Assembly (NCBI GenBank): GCA_950295325.1
Contig: OX485804.1
Coordinates: 57,166,001 to 57,230,000 of the forward strand
Length of the DNA stretch: 64,000 nucleotides
DNA from: Polytrichum commune
Taxonomy: Eukaryota > Streptophyta > Polytrichopsida > Polytrichales > Polytrichaceae
Direction: 5' to 3'
In this document: positions 1-64,000 of the stretch, in pieces
Layout of the letters: each line of letters starts with the position of its first letter
Numbering within the stretch: the first letter of the stretch is position 1
Notes under the pieces: model-generated
Databases searched by the model: none
Told to the model about the DNA's origin: nothing
Seen by the model: only the letters and a program-made list of their open reading frames with translations
Position numbers and translations under genes: made by a program

Positions 1-728
1 CTAGAGGCTTTACCACTTAAGGCATGGACGATGGAGACATTGATTGGTTTCCTTTCATTTCAAGGCACATATTAGTCAATGATAAGCTTGGTATGGTAAT
101 TGAACAAATTCAATGTTTGCAATGGAGATTTCGAAAGGCATGCACAAGACCCCTATGTATGTTGTAGCTCAAGTATGTGCCTCACCATAGCCTGCAAAAG
201 TGTATGCCCCATTTGACCTTGTTCTCTCCCTGGGCCTTGAGCCAATTTTGAGAACTTGAAATTCAAAACCTAAGGAGGGTCTACAGTAAGCATGTTCACC
301 ATTGACATGTGAAAATGACTTATAGAATGCTTGGATTTGGGTTCCAAGTGACTTATCATGGGTGTGAAGTATTTCCATTAGAAGATGAGCAAGCTATTTG
401 ATACATTATTTTTGAATGTACCAAAAATATTGATTTGCACTAATGCACAAATTCAAAGTCATAATGCTACAAAAGTGTTGGATTCATAAATCTCTTGGCA
501 TTGAATCCAGTCTAGGCTAGAGCAATGTTTTGATTGATGTAAACTAAGATCTCTACACAAGATGTAACCCACATCCAGTCATTCTTCTTCAAAATTCTTT
601 TGATGCAATAAAGGAACCTGGTGAAGTCAAGTGATGTGAACACAAGTAGTGTGCTTTTGTGTAAGCGTCCATCACGTCACGCCATGTAACATCACATGAA
701 CAATTGACATAAGGGAAAAGTTCTTGCA
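1..728. other. no recognisable gene
   Basis: I see no coding exon, RNA gene or clear repeat here. It lies beyond the stop codon of the minus-strand SWEET gene, so its right part probably holds that gene's 3' UTR and polyadenylation region. The short open frames have no family features. Confidence 0.5.
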
Positions 729-3700
729 TCAAACATCCTCAGGCCCTGTGATCTTTCTTTGTGTTTGTTCTTGTCCTTGGGCGCCCTCCTTGGATTCCTC
801 GGCAAATCCATCCCGCACACCTTCTTTTGTTCCCTCTCTTTCAAATGTGGAGTCCTTGGGTTGGTTTGAAACAGTCATCGCTGCAAGCTTCTCTTGTGGG
901 GCAATGTGTTGCATTCGAGGTGTCGACTTAAAATATATTCCATATAAAATGAGTTGCCCTCCTCCAAGCAGCATGCCTAGTCCATTGGGCACCTGCTCAG
1001 AAGAATTTGCAATATCAAATTGACACCCCAACTTTTCAAGTCGTGGATTTCCTCATTCGACCTAACATTAGTACTGCACTTGCTCATGCATGTCGTTGAT
1101 GAAAACTTCGAATTCTCTCATCAACTTTTTTGCCACTCAACCAATTGCTACCAAATGAGAATAGCTAGCTTTCAAGGCAATTTACAAAAAGGGGATTGAT
1201 TGACGTACTGCAATGAATATGTCCATTTCTGGAATAATTGCATAGGCCAACCAAACTGTGCCATTCAAGAAGATGAATAAGGAAAGAAGAAAGGGCATGT
1301 ACTCCACACTCTTTGTCTTGATCACCATCATCTGCCCCACTCAAAAAGGAGTTGTGTCCGATTAGGAAGACACACACACTAAACTCAACAAGACAAAATT
1401 AGTGGGTCAAAATCATTGTTGTAAGGGAACTGCAAGCTTGCCTTCAGTAGCTGCATTTGTATACAATGATAAATTATCACCAATCTCTCAAAAGGCACTT
1501 ATCAATTGGTTGGATTGGTGTATAGCATCCAAACGGCATTACCCACATATTATTATGTATAGCCCTACGTCTCATCTCACCCTGTGATGGCATCATTGAC
1601 TTGGATATATCAACGATGTCCAGTCAAATGGAAATGTCAATTTCGGCTCTTGAAAAGAGAGTTCCACCAAAAAATGCTAAGCTTCATATTCCCTCAACCT
1701 CTCTAAATACGAGTTTATGTTTCATGTAGACCTTCCCTCAACATTAAGACTTGGGCCGTTGTTTTTTAAGAATCACAACATGTTTTTTCGACCTTTGACT
1801 ATATTAGTCTCATGCGTAGGATGTAGGAGCATTAGGCTTAGCAATGTTATGTCAAACTCACATACGTTACACTGGGTTAGATTGTCAATCAATGTCTATG
1901 AGACAATTGTTGACCATTCTTTTGTAGCAAATAATTTTGTGATTCTAAAGCTACAATTTGAAGAGCACTTGTTTCAAAGATTGTGTGCATACCATGATAG
2001 TGAGAGGAGACGCATACATGATGGTGCAAAACAAACCACATAAAACTCCAAAGAAAATTTTCCGATGCTCGTGATTCCGATCTAGTCCAAGAAATAATGA
2101 GGTTGCAAGGGTAAAGCCAAGCATCCCCACTCCAAAGAGCTTGGCCACCCTCATCTGCCTCCCCCCAAACCCATTGGAAGGTTATAATAATAGCAACAAA
2201 TTGGACTCACTTGGGCAAGATTCACACATGGAGTTAACTTTACCCACCTTGTAGTTAAGCTACCTACCTACACTAAGCTACCTCTCTTCATACATTTGCC
2301 AATGGGTTACTTACCATATCCCATCATCTCACATGATAAGTTACCTCACTTCATTCACACTTACCTCATCCCTATTGAACATGTCAGATACATGGTGACT
2401 TCTACAATTACAGTTAACTTAACCATGGAGGATGTGGTAGTGTAACCATGGATATTTGTTTATTTGTACATAACTTATTTTCGTAATGATAATAACATAG
2501 TATTTGTGAAAATGTCACATTCACATGTGATTTTTTTTTTCAAGGCCGGCTTGGTTTTAGTCTTGTGGTGTGCACTTCTACTTTGGGAAAATTTGCATTT
2601 TGAAACTAATTTTGTATGGACATGTATGGTACAAGTTCACAGGATTAAGAAAAAGTCTTTATATATCATAAATGTTGTGTTTTGATTGCTATCAAGAGTG
2701 TTTGAAATAACAATGAAGAACATAACATTCTAGGTATAAAAAGAATATTACATGTATTTGTGAAATTTTTGTGTGCCATGTGATTTTTCACAAATACCAT
2801 ATGTAATTTACATATATTTCAAATTAACACTAAGAAAGTGTGAAGAGAGTAACTTAATTTTACCTTTAAGATTAGGCTTATTTCTACGAAGTTGCCTCCA
2901 TATGTGAACCCTACCTTATTAATGTTAGTTGGAAAACATATTATTATATACCTGTTCAAAGAATAAAGTTGATAAACAACTACAAGGCTCTTGAAATAAC
3001 ATTCTATTGAAATGAAATGAGATTCTGTATGAAATGATGCGTTGGCACTTGTATTCATCAATCCATTGGCACTTGAAATTCTCACACTAGTATATATAAT
3101 CTAGTGAGGCTCACAAACATTGATTCAATCACAACCACATCTAGAACTATTATCCAATTTGGAACTTTGGAACATGGAGGGCGCATGCATGGCCGTTGAC
3201 ACAATCGCCATTCTAGAGTTCCAAAACGACCACATCTTGACAACGGCATGTTGAATGGACGGTGAAGGATGGCATGTGACGTTAATTCATATGCACAAGT
3301 GCAGTGGTGACTGCACATGCTCAAACTACCTATAACACATTTTGGAACCTTGGAACGGTGAGGTGAGGGTGCATGGAAATCAACACAATTACCATTCCAA
3401 AGTTCCAAAACGGCCAGCCATCAATGCCTCAACTTACAATGAACTGTACATTTACCTATACTTTATGCCTCTTATGTGAAATGAGTTATAGATTATAAAC
3501 AACTTTCATCACAAAAATCATTGAACCTAAAGAGAAAGCTAAGGAGCTTACCATGCATTCCCTTGGTGCGTATACAAAATCTATTATACACTCTGAAATT
3601 TTGGAACGGCAAGGGCACATGGACGGTGACGCAATGTCCATTCCAAAGTTCCAAACTGGCCAACCGTCAACTGTACACATACCTGTTCTCTCTGCCTTCA

Positions 3701-4993
3701 CTCCGAACTGAGTTTTCAGAATATGAACAGCTTTCATCACAAAAAAATCACAGAATCTAATGAGAAAGTAAAGGAGCTCACCCTGCCATCCCTTGGTGCA
3801 TATACACAATAAATTACAATGTATAAGAACTCGAAGGCAGCACCAGTTGAATTGATGGTAAGCACGAGGACTTGCAATTTGACCGATGGAGATCCGTAGA
3901 CCACCCACAGCAGAGTGTTCAAAACGGCAGTCACATATGGATCACATGAAAAATCCCCGACCTTCTTCACTCTTGATATCCTCCAAAATGTTTTCCTGCA
4001 CGCACGTGCACACACACACCCAAGGAATTGTGGCCCATAATTAAGGCAGCTTGTAGCACCAAGCAGGTGATCATTATTTGTCTAGCTCTCATCAAAATTG
4101 AGAAAACTCCTGTGTGATCAAAGGTTTTGCTACCTCGAATTGGGATAAGAAAACAGTCTGCATCCAATTTGAGTTTGCAAGTGATCTCCAGTGGGTGAAG
4201 GGGTCCTAAACAATACAGTGCTCTGTAAATGTACTTAGAAGAATTTCATGGAGTAGATGGTCCTTCAATTATCTTCTTCCCTCTCAGTTGATTTTGGTAG
4301 TCCTTGCCCTCCCCCCTACATGTTGAAATAGATAACCACCTTCTACTTCAATTGTGCTAGTGGATTCAGTTTCATAGTATTTCAACTGTAGATTAGAAGC
4401 TGTCATTATGTGGGCTACGATATCAAGAAGTTTGGAAAGTGAATGACTGTTGAGCACTTCATCGCCCCACTTAAGATACACTAGCAGTTGAAGTTGTGCA
4501 AGTTAAATAGGTACTTACGTTGGGGAGAACAAGAATGACAAGGCAGTCATATTTCCTGCACAAAACAAAACTGAGTACTCAATGGAAATAAATGTCAACA
4601 TGTCAAGCCTTTCAAGAGAAACTATTATCCCTCTACTGATGTAATCCACAACTAATGTGTCAATCAAGATTGAAAGTCTTTACATTACACTCGTCAGTAT
4701 GTGAGGAACTCTAGAATAATATTAACTTATAAGATTCCATAGGTGAGGAGTCAGTGAGGACGCTTTCCAGGATTATAAAAACCCTCCCAAACTGATTGAC
4801 ATTAAACAAGTAGGTTCTAATTGACGAGCAAGAAATCCAGCTGTTTGTAATCAGTTTGGAAAACATTGACAAACAGCTGTTTATAAACAATCTGCACAAC
4901 GTCGTCCAAAACAACCCCCCCCCCAAAAAAAAAAGAGTTTGCCAAATAATGCTCACCCAGAATGCCAAACACCAGCTTGTAAGCTGAAGACAT
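729..4993 (-). CDS. SWEET bidirectional sugar transporter
   Basis: Uniporter of the SWEET (MtN3/saliva) family, which moves sugars down their gradient across the plasma or vacuolar membrane. Six exons read on the minus strand: 4993-4957, 4555-4519, 3995-3782, 2154-1993, 1331-1209, 992-729. All junctions have GT..AG ends and matching phases, giving 278 residues, a usual family length. Exon sizes 37, 37, 214, 162 and about 120 are the conserved SWEET pattern. First MtN3 domain, about residues 8-95: [30 protein letters not shown] and [12 protein letters not shown]. Second domain, about 98-195: [32 protein letters not shown] and VPNGLG. The tail from about 205 is hydrophilic and charged. The start was chosen because [13 protein letters not shown] matches the usual short N terminus; an in-frame upstream ATG at 5113 would add an extension untypical of the family. 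Intron 3 holds diverged tandem copies of the end of exon 3. The subfamily and the substrate cannot be told from sequence alone. Confidence 0.93.
3110..3820. repeat. tandem duplications in SWEET intron 3
   Basis: Blocks of about 230 bp with the same order recur at roughly 3140-3290, 3330-3490 and 3495-3725, then run into the real exon-3 end at 3728-3820. The shared landmarks are a stretch around GGAACTTTGGAAC, CATTCCAAAGTTCCAAA, and CTTTCATCAC followed by the exon-3 end. The copy at 3495-3600 still carries a recognisable exon end, with CVYAPRDG decayed to FVYAPREC, and a GTAAGC donor on the minus strand. Confidence 0.75.
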
Positions 4994-4999
4994 CTTGAT

Positions 5000-5871
5000 G
5001 GTGCAGCCTAATTCCCACCCTTCAATTGATTGTTCAGATGAGCCTGGTAAACAAACTGCGAGATCACCAACAGCATCCAAGCTTTCCTCCTGTCTTGAAC
5101 GAGCCTCAATCAATGTTTCTCAAACTCACCTTCTCTCGACCTTTGGAATTCTTCATTCCACTCACTATATGATTATATTTTCGATCAATCCTTGCAGATT
5201 AAAGCATGCTCCACCCAGAATTGCGTGTGCGTGCGTGCACATAGACCAGACGCTGCCAGTTGCTCCAAGGTGGACAGAATACTTCCCTGCAATAATGGTT
5301 TAGATGGTTTCACGTCAAGGTGAGCTTGGAATTCGATGACTAATTGCAACAAACCCCAAAGCATCATTTCCTTCCTAATCACTTGGACTACTTCCGTGGA
5401 CGAATAGTATTCATAAAAAAAAACACACACACACCATCATCTGTCCAATGTAAATACTACACTAACGACCTGAAAGCATCAGAATTATTACTTCTTTCGG
5501 CATGCTGATTCTGTGTGTCCGCAGAAAACTCGATCTCAAGCATATTCCAGACTATATATGGTCACCAGCACAAGATTGTTTGGGATGACTGGGCATTTGA
5601 TCATGATGCATACTCAACAACCATACATAATTTTCCAAGAGTGAGTCATGTCTTGCCTGCCAGAAACCTGCAATCACAGGTCCAGAACGCACACAAACGC
5701 CATTAGAACTTGTGATCGATGATGAGTCGTCCATTCTCCAAATCTGAGTTTTGTGCCACAATATCCATGGGGGTATCCATCACATGCATGGATTCGCCCA
5801 AGGGCCAACCGGCAGAGAGGAATCAGTGCTGCTCAGACCAGCGCCCAGCTGAATTCGCAAGTGGGAGTACT
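5000..5871. promoter_or_regulatory. upstream region of the SWEET gene, nothing specific
   Basis: This is the region 5' of the SWEET start codon and should include its 5' UTR and promoter. Weak open frames on both strands show no family signature. No TATA element could be placed with confidence. Confidence 0.3.
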
Positions 5872-6370
5872 ACACTGTTTTCGGTATTTAGCATCACATG
5901 CGTAATAGCATAATAGCGTCACCCTCTTTTGAGGCGTATGTTAGGTTATATTGATGATTAACAACTTTATGATTAGTGTCAACTCATGACACTTGGCATT
6001 TGAGTACACTTGTTGATATATTGGCATGAGTATGTTCGATAGTGGTATGACGTGCATGCTTATGTTACACAATGGTCTACAAGTTGACTAAAGTGTACAC
6101 AAATGGCACTTGACATTCGTAAGCTCAAGAGTATTTTCCTCTTGCATTCTAGATTGTAAACACATGACACTTGACATTAGTAGGCTCAAACATTAATATT
6201 CTCCCCTTGCATACCAAAACGCAAAACTATCGTCTTTAGTTAAGTATCCCAATGTGCTACGCTAAATGTCATAGTGTAAATTACTTTTCACTTTAAGAAG
6301 TTACTTATGTTGACGAACAATAGCATATTGGCAAATAGGTTACATGACACTAAATACCATAAACGGAGCA
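5872..6370 (+). mobile_element. MITE-like element, family A, full copy 1
   Basis: About 0.5 kb with imperfect terminal inverted repeats. The left end reads ACACTGTTTTCGGTATTTAG; the right end, reverse complemented, reads TGCTCCGTTTATGGTATTTA. It is the same element as at 10201-10750, with shared internal landmarks CCTCTTTTGAGGCGTA, TTACACAATGGTCTACAAGT and GAAGTTACTTATGTTGACGA. It has no coding capacity. Target duplications are not clear. Confidence 0.65.
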
Positions 6371-6444
6371 GTTTTGGATATTGCTTACCTACTGGACGGA
6401 ATCAGTTAAATGGAGGACAATGACGATAAATGGAGGACAATCAA

Positions 6445-7964
6445 TGCTCAAAATTGAAGCCCTCATATGAATTTCGTTTTGAAGGGCTCTGAAATTTCAG
6501 CATTGCAATTGAAGGGCATATCTAAATCTAGGACGTCAATGGAAAATTTTCAAAGAAATATTAAAATTATATTAAAATTATGCATGACTTGCATGGTACA
6601 TGCTTCTAGTACAATGAAATAATGAAGAATCAATCATCTAACTCCACCTCTTGAAGTGACAATGCCCTACGCTTGTTGGTTACTGTAGCGGTTTTCCAAG
6701 TGTCAAAAATGCCATTCCAATCCATGAATTCAACTCCCAAACTATTTAGGCTAACCCTCATCAATGCATCAAGTGTGTCAAGGTTTAGGCATGTTCTCCT
6801 TTCGCTCTTAACCCAATTCTGCTTTGAAAAACCACGCTCACAAACAGCAGTGCTAGTAGGGATCACAAGTATGGCTTGCCATAGCGACATTAGGGTTGGT
6901 CAATTGATCTTAAACTCTCGGTCACGGCCACATGTGTATTGAAAGAAGATAGCAAAAACAGCAACGGTGTCATTCATGAGGTGAAAAATGACTGATTTTG
7001 TGAATGGGTATACACATCTTGCAGTGTAATTGTGATCAAAAGAAACTCACGAATTCAAGGTTGTCACTGCTTGGAATCGACAGCTTCGCCTTCTCTATAT
7101 CCCACACCCCAGCTCGCACCTCAAAGCCCTGTCCAAGCATCTGTGCAGAACTTTTAGGAAGTCGAGATACGCAGAGAATTTTTACACCTTTACACGCATA
7201 GCTGATCTGAGCCCTAAGTGTTAGATATAACAAAGAGATTGAATTTGAGGAACACATACCTAGTTCGACCTCTCATCATGTGTCGTAGCTCTGAGAGCAA
7301 ATCCAGAACTAGCTGGCCATTGGTAAATTCTGTGATGAGCAACCTCACAAAACACTGAACTCCAGCCTCCTTACATGTCCAGCAGGCTGAGGGTGGGAAT
7401 ATCTTCGAGTAATGGACAACAACCAACAAAATCCACAAAGAGGGAGATGTTATGTTGTGTACATATAGTCTAATGTAAGCAAATTTGAGGAATAGCAGCT
7501 TAGATTGTCACCTTGTCTGAAGTGGCATTGTGTTCTTGATAACTCATTGCTAATGTGAAATTTGAGTGAAATGGCAGCTGCCACAAACTGTTCTCCAAGC
7601 ACTTCACATGTGTGCGCGTAGAGTACCGAAGTTTGCAATCACGAATTAAGCGTACCTTGATTCAAGCTGCCATGATCTCCTTCAACAACTAAGCAACTGT
7701 CCAGGTGAGTTTTGGGTGTAGAGTTTTGGGTTTTGAGTTTTAGGGTAAGCTGCACCGAACAGTGAGATGATGAACGAACAGATGAACAATATGCACCAAA
7801 CAATGAGATGATGAACAATACTTGAAGGGCACTATTTATCCAACACTTCAAGTGAAGGGAGCACTTAGACATGAGGATTATGTTTTGAAGGGCTATTTTC
7901 CTTGAGGTATTTTTTGAAGCCCCAAAACCCATTTGAAGGGCACTGAAGACTTCAATTTTGAGCA
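6445..7964. mobile_element. decayed hAT-type element
   Basis: A 15-bp inverted repeat (TGCTCAAAATTGAAG at 6445 and its complement ending at 7964) brackets 1.5 kb that includes a hAT transposase fragment on the minus strand. Outside both ends lie related copies of GGACAATGA..TAAATGG, so the insertion site was itself repetitive. No clean 8-bp target duplication is visible, so the borders are tentative. Confidence 0.4.
6630..6960 (-). pseudogene. hAT transposase C-terminal fragment
   Basis: The translation contains LWQAILVIPTSTAVCERGFS followed by KQNWVKSERRTCLNLDTLDA and LMRVSLN. This is the hAT-family C-terminal dimerisation region, normally of the form PxSxxxxERxFSxxNxIKxxxRxxLxxxxLxxLM. The upstream frame is open for a short distance (CGRDREFKIDQLTLMSLW) and then lost. 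No DDE core or BED finger is present, so it is a truncated remnant. The same region also occurs in domesticated plant hAT proteins and could derive from one. Confidence 0.7.
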
Positions 7965-8138
7965 CTTTGGACAATGATAGTAAATGGAGGACAATGATGA
8001 TAAATGGCAGAGAACGGTGGTGCATGCAGATCAGATCAATAATGTATATAAAAGTGTCAAAGAATTTTAGAACTTGAAGTCTCTGGAACTTTACGGCACT
8101 GGTGCTCTTGACTGTTGTCCTTCCTTGAGTTGTTTATT

Positions 8139-9035
8139 TAGGGCTGGTTCGCATGGGTCCCAAGTAGTGTTGCGATTTTCATTCAAGAGGTCGGTGGCGG
8201 CATTATAAAATCAATTTTTAAATATTTCAAAAACATAATTAATGTTTGTTTTTATTAAAAATCGTCGAAGACATCAATATGTGAGGTCCTTGGTAAATCA
8301 TTGTCAAAAACATTCTCTCCTCTTCCAGGATCGGTTCTTTGAGCTCTTCTCCACCTGAGTATGCATTGGATTCAAAATTGCGCCTGGATCATCCCCCGAT
8401 GCGAAATCCGTATTCCAGTGTGCGTCAGTTCGTGTGGTAGGGTTTAGGGCTCAGGCACTGCCGTTGAGTTTGAATATACTAATGCTATATGGTGATATGG
8501 AGCAATTGACAAAGTTGCATGTGTCTATACTCGCCCTATTGGCCTGGACTGACTGTAGTAGTGAATTTTTAACCAAAAACATAAAAATGTCTTAAAATTC
8601 GCCGAGCATTTTTAAATGCATATTTTTTAATAAATTAAAAATAGATGCACCCCTAGTCCCAAGTCCTAAGCCCGAAGTTACTTGAGGTTAATCCATGCAA
8701 TCTTAGCCATTGAGAGCAGCATGGAAGTTGGGACTTAACACCTCACACATGCTCCCAAGTCCCAAGTACAACATGAATGCCCATATGGCAACACTATTTG
8801 GAGGTGAGACTTGGGACTTGTGTTGAGAGTTGGGTTGAGCAAAAACCTAGATCCATCTCTCAACACAAACCCCGTGAATATTTTGGCATAAATATAATCA
8901 AGATACGATTTTGCTAAGAATTAACAATATTTTGATGGTTTCTTGAGGTTCAAAAGTGGATGAAATTTGCCTCCATGCTGGGACTTGCTAACATGAGCCG
9001 GACTTGGGACTTGGGACCACATGTGAAAGGGCCGT
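8139..9035. mobile_element. possible non-autonomous hAT-like element
   Basis: The left edge TAGGGCTGGTTCGCATGGGT resembles the reverse complement of the right edge, ACGGCCCTTTCACATGTGGT. Both continue into GTCCCAAGT, and that motif recurs several times inside. There are no open frames of interest. A target duplication was not found. Confidence 0.33.
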
Positions 9036-9227
9036 TAGCAAGTGTCTCAAAAGGTATCAAAGTGACCACAAGCTGCCTCTTTCTCACATCATCAAAAAGC
9101 ACCACAAAAGGCGGTTGGCGGACACACTAAGGACCAAGTGGTTCGTACATGTCATGACATGCAGGGCTCTACAGTAGTTAACTGTGGGCGGATTCCCACC
9201 ATGCCTAGTTAAACTCACACTACAATG

Positions 9228-9455
9228 CACCCTTTATGGTATTTAGAGTCAAGTATACTATTTGCTGAGGGCCCAAATTAGGTATCTAGAGGTCTCAAAG
9301 TGCCACACCCGCTAATTGCCAATATGATACTATTCGTCAACATAAGTAGCTTTTTAAAATAAAATAAAATAAAATCACGTTATGACATCTAGTGTAGCAC
9401 ATTGGGATATTTGAATGATGGTTTTGCATTTTAGTATGCAAGGAAATTGACACTG
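9228..9455 (-). mobile_element. MITE-like element, family A, partial inverted copy
   Basis: This is the reverse complement of the right half of the family A element. It starts with the terminal motif CCCTTTATGGTATTTAG and keeps TCGTCAACATAAGTA and CACATTGGGATA. It breaks off near 9455. A flanking block at 9150-9230 also recurs inverted at 10075-10140. Confidence 0.55.
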
Positions 9456-10200
9456 GAATCTACCTATGCTAGAAGTTTAGTATTTTGAGTTGATTTGCTG
9501 CCGAAAGTAGTTTCAATGATCCTGAATTAGTCTAGTCCAAGTCATTGGAAACGAATCAGTCACAAGTTGATAAGGGGTTGAAGATTTATTGTTAGATGGA
9601 TGAGAGGTACACTCATATGCAATAATTCCCCATCTCCCTCCCACGTCTGGCATCAATGGAACTGGGTAATTTGAATGGCAATGAAAGTAAGGTCTCTCCA
9701 ATTTACAAAGGAATTTTACCTCACTGAGACTAGTCATTGAACATTAGGATGCCATGTGAAGAATCCGGCGTTCAAGGAGCAGTGTCATGGCAACAAGATC
9801 CCTCCTTGACTAGGAGAGGTTGCCGTCATGGAAGAGGAAAGCATTCCTTGGACCTTTGTCATCCAAGTAGATTTTATCTTAGGCCCATTGACGTTGGTGG
9901 AGGGCAAGCATGTCGGCGTCTAGTGGTGACTAGGTCATGACAAGAGTCAAGTCCAATCTACAATTTTCATAGATTCAACTCAACTCATTGATCATGTTGT
10001 GCACTAATGAATGCCCTTCTCAAATAAGAAGTGCATTCAAGGACTATGTTTTTTTATTAGCGTGGTGTGATCTTTACTAGGCGTGGTGGGACTCAGTCCA
10101 CATTAGCCACTATAGTGTCTTCCATGCCATGACATGACCACTTCATTCAAGTTGCAAGAACTTGCAAATTCCCAGTGGAGACTTAGCAACAAATTATAGT

Positions 10201-10750
10201 ACACCGTTTATAATATTCATGTCACATGCATAATAGTTGTCACTTACCCTCTTTTGAGGCGTACGCTAGGTTGCACGAATCATCAACAACTTCATCATTA
10301 GCGTCACCTCATGACACTTGGTGTTCAAGCGCGCTTACTAATATCTTGGCATGAGCACGACATTCAATAATGTTACGAGGTGTATGTCTATGTTACACAA
10401 TGGTCTACAAGTTGACTAAAGTGTAGACAAATGACACTTGACATAAGTTTGCTAAAAATGCTCTTCCTCTTGCATAGTGTAATAAATACACACAACACTT
10501 GTCATTGACATGCTCAATAACATCTTCCCCTTGCATACTAAAACACAAAACTATCATCTTAGGTATCCCAATGTGCTACACTAAATGTCATAGCACGAAT
10601 AATTCTTCACTTGAAGAAGTTACTTATGTTGACGAATAGAACATAGTTGGCATATTGGCAATCAGCGGACGTGGCACTTTGAGACGTCTAGCCATCTAGT
10701 TTAGGCCCTTGGCAAATAATGTACTTGATGCTAAATACCATAAATGGTGT
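10201..10750 (+). mobile_element. MITE-like element, family A, full copy 2
   Basis: The left end is ACACCGTTTATAATATTCAT; the right end, reverse complemented, is ACACCATTTATGGTATTTAG. Internal order and landmarks match the copy at 5872-6370. It includes ACTTTGAGACGTCTAGCCAT and CTAGTTTAGGCCCTT, which copy 1 lacks but the copies near 25.6 kb and 36.7 kb share, so copy 1 carries an internal deletion. No coding capacity. Confidence 0.65.
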
Positions 10751-12000
10751 GCTTGTTGGAGACCGGTTTTGTAAATAGTAGGTGAAGAATATTGTTACAC
10801 ATGATGTGAGTAAAAAAACCTTCTGAACAGTTGGGTAGTAAATATAGTAAGATTCTTTCTCATCTAGATGATTATTATGATTTGTAGACAAATGCATTGG
10901 AAAAGGATGCCTGTGAGACTGTAAGAAGTGGCCGGTTTCTTCTTTCATGCATTCAGGGAAAAGACAAGAGCAGGCCCTGAGATCCTCTGTGCCTGTTTTT
11001 ATTATAAGATGATAAGTTATGGGCTGCAAGCACTTCTCGTATAAGGAAGGATTCCTGAAGCATTTAAGGTACCGATCCTCACTACTTTGAAATAGTCTGG
11101 TACGACCGATATTCTTTCAGAAGGGCCCCCAAGCAGTGCTGATTTTTCACAAGGTCCCTAACATGTCCATGGACATGTTCATAAAAAAAAAAAACATTTC
11201 CAGTGGACGGGTTCTTAGAAAATGAACCGGTTTTTGGACGTGTCAAATTCACTTTAGACGGGTTCTAAAAATTACAAATTTTTTGATAATTGTGAGAAGG
11301 CATTATCAGTCCAAAATTGCATCAAAACAAAACATCGTAACCAAATGCTAACAAATAACCTAGAGAGTGTGCTTCGAATAGCTCTAAAAGTTCCACTCCA
11401 TTGTTGTTATGATAAATTTGTGGAGACTACGGGTATATGAAAGAACAACACAAAGCTTTGGTACCTCTTCTCCCATTCCGAGAGGTATTTGTCTAGTTTG
11501 GGAGGTGCTGATATTGATGAGTATTTTTGAGTTGCATTTGAAATTATGATGTATGTTTAAAGGTATGAGTGTTTTTGTACATTTTAAAGTAATGTCTTTT
11601 AAATGTTTTAGGTTTGTGTATGTATAGTTTATGGTAGTTTTTGTTTTTGTACATTGTGAAAGTAAATGTAAGTTGATACATAAAGTGAAGAAGTCTTGAT
11701 CCTTTGATGTTCTTTGGTGGTTGATGACTTTGGAAATGAATTTTGAAATCTTACTAGATGTTGTTGTTGTTGTTCCCCCCCCCCCCCCGAACTGGATGAT
11801 CAAAGAAAAATTTGGTTTTCTAAACTGTTTAGATTTAAAGGGGTCCGGTTTTTAACCGAGAGGAGTAAACGAGTCGGGGAAACGAACCGAATTTGTTCTA
11901 GATGACTAGGTTCCAACCAACCACCTTGCCTCCTAACCTAAACCCACTCAAAGGCCCTCTAGAGGGTTCCTAGAAGGTTGCACTCAAATTTCTCCCTGTT
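10751..12000. other. gene-free stretch with poly-C run
   Basis: No supported gene. A run of 12 C lies near 11777-11788. ACGGGTTCT occurs near 11204 and again near 11260. AACCGGTT-type motifs begin near 11225 and become frequent from 11840 onward. A 139-residue minus-strand frame at 11384-11803 is low-complexity and not credible. Confidence 0.4.
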
Positions 12001-12014
12001 AACCGGAACTCATC

Positions 12015-12710
12015 TGCTAGTTACAGATGAACCGGTTGACTTCGACAGATATCGGTTGGAAAGTCATAGCTTTAGGAAAATTACCGATCATTTTAGGGGA
12101 ATTGGAAAAATGCTCAAATTAATGAAGAATAATTGAAAGATCACAACAAGTAACTAGTTGGACTTGGAAACACTGAGATTTTGACTGATTATGTCCAAAA
12201 TTATCCCCGGACATTGGTCCAGGGAAACTTTTGGGCATAATCGGTCAAAATCTCAGCGTTTCCAAGTCCAACTAGTTGCTTGTGAACATCTTGCAGCGTT
12301 TCTTCATTAAATGGGAGAATATTCCCTGAATTCCTCTACAGTGGGTTGGTAACTTTCCTAAAGTCTTGAATTTGAACTGGTTGTAAGTTTCTCAGAGTCA
12401 ACTGGTTCATCTGTAAGTTGCAGTTGCATCTCCCCATTCATTGCCCTGAACACTGCATAGGCTCCTCATGGATTCTTCGTTTAGTAGATGTTTATAAGTA
12501 CAGTGATTGGGGAGATTTTAGGGCATAGTCAGTTGAGATCCTAGTGTTTCCAAGTCCAACCGGTTACATGTTGACATCCTCCGGTTTTCCTTTACTAAAT
12601 TGGGGGTATATTCTTCTATAAATTCCTCTAAAACGATCGGTAATTTTCCTGCAGTCTTGAACTTCAACCAGTTATTTCTCAAACTCAACCGGTTCACCTG
12701 TAACTAACCG
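12015..12710. repeat. fold-back repeat with an added direct copy
   Basis: Arms of about 200 bp at 12015-12200 and 12230-12430 are inverted copies of one another around a short centre. Near the centre AACTAGTTGGACTTGGAAAC faces its complement. A further copy of the right arm follows at about 12510-12710. Identity looks high near the centre and lower outwards. It can form a long hairpin if transcribed. Confidence 0.7.
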
Positions 12711-13108
12711 ATCATTGGTGTAGTAGATGTTTGTTGAGAAAGCATAATCTGATACAAGTCTGGAGAAGGTGCCTGGTGCAAATCAACGATCAGATCAGAT
12801 CGTAGGAGCACATTAATCAATGCCTACTAGGTGAGGCCACCCTCAAACATCCAAGCTCATGCTTCGAAACAGAGATGTAGTTGAGCAGAAGCGATAGCCT
12901 TTGCTTGGGGCAGATATACAAAATTTAAATTTTCACACGTCGAGAGGATGGCAGTTACTCAGGCTTTTCAATGTAACATATGTAAAAAAAGCCACATACT
13001 ACATGTAATGATCATGTCACCGCTTATGAAATATGTGCTACAATAATCGTAGGCTGGAGTAAACAGGATCTCATACTGACATCACTGGTTAAGTGAATTT
13101 TTAAAATA

Positions 13109-13462
13109 CATTCTAAACTCCGTAATATCGACATCCTTAATGTCGTCTCTTCGCTTATATCTCAAAACCCTAGAGACCGGATGTTCTTAGTTTAAATCTC
13201 ACTCCTTGTTGTCACGTTTGCCTCCCATATATCATGAGTTTTGACATTAAAGTAAACCACCAAAGAATTCAAACCACACGTACATTCACACGCATCACAT
13301 TGTCATCATTCTAACTAGTATATTTACTACTGTAATGTTGACTTTGTACTATTCCATAATATCACATGCTACACTCATTTTTATTTATTTTTAATTACAT
13401 AACTCCTTAATATCACATGCACTTTGGGTGCCCACAATCGTAACATTACGGAATCTAGAGTG
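13109..13462 (+). mobile_element. TA-flanked MITE, family B, copy 1
   Basis: A 354-bp element. The left end is CATTCTAAACTCCGTAAT; the right end, reverse complemented, is CACTCTAGATTCCGTAAT. It is flanked on both sides by TA, as expected for mariner/Stowaway-like insertion. A 357-bp relative lies inverted at 62169-62525. Non-coding. Confidence 0.65.
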
Positions 13463-13794
13463 TAACTATGTATAATTCCACATCAGTTGGTTTGTCTTAA
13501 ATTAGAAACAAAAACAGACTTCCTAGTGTATTGTGCAAGCACAAGCATCGACTGATGGTACTATACATGTGGTGGGGAGGGCAGCTCAAGAGAATATTTA
13601 CACTTTAGCCCCCATTTTCATGGCCCAAGCATCTTCCAAGTTGGCATAACACTACAAAGTGGCAAGATCCTTTTCCTCTGTTCCCTGGGAATAATCCTTG
13701 TTGGTTGTACTTTAATCATACAATAAAATTGCAGAATCTTGATTCAATTGCAACACGTGTGTCTCAAGTGGATGGAAAGGAGGAAGTATATAAC

Positions 13795-13798
13795 TTAT
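13795..13798. repeat. candidate target duplication TTAT, left
   Basis: TTAT lies immediately outside the left terminal inverted repeat and is matched by TTAT at 36203-36206. Four AT-rich bases are weak evidence on their own. Confidence 0.4.
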
Positions 13799-13826
13799 AA
13801 CACTATATTAAACATTTCGGGACTTT
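13799..13826 (+). repeat. left terminal inverted repeat of the giant element
   Basis: 28 bp starting AACACTATATTAAACATTTC, identical to the reverse complement of 36175-36202. Just inside, the left end adds GGGAGTCCC, a small palindrome not matched on the right. Confidence 0.9.
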
Positions 13827-13867
13827 CGGGAGTCCCAAAGTGAAGATTTTTTTACATTTTGGGGACA

Positions 13868-14132
13868 TGGGAACATATTTATTGCTCCCAGGAACATGCA
13901 ACTAGCTTGTGGGAACGTGGGAACAATGAATTTAGACCATGTGAATGCCAGATGCGCACGTGGGAACCTATGTATGGGAACGTTAAAGCGAACGCATAAA
14001 CGCTCTATGGGAACATGGGAACGATATATGGGAACGCTGGGAACGTTCTATGGGAACGCGGGAACGCTCTATGGGAACGTATGTGCGCACTGTGGAACGG
14101 GGGAACAAGAAGACATTTTGTGGCTACATGGG
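13868..14132 (+). repeat. subterminal GGGAAC array, left end
   Basis: I count about fourteen GGGAAC hexamers on the plus strand in some 265 bp, often in the context CTATGGGAACG. The right end has three in the inverted orientation at about 36100-36140. Subterminal repeats of this kind are usual transposase binding sites in large plant DNA transposons; that role here is inference. Confidence 0.75.
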
Positions 14133-14596
14133 AACGGTGTGTGGTCGCGGCAGGGTAGTGTGGTTTGCAAACGTGATAGAAGGGGTGTTTGTGGTGTGCA
14201 CAGTGACAGACCGAGGGCTCATTAATACAAGTAAACCCAAACCCACATCCAAATACAAAGGATAGACCTTGCATTACATACTTCAAAGTTCAAATTACAA
14301 CACTTCACATTAGATAAATGAACCCACCCTCTATAATGCTGGTGGTTTCCATTAAGAGTTGCACGGGTACACCGTGCCCACAATGGGGTTCCATTTAGCT
14401 GCATAGTGTTGAAATCAACAAAATTTGCACCCACATGTCCGAGAGGAGCCATGATGGTCTCCCATCGAGGAACCACCCCAAAAAAATTAGTACCAATCAT
14501 TGGAGTATTTGATGTGGTGTCTCACATTGTCAAGGAAATCACATCTAATCATGAATCATTGTGTGACGACTACGATGTGGGTTTTCCAGTCTCGCA

Positions 14597-17500
14597 TTAC
14601 GAGGAAGGGTTGCCCCGAGCTCCCCGTCTACCAGTTGCACGGCCACGACCTCGAGTTCCATGTCCACCCCCTACATTTCCACGTCCACGACCTACTCGTC
14701 GCGCACTCGGCACATCAACGTCCTCCTCAACCGCCATCCCTCCGCGCTCTTGCGCAGAACAACGGCGAAGGTTGTCTTTGGCAAATTCAATCTGCTCTGG
14801 TGGAATAGTAATCTTAAGGGGCTCAACATCTTCATGTGCAGGTAGAGGCCATGCTGCCAAGATGCAGTCAATTGGTTGCCAGTCGGGGATGGAATATTTC
14901 GAATCGGCTTTCCACTTGAAGTTCGTGTTGGAGTCCCAACCATGGTATTTCTTTGTTATGTCTCTAGCAGTTGAAGTGGGAGTGAACCATTGTACCAGAA
15001 TCTGACGGGGATGGTCCCCAGTGACGTTCAAGTTTGGTGGACACAAAGCTCGGCACACCCAAATGGGTCTATCAATATCTTGATCTTGGGGTCGAAGAAT
15101 GAGGAAATGCCCCTCATGCACGTTGTCGGCAATGCGGAAAGCCGGTGCAGGTCGAAGGTTAGAGGGGCCCACATAATGGTCATCTGGTTGGTGTTCCTCA
15201 CGAAGTTCACCAGTACTCATGAAAGGATGTGCGTCCCTTTCGATTCGGGAGGATGGCCAGAATCCCTCCTGGAGTGCCAATCCCGCAGTGTACACATTTG
15301 TGAGGGGTGCCCGTAATGCCTCCAGTACCCCAGTCCAGTATTGTAAAAGATGTGTTTGTGAGCCCCTATATGCTCCGGTCATGTCATGGTCACATATAGA
15401 TTGCCAGTAGTCAACAAACCCTTGCAACCCAACAAGAACATCGTCCAGTTTTGCCATTTCTCGAGGTTTAGCAGGGTAAGGTTCCCCAGGTGGGAAAATT
15501 GGCTCCCCCTTTATGTTGGATTTCCACATCAATATGCCATCCTTGGGCAACCATTCATCATGCGTACTAAGCACCTTGTAATGCATGACGGGCCAACCAT
15601 CATCCCGTACAACAAATTTGAATTGTTGGGCTTTCGTATGGCCAATGAGTTTGTCTTGGCCATCAGGAATGTACTCACTAACAAAAGCCCTCCAATCTGG
15701 AAGCTCCTCTATCATATGTGGGATGATAGGGACCTTCTCCATGTCCATGTATGATTTCATGAGCAAGGGGATAGTGGGGTAATCATGTTCACGCAAGTCC
15801 ATACTCCATCTACCAAATGAAGCGTCAATGTCGTCATGTGTATGACCAACTAAAAGGTAAGACACGTGGACCTCTGTGAATATACCTTTGGCCGTGAGCA
15901 TGGACCAAAATGCCTTCACATATCTACACTTGTTGTCCTTCCAACAATTATCGAGTTGAACATGCAAAACGGGTGGAAGCGAGACAGCTGGAATAGGCTC
16001 ACTAGGTGGAGGTCGTAATCCTGACAAACATACATCACTCCCCTGAAGAACAGCACGATAAAGCGGTGACCGACCCGCACCATGGAATAACATGCGAGAT
16101 GATGAAGCCGGGGGCTGTTCCAAATCGCGAAGAAGCCTCGCAAATGAGCCCACAGTATGGTTGCAATCACCAGGATACAAATCCAATGCATAATGAGCAT
16201 ATCTCTCATCTCCATGGCCATGAGCCATCATGCCTGTCACGGAAAGTGGTAGTTTCGTGAACATATCAGTGTCTTTGTTCTTGTTAGCAAAGCATGGAGA
16301 TGCAGTTTTGCCATGGTCCATTTTGTCGTGAATGATGGTCAAAACCTTGCGCGGATGCTCAATGGACAACGCTCTCATACAACGGTAAGCATTACGAGCG
16401 GATTCTTGCTGTGCCTGGTGCTTCTCCAACTGCTTGGAAAACCCGGTGTGTGCGGCAGAACCTTTAACATGTTGAAGAATAATAGCCATAAGTGAATCGC
16501 ATTTCCCACAGCGAGCAAAATTGTCCCCTGCTCTTTTTGTCACGTAGTGCTTAAAATAATTCTGTCTTATTTGGCTCAGAGTCGAAAGAGAGATTGGTTG
16601 CAACCCACATTTGTCATTCACCTGAATATCATACCACATACAACATTTAGACAGCCACAGAAATGAGAACACCTGGATTGAGGCAATCACTAACAACACA
16701 TTGAAAATGGACTAAGTGGAACATCGGGAGCCTACTAACCTGGTTGATTGTAACTAAAAATTTCTTCCATTTTGTGCCGCGAGGCAAGACCATCTCCACT
16801 ACTCGAGTACCATTAGGCAAAGTGCGGGATTTATGAGGCATCATGTCCGCTTTGTCCTCTAAGAGGTTGGAAAGAGTGGCAGTGGCTTGCTGAGTGGACA
16901 CACGATACCGTTTGGTGTTCAAGTTCCCATGGTCTCGTGGTCGCACCCCACAATTGAACTCTTGTCGATTTCTGTAGAACGCGGTTTTTGAAATCACAAA
17001 TATGTGCCTCCATGCGATTAGGCAAATATCACGTCCACTAAGTGTTACCACATTCGTATGCCCCCCCGGAAGTGGATGTACTTGTCCGTGGACCTCAAGA
17101 CGTTTTGCATGCCTCATCCTTGTGGAGCAATCATAAAATTCAGTTCGAAGAGCGAGAGCCTCATCTCTAGGAAAGAATCTAAGGCACTCGCGATCACAAC
17201 ACAAAACTGCAGATAGTTGTTGTATGCTTGCATTGGTTAGTATTTGGGATTTTTTCGTTGGCTTACGACGCTCTGGTATCCTGGATGTTTCATACGCTCT
17301 CTTCCCGTCCTTCCTTCGCTTCTCCAGCGACTTGGTTTGTGCCCGTAATCTGTGGCCACTAACAAGGAGATGATGTGCCAGAGTGCAACCACCGTGGAAA
17401 ACACGAGAGATTGGCCACGCCCTCAAAGCAAACATGGCCCCCATGTCCATCATGCCATGAATAGGCTCCATTATTAGTACACCAACGTGATCAGGTCCCA

Positions 17501-17790
17501 AACATTTGTCTTCCACGCAGTCAATTGGGTTTACATTACGGCAAATTCCTTTTGCCATATTGTGTCCATGTTCATTCACAAGCATAACAGGCTTGTTCAC
17601 CCAATCATCCCTACGAAGTCCACTGCAATTCGGGTCAATATCTTCAACCGGAACAGTTTCATCTTCCGAGAATATTGCGTCGGAAAGGGATGACCCCTGC
17701 ACAAACACTTCATTAGTAAAACATATTCCAACAAACAATGTGAAACATCTTAGTTTAGAAAACCACCTCTGTGGTAGATTCCGCATCCAT
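14597..17790 (-). CDS. DUF7869-type protein, probable transposase
   Basis: Three exons on the minus strand, 17790-17767, 17696-16740 and 16621-14597, all with GT..AG introns in phase 0, give 1001 residues. It resembles the DUF7869 proteins found in plants and invertebrates: an N-terminal Cys/His-containing half (LCCDRECLRFF, FARCGKCD) and a core in which acidic residues stand in a DDE-like order. These are IIHDKMDHGK near 426, VQLDNCWKDNK near 551 and GHTHDDIDASFGRW near 590. The C terminus from about 965 is Arg/Gly-rich (RGRGNVGG). I infer the transposase role from the core and from its place inside a TIR element, with its 3' end about 0.8 kb from the left terminus. The start codon sits 12 bases after an acceptor-like TGCAG, so a 5' UTR intron is likely. 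A decayed relative lies at 37650-38049. The protein may bind the GGGAAC repeats; this is not shown. Confidence 0.83.
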
Positions 17791-18012
17791 GTGCTCGGCC
17801 AATCTGCACAAGAACACTTGCGCGGTCAGTGTTACAACTTAGGCCTGATATAGCTTCACGTACCATTCGCTATTGAATCATATTAGTGCTTGTACTCGCA
17901 ATCACCAAACGTTTAAACTAAAAACACAACTGTAGATATCCTAAAGAACGAAAACTTCATCCTGTATTATCTGCCTTGTGACCTCACTAGATATCACCTA
18001 TATCACCTGTTA

Positions 18013-18106
18013 CAATATGTCGTGTATGTGGCGCGGGCATGCATCCCACTTTCACTCGATCGAGTGAAAGTGGGATGCATGCCCGCGCCACATACACGAC
18101 ATATTG
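18013..18106. repeat. 94-bp perfect palindrome
   Basis: Arms of 47 bp with no spacer, perfect throughout. The centre is the 24-bp palindrome (ACTTTCACTCGA and its complement) shared by the other palindrome sites of the element. The outer arms contain GGCGCGGGCATGCATCCC. It lies about 220 bp upstream of the DUF7869 start codon, probably in the 5' leader or its intron, so it would be transcribed as a perfect hairpin. Confidence 0.95.
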
Positions 18107-18306
18107 GGCCCTTCATGCCTTTTCTTTTCTCAGAAAATCCGGTCATAAATAGATGTTACCCAATCTATCCCACCCGATTAACACCTACCTCCCTCTATAC
18201 ATATTATTTGTGTCGATAATAAAAACGTCGATCACCAAACAATCACATCCTCTCCCCAGAAACTAATCACATCCTCATCCCCAAACAATCACATGTTCAT
18301 CCCCAT

Positions 18307-18453
18307 GCAATCGACTCGCCAGCCCACTTTCACTCGATCGAGTGAAAGTGGTGGGCCTGCCAGCGCCGCGCCACAAAACTTTCACTCGATCGAGTGAAAG
18401 TGGGCTGGCGAGTCGATTGCAGGCCCACCACTTTCACTCGATCGAGTGAAAGT
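18307..18453. repeat. cluster of three 24-bp palindromes in nested inverted repeats
   Basis: Copies at 18326-18349, 18378-18401 and 18430-18453. In addition 18307-18349 is the exact reverse complement of 18378-18420 (43 nt), and 18326-18360 of 18419-18453 (35 nt). The cluster can therefore fold in alternative ways. The flanks suggest copies arose by strand-switching through the palindrome. Confidence 0.93.
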
Positions 18454-18720
18454 GTTGGGCCTCCCAGCGCCGGTTGTTCGGGCCGTACTGTACGGACTGC
18501 AGGGATGGGTACAGGGCCCCGCAAATATGGTGCCGCTGCAATGCTCCATGCATATGGAACGGCACATTGAACAGCGCCTCTTCGATCAGGTGTTTCTTGT
18601 TGTGTAGGACCGAACCTTGTGAAATTGATCCCTGGAAGGGATAGAAAGAAGAATGTTGTGGTGTTGTGCTCCCTGGCACAAAGGGCGACAAAAGAGGGTT
18701 CGAGTGTGCTCCTTCCAGGC

Positions 18721-18727
18721 TTATATA
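18721..18727 (-). promoter_or_regulatory. TATA box, candidate promoter for the DUF7869 gene
   Basis: On the minus strand GACTATATAAGCC is followed by a pyrimidine- and CA-rich leader without long frames and then the palindrome cluster. Its orientation and position, about 0.9 kb upstream of the start codon, suit the transposase gene if a 5' UTR intron removes the palindromes. The start site is not proven. Confidence 0.45.
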
Positions 18728-18859
18728 GTCGGGTGTAGCAGAATTGGTGGGAGAATAGTGCCCTAATCCAATTTTGAAGGTTCCCTCCCTTTCGTTTTAG
18801 GCCGTCACAGATCCGTATGCGGACGGCTTTTGATGCCTTTGGGTGGGTTTTTACATGCA

Positions 18860-19500
18860 CCTTGATACAATTGTGTTAGTGGGATTGTTTTGCATTATTT
18901 TCGGCATGATGTGTTTAAGCCAATCCGGTCCACCCCCAATCCTGTAATGATAGTTAGCACATCGCCCACTCTTGGGCATCACTACTATGAGCGCGTACTA
19001 CCCGCTGGTACGCCTTTGGATCCAAGTTTGATTGATGAGATGAAAACACGCCAGAATGTGGTCCTATCAACAGGTACCCTCAGCCCACCACTTCCATCGC
19101 ACTTGTGGCATCACACCCTGCTATTGAGGCGCGTACAACGTTGAGGTACTCACAAGCGCTCATTGTCGTTGCAACCTACATTTGTGCACCGGCTTCAAGG
19201 TTGAAGATATTTGCACCCCTAGACCTTGAATCTCTTGAAAAGAAATGGATGTCCCCAACATGTCATAACAATTACAATTAAATCATCGGCCCTCATCCCA
19301 ACGTATCTATGTATGCTTGTAGTATTGCAGATAAATTGCCATGCTCCCAATGCTATCGGAGTGGTTTATGGCACCCCGATGAGTTCTCCTTCCGAAATTC
19401 ATATTAACTATTTCAATATTAATCCAAAATTAATTATTATGTGGGTGGGTCCAATTTCCAATTACAATGTGCTTTGCACATCTCTCAACATTGACATAAT
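18860..19500. other. no recognisable gene
   Basis: An 84-residue plus-strand frame at 18890-19144 has no family features. Nothing else could be supported in this stretch. Confidence 0.4.
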
Positions 19501-19504
19501 GTCT

Positions 19505-19796
19505 TAATAACTTCCCAAGAGGTTAGTAACTTCCCAACTTCCCAATAGAGGTTACTAGTAACTTCCCAATAGAGATTAATAACTTCCCAATAGAGGTTAG
19601 TAACTTCCCAATAGAGATTAGTAACTTCCCAATAGAGGTTAGTAACTTCCCAATAGAGATTAGTAACTTCCCAACTTCCCAATAGAGGTTACTAGTAACT
19701 TCTCAATAGAGATTAGTAACTTCCCAATAGAGGTTAGTAACTTCCCAATAGAGATTAGTAACTTCCCAACAGAGGTTAGTAACTTCCCAATAGAAG
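19505..19796. repeat. minisatellite with about 21-bp unit
   Basis: About a dozen tandem copies of a unit like AGTAACTTCCCAATAGAGGT, with GAGGTT and GAGATT variants alternating. A composite block with ACTTCCCAACTTCCCAATAG recurs. The alternation suggests expansion of a two-unit block. Confidence 0.9.
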
Positions 19797-22115
19797 CAAA
19801 TTAGGAAGGGGCTTATTAACCCCATTATAGTAACCCCATTGGGCTTATGGGGTTCAACAATTCATAAATTAAATTGGAAGAATTTGAAATTTGCGCCTCC
19901 AACTTCATCTGAGGATGCCGTCTCGAATTGACCCTAGACCCTTCTACCCTATTTAACAATTAGTCCAATACCCTAAATGAAAGGTGAAAAGTGCATGTGT
20001 GGGTTAATATTAGTGAAGATTGAGTAGCCTCTGGAGGCCCATCAGCCTACTTAAACCCTAAACCCTAAACCCTAAACCCTATACTCGAAGTACCACTTTG
20101 GTTTGCATTTGAAGCAAATAATGAATGGGCTACCATGATACAAAACCAATCCCAAATATATTTGATATTCATATTAAGTGCTATGTCTGAATCGGTTGCT
20201 TCCACCATTGGTCACACTTTTTACATTATTTTGTTAGGTCCAATAGCTAAGTCATAGTCTAAGAACTCTAAAATGATTTGAATCAGCTGATCAAACTAGT
20301 CAATTTAAAGCGTTGTCTACATTTGAGCACGTCGTAAGTTAATCTCATCCTAACACGTGTTCATTTAGTGTTCCCTCATAACTGCACGTATTACAAGCAT
20401 ACAACTCTTGGACAATTGATCTGCGTTAGTGACAAATATAGGTGTTTAATTAAGAAGCGCGAACATAAGGCCCTCAAACCTTAATCACCATGTGTCCAAG
20501 TGTCTTCGTGGCAATAATGCATCCAAATAAATGCATGGCTTGGACCCTGTAGGAAGCAGTTACAACACTGGCCATTCCCGCAAATTCCTGTGAGCATGCC
20601 ACGTGTCACATATCTTCACATCATGTCTTCAAAAGTTCACGCCCAAGCAGTTGCTCTTGCAATGGTCGGAGTCAATTGTTGAAAGTGCCTATATTGTTCG
20701 TAATTGGGAGTTCACCCATTGGATCTCCCCTTTATGACCTCTCCACTTTCCTTCCATCCACACTCATAACCTTAGTACGTGTAATTAGGTTGCCTTCGCA
20801 AATGGGTAAAGTTGTGTTGCCTCTTACATCGCCTCTTTACGCAAGCAACTTTCCATAGGTCAAACTCGGATCAAAAACCTTATATTAAGTTTTTTGGTTC
20901 ATTCCTATCACAATTAAAGTCCATACAAAATTTGTGTATTTTGTTGTACTGGTAATAAATAATCAAGTAATGTGACATGCCAATAGATTAGTGCAAGACT
21001 ACCTAATTGCCAATATTGGTGTAGGTAGATTCATTGGCATTTATTTGAGCTACTAGTCTAAGAGACAAATTGAATCCAAACTTAAGTTAGAGTTAGAGCA
21101 AACCAAGAGCTACCTCAATTGATGGAAACAGGGATTTGAGTATATTTGGATTATGCATTAATTTTGGACAACACAACTGCCTAGTAGTATATGGCGTGCA
21201 CTAGATTGGAAAACTACATGAAATTAATATAATGGTGGTTGGCAAATATGGCATACATTGTCAAACATTTGAAGTTGTCACTGATTGTTGTGTTGTCACT
21301 CCCACTCCAGTGCGCAATAATTGTGAACTTTTTAGGGTTTAGGGTTTAGGGTTTGGGGTTTATGGGTTAAGTTATTTAGTGGGCTCCAATCTGCCTTTGA
21401 AATCCAATGAGCTCAGTTATGTGCAAAATGCAAGGGTGGCCATTACGAATGGAACGGTCATTTGAAGCTCCAATGTGGTGTTTTGAAAAATGGGGTAACG
21501 TTATGGTCACTAACCTTTCACCATTTAAACTAGTGATCAATCTTGGGTCAAGTAACATAGTGACATTTCAAACATATTGGCATAAATATGCTTACAATTC
21601 AACCTACAAGCCTCAACCCTCCATCCTAAACATGCACTCTAAAAACTAAAACTCTATGCCTGAACCCCAAGTTCTAAACGTTACCCCTAGACAATGAGTT
21701 TAATATCTAGCCGACGTTGAATGAATCATATCATCGTGACGAAGGCCACAAACCTATGCATTGGGGAGTCAAGTGTTCCACATGTTGATGGATGAGAGTA
21801 AACTTGTCAAAGCATAATTATTATACCCATAAGAAGTTTACACATTTGGTATGACACTAGTCGTATAACTAGTGTTAGACATAAATGCGCCACCACCCTC
21901 CCTACGACCATGCACCTTCTCTTATCTTTGTTAAGAAATTTTCACATCCTTACTAACACTAAATTTGGGCATGTGACTTACCATAGTCCAAGTTTAGTGT
22001 TTGAGTTCACAATGAATGTTACTTACTTTCATCTAGGGTTACTAATATTTAGTGTATGCGTTCGTATTTTGTGTATCTAACACTAAATATCACTAGAGTG
22101 GGTTGGGACATATAT
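19797..22115. other. non-coding stretch with inverted telomere-motif runs
   Basis: No supported gene. About four CCCTAAA units occur near 20053-20081 and about four TTTAGGG-type units in inverse orientation near 21329-21360, about 1.3 kb apart. Around 21130-21300 the sequence resembles 63200-63365, an uncharacterised dispersed repeat. Confidence 0.5.
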
Positions 22116-22118
22116 GCA

Positions 22119-22270
22119 CCACTATAGTTAACTAATCATTAATAGGTCAATGATCATGCACAAATAATATCATCGTGAACTAAACCTTAAAGGTCAGCAA
22201 TCATGCACCACTATAGTTAACTAATCATTAATAGGTTAGTGATCAAGCACCACTATAGTTAACTAGGTTC
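22119..22270. repeat. tandem block with ACTATAGTTAACTA motif
   Basis: CACCACTATAGTTAACTA occurs three times, at about 22119, 22200 and 22247, twice followed by ATCATTAATAGGT. The same motif recurs more loosely at 23600-24200. The motif contains the palindromes AACTATAGTT and GTTAAC. Confidence 0.7.
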
Positions 22271-23407
22271 TGAGAGGATTGTTTATTGCGCACCACTATT
22301 CACCACTTAGTGTAGTTAGTGGCGTTGTAGTTGCCACTATTATTTAGTGGTAGAAGGTCTCGAATACTTGCCAGCAGATTGCCTACTAGTAGGCTTATGA
22401 AAGTGCACAATATTAATATCGGATGGAGGGCTAACCCTTGCGACACCCACTTTCACCATATGTTATAATCAACACAACAATAACATAACATCTGTTATGT
22501 TATTATAACCAACAGACAACCTTAAAGTTTACCACCTTGCAATAAAGAAGTTCAACCCAAGTTAACTTATGCGTAGTACAATGAACACACGACATCCTTA
22601 CACCGTCGCGTAGGCCTAAGGTATAGACACCCATAACCGATAACGCACCCATCACCGACAAGTAGACCTATGCATGAACGCGCATGGCTTAAATTAGCAG
22701 AAGTCGATGTTTTTATATTATAAACGTGAGGACCATATGACTTCGTGGAGGGGAAGTTGTCGAAATAGTTGTTGTCGGTCATGGGTGAAGCTATATGTTG
22801 GTTATGGACTCTAACCAACTTTCATGTTTGCAAAATTTGTAGTAATTCTAACTTTACTTAATCAATTTTGAAAAAAAGCTCGACATTCATCATGGACATT
22901 ATTTTCCTACGCAGAAAAATTAACTCCTTCTTGATAACCGAAGATATGCTATGCTGAAATTCTTAAGTTATCGGTTATAGGTATAATATGTACCTTAACT
23001 TAAATTTAGGGGAAATCTAGATATATTTAAAGATCCTACTACAGGCCACCGGTCCCTCTATAAATGTCCGTGAAGGATAGAAGATTTCAAGAGTGATTTA
23101 GATTGTGAATTTCTTACATCTTTCTACTACTGCTTTCTTGTTGTCCTCGAGATTATCATTGATACATTCTATTAACCTTGATAATGTCACCCTTGGTAAT
23201 AGAACACCTTAAAGTTTGAAACCGATTTTCTTAGTGTAAAACTCCCTTGTTATTATCCCTATCATCCTAGACAATGCCACTATCCAAAATCCAAAATACA
23301 TCCAAAATACTCCAAAATACTCGAAAATCCGTAGTGTGAACGTTATAATATCAATTATGGATGGATTGTATGTGATGGTTGGATGGACAGATTGTAATAG
23401 CCAAAAG

Positions 23408-23508
23408 GGTCATGAGCCGCCCCCTGTGATAATGCAATGCTATTCACATGGTCATGAGCCGCCCCCTGTGATAATGCAATGCTATTCACATGGTCATGAG
23501 CCGCCCAT
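23408..23508. repeat. 42-bp tandem repeat
   Basis: Starts of GGTCATGAGCCGCCC at 23408, 23450 and 23492, exactly 42 bp apart. The first two units are identical and the third is partial. The frame across it (23336-23608) is a by-product of the repeat. Confidence 0.9.
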
Positions 23509-23604
23509 GTGCACCAACTTTGAACGGTGTTGTCTATACACGGCACTCAAAGGTGTTGTATGGGACGGCACTGTCAAGACTTCAGACCTTAAACAACTGC
23601 CAAA

Positions 23605-24215
23605 ATAACTAGAGTTAACTAGAGTTTTTTCAAGACATTAGAAAACAACTATAGTTAACTAGGAAATTTTCAAACCAATTTGAAGAACAACTATAGTTAA
23701 CTAGAAATATTTAAGACCATATTAAAAAACAACTATAGTTAACTAGAAAAAAATTCAACCAACTACAACTTGAGAGTTCCAAAAAATGTAAGGAGTCAAC
23801 CAACAAGTTATTTCATTTTTGAATTAACGTATATTACATAACTTCTATAATAGACCTTATGTTTGTCACCCATGAAGGCCCATCCCAAGAAGGACTAGAA
23901 CCCATTATACTCTAAGTAACTTAGACATAATGAAGTCATCATCATGATGCTCATTGGGTGTTGATTGAGTGCGGATCACAACTGGAATCAAGTCCCAAAT
24001 TTAAATTTTGAATAAAAGAGAAGGAAAATATATAGATGCTATGATCTGTCATGGTACTACACTACAGGTTGTGCCCAACTTTAGTTAACTAGATATAACT
24101 ATAGTTAACTAGATTTTTTGGCATACCAAAATCAAAACAACTATAGTTAACTACATTTTTTGGCAGGTCAAATCACAAACAACTATAGTTACGAAAGGCA
24201 ACTAGTTAACTGATA
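23605..24215. repeat. dispersed AACTATAGTTAACTAG array
   Basis: About seven copies of AACTATAGTTAACTAG or close variants, separated by 25-45 bp of AT-rich spacer, then a gap and further copies at about 24090-24200. The spacers differ, so this is not a simple satellite; only the motif is kept. Confidence 0.65.
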
Positions 24216-25310
24216 GTTGAATTAGTTGGTTAGTTGTCCAAGGTCTGCAAGACTTCTCGGCCTCTAATATGCATCCCACCTTCCGTCACATGTGTTCACC
24301 TAATATGTGTCTATGAGGGTTTCGGCTTGTGTGAAGTAATTTGGGATGTTAGTTAAGTTCTACGGTTAGGTGAGCTGGTCTAGGTACAGAGTAAGTGTCG
24401 ACTTAAGCTAAATTAGTTCAATTGGTTTGCAGTGCAGGTGTTATTCGTTGTGTTGTTGTTTTTGTTGTTGTTGCTACATTGGAAGCTAGTGATTCCATGG
24501 AAGAAGACCCATTGATTGTTGATAGCAGTCACTGTGATGACGAGTCTAAAGTAGTATAGCTAAGCGATCATGCACAAAAATATGCTAAAGATGTTTTGAA
24601 TTTTATGGTTAGCCAAGGTTTTCAGATTTTCAACACCCAGGAGTTGTTAGGAATGGAAAAAATCCATAACAAACTCATTAGAATTGGTGTTGGACAATAA
24701 ACATCACTAAAACAATGTGACATTAGAAGCTCCTTTGTCTCTAGTGAGAGGTCTTTACCTGGTCTCAATGACAGATTATGATGTGCTCTTGCTGTTATTC
24801 ACAATTTTGAATTAGAGTTTACATGTAAAAACATTGAAGTCTTGTATTTGTTATTTTCTTTTTTTACATTGAAATTTTATTTTGATTGTCTACCTATTTT
24901 TTTTGATAATATCACATTATGCACAAATCTTCAGAATGTGACATTATCAAATATGACACCTTCAATGCTTATATCACACTTTATGGTGAAACGGATGCTG
25001 TGATATTATCAAGGTTAGACTGTACCAATATGTTGAAATGTCAGTACCGTTTCAATATACTCAAACATCAATGTTTCATTATTGAAATTATTATTCTATC
25101 TTTTCACCATGTGTGTTCTTTAAGTTTGGTCTCACTTATATTATAATAGTATTGAACATCGCTTAAATGATAAACATGATAATGTGCACTTTGAACAAAA
25201 ATTTCAATACATACATGAAGGGCAATTTTTGAGCTAACCCTTCATTTTGAAAGGGAAAATTTTAAGTTACCCTTCCTTATGAAATACAAGCAACCCTTCA
25301 AATTTATTCC
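24216..25310. other. no supported gene; possible decayed coding fragment
   Basis: Short plus-strand coding-like segments near 24490-24700 are broken by stops and are not assigned. The rest is AT-rich without features I can name. Confidence 0.35.
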
Positions 25311-25312
25311 CT

Positions 25313-25707
25313 GACACTAAACACCATAAACAATGTAACAATACTTATTGAATGCAGGGCCTAGTAAACAAATTAAACTTTTTAGGTTTGATCACCCCAC
25401 CTTATTTTTCACTCGGAAATTAAACTCAAGGTTTTGATGATGATTTCAAGACAAAATTGCTCAGAAAAGAAATATTTGGACTACAAGGGAGCGCTAAATT
25501 GTCGTCCAAAGTATTCCAATGTGCTACTCTCACTGTCATAATGTAGATTTTTCAATTAATATTTTTGCTTAAACATGTTACTTATGTTGATGAATTGTAT
25601 CATATGGGCAATTAGTAGGCTAGCCTTGACACTTTGAGACCCCGCCGGCATCTAGTTTAGGCCCTTCGCACATTGTGCACTTGACACTAAACATCATAAA
25701 CGGTGTA
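25313..25707 (+). mobile_element. MITE-like element, family A, two partial ends
   Basis: The family A terminus (GACACTAAACACCATAAACA) occurs at about 25313. A longer right part, with CCAATGTGCTAC, GTTACTTATGTTGATGA and CATCTAGTTTAGGCCCTT, ends at about 25707 with CATAAACGGTGTA. This is a nested or rearranged insertion inside the giant element. Confidence 0.5.
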
Positions 25708-26149
25708 GTACCTTCTTACATGTGGTGAAATATATATGTATATGAATATGTATGTGTATATGTATAATTTTTGAGCTGCATATATATAGGTCCATTCAAC
25801 TGAATCGTTTTTGAGAGTAGAGATTATCAACGTTTCAATACATAGTACACTCTTTTAAACGTGTCTTCTTGATGTTTGCTCTTTGATCCTCACTGAACCC
25901 CATACCATTCAAATATAGGGGTTTCGGTTTATGTACCAGCCAAGCGGTGGCGGTGGCCGTATCATATCTAAATTGAACCATTGTGATGGAATCAAGCCAT
26001 TTGGACGAAAGCTCATTTGGTAAGTTAAGTGAATCATAAGTGAAAGCACCAACTAACATCATACAGTTTGCAATCAATACCCTCTACAGTTAGTAGGAAG
26101 TACCCTTCCTACTAACCCACACCCTCCTTAATGAGAACGGGTGAAACTA

Positions 26150-26452
26150 CACCCTAGCCTACTCGTCCGCCCATCATGGTCCGGCGTCTAGGATCTGGGC
26201 CGTCCATTATTGACGGCACAATCCTGACCATCGGCACTTGGGCGAAGGGACGTGGCCGTTCCCAATCTTGGGTCCAGAATGACCTCCCCCGCTCAACACT
26301 TTCATTGTGTTTTCTCCTCTTCGATCCTAGTGTTTTCTCCTCTTGGTTCTTCCGTTGCAATATTGTGCACCCTCTCCCTCTCCGCACCCGGCTCCAAGTG
26401 TATTATGCATTTGCCTTCGTCTATGCTCCTTGCTTCATTGAAATTGCTGATC
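26150..26452 (+). promoter_or_regulatory. possible promoter or leader of the ParB/MTase/HAD gene
   Basis: The sequence changes from AT-rich to GC-rich around 26150-26300 and reads as a non-repetitive leader-like region upstream of the plus-strand gene. The coding start at 27789 lies just after an acceptor (CATTGCAG), so a 5' UTR exon somewhere upstream is needed. The exact promoter is not identified. Confidence 0.3.
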
Positions 26453-26640
26453 TAGTATGCACCTTGCACCTTGCTTCACTGCCATCCGGTTGATCTCTTC
26501 TAGTATGCACCTTGTTTCATTGAAATCTGGTTGATATCTTGTAGTATGCACCTGGTTCACTCCAATGTGGTTGATATCTTGTAGTATGCACCTGGTTCAC
26601 TCCAATGTGGTTGAGCTCTGCCTCTAGTATGCACATTGCT
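26452..26640 (+). repeat. about 50-bp tandem repeat
   Basis: Four copies of a unit built on TAGTATGCACCTTG, TTCA and GGTTGATATCTTG. The middle copies are nearly identical. Diverged single copies continue to about 27050. Confidence 0.75.
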
Positions 26641-27469
26641 CAACAATCTGCATCTTCCTTTTTTCAATTCACAATCTGCATCATATCTCCCTTTTCGCAC
26701 ATTCCTCCACCCTCCTGAAGTGCCATCCACACCTGGGATCCACTCAGTATATCACAAAGAGCATCCTGGTTATGTTTATTTCATTGAATGCATTTTGCTT
26801 GACGTTTTTCTATACATTAGGCACCCTGAATTCTTATTAAGAAATCTTCTTTTGTTTGTTCCATCTCCATGGATTCGGGATGTTCACCCTGATACTCTTG
26901 ATTTCTAAAGAGTATGCACCTGGAGCCTCCAAGTGTATTAAGTCAATTTTCGTGTTCCACATTGTTTGTTTGCTATGCTTCATTGAAATCTTCACCCCCA
27001 GCATCCTAAATTTGTTCAGTGCAATCGGCATCTTGAATTTTCCTTCGATATGCTCACTTTTTGAGGTATTTACAACTGGAACCTAATCACATTCTGGTTT
27101 TTCTTTTTCAATCCAGGCCCCTGAATCCTTGCAGCATAAGCATTCAGATTAGCCATATTCCTGTACACAATATTAAATAACCTCCATCTTGATCCATGTA
27201 GCAAGACATGGTATTGGTTTCTACAGTAATCAGAACTTATGTAAAATCCCCACTCCTGCTCTTATTGTTGATTCCAAGTGAAGGTCGTGCAAGCAGAGAC
27301 TGAGTAGCAAATATACATCCATACTCTTCACACATCAGGTACACTTCCCGGCTTGCATTGAATGTCAAAGACATAGAAATAAGAAGTATATTTCAAGATA
27401 TAGTGGTGGGAAATATCCCCGTTCACACCTGACTGTACGGACACTCTTCAGGGTTGGAGGCGCTGGGCC

Positions 27470-27716
27470 ACTTTCACTCGATCGAGTGAAAGTGGCCCAG
27501 CGCTGGCGTGCTGGCTGCCTGAGCCATGGCTGGCCACTGGCCACTTTCACTCGATCGAGTGAAAGTGGCCCAGCGCTGGCGTGCTGGCTGCCTGAGCCAT
27601 GGCTGGCCACTGGCCACTTTCACTCGATCGAGTGAAAGTGGACCAGCGCTCGCGTGCTGACTGCCTGCTTGTGCCATGGACAACCATGGCTCACTTTCAC
27701 TCGATCGAGTGAAAGC
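27470..27716. repeat. four 24-bp palindromes in a 73-bp tandem repeat
   Basis: Copies at 27470-27493, 27543-27566, 27616-27639 and 27693-27716, the last with one mismatch. The first extends to 44 bp of perfect palindrome with GCGCTGGGCC arms. The unit also holds GCTGGCTGCCTGAGCCATGG. The array ends about 70 bp before the acceptor that precedes the start codon of the ParB/MTase/HAD gene, so it probably lies in a 5' UTR intron. Confidence 0.93.
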
Positions 27717-27788
27717 ATTAATGTTGAGTTGAGTGATGCATTAATGTGGCTTGAAGATTAACTTATTTCACATACCATTGCAGGAGGC

Positions 27789-30700
27789 ATGGACAAAGTT
27801 GTTTTCTGGACAGATATAGTTGGAGTCAAACAAACAGGACCAACTGCTCAATGGGTAATTAGAGACTCTCATTTGCAGAAGTGGTCGCTGGCCATTAACA
27901 AGAGAAACAAATCTTCAGGGTACGAGCTTATATTTACGTACAAGGTAAACAATAGTTGGATTCCGAACCCTGGAAATCCAATTACCATCGCTCATGTGGG
28001 AGCGAGGGACAGGCTAGAGGTTTCGGTTATGGAGGGGGTGGAAGAGAGAATTTTATCAATTGATTGCAAGAAGCATACATTTCTCTTGGTGCCATTTTAT
28101 GAGTCCATGGCCTCATTCCCTTCGAAGGAGAAGGAAGAGATAGAGAAGGTGATGTCATCTGGAATATCCAAAAGAGCCATAAACTTTGTGTTGGAGACAC
28201 TGGAAGACATCAACAGTAGAGAGGCAGCTACACGGGAAGAATCAAGGCAGCAAAAGAAGAAGCAAGCCGAGGTTATACTGAAATCCAAGGCCGATGAAGG
28301 TGGCAGCTCTATTGGACAACAGCCGAAGGCAAAGAAGGGGAAAAAACCTGAAGAGCTAACCGCATCACTGGAGACGGAGAGAAAGAAGCCTCACGAGGTG
28401 GTGCCCCACGTTTCTACAGATTCTCAGAACACGGAGAGGGATGCTGGGGATGCCGGGAGTGGAAGGAAAAAGAAAGCAAAGAGGGCTTTGTCACCCGAGA
28501 AGAAATCAAAGCAAAAGAAAATGAAGCCCGACGTTGTTATGCATGAGGAAACCCCACTGGTCTTGACTCAAGCGGAGAAGGGTCGAGTTATATCGCAAGG
28601 TCAACAACCCAGCCTTGAGGAAGCTGCTCTGGATAGGAAGAAGTTTTTGCAACTTTTTGGGCACATTTATCCATTCGGCGCAGAATCGATATTCCGTGTA
28701 CCCATCAAACAAATGAAGGGCGCAAAAGCTTATCAAGTTACGCGGCCTTTGGATCCAAGTGGGGTGAACCTCATGAAGAACTACCTTATCCAAACCCCGC
28801 CTGCTTGGCCTCAGCACAATCTGTGTTTGATGCCGAAGTTCAAGAAAGGTGAGACATGGCGAGAAGGCATGACATGGGATGACATCAAGAACATGCAATT
28901 CGCCATAATCAATGGGCAACATACTGTAGCCGCATCTACGGAAATAATTGCTCATCGAGATACCGATCCGAAGCTCAAGGAGAAGTTAAAGGTGTGGCCC
29001 TGCACAATTGTGTGGACAGAGGATCCGAGCATGACCGTCAGGCTTTCATATACATTGAACAATTCGAACTCGTTCAACAAGTTCACACCGACATGGACTA
29101 CACAAATTCTGTATTGTCGCAGGGTTTGGGTGAAGTTGAACAAGCCCGAAAAGCAGCGTGCGAACGCCTCTGAGGCTACACAGGACCCTGAGAAAACATT
29201 GGCTTGGAAGGTATGTTACTCTGCTCCCTTAATTCATCAGACCTCAAGTGTTGACATGACCTCACACCACTTTCACTCGATCGAGTGAAAGTGGTGAGGC
29301 GCACCTAAAGTGTTGACATGGCCTCACACCACTTTCACTCGATCGAGTGAAAGTGGTGAGGCGCACCTCAAGTGTTGACATGGCCTCACACCACTTTCAC
29401 TCGATCGAGTGAAAGTGGTGAGGCGCACCTCAAGTGTTGACATGGCCTCACACCACTTTCACTCGATCGAGTGAAAGTGGTGAGGCGCACCTAAAGTGTT
29501 GACATGGCCTCACACCACTTTCACTCGATCGAGTGAAAGTGGTGAGGCGCACCTAAAGTGTTGATCATGCAGGCATTGTAAACCATTGTATCCTAAACCA
29601 ATGTATCCTATATCCATGATGTGCAGAACTTTACTACCAGCATGGAGGCATCATTCACCGCAATCGCAAGAGGGATCACGCATAACGATCTTAAAGCGGA
29701 ACTCACGTTAATTATGGCCCCTGAGGAAACATCAAGATTGTGGAAGAAAGTGTTCATGTCGCACGAGAAGGGCTTATTTATCAACCCGGACAAGCCAGGA
29801 CGCACATACCTGGAGGATCATGTGGAGGCTCAACAAAAATTGCGAGCTCGCCACGAGAAGTCCAAGGCAGGAACACCCTTCGTGGAGAAACCTTTCGTGA
29901 CTAAACCCCTTACAAGGGAGACATTCAAGAGTATGTCAGGACTCACAAAGCCAGACTTTCACCTGGCAGCGAGACGGCTTTTAGAAGGGAGGGGAGAGGA
30001 CGACGTTCCTAGTGTCACTCTCAGGCCTTGCAAGAACAGCAATGTCGTGACACTGAAGTCATGGTGCAATTTCCGCAAGTGGAAGAATATCTTGCTGCAG
30101 GAGTTGGATAAGCGGGATCCCAATAAAGTTGGCTTGTGGAAGAAGGATGATGAGGGGAATGGGTTCCTGGATCGCGACGTATGGACAAAATTCAAACGGG
30201 AGCATGGAGTTACAAAGCCGAAATGGGTAAAGCTCTACCAGGTTGCGACTTCAGAGTGGTTGAACAGGAAGAGGGCGACTAACAACAAGTCCTTACCGGT
30301 ACAACCGGCTTTAGACCGATTGCTTCGCGACTGGCTGCAAACAAATTTCAACGAATGCACAGGGCAAGTGATCACGCGGTGGGTGTCACATAATGCCATT
30401 AAGAAACGATTGGTGATTCCCAAACAAGATTCCAGTGATGTTGAGTGGATTGAGGGAAGCACCATTGCCGCGGGGTTTCTGGACTTCAGGTTCATCCCTG
30501 GATGTGTAGATGAACCAATCCCTCCTGAAGTTGTGGAGTCCTTGGTTAAATACTTGTGCTCTCCGGAATGGACACCAGGGGTGAAATCTGTTCCAGCTTG
30601 GATGATTATCTCCGACTTGCGTAGCCATGATGCCTCGCTCGTATTCATGTCGTCGCTTATGCGCAGACATCCCAACACGTTTGTGATCGTCCCGTCGTTC

Positions 30701-33700
30701 TATTTCCCTTGTCCTGCAGAGGAGATAGCCGACCCCAAAGAAATAGTTGGAAAGAGGCAAACCCCTGCCCTCTACATCGACCACCTCATTGTCCCAGATA
30801 AATTTCCCAGGTGGAAGGTAATTGCATGTCCAATGCTAGCCCCGGATTCGCGCCGATACAAAGTAAAACCCAAGGATTGGTCTGAGTTAACATATGAAGT
30901 GAATCGAGGGGAGCTCAGAATGGAGGTCTATATTAAGTTCTTGGAGTACATGGGTTCCGCCGGAGGCATGGTTCTCAATCTATTTGGGGGCTTGAAACCA
31001 GTTGCTGCAGCGTTGGTGAGTTCTACCTATCTGAACAATCTCAATTCGTTCCCTTTCACCTCTTCCCTCTTCCATTTATCTAACCTCATTGATTTTCCAG
31101 ATGCACGATTACAACGTCTTTTCCTACATGGATTCGGCATTCTTGCATATTCTGGACGCGTTGATTCAACGTGTTCGCGTACTTAAGCTGAAGGATTTCG
31201 CTGAACAAGCCGAAGATGAAGATGAGTACCAAGCCCACGATGGCCACATTCACCCTGACCTCAACCCAGATCCACCCTTGCTTTTGGTAAGTATTGCTAA
31301 TGAATTACTTTCTTGTTTATGAAAATCATCGTTTTCTCACTTCCCCTTTATATGAGATGATAGTTGACATTGTATGGTTGCTACACAGGAGGATGTCGAA
31401 GATCGCGAACCGATCGAGGCCATGGACATTGACCGAAACCCCTCCGATGTGGAAGATCTTCCTGACGATGAAGATGACGAGTCTGTGGAGCCTCCAAGTG
31501 AACGGGATACCGACGTCGAGAGCCATGGCGAATCCCCCCACACGTCCCATCACTCGGACGATGATGCCCCTGGCGGTTTGACTCCGTTGGAAGAGCATAT
31601 GTCGACTGCCTGCGATCTCGGTGCTTCGCCGCTACGAGCGAAGCAACTTGACTTCGATGACGAAGACCGCGATGACCAAGACCCAGCTGACGATGAAGAC
31701 CAGGAGGATGAGGACCAGGAGGATGAAGAACACCAAGATGAGGACCAGGATGTCGAAGAAGAGGATCAGGATGCCCTTGAGGAGGATCAGGATATCCAAG
31801 AGGCCCAGGATGTCGAAGAGGAGGTCGAAGATGTCGATGTGGTTTTGGAGTCCCCTCGTTCTATTCCCGACACCTACCAACCTCCACAGCCTGCTGCACG
31901 TAGTCCACAGAGACCCAATACCGCCGAAGTTGGTGCTAGTGGGTCCATGGACATTCCACATAGTCCCCTCAGACCCAGTACTGCCGATGTTGGTCCTAGT
32001 GGGTCCATGGACATTCCACAGAGTCCCCTCAGACCCAGTACTGCCGATGTTGGTCCTAGTGGTGCCATGGACATTCCACATAGGAAGTCCTCTCGCTCAC
32101 GAAGTCGGTCCTCAACTAAGGATAGGCATAAACGCCGCCATGGTAAGCCCGTGGAGCCCCCACTTACGACGGCTGTTTTGGAACCTCTCATGATGGGCAT
32201 TTTGAATAAAAATTTACCAGGCTTGCTAACGAGCTTGTTCAAGGATGCCATGGCCCAGGCCATGCCACCCTCTCAAGTCGTGCCCACGCCAATTCCTACT
32301 CCGGCCACTGTACCAGCAAATGCGGAGGTTGTTTTTGTCCCCATTGGTACTGACCCTTCCCAAGATGTCCTTCCTCAAGTAAAGCCAGCTCATGTGGATC
32401 AACCGGAGGTTGCTGAGAAATCGGCCGAGAAGAACGAAGTGGAAAGTTCACCTGCAGATGCCGGATGCCTGGAGGGGCCTTCACATGATTCCCAGCTTGT
32501 TGAAGATGAGGTAAATATCCTTGACCTATTCTCGCTTTTCCAATTGTTTTTAAACATGCTAGTCACTGAATCTCCGCCGGGATGTTTGATCCAGGTTGGA
32601 GGCCGCGCATCATAATCAAACCACTTGGAGAATAGGAAGCCGTTTGTAGATCGCAATCCAAGGCTGACTAGAGCATTGGACTTAAAAACCTTTAGGACAT
32701 TTTAGTTGTAGCCAAACTCACCATGTACTGGGTATTTGGAAGATGTACATTTTACATTCAATGAAATGTGTTTCGTCTATACATTGTCTGCAATGGCTGT
32801 CATTAACAATGCATGTTCAATTCACAGGCTGGTTTGCAAATCGTTGATTTCACACGGCCAGAATCACCATGTGCAGCAGTCCCGCAAACGGGTGCAGCCG
32901 AAGAGGACACCTCACTTATAGTTGGCCCCATGCAAGCCCCCATTGCCACTACATGTCGAAGTCCAACGCTTGTCGTCACCCCTTTGGACAAAGGGGATCG
33001 TTCACCCCTCTTGCCCATAGGTAGTGACGATGATGTGGTCAAGTCGCCTTCACCCACAGCGGTCCACATTGCTGCCATCAAACCTCTTGCTCTGAAGCAG
33101 GCTGTCATCGAACATTCAGAGCCCGGGTCATCATCTGCAGGCCTGCAACAACCAATGTCACCACCTTGTTACTGTACTGCTACCGTGGAGCCAACGGAGC
33201 CTTCCTCTTCTGCAGGCCCTTGCCAACCCGAGGCTCCACATTGTGAGGAGCATGCTGTCGTTGATGCAACGGAGCCCGCTGTCGTCGATCCAACAGAGCC
33301 TTCATCTTCTGCCGGCCCACATCATGTCAAGAAAGTCGTGGAACGTTGGCCACGCGACGACAGGTTCCCCGACTTTCCCCCTGACAATACAAAAATAGCC
33401 GAACGTCCATTTGAGGCTTGGCGGGCTATGCACGCCAGCCGTTCCGAGGTCACTTGCCCAGAGCTGCGTGTGCGGCCAGCTCTCCCAGTTTGTGTAAGCA
33501 TCGTTTCCCCTTCTCATGGCACTTAGTTTGTGTAAGCTTCGTTTCCCCTTCTCATGGCACTTAGTTTGTGTAAGCTTCGTTTCCCCTTCTCAATAAAATT
33601 TCACTTGGTCCACTGGATTTTCTTTTCAATATACCCGGTTTATTTGTGTCCCAAACATTCATCTCCGCGTAGTTTTGGGTTCAGGGTGGACAAAGTGCGC

Positions 33701-34883
33701 AAACGACTGTGGATGCGCCCTTCAACCCACACGTTGTTTATGATAAACTTTTTGTTTACGCTGACAACTACCCAACGTACGATAGGAACATCTCTCAAGT
33801 TTTCACGAGGGAGATGGGAATAGCGTGTGCTAAAAGACTTATTTCTAGGGACCCTCAAGACCCTTCAGTAGGACCATCGGATCGCTGGGAATTCAATCCC
33901 ATAACTTTCGAGGTATTGGTTTCCCAGTTCATAATAACTTTTAATATTTAGTTCATTATAAACCCCCATATCAATATATGCACCTATTGCATATATGAAT
34001 GTAAGTTAATGAATATATGAATGTAAGTTATTGAATATATGAAGTTCCACAATTTTCATTAGTTGCAACATTATATGTAATTCGAGTAAAGCAGGAGAAG
34101 TTGACAGTGGATTCCTGTCGCCAGGCGCTAGCTGCTGTACCCGACCGAAGGTTCATTCTGGTGTTCGATTTGAATGGCATATTTTGTCATTGTATTCCTC
34201 GCGGCCGTTCCGCTTTACCCACATGGATGGTGCAAGATCGTGCGCCAGACAAGGGTCCGGCGATTGTCGGTCCCAAAGCTGTCCTACCTAGACTGGGTTA
34301 CAAGCACTTTTGGGAGAGAATGACCCAAATGTTCTATGTTTGCATATGGTCATCTATGAAAAAGTCCACTGTGGACCTCGTGGTGGAGTTTTTATTCAAT
34401 GGGATGTCAAGACCTGCAATAGTTCTTGGCCAGGAGGATTGCATCACATTCAAAGACATCTGGGACAATGAGATCAGGAACCCCCTAAAGCCAGAATCAA
34501 TATTGTTCTTCAAGAGTTTAAACAAAACATTTTGGTGGCCGCCTGTATCTCTTGATTCCGGACGTGTTACTGCCACTATTGAGAACACTGTTCTTGTGGA
34601 TGACAGCCCCTACAAAGGTGCTTGTAATCCTCCCGGGAATGTATTGTTTCCCGATTCCTTCACCACCAACAAACAGGCAACTGCGGATATGAGAGCAGTT
34701 CTTCTCCCCTACTTCCAACGTATGTTCAATTCGACAATGAGCGACGTACGCGATTTTGTGATCACACATAGATTTGGGCAACAGCCGGTCCCGCATAACG
34801 ATCCAGTCAGGGAGTCACTTATGATGGCCAACAAGCACTCCAATCGACCCGACTTGCACCCTATAACTGCTGTCCCAAGATAG
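27789..34883 (+). CDS. ParB-like / methyltransferase-like / HAD multidomain protein
   Basis: Seven exons, 27789-29210, 29627-31015, 31101-31286, 31389-32510, 32828-33493, 33685-33912 and 34095-34883. Every junction is GT..AG and phase 0, giving 1933 residues. Residues about 300-420 resemble the ParB/DGQHR fold (IFRVPIKQ, then FAIINGQHTVAAS). Residues about 880-990 look like the C-terminal half of a DNA methyltransferase (GGMVLNLFGGLKPVAAAL, then DYNVFSYMDSAFLHILDALI); no DPPY motif is seen, so activity is doubtful. Exon 4 is very acidic (DEDQEDEDQEDE), has three 20-residue repeats (DIPHSPLRPSTADVGPSGSM) and an RS/basic stretch. Residues about 1690-1890 are an FCP1-like HAD domain of a plant type: VFDLNGIF, CIWSSMKKSTVDL, VLVDDSPYKGACNPPGN. 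The second acid of the DxD motif is N. A nuclear, DNA-bound role is inferred. Intron 1 contains five palindromes. Confidence 0.83.
29269..29540. repeat. five 24-bp palindromes in a 62-bp tandem repeat, intron 1
   Basis: Copies at 29269, 29331, 29393, 29455 and 29517, exactly 62 bp apart, within intron 1 (29211-29626). Each palindrome is extended by CACC/GGTG and then nearly by GCCTCA/TGAGGC. The 38-bp spacer, with CACCTCAAGTGTTGACATGG, is also conserved, so whole units were duplicated. Confidence 0.95.
31920..32085 (+). repeat. 60-bp coding repeat in exon 4
   Basis: Three tandem units encode variants of SPLRPSTADVGPSGSMDIPQ. The second and third are almost identical at the DNA level, indicating recent duplication. 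Confidence 0.85.
33485..33595 (+). repeat. 38-bp tandem repeat that triplicates a splice donor
   Basis: The donor TTTGT|GTAAGC of exon 5 at 33494 is repeated at 33532 and 33570, exactly 38 bp apart, each followed by TTCGTTTCCCCTTCTCA. The second and third copies are preceded by CACTTAG, an acceptor-like sequence, so a 5-nt micro-exon context is recreated each time. Confidence 0.85.
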
Positions 34884-34966
34884 TTAGCATGTAGGGTTTA
34901 GGTTAGGGCATGTAAGGTTCATGAATTGTATGGCATGTAACATTGTGTATTATATGCTTTGTTCAG

Positions 34967-35766
34967 TTTCCTCCTGCTGGATACACACCATCCACTTCCA
35001 AGCGATCGGCATTCGTGTGTCTCACCCCGCGGCATGAACACAACGTAGTACTGGCCTGCCATCCCTTCTCACTCGCCCACGTGGGCGTAGAAGCTATCCG
35101 GGTCGCTAACTCTCAAAGTGTGTCACCCCTCACTGAAGCAACCCCTGAAGGACAGAGTCTGGTAAATATAGCTCATTTTGTTCACCTGGGAATGTTCTTA
35201 CCCAAATAAATATTTTGCAAATCTCCTTTTCAATCTCTATCTAATCTCCAACATTTGGCGTGGAATGTATGTGCATGTATATGAATGTTGGTGGTATTTG
35301 TGGGGCAATAAGTTGGAGAATGTTTTTTGCCTATGTCGGCCTGCAGGATGTTGACCTAAATATGCTCCCCCCAATGGATGACGGACCACAACCCGCCCAT
35401 ACATTATCCATTATGCGCCCCACCCCTACCCGCGAGTACCAAATTGCGCTAATCGAATCGCAAGGCCCTGACTCAAGAGGTGTTCGTCTTCTACGTGCTG
35501 GATTGGCATCACTTGGGAAGACTTATGCCCCTCAACCCGCCATGACGAAGCTCCCTTCCACCATTAACCATGTGGAGGGCGTTGACACCAGTATGTGCAC
35601 CCTCGCAGATGCTTCAACACCTCCATGCGGAACTTTGGCCATCGTGCACCCCGCTGCTACACGGGACTACCAAATTTCACTCATCGAATCTCAAGGCCCT
35701 AATTCAAGGGCAGTTCGACTTTTGCGGGCTGGATTGGGTGACCGTGGAAATAATCGTATCGCTTGA
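34967..35766 (+). CDS. two further exons after the HAD stop codon
   Basis: Segments 34967-35161 and 35347-35766 are open, bounded by GTTCAG, CTG|GTAAAT and CTGCAG, and are phase 0 like all exons of the preceding gene. The second ends with TGA and encodes two copies of a module with REYQIALIESQGPDSRGVRL and RDYQISLIESQGPNSRAVRL. The HAD exon itself ends with an in-frame TAG at 34881-34883 and no good phase-0 donor lies just before it. They could be alternative 3' exons or a small separate gene. No known family recognised. Confidence 0.45.
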
Positions 35767-36099
35767 CGAGGCAGGACTACAATTGAGCGACCTGTAGAAG
35801 CCACAACATGTATTAAATACTATAGTTGATAATGCGTCCCCTTTAGCCACATATCGGTGGGGACATATATATAGCCAAACATGTATGTAGACGCCTAAGA
35901 ATGAGGCATTCGACATATGCTTCAGGAATAAAGATCTCAATTCAAACAGTAATTGTTCTACAAACTTGGTGTATGGGTTACCAATTCTTTTCTTTCGAGT
36001 ACAAGGCTGTAGCCTCCACTCACCCACTCATTTGAACCGGTCAAAGTAGTGTTGCAATCAACTAGGAGTCCATTAGGGGTCACTGCTACACAACATAGG

Positions 36100-36140
36100 A
36101 TTTGTTCCCAATGCGTTCCCAATGCGTTCCCAATGCGATC
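36100..36140 (-). repeat. subterminal GGGAAC array, right end
   Basis: Three GTTCCC hexamers on the plus strand (GGGAAC on the minus) in units of about 12 bp, AATGCGTTCCC. They face inward from the right terminus, matching the left-end array. Confidence 0.7.
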
Positions 36141-36174
36141 TCAATGGACACTCCAGAAGTCCCATATTGACGCC

Positions 36175-36202
36175 AAAGTCCCGAAATGTTTAATATAGTG
36201 TT
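36175..36202 (-). repeat. right terminal inverted repeat of the giant element
   Basis: 28 bp, the exact reverse complement of 13799-13826. It is followed by TTAT at 36203-36206, the candidate target duplication. Confidence 0.9.
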
Positions 36203-37640
36203 TTATGCTTCTTGTGAGTTTCCAAAGAGAACAAACAACCTTCAAAACTAGACGTAGTAATGGTATGGTATGGGCCCCGGGCTAGATCATATCCTCATGC
36301 GGTTGGACCCCGCCCTTCCACGCCTCCTTCACTGTCCGGTCTTTCTGCCTGCACATGCATGGAAACTCTTCCCTGTTGGGAACCAATGTGACAATAATAC
36401 CCAGTCACTTAAGCCATTAAGCTCCTTTGGCATGTGAAGGAAGTCCGTCAATTAACCTCGGAACTCCATCTACACACATGGTGCTTGCCATCAGTACGCT
36501 CAATAGTATCTTCCTCTTACATAGTCAAAACGCAAGACTATTATCATCTCAAGTATCCCAATATGCTTTGCTAAATGTCATGATGCGAAGGAAAAAAATT
36601 CACTTAATGAAGTTACTTATGTTGACGAATAAAATCATTTTTGACAATCAACACGCTTGACACTTTGAGACCTTTAGGCATCTAGTTTAGGCCCTTCGCA
36701 AATAGTGTACGTGACACTAACTAAATACCACAAACAATGGTGTAGCGAAATGAGTTAGGATTAATCAACCCTAAACACATAGACGGTAGGGTTTCACTGA
36801 ATCCTGAGCCCTTATGGACCTCGACCGCGTGGTACCATGGTGAACTGAAACCGCCTTTGTATTACAACCAATAATGAGTTTTTAGAGAACAACAACATGG
36901 CCAAAGTGCAACACCTTCATTAGACCTCAACGAAGGCATCGTTCTTAACGTGGATGCAATGGATTTGTGGAATTGATGAAAACCAAATGCTTATGCTTCA
37001 ATGTGAAGTGAATCCATGAGGAGTAGCCATGAATAATCATAGATAAAACAAGGACGAGCTTGGATTCAAGTTTGCAATTAATCTTGCGGCCTCAGAAAAG
37101 AGAAACTACTTTATCAAACAAGCCACGGCTACAACTTACATATGTGATTTACATGCAATTCATTGAGTCTCTGTTAACTTAACCAAGTTTGTGAGGAAAA
37201 ACCGTTCCTTTTAGGTATTTTTCACATTCTCATAACATTATTTAGATTCATAACAATTTTTTGTGGGATTGACAATATTCCATAGAATATTCTTCACATT
37301 TGGACCAAATAAAGGGCATAATGGGCATACTTGACATCCACACGACCATGTGCAATCATACATGTGCATGGAAACCAAGGCAATTTATATTATCATCCAC
37401 ATAAGAAAAAAATCCTTAAAAAAATATAGACCTTAAAGACTAAATATAACCAAACTCAAGATGTTTAAAGGAACAATGACATTTGTGACCAAACTCAATA
37501 GCTTAGGCCAGACAATCAAAACCTTTTCCAAACAAATTATTGAAATGATTAAACATTACCAATAAAAAGGTTAAAGATACATGCTATAAAACAATGCTCA
37601 ACTTTTGAATTAAAAACATTGAAATATATATATATATATG
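36203..37640. other. gene-free flank
   Basis: No supported gene. It contains one partial family A MITE at 36478-36745; the remainder is AT-rich without recognisable features. Confidence 0.5.
36478..36745 (+). mobile_element. MITE-like element, family A, right-end copy
   Basis: It keeps CATCAGTACGCTCAATAGTA, ATCCCAATATGCT, GAAGTTACTTATGTTGACGA, CATCTAGTTTAGGCCCTT and the terminal AAATACCACAAACAATGGTG. The left half is missing or too diverged to place. Confidence 0.55.
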
Positions 37641-37649
37641 ATAGAGATA

Positions 37650-38049
37650 GAAAGTCCGAATAGACCATCTATGGCTTTGTCCTTGTGAGCATAGCATGGG
37701 GCACGCAGTCTTTACATGATTCATTTGTCATGAATAATGATCACTACCTCCAATGGCCGAGTCCTTAGTAATGCCCTATTCTTATAGTATACATGACAAT
37801 GGGCCTCCTAAATGTTGATATGTTCATGTAATGTTGTTGATGGGCATTGCAAGGATCTGTTCCCACATAATGTATTTCATAAAGTAATTTGTATCTAATA
37901 CACTTGCTACACCTTGCAAACTTATCCTCATGTTTCTTTGTAATATACTCATTGATCTGTTGTATTTTAATAACTCTCAACTTTGATAAAGATATTTGTC
38001 CACATCCAACCTTGACGTTGGCATGCATATTATGAATTGTGTAGGACAC
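37650..38049 (-). pseudogene. decayed DUF7869-type fragment
   Basis: The minus-strand translation VGCGQISLSKLRVIKIQQIN followed by KKHEDKFARCSKC corresponds to VNDKCGLQPISLSTLSQIRQ and KRAGDNFARCGKC in the intact protein at 14597-17790. Further downstream, across frame breaks, pieces equivalent to the IIHDK..H.KTA.P segment can still be read near 37670-37760. Stops and shifts make it non-functional. It lies in the same orientation relative to the HAD remnant at 40030 as in the intact element. Confidence 0.7.
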
Positions 38050-38220
38050 AACATGAATTTACATGCATGACATATTAAATAGGCGCAAACACAATCACTT
38101 TGAAGGTCAACAATGATCTTGGAGATCACCATGAACTTTTACCGTCCATGTTTATTAGTTTTTTACGATCATTGTAAACAATTTGGACCACTAGGCCTTG
38201 AATATTCTAGGAGACGGTTG

Positions 38221-39422
38221 GGTGCAAGCATGGTAAAGTGGCTCTGGTATCTGAAGACCATAATTTTTTTGGTCAAATGCCTAAAAATAATAGAAAAATG
38301 TTGTTTAAGTTGAATATTCTTCATGATAACTCTATTGTTGTGTTAAGCACTCAAATGTAAGAATGGGAGCAACCACAATCAAGTATACGGTAAAAGTGCT
38401 CCGGTATACTAAAACCATAGATTTTTTGGTCAAACGCTAAAAGTAGTAGCAAAGTGTTATTTAAATTGATTTTTTTCTTCTTCCCATAGTGCCCTTTATT
38501 GTTGTGTTCGACACTCAAATATAGAATATCAAGATGAGATCTTCAAAACTTATCATTAAAAGTATTGCTCAAAGGTAATGGCTAGATCTGGTTTGGATGT
38601 AGATTTCATGACCTTAAATATTTTGAAGTTGTATTTTTTTCACATTTCTTGAATTCTTTATAAACTTGAGGGCATCACTACAAATGTTTTAGAAAAAAAC
38701 AGCTTTAATATAATTTTATCACGTTTCAAAATAAAAATAAAATTATATGTTCAATACATCTACTTGCACCGTCTTCTAAAATATGTAAACTTCTCATGAA
38801 CTTTTTTTTTGGTTGATATAAATTGCTTGGCTTTGTAGATCAATGTGTTTTTCAAATGTTTATGATTTATTCCTTCACAAAATATAAAGTTAGTATTTTT
38901 ATTTTGAATCACTTTCACTTAAAACTTATTTAGGGTAATAAAGTTGTGTACTTGACCATGCTTGCACCTACATGCCAAGATGAGATCTTCATAAACTTAT
39001 CATTAAAAGTAATGCTCAAAAGCAAATGACTATATTTGTGTTTTTCGAGGTAAATTTAATAACCTTAATTGATTTGAATATGATTTTTTTCTTCATATTC
39101 CTTGAATTCATTAGACACCTGAGGCCATCATCAATTTTTTTTGGTAGAAAACCATCAATTCAATGTAATTCTATCAATTTTTTTTTTTTGATAATTAGTT
39201 CAATATCACCACTTGCACACTCACTTGCACTGTCTTCTAAATTATGTAGTTTTTATTGAATTTTTTTTTGTCAACATTAATAACTTGGATTTATAGGTCA
39301 ATGTGTTTTAAAAATATTTGTGGAATTTTTAAACAAAATTCAAAGTTAGTATATTGTTTTAGGTTACTTTCACTTGAACATGTACAAGGATCAAGAGGTA
39401 TCCACTTTACCGTGCTTGCATC
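38221..39422. mobile_element. 1.2-kb TIR element with CGGTTG target duplication
   Basis: The ends GGTGCAAGCATGGTAAAGTG and, reverse complemented, GATGCAAGCACGGTAAAGTG match at 18 of 20 positions. CGGTTG flanks both sides (38215-38220 and 39423-39428). Inside are two diverged direct copies of about 405 bp, 38529-38935 and 38977-39385, with long T runs. It has no coding capacity and interrupts the decayed giant-element sequence. Confidence 0.72.
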
Positions 39423-40029
39423 CGGTTGGAACTTTCATCCTCTTGTAATGTTCAATTTTCTTGTCGTTTGACATAAACATTATGTTTGTTGCAAATTTAC
39501 TCTATGATATACAAGGTCAATGTGAATGTTATCAATTAAATCATTGTTTATGCATATTTCTAGGGGATCATTGAGAAAATTATGATTGATGAGGCAACAT
39601 GCTTGCATTGTTCTTGTACACTAACTTGCACACCAACTTGCCACTGCCCTTGTTGTTTATACCAAATTATGACAATCTAGTCACACTCTCAAATGCTCAT
39701 TTAAGATGTGACTTTGAATCAATAATGCTGTACAAAAGAAATCGTGGTAGTATTAATTTGTTGTCACTTAAAGTTGCTTTCATTGTGATTAAATTCATTA
39801 TCGTATGGAATTCCACGTGTCCAATGAAGAGATAAACTTACACCTCAATGAACTATCCTAGAGTTATGACGAGGTTGGCTAAAATGAGGACAATACCGTG
39901 ATTTCTAAGCGTGTTGATGTATGATGTAGCGACTGGAAGAATCTCAATGTTGTTCCACTTCATAAACCATGTCTACACTTGATGAAATGAACCTACAATT
40001 ATAGGACCTAAGGTTGTTAGAGTTAGGCC

Positions 40030-40435
40030 AAAGGACATGAGTTTTTGTCTCGTATTTTTGATGTAACCTACTTGTGCATTTGGAGTTTCATGAAATTAAG
40101 CACAGTAGAATTGATCTTTGTTTTCCTAATCAAGGGTTCAAGACAACCGTGCTTGGTGTTCAATCAAGAATCTTGCCAACTACTTCACAATGGGAAGGGA
40201 GGTGTTGTGCTAGAAGTAGTATAGGGCCTTATAATAGTTTTTGAAGTGCTTCTCCAAGGTACTTTGGTCAAGACAAATCCCATTGTATGGATGTCATTTA
40301 GGTTCTAGACTTGTGGCAGAGAGTACTCTTCTTGTAGATGATAGTCCTGCCAAGAGCAATTTGAACCTTCTTGATAACCTAAAATTCCATATGTCTTGGA
40401 ACCTTTTCAACAAGGGAGATACTTCAACCTCTTAA
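40030..40435 (+). pseudogene. decayed FCP1-like HAD fragment
   Basis: The plus-strand reading gives FDVTYLCIWSFMKLSTVELI and later ESTLLVDDSPAKSNLNLLDN. These match FYVCIWSSMKKSTVDLV and ENTVLVDDSPYKGACNPPGN of the intact HAD exon at 34095-34883. Frame breaks and a stop separate the two pieces. Together with 37650-38049 it shows that a second copy of the giant element once lay here. Confidence 0.78.
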
Positions 40436-41621
40436 GATAGTTGATCCGTATCTTCTAGGAGTTGCATCACACTCGGGTAGCGTTCCTCAATTCATAGCAA
40501 AGTACCAAAAATGGCAAAGTCCTCTACATCATAGGTCCAATTTGTAAAAATATCTCCGCGGCCATGCACGATAAGATAGAATTATAGATTGATTGTACAT
40601 ATGATTTAATCTATTCTTTGTATATTCAAATGATTGGACATATAATATGAAAGGGTTTTTTTGTTATTATGGTTTTGTTTCCTATTCTAAATGTGTACAT
40701 GTTGTTTTTGCTAAACGTTACCCTTGTATAGGGAGCTGCAATGGTTTTAGGTGGCTCGCACTCAATGTCAATTGCAAGAGTGCATAAATACACCACACAA
40801 ACCCCTTTGGACAACATATACTCAATTCTATTAAAATTGGTTTTTCTTTTTGCTATTGATGCAACATCTACTTTTGATTTTTTGAAAAGGGGCTTAGAGG
40901 ATGGTGTTGTGAATACCCCCCCCTCTAGCCAGATACCAATGATCATTAAATCCCCATCTCCTTCTCTGTTGAGAGGTTGTGTGGCTAGAGCAACTTCCTC
41001 TAGTCGTATGAACGATCATGTTCCATACATGAGAATTCAAATGGAAAAAGTTACAAGCCATAAAAGGGGGGGGGGTGCTATCATGTGAGCGGTGAGCAAT
41101 GAGCGGTAAGTTGTGAGCAGTGAAGGAAAAAATACATTTGGAATTACATCCAATATTATCCTATAACCGTGATATTTTGGCATAATTAGTTGCATATTTC
41201 TTCATAATGATAGTAGTGGGGGAGTGCAAACAAAATGAAATGAACCTAATGAATCTCTTATAGTTCTACTTTCAAAATCAATAACCACAAGATTGGCATA
41301 AGGGTTTCATAATGAATATTAATGTTGTTGCTAGATTCAACAAAATGAATGCAAACACATTCCAAGTATTGAGAAATGAATTGATGTAGGAGTTGTTTGG
41401 GAAGAAACTAAGTAATTTGGGCATATCGTTTATGAATGTGAGGAAATTTCTCACATAATATCAATGTCCACTAGTTGTGGTAATTAAAAAACAATGCAAA
41501 GCAATGGCCTTAATTTTTTGTTTTATTAGAATGCCAAATCCAATGCCGTTCATGTTCCAAACCAACCATATCCAATCCAATCCAATCCAATCAAACATAT
41601 GCTGGATGATATTGTCAACTA

Positions 41622-42728
41622 TCTACATGCCCCATTGTCCTCCGATGCCTCTAAGTGGAACAACGTCTCCACATTGGAATTAAACTTGTGAGACTTTGGG
41701 TGATGTGTAGGTGTTGATATGGCCGCTTGTGCAAGAGCAACGCTCTCCACATATACGAGAAGCAACAATGACCTAGGAGGGGACAATAGTTGCTCCATCA
41801 TCTTGCCAACACTGCATTTATATATACATAATGATATACATAATGTAATTACTTTGATGATACAAAAATTCACAAAAATCAAAAAATTCAAATAGGTTGG
41901 ATAAAACTCACGTACTCAAACGTGATTTCCTTGCTACTTTGTGAGGAGGTTCATCATCTTCATCCAATGAAGGTGGTTGAGATGATTGACCAAGTACGAG
42001 ATTCTGAGATGAAAACTCGCGAAGCGGTTGAAGTATGTTATTAAATATGAGATCATCTGCCTGATAAACAACCAGATGGTGTCCACTCTTACAACATGCG
42101 TGGACAGAAGCACCTGAAATGAAATTTAAATAAATAAATAAATTCAGTATATGTTCTATAAGCATTACAATGGATGGTAGAAAGTCCATTTAAATGTGAA
42201 GGTAGACTTATTGAACGTTAATGATAGACATTAAGATTGTAAACCCACTGGTAGAAGTTGTGACATCAATGACCACCGCTCCACACTTATATAAAGCCTC
42301 AATAAACATTTGCATTAAAATAGGATGTTTTTCACGAGCACCTTCTACTTCCACTCTAGGCAATGACTCGGAAATTAACATTCGATAGATATAAGGTCAA
42401 ATTATTACTTCTAGTGTGGGTTGGGTATCCACTTCTTCAATGTCTTGGATATCAAGCCTCGTCTCACTAATAATTTCCACATCCTCATTCTCATAGATGT
42501 TAGTTGTTCTGTACCAATCCCATCTTTGAGGAGTTCCGCGTCTTCAAATGTTAGAGTTTGTGTGGTCACACATATGCCGCGCTTTGTAATTCTAGTCAAA
42601 TTCTTCCCCATCCTTGACTGCTCTAATGCTTTTCGTGTCGAACACTTGGAGGAACCCTTCCGTCTGCATTTCTTCAAGGGAGTTGAGAACTGTGAATGTG
42701 TGAACACATCTTTGTCGAGCATTTGCAC
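41622..42728 (-). pseudogene. methyltransferase-like gene remnant
   Basis: Minus-strand coding-like blocks at about 42728-42411, 42381-42240, 42119-41925 and 41814-41622. The second and third give VEVEGAREKHPILMQMFIEA and then CGAVVIDVTTST with ASVHACCKSGHHLVVYQADD. This arrangement resembles the motif-I region of DNA methyltransferases and the NLFGG segment of the ParB/MTase/HAD protein in the giant element. An acceptor (TTTCAG) precedes the third block, but the matching donor phase fails, so it is probably dead. No catalytic DPPY motif is visible. The last block could be the C-terminal exon. Confidence 0.45.
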
Positions 42729-43237
42729 AAATCAAATTGGTAATTAATTAGCAAAACAAATAGAAATTGAATGTCTCATGTTTGATTGTTGTTTTTCTTC
42801 AAGAATGAATTGCCCCTCCTCCACATCCATGTATATTTAATGTCATCATATAACAACAACAACATGCCTTAACCATTAGAATCTTAGGGTTTCACATTTC
42901 CATATGTTGTAGTCTATTTTTGGCCGTCATACATTTTGAATTTTTGCATAGATACATTGTATGTGGTGGAGTTCTTATTTAAGAAACATAATACCCTTGC
43001 ATTATTTCAAACCCTACTTGAGCTATCATTGCAATATTTCTAAGTTTTCTTAAATGTATGCCACATGAATTCTAATGATGGAACCACTAGTACTATCCAA
43101 ATTGTGTTATCAATATACAAAGATTATAAAGATGTATTGTCATTGTTGTTTGTGTCCACATTATTTTATGTTATGCATCATGTCATTTCTTGTGAGTCTG
43201 CATTGAATTTGTTTATCTTCCGATGATATCTCTTTGA

Positions 43238-46200
43238 GTGGGAGATTGCTCTATTCCTTTCATTCTTCCTTTGGGTACAAATGGTTTTGTAATGGTCCAA
43301 GAGAATTTGCTTAGTCGAAAGTTTAACTTTCGCCTTGGTACCATGTATGTGGAACAAGAATTATTTCAAAAGACTAGTGAGTTGTGCGAAACAATTTTGA
43401 TTCAAAAATCAAGAGTGTATAGTGGTTTTTTTTTGTCATTGGGCGCGGGCTCGTACAAAGTGATAGGATTGTTTGAATTGGAGATGGATTCATCCACAGT
43501 GTTGTTGACAAATGAGTCCATCACAACCACACTGCAAATACATTCTCTTCGCAAGGTTAAATTGGAGTTAGATGAAGTGGTGGTCCTTAGTGATTCAGAT
43601 GAAGATGGCATCCAAGTGGTGGACATTGTAGGGACTTCATCTTGTCCATTTCAATCTCCATGTTCTTTTACTTCTACATCTTTTGTACAAGCTCTACATG
43701 GCAATGACCCCTCCCCTTACAAGCCTCATGTTCATCCTACGTCATCCATATCTAATGTCCATATTTTGAAAGCCCTCAAAATCACCAAGTGTTGTAGAAG
43801 ATCCAAATCTGATCTCACAAATATTGACTTCGATAACATTATTATAGAGGATGTGAAGTATATGCCATCTTCTTTCAATGGGAATGTCCTTTTCATTTTG
43901 CCACCAATCAAGACTAGAATTCTAGATGCTTATGGCAAAGCAATGGATGACATGGAAAAGATTTACGACGGGCATGCTTGGTGCAGAACCAAAACAACAA
44001 ACATTTAGAATGAATTTGGTTTGATTTTTTGGAGGTCTTCACGCATTGGTCATCTCCAATGCCCTAACGACTCGTGTGAGTATCTTTCACGAAATGGTGG
44101 AGTTCGTAACTCTACCGAATGGATTGATATTACATCCACTCTTTTCATGGTTGGTACAGATCCACCAAAGACATCTAAGGTTCAATGCAAGGTATGTCAT
44201 GTTGCGTCCATTCACAATCGTCAAATATATCGTGTGTTTGTATCCACATGAGTGCTCACAATCACCCTGTGTTTATTGAAGTGTGTCGTGAATCACTAGA
44301 CGTGGCTTACCAGTGTATGGTAAATGAGGTGGCTAAAACTCCAACTGCAAAGAACTCAGCTATTGTTATGGTTGCTATTAGACAAAATTTGGCAAATTAC
44401 TTTCTCAAATCCCCTCTCCTAGGAGAAAAGAACCATCTTCATGGAACGTCCTAGGAGGTGGTAATGAATAAATTCTTCACTTTAGTTTCTCCTAACTGTA
44501 GGAATTTTGTGGCGGATTCAAAGCGTTTCATTCGTAGTGGGATGGGGTCCTTAGATAGCATCATGGTACTGAAAAACCACTTTGGGTTCAAATATGTGCA
44601 TGATAGTCAATTTCTAGGGCAATCCAAAGATAAGGTCTTTGTGTTTAAGATGTCGGTGGATCTTGCTAGAAGTGGAGTCTATTTGGTAAAGCGCATGCAG
44701 TGTAGAGGAGACATGGAAAATTCATGGATCATGTTTGACTATGTGAAGCCGTTACAAGATTGGCGTGTCACGTCTATGACAACAATTATTGCAAGGTTTT
44801 TACAATAGTGTGTTGTGATTTGTAATCGGAGGATGCTCGGGTTCAAACCGTTTTCTGGGAAAATTCAAATTTTGTCATGTTGGAGAATGGTGTCTCCAAT
44901 GTTAATTTCAAATGATTCATGGCGGACAGTGCCCAAGCAAATTGGATTGTTGTAAGGAAGATTTACGATGATGGTGACCCCTCCGTTCCTCTCAAGGTTC
45001 GCGAGCGTACATGTCTTTTCCATTGGTCTGCCAATTTGGATAAAATAACACAAAAATACATCCGACCTTTGTTGCAACATGAACACAAACAACTTTGTAA
45101 AGACTACAAGGACGCCAAAATTTTGGAGGACGCCGACATCAAATACCATGTCATACGGGCATGGGGGTTGTCATCAGGATGCCCTCCTTGGTTGTCAGAA
45201 TGGTTGGAATTTTGGCATTATCAATATAGACAATGGGGAGGTCACATGCTCATTGTAAGTTTTTTTCCCATATACAAGTGGCCCTCCTCTACTATTGATG
45301 AAATTGTTGTGTCATTTAATTTTTTTACTAAAATTATCTCCAATATGTACTATAGGATTTGACTTTGGATCAACGTACTGAGATGCCAACTTGCAACCGG
45401 CAGAAACAATACATAACAAGTGGCTGCAACAATCTAGGAACAAAATGACATGCTTGTACGAGGCAACCGTAGATGACATGATCCGCGCATTTATGCAAAT
45501 CGCAAATTATCATTCTTGGCTTAAAAGGGGTTTTTCAAGGAAAGGGCCAGATCAAGCATCATTGAAGCTCAAAGTTCCAGCGCACATTGGCGATCCCAAT
45601 TCCTTGCAGAGGCAATGAGGTCATACCCTGGGGCAGAGGATTTTAATACAAGAAATTGTGCACTAAAGGGCTCTGAGTTGTTTGGATCAACCAAGAGGAA
45701 ATTAGACTTATCGCCTGGATTTGAGTATGATTCTTATCGTCTCGACAAAGTGAATTACTCCATCCCTCACTTTAATACAAGGTCAACGAGGGCACGCATA
45801 GATGAATCCTTCAAGCATGATGAGAATGTGGTGTCTCACACAACTAATGTGTTGGAGTCAAAGTGTCATGAATCCCAAAGGTGTATTTTACGATTGCCTT
45901 ATTCGTCCAAGAAAAAGTGTCAGACATTGCAGGCAAATGCTGGACATTCATGTAGGGTTAAAGTCGGGAAAAGTACACATGGCACACTTGCGTCAACTTA
46001 CACAGGCATGGAGAAGGAATACCGTACCAACAACCACGTTCCTTCAAATTTTTGGTTTTGTGCAGATGACATTAATCGATGCGTGAAGGGGAGCAAGAAA
46101 AAATGGGTGTTTGATTGGCCAAATCTCCCTAAGGTGTGGCCGGTGGAGGTTGGTACAAATCCTACACGGGAGGAGGTGTTTGCATTGGAAGATGCGGGGT

Positions 46201-46730
46201 TTCAACTGCAACAGAGAGAGGCACTATCACCATGTCGTCGATTGAGAACAATGACAAACCTCCCCATCCCTCGCTCACATTTCCGTGTTCCTCCAAACCC
46301 AAATGCGCACCTAAACACACGGTTTTCCAAGGCAGTTCGACGGAACATGGCAACACCATTATCAGAGCACAAGAATAAATGGGAGAGCGCATTACACATG
46401 GATGGGTATTATGTGGTTGGTGTGACTCCCATTCCATACCCCGGATACGGATGCATCATAACCATAGTTTCCAAAGAGGAGAAGACATACCTTGTATCCA
46501 TTGCAGATATTCCATAATGCACTTGCCCAAACTTTGCGAAAATGTTGTCTTTGGCAATGGGAAAGAGGGGTCAATGGATTTCATGTAGTCACTTGTATTA
46601 CGTGTTTAGGTATTTGTGCAAGGTTGACTATGCCACTGACAAGTTCATTCATGCGCCGACATTTAGCTACAATGAGGTAATGCGTCTTCTTGAGCTCACG
46701 GGTGTTGCAGAAAAGATGTAGTGGCATAAG
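43238..46730 (+). pseudogene. MULE-like transposase with SWIM finger, broken
   Basis: Collinear coding segments in shifting frames. About 43238-44010 is an N-terminal acidic region. About 44010-44280 is a zinc-binding segment with CPNDSCEYLS, VQCKVCHVAS and HNHPV. About 44760-45360 is the catalytic core, with ACHVYDNNYCKVFTIVCCDL, FMADSAQANWIVVRKIYDDG and CLFHWSANLDKITQKYI. About 45390-46720 is the C-terminal part, with NLQPAETIHNKWLQQSR and finally CTCPNF...WISCSHLYYVF, a SWIM-type CxC..CxH finger. An in-frame TAA lies at 46515-46517 just before the finger, and frameshifts occur near 44010, 44455, 44770-44910 and 45360. It is therefore not expressed as one protein. The family link to MULE/FAR1-like transposases is by motif order. 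Confidence 0.75.
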
Positions 46731-47084
46731 GGTGAAGGGCATGGATGCAATTATTCCTCACTTTTACCTATACATTAATATATGTGTATATCCATATGAA
46801 ATGTACGTAGTGCAAACTGATGATGCAACTAAATAGTTGTTTGTCACAATAAAGTGCTTGAAATTTCAATAAAGTGCCTATCACCGTGGATCAACAAACT
46901 TCTTGAAATCCATGGTAATAGGGCCAAGTTTGATAATTTGTTGGTCCACAATGTTGTTTTCATAATATATAATCCAACTATATTGGAATGTTTTCCTTTG
47001 AAATCCTATTATTGGTCATTTTGTTGATCACTGCTCACATGTTACCGCTCACTTCTCACCACTCACCGCTCACATGCTAGTTTC

Positions 47085-47960
47085 CCTCGCCAGAAAAGGA
47101 TGGTTGACATGATGTGGAGCTATTGGGATGATCTTCAAGTACAGAAAGACATGCCTTCACTTCCCAATGAAGTGGCTAACCTTGTATGTATTTTTTTGTG
47201 AAATCTAATTTTCCATATCTTACAATTTAAAAATTAATACGTCTCGTGGCTACTTTGTGCCACAATTATTTGATGTTGATGTATTGAATGTATCTAGTGT
47301 TTCAACTTTTTATCGAAAATAATATAATTGGGTGAGTGTATTCGGATATTAAGAGCAAGTCATGTGTCATGGGACCAAGAATGAGAGCATCAAAACAACA
47401 AGACAAATCTTTAAAGCCAATACAGCCAAAATTACCTTGGCCCAGTAGATCCCAATCAACATCACATAGTTTTTGCATGTCATGTTCACTTCAAATAGAA
47501 GGGTATGAGTTTTGGAGGTATGGTTGTAAGGAAGGAATATTTAGAAATATGGAGATGATGAAGAGGAGGAATGAGAATGAGATTTAGTTTTTGTTGTTCC
47601 ATATGTATATAGAATCCATGATTAAGATTTGAGATTAATATCTCAATGTGGTTCAATTATGGTAGCTAACATTGTAATTGTTTCTACCTAGAAACATTTC
47701 CTATATATATATATATATAGATATGAAGGAAAATGTTCTTTTGAATATATGAACTTTTCAAACATGTAACTTCTTCTCTCTTATGTAGGACGCTTATTTT
47801 GTGTTGTGATTGGTGTTTCTTTTTGTCCCATAACTAATGTGATGTTGCATGTAGCCTTATCTTAGTGTTCGCTCACCATATTATAGTAACACATTGATAT
47901 TTTAAAGATAAATTAATGTAAAAATCATATGATTGTCTCAAATTAGTGAAGATGGTGTTC
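47085..47960. other. unassigned coding-like fragments
   Basis: A short plus-strand exon-like segment at 47088-47183 (RMVDMMWSYWDDLQVQKDMP, then a GTATGT donor-like site) and a frame at 47336-47587 may be remnants of a gene cut by the 6-kb element. No family recognised. Confidence 0.25.
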
Positions 47961-47965
47961 TGACC

Positions 47966-48826
47966 TTCCATCCTCATCTGCAAATTGACATAGCCTCCCT
48001 CATTTGCAAATCTCATTTTACAGAATTTCTGCTTGACAAAAGACCATCTCCGTGGTTGTACAAAGTTAGGTCAAGATTGCGTTTTAACTTTCTGGAATAT
48101 ACACATCACATAGGAATTTTTGCAATTCCTGATTTCACAGCTGTGATCACTAAAGCATATATTCGTGCCATCAGCCCAGTAATCAGCAGCTGAGACAGGT
48201 TGGTGAGCCATGCATTCATGCACCTCATTTGTGAAAATGTCTTTGCTATTCTTCGATGCTCATCTGCAAATCGACATAGCCAAGTGCAGTTCTGAGATCT
48301 TTTGTTTACAAATCTCACATACAGATCGTTTTCTGCTTCATAGAAGATTATCAACCCTGTGGTACAAAATTAGCTGAAAATAAGATTTTAACTTTCTCAA
48401 ACAGACACATCACGTAGACTTGTGCAATTCCTGAATTCCACTACTGAGATTCCTGAAGCGTAATTTTGTGCCATCGACTCACTAATCACTACCTGAGACA
48501 GGTTCGTGAGAGCAGGAGCAGGAGCAGGCATGCATGCGTCCATGCACCTCACTGTGGATTCCTTTGCTAACCTAAGTTCGATCCTCATCTGCAAATCTCA
48601 CATACGGGTCATTTTCTGCTTGATCATCAACACTGTGGTACAAAGTTAAGTCAAGATTAGATATCAACATTAATCTCAAAACACACATTTCACATGGAAT
48701 TTTGCAATTCCTGATTCCACAGTGCATCAACAGTACTAAAGCATCATAATTTTGTGCCATTATATTCTCCACACTTGTCACGTACCTGAGACAGGTTTGT
48801 GGAGATTTGGAGCAGGAGTAGGTAAC
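47966..48826 (+). repeat. three tandem copies upstream of the S-protein gene
   Basis: Diverged copies begin with CCTCATCTGCAAAT or ATGCTCATCTGCAAAT at about 47970, 48260 and 48582 and end with CTGAGACAGGTT(C/T/G)GTG. Their lengths are roughly 290, 320 and 245 bp. The last copy ends directly at the start codon at 48828, so each copy once carried the proximal promoter and leader. Confidence 0.75.
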
Positions 48827-48827
48827 C

Positions 48828-49352
48828 ATGGCAACCGCATCCTCGACATCCCGGCCACTCATGATGCTCATGATGTCCTCAATGATGCTCTTCTACATGA
48901 CCTCAATGGTCGTTGCAGAGTGGGATCATGCTGCACCGGGCTTGGTAGGGATCTACAACAATGTGGGAGATCATCAGATCACAGTGCGCTGTAAGGATCA
49001 GTTGACCGATTTGATGCCACAAAGAATCGCCCACAGGGCAGACTACACCTTCAAAGCGCAGCCCGACCCGGAAGAAACCACAATGTACACCTGCTCTTTC
49101 GAGTGGGGCCTCAACATGTCCCAAGAATTTCCTGTCTGGGGAGGGAGCAGCTATCGTCAAGGCACTTCCATCTGCGGAGCTGTGGCTTCCAGGAAGTGCT
49201 TGTACAAGGATACGCAGAAGGGCATCTTCGTTGCCATCTCGCTCATTCCAGCCAGTCGGTCGGAGGGTGCCTCTACTTGGGCGCTATTCAAGAATTGGAT
49301 AGTTGCTGCTGCATTGAACCCAATGAGCTCGACTTCATTCTTCATGAAGTAG
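48828..49352 (+). CDS. S-protein homolog (SPH), secreted
   Basis: A single-exon frame of 174 residues. The N terminus has a hydrophobic stretch (about residues 11-29, PLMMLMMSSMMLFYMTSMV) suited to a signal peptide. The mature part follows the plant self-incompatibility S1 family: ITVRCKDQLTDL, then ADYTFKAQ, then TTMYTCSFEWG. In relatives this reads VHCKSKDDDLG...FCSFQW. Four cysteines remain in the mature region (VRCK, YTCS, SICG, RKCL), consistent with two disulfides. It is somewhat longer than most members at the C terminus. S1-type proteins are small secreted polypeptides; only one (PrsS of poppy) has a known self-incompatibility role, so no such role is claimed here. Confidence 0.8.
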   Translation: MATASSTSRPLMMLMMSSMMLFYMTSMVVAEWDHAAPGLVGIYNNVGDHQITVRCKDQLTDLMPQRIAHRADYTFKAQPDPEETTMYTCSFEWGLNMSQEFPVWGGSSYRQGTSICGAVASRKCLYKDTQKGIFVAISLIPASRSEGASTWALFKNWIVAAALNPMSSTSFFMK

Positions 49353-50205
49353 GTGCATGGAGTCGTCATCAATTTTATATTGTCACCGGTTTCTTCACTG
49401 CAAAATGTGGTATGATGAATTAAGAGGAAGAAGACATCGGCGATCGCACAAAGTAGTTGCAAAATTTTCACTGCAAAACACTTCAATTTTCTGTAGAGAT
49501 TAATTCATTTGGCATACATACTCAGGTGGTATGCTTGATGTAGAAACCAATAAATTGGTTGAATAAGCACCAGACTCAAGTGCTTTAATCGTGGGCTAGA
49601 ATTTTGTCAGCAGGTGCAAAAGCTGGATTCAATGATTAATGCTGGGAAATTGTAAGCACAGATGAAGAGATAGATGTCAGTTCCCACTCATTGAATCTTC
49701 CCATAGATAGGTGTGATCCAACGGCACGCATGAGAAATGTCACATTAATTTACTCAATGATTCATGTTTCCAATGTACCAGTTTCTATGTGGGGTTCAAA
49801 AGCACAGGAATAGGTCGCATGTTACGTTTATAAATCTAGTGTAGCGAAGACAATTGGATTTCACCATGATGTGAACCCGACCCACAGATTCATCCCCACA
49901 GTATTATTTCAGGCGAACGCAATAATTCAGCAAGAAATGATTTTTCAAGAACTTATCTATTTCCACAGTAACTCTACCCATCGTCTGCAGATTGAGGACT
50001 CAAAAGTATTCGAAACTGTAACTGTCATCACGTATTCCTCATGGCAACGGATTCAATAATGTACATCCTTAAAGAAACTAAAAAAACCGCTGGAATTGAT
50101 TATATTGGTTGGTGATTGTTACAGAATCAATTTCAAGTTGCAGGCTGAATTAACTCAATGATCTCGAAGTTTGAGATTTCTGAGAAATATTTTCTGAGCA
50201 ATTTA
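49353..50205. other. intergenic, convergent 3' flanks
   Basis: This lies between the stop codon of the plus-strand S-protein gene and the stop codon of the minus-strand E(z)-like gene, so it should hold both 3' UTRs. No further gene seen. Confidence 0.45.
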
Positions 50206-53200
50206 TCACATAGTTTTGCGAGTAGAGCTCCTCCCCCTTTGATCTTTCATATTCTTTGCAGTATACAGATTTCGAGCCCACTCCGGAGAAGACTCAACAT
50301 CTGGGTAGTAGCTATAGAAAAGCTCCGAGCCGGCCTCAATGTACTGTTTGGCGTATATGCCAACTCGGTAGTCTGCGCCGACCTGCATGATGTGAGGTTT
50401 GCAGTTGGGCTTCCACGAGTGGTTGGCAAATTTCACCTTGTTGCCTCTCCGCAATGGGTCAATAGTATACGTATCATTCACATCGAACAAATACTTGGAC
50501 TCCTGCTCATCACGATGCTCTGCTTCGGCAGTGGACACCAATTCTCCCACATACTCTCCAACAAAGTCGTTTGGTTTCAAAGCAGTCTTGGTGAACAACC
50601 CCCATCCTTCCACACCTGAAATCCCCAACAATAGTCTCCGCTTCTTCCCGGCTAACATCTTCATGTTCCTGCAAAGATATTTGCCTCTCTTCCTCTTGCA
50701 ATTTACGCTATGAGAGCGGCCATCTTCATCCCCCCCGCAGTCTATCCAGCAGTTCTTGCAAACGTCCGGATCGCACTCTCGACACGACGATAAACAGAGG
50801 CAGAGGTTGTTGAAGCAGTATCCCAATTTGCAGCTACACCCAGCATACCGATGCGTGCAGGCCTTCGGGCAGCCGCAGTACTTCTCGCAGCAGGTGCGGC
50901 GCTTCGAGCATGGACAGTGCTCTCCACAGAGATTGGTGCAATTGCATGGACTAAACTGTCTGAACTCACCATCTGCCCCATTTTGCATCTGACCACGTCT
51001 ACCCCCAGAGATACATTATGATTCAAGAACAGGCGAACAGCCAACTCCTTGTGGACATTCGCTGTTCTAAAGGTTTACGATTAGGTTTACGATTTAGGGT
51101 TTAGGGTTTAAGGGTCTAAGCCATCAGCAATTAGTCCATTAAGGATAGGATAATCGATGGAATTAGGATGCATCACTTCAAGGATGGACAGTGCCCTTCA
51201 CAGAGATTGTTGCATGGACTAAACTGCCCGAATTCATTATCTGTTCCGTTTTGCATCTGACCACGTCTACCTCGAGAGACATTAAAGTATGAGACAAGAA
51301 CAGACGAACAAGTGAACTCCTTTTGAACATTCGCTGTTCTAATGGTTTAGGGTTTAGGGTTAAAGGTGCACCTAAGAAAGTCCACTTAGGAAAAGATTAG
51401 TGGAATTAGGATGCATCACTTTCGATACCCCAACAAACAATTGAAACATGAACAGTGCTCTCCGCAGAGATTGGTGCAAGTGCATGGACTAAACTGTCTG
51501 AATTCATCATCTGTGTCATTTTGCATCTGACCACGTCTACCCCGAGAGACAAAGCATGAGTGGAGAACAGGAGATAGCGAACTCCTAATGAACAATCGCT
51601 GTTCAGAAGGTTTACGACTTAAGGTGCATTTAAGCCATGAGCGAGGATTCCATTAAGGCTAGGATTATATGTGGAACTAGGATGCATCACTTTCAACATA
51701 GCAACAGAAAAAAGGAGATGACTGAGTGCAATCCCGTTGCCATGATATACATGGCAATTTGGAGTCAGAGAAGCTGCTAAAATACATTCAGGGTACTCAC
51801 GTCTGTTCTTGTACCTGCCATAGCCGGAGGCTTGCCGCCGTCCCTCTGTTTCCATGGGCTTGTTTATCTTCGGGGATGCTTTCCGTCTTGATCTCAGGAT
51901 TCTGGTGTTGGGTTTCTGATTCATCCACACGGGAACGGCAGAATTCTTCAAGCTCATGTGAGTCTGTCACAATCCAAATCTTTGATAGTGAGAGCACTGT
52001 GATGTTCTGCATTTTCATCTGGTAGGGTCTTGGTAATAGAGCTCGGAACACTGAAGACCTCAACTAGTGCAACTTCCCAAAAACAGCTGCTGATGAGTAA
52101 ACAGGGGATCTGGTTATTCTGACTTGACTTTGTTCAATTTATTTTAAATCTGAAGACGAGAATCGTGATGTTACCTCCGTCATGCTCGACTTGCAAACTT
52201 TCAATCTGTCTCCCATAATAGGAATATAATGTGCAACTTCAGCACACGTCCGCATTCCTTTTAAGAAATGCTTTGCAATCAAGCAGAAATTGTGTCCAAA
52301 AATCTCGAGACCTTTTCGACAGAGATCAATCTCTAGTGCGTTCCAGCAATCAACAACATGCTCTCGTGTTGCAACATCATCAGGATTGAAGCAGAAAAGG
52401 CCAGCATCATCATCATGACCTTGAATGTCTTCAGTTAGCACAGAGCCAATTGCCTCGACAACTAGTTTTGAAGGTCTCTGAATTAGATCTGACAACATAA
52501 TCCCAGTTGAATTCAATTCGGTGTCAGTAGTTGCAAATGAATCCTTCCATACTCTCGGACCGTCATCACTTTCAAATTTACGGCTACCATTTCCCAATAT
52601 AGACCTTATGCTAAATCTGCCGCGGCTAACCGTTCGAACTAAACCGTTCGCATTGCAAATTGATGCCGAAGAATTTCTACTATGAACAGGCGTACTTAAG
52701 CTTTCTCCCTTAATGCCCGCAGAGCTGAAGTCTAATTGCAGTGCTGATTTGTTCCAGGTCGCATGGCAAAACTCCCCACATGGTTGCAATTGATCAGTCG
52801 GTTGGAATGGCTCCTGTTTCTCACAAGGCTCCACACTTGGTTTGGAAGTTCTGTGCATTGAGCAATCAAACCTTCGACAGTACCGACAGAAGAGGCTGTC
52901 AAAAGTATCCATCATCTCCGTGAGGTTAATCGGCTCTTTGACTATTATAGTTTCATCTTGCGCCGACGTTGTCGAAGTAGTAATTCTCTCCGGCTGTGCC
53001 ACTAATTCATCCGTGAGTTCATTTCGATCTATGTGTACCCACGTCTTATACTTTGGTACCTGTTGCGCTATCCCTAATGTCACAGGCTTATTATTCCCGT
53101 CTACTAAAATGCTGGCGAACTTGACAACCGATGATCTAGTCAAATTCGAACCACATTTCGTGGAATCACCTTCCACAACATCCGTAAAGGATAGAGGCCT

Positions 53201-53551
53201 GGCAAGCTTCCTTAGTTTCTTCCAAGTAGCACACTGAGACGCATGATTCGGAGTAACTTTTGCACATGAATTTTGACCCTCTTGGATGCATGCATTGGAC
53301 ATTGAGCATACACAGGAAGGTTCGATCTTCAAGCTGTGTAATGCAAATGTAAGCGCATTTTCATCAAAGAGACGGAATGAGAAAGATCCGATTGAGTCTT
53401 TAGTTTTGATGGATTGGCTCCTCAGTTGCTCACGTAGCTTGACGGAATTGCAAACCACTCGAAATTGTACTCCAAGGACATCATGTGATTCTTCGGTACC
53501 ATCAGTGAGGTCACCAGCCTTGAGAGCGGAGGTCGGCCATTCGAAAGTCAT
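50206..53551 (-). CDS. E(z)-like histone H3K27 methyltransferase, CXC-SET
   Basis: Three exons on the minus strand, 53551-52175, 52006-51815 and 50988-50206, with phase-0 junctions, give 783 residues. It resembles Enhancer of zeste, the catalytic subunit of PRC2, which methylates H3K27. Residues about 150-230 hold the region with VPKYKTWVHIDRNELTDELV and FDSLFCRYCRRFDCSMH. A SANT-like segment lies near 415-445 (CWNALEIDLCRKGLEIFGHN). Exon 3 carries the whole CXC (CNCTNLCGEHCPCSKRRTCC) and SET domains (LLLGISGVEGWGLFTKT, NKVKFANHSWKPNC, RVGIYAKQYIEAGSELFYSY). It is divergent: the motif usually ending LFYDYRY reads LFYSYYPD, and the N-terminal and acidic linker regions are short. The CXC-SET part in one exon is unusual, since plant E(z) genes have many introns here. 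Further 5' exons may exist. Intron 2 holds two decayed copies of the start of exon 3. Confidence 0.88.
50905..51730. repeat. tandem copies of the exon-3 start in the E(z)-like intron 2
   Basis: The exon-3 start codon position (50988) has counterparts at 51256 and 51526, spaced 268 and 270 bp. Each copy keeps the acceptor GTCAG|ATG. On the minus strand the copies read MQNGTDNEFGQFSPC... and MQNDTDDEFRQFSPCTCTNL..., both ending in a stop soon after. The intervening sequence with GAACATTCGCTGTTCTAA is shared too. Confidence 0.88.
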
Positions 53552-53658
53552 CTAGATCTGATTTTTTTACACTAAATTCTAGGATACTTGACATTCAACC
53601 AGTCTTTCCTGCATTACATCCATGGTGGGTGTTGGGATACCTTCAGGTGGGTTAAGTA

Positions 53659-53800
53659 TGTCACCGAACACGGAAGCTGGAAGACCAAACGAGGCCCAGT
53701 TTGAAGTTGAAGATGAAGCACTTCACATTCTCTTCACAGATTTGTCACGAGAGATTTGCGTAGTTGTTCTCTGCCACAGAATCTTCAGCAGCCCAAGGTA
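53659..53800 (+). CDS. possible first exon of a divergent gene
   Basis: ATG at 53659 opens a frame of 46 codons (MSPNTEAGRPNEAQFEVEDE..) ending in AG|GTAATT near 53799, about 105 bp from the E(z)-like start on the opposite strand. The content is hydrophilic then hydrophobic. No following exon could be tied to it and no family is recognised, so it may equally be noise. Confidence 0.22.
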
Positions 53801-54179
53801 ATTCCAAAACCTTAAGTTGCTGTAGAGTAATAAATGAGTTCAAAAATGAGAAGCAAACAATGTCATGTGCTACAACCGAGGTGAGTGGCTGATGATACTT
53901 TGTGATGGTGGTGGGTTTAGGGTTAAGGTTTTAGGATTGCCATCATTGCAACCTTTGAACATGGTAGTCTGGCAGGATCGACCTGACCTCATGGCATTGC
54001 ACCTAATTAATTTTAATCAACCTCTAAATGTTCAAGTTATAAACCCGAAATTTTGTAATCCTGGCACAGAAATCTGCCTCCCTGTTCCCATTAACAGATA
54101 TTGGTGCTAATTGTGACGATCCTTATCTCTTTTCCTGCACTGTCTGTACGATATTAATATTACTGTTGATGTCATTTTA

Positions 54180-57100
54180 CTAGGAAGCAGGGCAAACTGC
54201 ATTGAGGAGGATGTGCACAAGCATGAGGTCAACAAAATACTGGTGTCCAATCTGCACATCCTTCCAGACCGTCTTGGAGGGCTCCCTGCCATAGTGCACT
54301 CCATCACTACAGTTCAAGTCGTAGTGCCAAGGAAATGTGAGGTCAAATGCATCCACCACTTTGAAGTTGGGAAGTTGAAGCTGCTGCAACCGCTCCACAA
54401 AGATGCGGTTGTAGATCTCCATCTTGTGTGGGTTGGGCACTCCGTCTCTAGCGTGACCGAACTGCTCTCGCGCATAGCCTGCCCCTGTCACCGTGGTCCT
54501 GTACACAATTGCAGGAACTCCTCCACCTGATATATAATGCACAACCCAATCCTTATCAAGCAGTACATATCCAAGAGCCTGAGAGGTTTTGCTAGACATC
54601 ATACTCACTACTATAAGTCCAGTTGTTCAAATTCTTGATTAACCTCAGATTTAAGCCTCTCTAGAATTAAGTCATATAGTACACGATGACTTGAAATGCA
54701 CAAGCCGATTCCTATCAAGTGCAATTAAACCCAAGAGCCCGAGAGCTTAATTTCCTCAACATCGTACTGCAACTAGTCCAGTTGTTCAAATTCTTGAACC
54801 CTTAGAATTTAGGCTCTCTAGAATCTATGTCTACATGATGACTTGATATGTACAAGCCAATTCTTATCGAACAATGCATGTCCAAGAGTGTGAGAGGTTT
54901 TGCTAAACATCGTACTTACTGCAATCACTCCAGGTGTTCAAATTCTTGATTGACCATCAGAATCAGGCCTCTCTAGAATCATTGTCATATAATACATGAC
55001 GAAGATGCAATTAGATATGTGGGTTCCTTATGTGGTCACTTCTTGATTCAACACCTATATTTGAGTGGTATGTATATGGTAAGAGTTGTGGACACAAACC
55101 GACAACAAACAAGAAGAGATGTGTTACAATGAGATGACAATGAGGTCAATATATAGACGCCATTGTAGGTCCAGTAGTTAGCACAATGGGGAGGGCCTAT
55201 CTGATCATAATCTTCACTTTGACCTTTTACAACAATTTTGCATCTCAACCCCAATTCTGACACAAATGAGAAACTTCAAATGACAACCTCCATGATTTGC
55301 AACTGCTAATCAGATGGAACATCTCCCAATCTCGTCCACGAGTCAAAACTCTCCCTACTAGAAAGCCAAACACTTTAGTTGATTCTGTGATTCCTATCTC
55401 TCTCTCTTGTTCCGTCATCTGAATTTGCTGTAAACGCTGAAGATTCCTCTATTTGCCCATTTGAAAGCATTTTTGTTTACCTCTAGGTAGGTGTGGGAGT
55501 TATCCTCCCATTATCCTGAAACTCAAAAGGACTTTTTGTCGGGAGCTGGCCCCATATGTTTTTGCATTGATTGTTTTGCATACAATATCCTTTCTTTCCA
55601 CTTGTGGTGCATGCTTGGAGGTAGTGTTTGACTTCAAACGAAGAGTGAGCTATTACGGTTCATCGAAGGCCAAACTCGTTTTAGCACCTCCTGGCACGCC
55701 AAAATGAGTGCGACCCTCAACGAACAGGGATGTAGATTGTTCCTCGTTCCAATCTCCACACTACCTCCAAGCATGCAACCAAAAACTTACCGAACATGGA
55801 AGGTTTTGTACGCAAAACCACCAACTCCCTACCTCCAAAAGCCATGTTGGTTTGGAGGATAACTCTTACTTAGGTACACTTTTCTTCCAAAAACAACACA
55901 GCTGATTATGAAGGAGGGGCACCATATGAGCACCTGGATTGGAGCTTCTCCAAAGATTCAACCAGAAGTTAGTGGCATATTCCACACCCAGGGCGGCGAA
56001 GTCACTCGTGTTCTTGTAGAAATGTGCATCATGCAGGCCCGAGTTCATGACCATAGTGTCCGGCGCCGTGCTCCCATTGAAGAAAGAGGTGAGTAACTCT
56101 CTGTAGTGTTGATCTTGGAGGCTATTCAAGCCCTCCAAATTGCCCAACTCCTCAGCATGGCCATTGAAGATTTTGGTGACCTGGAGTGAGTAGTCCGCCT
56201 TGTTCGGGTGACGGAATGTGCCATTGAACCATCTCCGCATGGTCCTCACTTCCTCCACGGGCAAGCCTAGTACTAAGTGCAACAAATTCCGGACACTGTC
56301 TTCGTGGTTGGAGTCGCCCCAGAAGAACAGCCATCGCCCTTTCAGACATTCCCATGCTTCATCTTGTGTGTAAATCTTGAACTTGCAATGGGCAGAGTAC
56401 ACCCAGCCATTGCTGTCTAGGTGTCCCACCGGCCCCTCGCACCAGGGGCTTTGGCATTGCGCATTAGGATCGATGCACACGAATCGGCCATCGTCCCGGA
56501 TCTCACAAGCAGGATTCCATCTGTGGCGGCTCCACCTGCAGCATGCTTGCAGGGCGACACCACTGAATTACCGAGCACTCTCTCAATGCTAATCTTCCGT
56601 TGTGCGGGGGTTCTTCGGTTACTTTTCTTACTTGCACACCGGTCCCGTGTTTGATTGGTGTGTGTGTTTGGGTGAGGGTCAAAGAACACACACCATAAAG
56701 GTGACATGTGATGATGTTTCAAAGAGATTGGACTACGTCGTCAAATTTTGTTAACTACTCCACACTCACTAATTAAATTTTATTCAGAGGACCTATGCAT
56801 TCAATTAAGGGGAATCAACAAACACACACATTTGATAACCTTACCTCAATAAAGAGAGGTCAGACTTTCCATATGTGTTTTTGCCGATGCTTCATCATAG
56901 ATTCGGTAATGCAACACAAGTTTTTGTTGTGTGAATCTAATTGATAGAAGTTGGGGAACATGGAAAATGGACTAAATAACGCCCACATATCCTTAAGTTA
57001 GTAAAGGTGTGATGATACTCATACTATGGTAGGTTGATACATGTCCATTACTGGACATAGTGGTCAAACCATGATAGAGTCATCAATTACTAATGATGAT

Positions 57101-60100
57101 GTATCTTGTTGTATCCAATAAGGAATCTAGATACATCATTGACATCAGCAAAGTCGCTTTGCCTAACTATTACAAAGTAACAACCAAAAAGAAGAGGAAT
57201 CTCAAGCACGAACTTTTGACAATATTAGAGTTATTCGGAAAGAAAAGCAAATGAAGCCATCGATTTAGTCCCAAACACTGAGTTTAAGAGAATTAACGCT
57301 AAGTTACCCAAGTTTTCTTAATGCTTAAAGTACCATACACAAACGATGGTGTCATGCTATTAAAATTTGAGTTTCTAGCATGTCCTACTAGGATAGGTGG
57401 GTCAAGCTAACCTTGCATAGGTTGATCCAAGATATAGGACAATGGCTCCTATGCGCCTACCTTATTTTAGATCCTTAAATTCTCTCAAAGTTGGAAAGGT
57501 GGAAAGAGAAGGTCCCAAAAATTTCACCCATCGAGCTCTTAATAGAAAGTTTTCTCAAAGAAGGATCAAAACCCACAGTTGCGTCCCTCTTGAAGGGACT
57601 TTACAGATAACTCTACTAACGAGGGGATTTGGAAAATATTTCATTTGATGATATTAAGTCAATGATGTGCTCATTTGCTATAAGACTAAAATTTTCATCC
57701 AATTTTTTTAAACTATTATACATGAGTGGTGAACATAACATTATTAAGTTCATGTACGTGGGCCCTGAGAACATAACCATGGGATGCCCCAACCTAGTAC
57801 AAGGAGACTCAGATTAAGTTTAACTATGCACTAGGTTAAGACATCCCATGGTTATATTCTCAAGGCCCACATGAAGAAATGCATGCTGCTTAATAACGTT
57901 ATGAAATCCAGGAGGATGGAAGATACAGTTGACCATGTGAAAATGGGATGAATACAGGTAGGCAAGTTAGGCACCAATTTAGGGTTGAAGGCTCATGACT
58001 TTGGGCAATTAAAGAAGCAGCTATTTGCTTGAAATTGTCGATAGATCACCTGCCACTCCATGCTTTCAAGCTGAAGTCCTCCTCTGTACACTTCCTCAGG
58101 TCAGGCAACACCATCGGATCTCCAGCTTGATCAGGCATGAGGTCTGGACGCGGTGGGACAACAAACTCAATCTCCACAGTCATCATGGGCTCCAGCCGTG
58201 CCCAATTGGTGCAGTTTTTCTCGTCCATCGCATGGAGGTTGGCGAATAATAACGTGACCTAGACAACCAACATGGAAGATCCAGTGGCTGGCTAGTTACA
58301 GATGAGCTGCTTGAAATTGAGAAAGGACCGTATCATGTTCAAGACTACTTTAGGCAAATTGCCGGCCATTCCAGAGGATTGTTTTCAAAAAGATACCTAA
58401 TGTGTAAATAAAATCCGAAAGATAGCAACATATTTGTAACTTGATTGGTCTTGGAGAATTTTGGATCTGAGGAAGACGTGCCTAATTCGACCACAAAAAC
58501 AATCTAGACACCTATATTTGAGTGGTTTGTGGTTAGGTGCAGATCTAAAAACAAATATCAAACATACATGTGTTTTAAAGATATTGCATTGCAAGCTCAA
58601 AATATGCTAGCCATCCTAAGTTCAATAGTCAATATGATCGGGAAGCCCTATATGACGGTCACTTCATGAGCACGGGAATCCTCACTTTGACAATGCATAA
58701 GATATTCCTATGAGCTCCAGAACTCACGAGGCAAATGACTATGGGCACAACATAATTAAATTTGCTCGTCATCTTGCACGAAGAATTGCATGTTTCATAT
58801 CCTACGAGACGTGGAAGCAGAGAGAAAACTTAAGTATCCAAATTACCCACGTCTACCTTCGACCAGTTACATCCCCCAATTTCTCAATCCCGTTCACTGA
58901 CCTGGAGCACAAACAAGCCTGCGAAGCGCGGATCCACCATCACCTGCATGCTGTACGAGCCATCCTGGTTGTCGAGAACGGGCGGACGGGACTTCCAATT
59001 CACTCCCGTAAGGTCGGTTTCAAAGAAGTCGCCCCCTGCGCACCGCCTCCGGCCACTGGCCTCATACGAAACGATGAGCAGGTCGTGGATTTTGCCTGCA
59101 AGGAGCTGGATGGGTTTCCCAGCGGCCGCAGGCTTGGGCAACCCAAAGACTTCGGATGTGAACGTTGCATGCTGGTAGCATGGCACTGTGTAATTCTCAA
59201 CGGCTTGTCGGAGCCACACGTCGGTCTCGTTCCTGTAGGTGGGGTAGAGGAGCGGCCAGGTGTCTACCTTTCTAAATACTGGGCTATGCCGTCCCGTGTC
59301 AGCTGATTCCTGCAACCATTTCCAAGGATAAATTAAGTTGCAGCTTATCATGAATATTGGCTGGCAAATTGAGGAAAAACTTGAGGAAATTTCTGACAGG
59401 ACTTCGATGGTTACTTTTTGAGGATATTTGAACTTGTGATTAGAGGTAACTGTCTCGACGTAGTTTGCAAATCCAAATCGAGGCCATAGCCATAATTTTT
59501 GGATATCATGATTATCTTATCCATTATCTAAGTGAAGATATGACTTCGTTTCCCCTGCCCAGCCCCCAAGTTAAGTTGATTTTGAACTGAAAATGAATAG
59601 CAAATCTTGAGCATGTAGTCCGATTTTTTAACAACGTATCTTTCTGGTGGCCATTCCTTGATCCACGTCTAACCACATACAACACAAATAATATAGGTGG
59701 ATGATAATAAAAGCCATGAACTTAGACATGCTTGCGTTAGTTGAATCCTTGAACAACTATTGATATAAGACTTTCAACATGCTCAAAGGTTTCCTTTATC
59801 CCCTGGCAATGTCCAAGAGGCGTAATATCCATGCCTTGACATGCACAAAAACAAGTATTTGAGCTACACGCACAAATAAAACATCCCTTTGGTGATGTGA
59901 AACCTGATCAATCACGGCTGTGACTGGTGCAGATCGTTGCGGGTTTGGGTCCACATTATGCAATTTGTGGGTAGAGCTAATCCCCACTGAGTCAGGCTGT
60001 AAGCTTGCCATATATTCTTGAAGGTAAGCAGATTTACTGCACACAATTACCAACTTGTAACCCACAAACATCATTATGATCACAAATACTAATCGACCAC

Positions 60101-60209
60101 CTGGCCCCAGTACTGCCCCCTGCATGACATCCATCAGCCTGGTTCTGAGTCGTTTGGGACACTTGTGGAGCTGATCTGCAATCCTCAAGGCTGCACACTT
60201 TGCACCCAT
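54180..60209 (-). CDS. type II membrane SGNH (PC-esterase/NXPE-like) protein
   Basis: Five exons on the minus strand, 60209-59904, 59309-58902, 58258-58050, 56535-55934 and 54526-54180, with junction phases 0, 0, 2, 1 that all agree, give 623 residues. Residues about 40-57 are a single membrane anchor (LVFVIIMMFVGYKLVIVC), typical of a Golgi type II protein. About 190-245 is an immunoglobulin/filamin-like stretch (GGDFFETDLTGVNWKSRPPV, DNQDGSYSMQVMVDPRFAGL). The C-terminal SGNH domain has WLFFWGDSN near 380 (the GDS serine), TMVMNSGLHD, and DGVHYG near 582-585 (the DxxH pair). This layout is that of NXPE/TBL-type PC-esterase proteins; the plant TBL members O-acetylate wall polysaccharides. 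The substrate here is unknown. Introns carry several copies of a dispersed repeat. The start choice rests on the anchor that follows. Confidence 0.83.
54539..55004. repeat. three tandem about 155-bp copies in the last intron of the SGNH gene
   Basis: Units begin near 54539, 54697 and 54851. They share GTTCAAATTCTTGA, TCTCTAGAAT, ACATGATGACTTGA and a GAGAGGTTTTGCTA block. The first abuts the acceptor of the last exon. Divergence between copies is moderate. Confidence 0.8.
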
Positions 60210-61090
60210 CTAGTCATAATTTACATCATGATAATGAACCCCCAATCTTTCAAACTGTACTCAAGCAGAATGTATCAATCCCCTGACACAGTAATACTAA
60301 TCCCACATTGAAGCTATATATACTAAAAGTAGAGAACCACAAAATGATTAAATTGTTGCTCCTCAAACCTTACTTCAAACATTTTAGGGGATTAAGGATG
60401 AAACCTGCGGAACTACTGGAGTCCATTCTTCTTTAAAAATTCCTGCATGGTTGTGATGAGTGTGTCCAGTCTAGATTTACTTGCATGCTATGTGGCCTGC
60501 ACGTCCAACATCATGTCAAGCACTACATTATTACTTTTACAAATCTTCCATAAAGGTGTATAACAAGTGTGAAATAATCCAAGTCTATCACACAATTAAA
60601 TTGTGTCCAGGAGTGACTTGCTCATGCTATTTACCACCACTATCTGGTTCAGTCTCTGGACATGCGTCACAGGGAGTTAACAATCATCAGCATCGACTGT
60701 AATTTCAATGTGGTTGTCCTTGCCAGAATTCGAGTCACAAAGTGATTAAGGTATGCGGGTTACTTTTCTTCATCAGACACCTATATTTGATCGCATGTGT
60801 GGTCAGTTGAGGATCAAATTACAAACACATAAAGACACATGTTTGAAAGAGATTGGACTATGTCCTCAAATTTTATTAACTACTCCACACTCAATAGTGA
60901 GCACAATTAGAAGGACCTTGGTATGCAATTAAAGATTCAACATACATACACGTCCAATAATCGTTACTAAATTGTGGGAGGTCCGATTTTTGTTGATGCT
61001 TCATAATAGATTTGCTAATGCAACAAAAGTTTTGCTGTGTATAAATCTGAACGGCAGAAGTTGGAGAACCAAATAACGCCCACACACCTT
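55041..61090. repeat. dispersed repeat R2, four partial copies
   Basis: Related segments at about 55041-55260, 56655-56990, 58505-58695 and 60775-61090. Two of them share AGAGATTGGACTA, AACTACTCCACACTCA and AATAACGCCCACA; others share CACCTATATTTGAGTGGT and CACTTTGAC. Three lie in introns of the SGNH gene and one just upstream. Probably a non-autonomous mobile element; the ends are not defined. Confidence 0.6.
57738..57900. repeat. imperfect hairpin in intron 3 of the SGNH gene
   Basis: Arms 57738-57798 and 57830-57900 are inverted with about 42 well-paired bases (ATAACCATGGGATG facing CATCCCATGGTTAT) and a loop of about 31 nt. The stem is long enough for a small-RNA precursor but could equally be a MITE remnant. 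Confidence 0.7.
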
Positions 61091-62168
61091 ACAAATGCAC
61101 CAAACATACTGCGAGCATCTACACAGGTGGAGTGTTCTGAAGAGGATGTCAGGAGCCATATATAATTACTCATATGCAAATACATGGTTACAAAACCACT
61201 GAGCCCCAATTACATACATATTTATATGTTAGAAAGCGGGCAGGGTCATGACACATGCATGTCATACCATCCAGATCCACTCAGTGCATTCACCAGACCA
61301 TTCACGCAGACTTGGCAGCACTCATGTAATATATGTCATAAGTCAACTATAACCACACACATATAGACAGGTGGATGGCCTTGTTGATTGAAAAACCACC
61401 ATGAGATTCTTCTATGCAAAACACTGATACATCCATAGGAAAGTACTCGGGGGGTTCACTGGCGAAAATCGTAGAACAACGTGCGATAAAAAATAGGGTC
61501 CAATATATTCATTATAGATAAATTTTGTAAAAAATGTACATGTAAATTAAGGGATTTTAAAATAGTGAAACATGTTTACATGTAAAATACTATCACCTTA
61601 TAATCTTTTCTGCAAGGTAAATAACCCCCCCAATAAATAGGTCCCGAACGCACGTGTATGCAAAATATAAGAGGGAGTGAACCCCCCGAGGGAAAGTACC
61701 AATGTTTGGACCAGTATATAGAGTAGAGGCACCCATAAACGATCACTTAAGAGGTTTTGTGCCAAATCTTGAGAAGTATAAGGTGGTACAAATTTTTTCT
61801 TTCCGTATAGGAAGATAGAAATCATGAGGATTGCAAATTTTTCATAATTTTATTCCTTAAATTGAAATTATGATGATTTTTTGAAGCCAAAAGTTGGTCT
61901 GAATATATTACCAATGTCTAGAGTCTAACATAACCGCTCATTCCTCCTCACTTTAGCACTCAAAACTAGGACATGTGTCATGGCATTATTGGTTCTGGCC
62001 TGATCGAAATTTAGTCCCAGCCTTGTCGAAATTCAAGTACCTATAGATTGCCAATGGGGTCTTCATTGAGAATAGGCGCCTCTACATGGTATGAATAGTC
62101 CATATTATTTCTTGTTATCAGAGATTGTACCCACTCAAGGGTATGGAAATTGGAATGCCAATCATATA
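60210..62168. other. upstream region of the SGNH gene and repeat DNA
   Basis: The first few hundred bases should contain the promoter and 5' UTR of the minus-strand SGNH gene. One R2 repeat copy lies at 60775-61090. No other gene is supported. Confidence 0.4.
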
Positions 62169-62525
62169 CACTCTAGACTCCGTAATAAGACACTTATGGC
62201 AACCAAAATGCCCGTGATAGTAAGGATTTAAGTAGTGTTAACATGGATGTGTGATAAAAGAGAATTAATGTAGCATGTGACGTTATGGAATAACTAAAGT
62301 CAACATTGTAATAATGACAATTATTACAATGACGACAACATGATGTGTGTGAATGTGTGGTTTGAATTCTGTGGTGATTTATTTTGATGGCAAAACCCGT
62401 GATGTATGGGAGGGGAACGTGAAACAAGGAGTGAAATCTAAACTAAGAACATCCGTCCCCTAGGGTTTGGGGACATAAGAGAAGGAATAACATTAAGGAG
62501 ATTAATAATACGGAGTTTAGAGATG
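62169..62525 (-). mobile_element. MITE, family B, copy 2
   Basis: A 357-bp relative of 13109-13462 in the opposite orientation. The ends are CACTCTAGACTCCGTAAT and, reverse complemented, CATCTCTAAACTCCGTA. It shares GTGTGGTTTGAATTCT, ATATGGGAGG-like and CTAAACTAAGAACATCCG. The left flank is TA; the right flank has lost it. Confidence 0.65.
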
Positions 62526-64000
62526 ATTGATAATTTGGTGGATTTGTCAAGGTGAGGGAATCTTTGTATACATGGGTGGCTATTTAGGTCAATACACTAC
62601 TCTAGGCCATATTGATATCACGGTGATTTTGCATAGGTATGAAAGTCCTTGCATGATATATAGACCCGAATGATATTGAAAACAAAATTATTGTCAAATA
62701 CTCATTCCTACCGGTATCAAAAAATGTGAAATCCTCATTATAGGTGCCCACATGATATATATATATATAAAAGATGATACCATACCAACATTGGAAAGTA
62801 CCAGTTGTCGTTAAAGATGCCAACAGACCAGATCAAACCCCACATACCCAAAATAAAAATGCACCAAGGATTTAATCACAACATTACAGTCCAGAAGGGT
62901 TTATACTACATGAAACCATATTGAAACTTAAGAAGGGGTTTGATCACCCTATGCACTACACTAAAATTTGGTGTCAAAACATTGTCATGTGGTAATTTTT
63001 ATGTCACTCTGTGGTAAATTTTCTAATGACACTTTTATGCATAAGTTTACAAGTATTGTCATTCCAACTTATAGTCTTTTAGTTCATTGAAAGTTCATTC
63101 ACTTTCAGTTTGGTATATTCTGCATCTTATTAACATTTTGTAATGAAATATTGTTATCCAAATGATTGAAATTTGGAAGAAAAAATCACTTAGTAAGTGA
63201 TAGTAATTAACTAGGGTTTAAGTATATTTGGATTTATGCGTAAATTTAGGACTAGTCCAACCACCAATGTGATGTACAACTAGATCGTAATACTACACAA
63301 ATATGGTGGTTGACGAACATGGAATACAAACATTCGAAGTTGTGGTTGTTGTGTTATTGCTTTTGCTAATGTTATTTGATGTTTTTGTTCTCACAAGTGC
63401 ACATTGGACAAATGATTTATCAATTAATTGTAACATTTGTATAGATCTCTGTAATGCCCGAATGTTCTTTACAAGGAATGACAAATAATGTTAGATTCAC
63501 ATTTGGTGTTAGCGATCTGTGACACTACACGGGCGATTTTACAATTAGTATTGAGGAAGACAAATAGAATTGGCGACACTAGATACAATATTTAATGTAC
63601 TTACGCAATAATAAATCTCCCATAAATTTATCTATGGGTCAACACGTAACATGATGGAGGTTGCCATGTTCAAAGGAACAATATAAGATCTCTTCCATCT
63701 TCATATTTGCAAACTTGGCTCCGCCACCAAATGCATAAGTCAACAATCACATCACAAGGTCATGACCGGGCACATCAAAGTGGGTGACCTACTCCCTCAT
63801 GGAATTATCCCTCACAGGTAGTACTCATGATGAAGACTGTGTGTCTGCACCAATATTATTTTCATACTAAGCAACACTTCTTCATCATCCTGGAATTCCA
63901 TCACTTACAAGCAAGACTTTAGATTCATGTAGAGGAAGGCTGCATTGTAGACCAACACTAGGTGTTGCATAGAACGGACTGGACGTTTGATTGTTACGCT
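62526..64000. other. no supported gene
   Basis: AT-rich with short frames of no recognisable family. The stretch 63200-63365 resembles 21130-21300 inside the giant element, so both belong to an unnamed repeat. Confidence 0.4.

Follow-up and report, generated by a model that had tools for sequence, protein, structure and literature searches.

Positions 13799-36202 of the window (the whole 64,000-nucleotide stretch of Polytrichum commune DNA analyzed here) are almost certainly a mobile DNA transposon with a DUF7869 transposase, a single unit of 22,404 bases with two divergent multi-exon genes. The element's most distinctive feature, described here for the first time, is its arrays of palindromic dyads private to each family of the element. 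The position of these palindromes beside both genes suggests a self-recognition system that escapes or steers host control, and the best explanation overall, which we hold with somewhat better than even confidence, is a transposon whose dyads are recognized by a protein that it encodes itself.

Borders and copies of the element

The element is bounded by 28-bp termini (AACACTATATTAAACATTTCGGGACTTT; positions 13799-13826 on the + strand and 36175-36202 on the - strand) that are perfect inverted repeats of each other, and is flanked by the target-site duplication TTAT on the left (13795-13798) and right (36203-36206). The left subterminal array contains 14 inward GGGAAC motifs (13869-14135, + strand, with motif starts at 13869-14130), and the right array is made of inward GTTCCCAATGC units (36104-36146, - strand). 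We counted 13 GGGAAC motifs on the + strand in the first 330 bp of the element (shuffle mean 0.39, maximum 3) and 3 GTTCCC motifs in the right 200 bp (shuffle mean 0.15, maximum 2), and the opposite-orientation motif was absent from both stretches.

We searched the genome as seven large contigs (about 406 Mb summed), in which plant-type telomere-like repeats and a plant S1 gene were also seen. The 28-mer has 98 matches with up to two mismatches, and its reversed control has none. We identified 20 adjacent convergent pairs of the 28-mer less than 40 kb apart, 16 of which span 22.2-31.5 kb; one of these 16, at C2:63.5 Mb, falls outside family A, and its left end has diverged. A perfect 4-bp target duplication was found at 15 of 18 end pairs, with a different sequence in each of the 15, and the other three pairs (C6:4.98, C2:23.255/23.283 and C2:23.289/23.261) are rearranged loci whose flanks do not match. 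With these three excluded, duplication joining took in 14 simple-structure pairs and the window copy. Paralogous empty sites, in which the joined flanks matched across the junction, were found for three copies, with identities of 99-100% (C4:18.8), 99% (C5:7.25) and 97-100% (C3:26.0).

The window copy differs from the C6 copy, on a different chromosome, by 6 substitutions in 22 kb, and from the C4 copy by 68 mismatches in 22 kb. Gap runs between the window and C6 copies (21, 42, 223, 62, 60 and 11 bases) fall in 1-kb bins holding tandem arrays, and the 223- and 62-base runs sit in bins of dyad arrays. In some family-A copies, exon 2 of the second gene is interrupted by stop codons. The element is recently mobile and probably autonomous, a cut-and-paste transposon with 4-bp target duplications.

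The DUF7869 gene and its companion

The transposase gene lies on the - strand as a long, open model with a last exon (14597-16621) and a preceding open frame or exon (16740-17825) that is conserved in the B1 and C families. In a Pfam search, the last exon matches DUF7869 (PF25273, E 4.9e-40), the sole family above the cut-off in this gene, and it is 83% identical between families A and B1. Acidic residues of the last exon in IIHDKMDH, QLDN and GHTHDDID, picked by eye, are candidate catalytic positions. DUF7869 was not mentioned in the papers covered by our literature search; this domain of unknown function is here placed in a clearly mobile element whose ends are defined and whose duplications are 4 bp.

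The second gene is a long, open multi-exon model on the + strand. Exon 1 (27789-29210; 474 aa), whose limits were set by GT..AG and family comparison, contains a GQHTVAAS motif with a faint ParB resemblance, and exon 2 (29627-31015; 463 aa) has N-x-F-G-G-x-K-P near its end and no assigned domain. Exon 3 (31101-31286) carries a conserved YNVFSYMDS / LSIYSYIED, and is followed by an acidic repeat-rich exon (31390-32510) and a Pro/Ser-rich exon (32829-33493), both with inferred ends. A late exon (34066-34883) encodes a NIF/FCP1-type HAD phosphatase-like domain (PF03031, E 7.7e-10), and a C-terminal exon with a repeated DYQISLIES-type motif (35347-35766, + strand) may belong to this gene or to a separate one. 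The usual HAD motif is DxD; in the second protein it reads DLN, making enzyme activity doubtful.

No recognized DNA-binding domain emerged in the second protein when exons 1 and 2 were searched against Pfam and PDB and exon 1 also against PHROGs and NCBIfam; these searches returned scattered weak matches (best E 0.016, in one of six members). By eye, GQH[ST]VxAS and N-x-F-G-G-x-K-P suggested a ParB/methyltransferase reading of these exons. Profile comparison gave P 0.03 against ParB (0.33 and 0.45 for unrelated controls) and P 0.55 for ParB-methylase against exon 2, and this reading, unconfirmed by Pfam, PDB, profile comparison and, for exon 1, PHROGs and NCBIfam, is a lead only. Adenine methylases carry the motif D-P-P-Y, which we did not see in exon 2, so active adenine methylation is unlikely. 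Two single-sequence structure models had pLDDT values too low for use (31.6 and 33.7). A scan of viral contigs with two short peptide patterns per query, which may miss distant relatives, gave 191, 26 and 53 pattern matches for the exon 2, transposase and exon 1 alignments, none of them confirmed.

A preliminary description made from the window had proposed one mobile unit with perfect 28-bp termini, inward GGGAAC arrays at both ends and two long, intact divergent genes, with DUF7869 as the transposase; it made no mention of the dyad arrays. The sequence and shuffles bear out the termini and arrays, both gene models are open, and the mobile unit is upheld by near-identical copies, by three empty sites and by the perfect 4-bp repeats that flank 15 of the 18 end pairs. 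Other loci bounded by the same terminus exist as well. Genome-wide, the pattern was not that of a 28-mer present only as solo repeats with the two genes in other contexts.

Family-specific dyads and their possible reader

Each dyad is 20 bp long, with 9-bp arms flanking 2 bp, and is distinct to its family: the arms are TTTCACTCG in family A, TTCCACTCG, TTCCTCTCG or ATCCACTCG in family B, and TTTGGGTCG in family C. The spacer is variable in B and C, and in family A is AT in 50 of 50 listed places, so fixed there. The window element has four dyads (TTTCACTCG-AT-CGAGTGAAA) upstream of the transposase gene (18050-18451), where a 94-bp perfect palindrome (18013-18106) has one dyad inside, four just ahead of the first ATG of the second gene (27472-27714), and five in intron 1 of that gene, in 62-bp tandem units (29271-29538). 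The sites occupy the same gene-relative positions in families A and C. Dyad counts were 13 for the window element and 27 for one family-C element, against a shuffle mean of 0.0 (20 shuffles each). Genome-wide, there are 236 A dyads, 400 of the B form and 9731 of the C form, and every reversed control gave 0. Among the matches listed, 50 of 50 A dyads lie inside family-A loci, and of 50 B dyads, 46 are no more than 25 kb from a B gene match and 49 no more than 30 kb. These counts required perfect arms and leave imperfect dyads uncounted; in B elements, half-sites outnumber perfect dyads.

Judged by sequence pattern, the dyads are likely binding sites of an element-encoded protein. In the mechanism that we propose, the DUF7869 gene would supply the transposase, with catalysis expected on the 28-bp termini and inward GGGAAC arrays, and the second gene would encode a very large regulatory protein that accompanies the transposase in every family examined. 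A protein of the element itself, for which the product of the second gene is the first candidate, would most likely bind the family's dyads as a dimer, and binding would sustain the expression of copies of that family in the face of host silencing, as VANC does for VANDAL. We assign the binding to the second gene's product only tentatively, and by analogy with VANC an effect of anti-silencing or activation, not repression, is possible, at a similarly guarded level.

Rather unlikely, in our view, is that the dyads are the transposase's own sites, used for synapsis or self-repression as TnpA sites are in CACTA elements, while the second protein affects the host in some other way. Dyads do sit upstream of the transposase gene too, and the binding of repeated sites by element-encoded proteins has a precedent in CACTA elements. 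However, separate inward GGGAAC arrays are already present at the termini, 9 of the 13 window dyads are at the second gene, and the dyad arms and second protein (64-66% identical between A and B1) have changed more than the last exon of the transposase.

The dyad arrays closely parallel the VANC target arrays of the Arabidopsis VANDAL elements, which likewise have an extra gene, together with family-specific short motifs that are arrayed in tandem, both upstream of a gene and within introns, and change fast between relatives (PMC5735166). VANC21 motifs are also placed ahead of VANA21 and within the intron of VANC21, and their tandem repeats are gained and lost between copies (PMC5735166; PMC10398659). 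The VANC21 motif is the 9-base YAGTATTAY, in contrast to the 20-bp dyad, and the VANDAL transposase is Mutator-like, in contrast to DUF7869. The dyads share the VANC-type arrangement of family-specific arrays in non-coding parts of the element, with some family-C dyads also inside coding exons. In VANC-type anti-silencing, a protein of the element binds the motif and removes DNA methylation; the likeness seen here is one of motif layout.

More speculatively, the element may represent a second, independent plant invention of sequence-specific self-recognition, in a giant two-gene lineage with 4-bp duplications and DUF7869. Its very large companion protein, which combines a ParB-like motif, the domain marked by N-x-F-G-G-x-K-P and a CTD-phosphatase-like domain, would read the family-private palindrome and activate or de-silence its own family only, and protein and palindrome would change together as families split, letting several families multiply in one genome. 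One genome here holds three families whose dyads differ and whose proteins are homologous, ranging from mobile copies that are nearly identical down to ~25% second-gene identity, a natural and testable parallel to the co-evolution of VANC and its targets. If the second protein does read the dyad, the system would let one ask how DNA-binding specificity and many targets change together, and would raise the question of why a transposon has a CTD-phosphatase-like domain.

Relation to known elements and host genes

Literature searches on giant plant transposons and related systems returned no description of this element among the matches listed. By its 4-bp duplication, the nearest described fit is the Sola elements of mosses, a placement made by description and not by transposase sequence. 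Sola elements share the 4-bp target duplications, short inverted repeats (11-1124 bp, a range that includes 28 bp) and occurrence in mosses, and are mostly 2-9 kb with some members >15 kb (PMC10741241, in part), so that 22.4 kb is above their usual range. What sets the element apart from them is its dyad arrays and a conserved second gene of very large size. The Sola transposase is of DDD type; the candidate acidic residues of the DUF7869 gene were picked by eye. With CACTA elements >20 kb and Sola elements >15 kb on record in the same source, the preliminary description overstated the element as unusually large for a plant.

It is quite improbable that the element is a CACTA/EnSpm (CMCT) transposon with unusual ends. 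The two share large size, inward subterminal repeats, an extra gene and a CACTA string near the end: the termini read AA followed by CACTATATT and AATATAGTG followed by TT, with CACTA..TAGTG two bases inside, and CMCT elements overall have 2-5 bp duplications (PMC12730594, in part). However, in all 15 duplicated pairs the AA and TT do not vary and the direct repeat of 4 bp lies outside them, whereas CACTA duplications are 3 bp (PMC10741241); the outermost bases are AACACTA..TAGTGTT rather than CACTA/G..C/TAGTG, and DUF7869 is the one family above its Pfam cut-off in the gene. By its duplications, the element is not CACTA.

The second gene is very unlikely to be a captured host gene carried as a passenger, although its NIF/FCP1 domain resembles host CTD-phosphatase-like proteins and weakly matches UBLCP1 and SCP1 in PDB (E 0.009-0.065). 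Three families (A, B and C) keep the divergent pair, the exon order and purifying selection (pN/pS 0.14-0.39 across 12 of 12 exon comparisons), and the farthest is ~25% identical in the first two exons of the second gene. A divergent DUF7869 match lies within 50 kb of at least 55 of 76 second-gene loci (A 16/17, B 38/53, C 1/6); the other 21 lack a listed partner partly because 91 of 2196 DUF7869 candidates were scored. Merging by hand reduced 98 second-gene rows to the 76 loci (22 rows were additional pieces of a locus already listed) and 112 DUF7869 rows to 91 loci (21 additional pieces). In two family-C elements inspected directly, both genes are arranged in this same way, and a family-C element has the target duplication CTAG/CTAG. 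On sequence conservation, the second gene is therefore a part of the element and no random cargo. The stretch between the two genes was covered by an open-frame scan. Of the earlier interpretation, the mobile unit with DUF7869 stands, the cargo-bearing logic is unsupported as far as the second gene is concerned, and the exceptional size is overstated.

A segmental duplication or assembly artefact is extremely improbable: the copies are almost identical, and an inverted, nested cluster at C2:23.19-23.29 Mb has right ends with one flank in common with two others at C6:4.96-4.97 Mb, but the copies lie in distinct flanks on seven chromosomes with 15 different duplications, and empty sites exist.

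As in KDZ/Plavaka and other fungal TET/JBP elements, a putative epigenetic effector adjoins the transposase. In the consulted part of PMC12730594, the duplications are 7 bp in Kyakuja, 8 bp in Zisupton and 2-3 bp in Plavaka, in contrast to 4 bp here, and the Plavaka ends (TGT..ACA or CATCA..TGATG) differ from those of the element, in which Pfam found no TET/JBP match. The CACTA elements of Chondrus crispus are of another superfamily, and the part of PMC6431247 available mentions no dyad arrays; at 16-20 kb with 4-5 ORFs, they are likewise enlarged with extra ORFs in a non-animal host.

Termini, duplications and copies of the window element

The window element (window 13799-36202, 22,404 bases) carries a DUF7869 transposase gene on the minus strand and a divergent second gene on the plus strand. 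Its 28-bp termini are perfect inverted repeats at exactly the positions given in the preliminary description, and both of its long divergent gene models are open. Inward GGGAAC motifs crowd the left end as described: its first 330 bp contain 13, against 0.39 on average and at most 3 in shuffled sequence. The right-end array is also present but shorter (GTTCCC, 3 in 200 bp; shuffle mean 0.15, maximum 2). In the 408-Mb genome, which includes the contig that carries the window (C2), we found 98 matches to the 28-mer at two or fewer mismatches and 0 with the reversed motif. These matches form 20 adjacent convergent pairs less than 40 kb apart; 16 of the 20 span 22.2-31.5 kb, one of them with a diverged left end. 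Intervals of 2.5 and 3.6 kb between termini of the same family, family A (C1:53390548-53393042, C2:23211980-23215580 and C2:23261352-23264952), are likely non-autonomous derivatives.

Genome searches with the element's first and last 201 bases gave 40 and 32 scored matches, respectively. We retrieved 19 left and 18 right ends, which with the window yielded 18 end pairs; two more left ends were unpaired. In 15 of the 18 pairs AACACTA..TAGTGTT is immediately flanked by a perfect 4-bp direct repeat, and all 15 are distinct (ATTA, GTAT, GTTG, CAAA, CTAT, CTGA, TCAT, ACTA, TAAA, TATA, TATG, TAAT, ATGT, ACAT and TTAT). No 4-bp duplication was found in the other three, C6:4.98 and two of a nested, inverted cluster at C2:23.2. 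Because the right ends of these three have one flank in common, which is also found at another right end (C6:4.973), we read them as rearranged. The cluster holds family-A ends and genes across C2:23193592-23289424, and its right ends have the same flank as two right ends on C6 (C6:4957769-4979120).

For at least 3 of the 15 copies, joining the flanks with a single duplication gives a sequence that matches genomic sequence through the junction: C4:18.8 at many places (99-100%), C3:26.0 at many places (97-100%) and C5:7.25 at one place (99%). These searches scored the best 40 of 12,017 and 40 of 7,216 candidates, nearly all of them repeats, so the remaining 12 copies are not countable as negative. 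Between the window copy and a copy on C6 there are 6 substitutions and 6 gaps (runs of 21, 42, 223, 62, 60 and 11 bases, in 1-kb bins with tandem arrays); between the window copy and a copy on C4 there are 68 substitutions. Given the duplications, the matches across joined flanks and the near-identical copies, the window element is a transposon, and the earlier claim of mobility was right.

CACTA was ruled out by duplication length and terminal bases (PMC10741241), and Kyakuja, Zisupton and Plavaka by duplication length (PMC12730594). Sola, recorded in moss with 4-bp duplications (PMC10741241), is the best described fit; we call the element Sola-like by structure and a candidate member of that superfamily.

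A gene pair conserved in three families

We distinguished three element families by gene identity. Genome-search matches to second-gene exon 2 are near-identical in A, 43-66% identical in B and 25-27% in C; the corresponding values for the DUF7869 core are 98-100%, 72-89% and 58%. A divergent DUF7869 match lies within 50 kb at 55 of 76 second-gene loci (A 16/17, B 38/53, C 1/6), with separations above 30 kb in five B pairs; the C count is a lower bound because the DUF7869 core search scored 91 of 2196 candidates. Both genes are present in two family-C elements read directly. The one of these two that was read at both ends has 16,733 bases, ends AACACTATATTCGTTAAATTGAGACTTT and the duplication CTAG. 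The family-C terminus has 800 matches at one or fewer mismatches (393 and 407; control 0). Among 90 exact matches on contig C1 there are 34 convergent pairs no more than 50 kb apart, of which 19 have lengths of 15-19.5 kb; there are therefore hundreds of family-C ends.

In all 12 exon comparisons pN was far below pS (ratios 0.14-0.39), and both proteins are thus kept by selection between families; exon 2 has stop codons in some family-A copies. With the pair conserved across families, the proposal that the second gene is cargo is unsupported, and the element's unusual size had been overstated. The new content is this two-gene architecture, conserved in three families, together with family-specific dyad arrays.

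The second protein has the same order in A, B1 (a family-B element) and C. Exon 1 contains a GQH[ST]VxAS motif, exon 2 ends near N-x-F-G-G-x-K-P, the short exon that follows has a conserved SYM/SYI, and later parts are acidic or Pro-rich. Next comes an NIF/FCP1-type HAD domain (PF03031, E 7.7e-10), for which UBLCP1 and SCP1 are weak PDB hits. The usual HAD motif is DxD; here it is DLN in five of five aligned rows, which suggests that this part may be a dead enzyme. By eye, exon 1 resembles ParB and exon 2 a methyltransferase tail. This reading is unconfirmed: both exons gave weak scattered matches in Pfam and PDB, as did exon 1 in PHROGs and NCBIfam. The exon 1 profile aligned with ParB just at the GQH motif (P 0.03; two unrelated comparisons, 0.33 and 0.45), and exon 2 against ParB-methylase gave P 0.55. 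Single-sequence structure models were uninformative. Three small contigs (C10, C12 and C23), which are probably contamination, carry genes for ParB and ParB-methylase of bacterial or phage-like type.

Dyad arrays and their possible regulator

A scan for dyads with perfect arms finds 13 copies of a 20-bp dyad, TTTCACTCG-AT-CGAGTGAAA, in the window element: intron 1 of the second gene has five, the stretch just upstream of that gene four, and the region upstream of the transposase gene another four. The dyad is absent from the remaining 41.6 kb of the window. One family-C element has 27 dyads, TTTGGGTCG-NN-CGACCCAAA; they lie upstream of both genes, in intron 1 and in introns and exons further on. 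Within coding exons of family-C elements the dyads translate as FGSTDPN peptides. Arms in B elements are TTCCACTCG, ATCCACTCG or TTCCTCTCG, and half-sites there outnumber perfect dyads. In the genome we found 236 A, 400 B-form and 9731 C dyads, and 0 in every control. All 50 A dyads listed, a sample of the 236, sit in family-A loci. Of the 400 B dyads, the 50 listed are all on C1; 46 of them have a B gene match no more than 25 kb away, 3 more have one within 30 kb, and 1 is far from any. The arms change symmetrically between families, and the 2-bp spacer is variable in B and C and is AT at 50 of 50 listed A places. Such symmetric change around a loose centre is the pattern expected under constraint from a DNA-binding protein that acts as a dimer.

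VANC21 motifs occur as tandem arrays, both intronic and upstream, that copies gain and lose, and VANC6 has different targets (PMC5735166). The dyad-bearing element has the same layout as VANDAL21. The most economical reading is that the dyads would be action sites of an element-encoded, family-private regulator. The second protein is the leading candidate for that regulator, and would be expected to keep its own family expressed. The regulator may instead repress at the dyads, or the transposase, rather than the second protein, may bind them.

A 94-bp perfect palindrome (window 18013-18106; 47-bp arms, no spacer) also lies upstream of the transposase gene. Outside the element, the window holds a plant self-incompatibility S1 family gene on the plus strand (48822-49352, E 4.8e-10) and, about 14 kb right of the element, an Enhancer-of-zeste-like gene on the minus strand (50206-51015 and 52139-53551) with SET (E 1.1e-22), CXC and weak Ezh2_MCSS matches.
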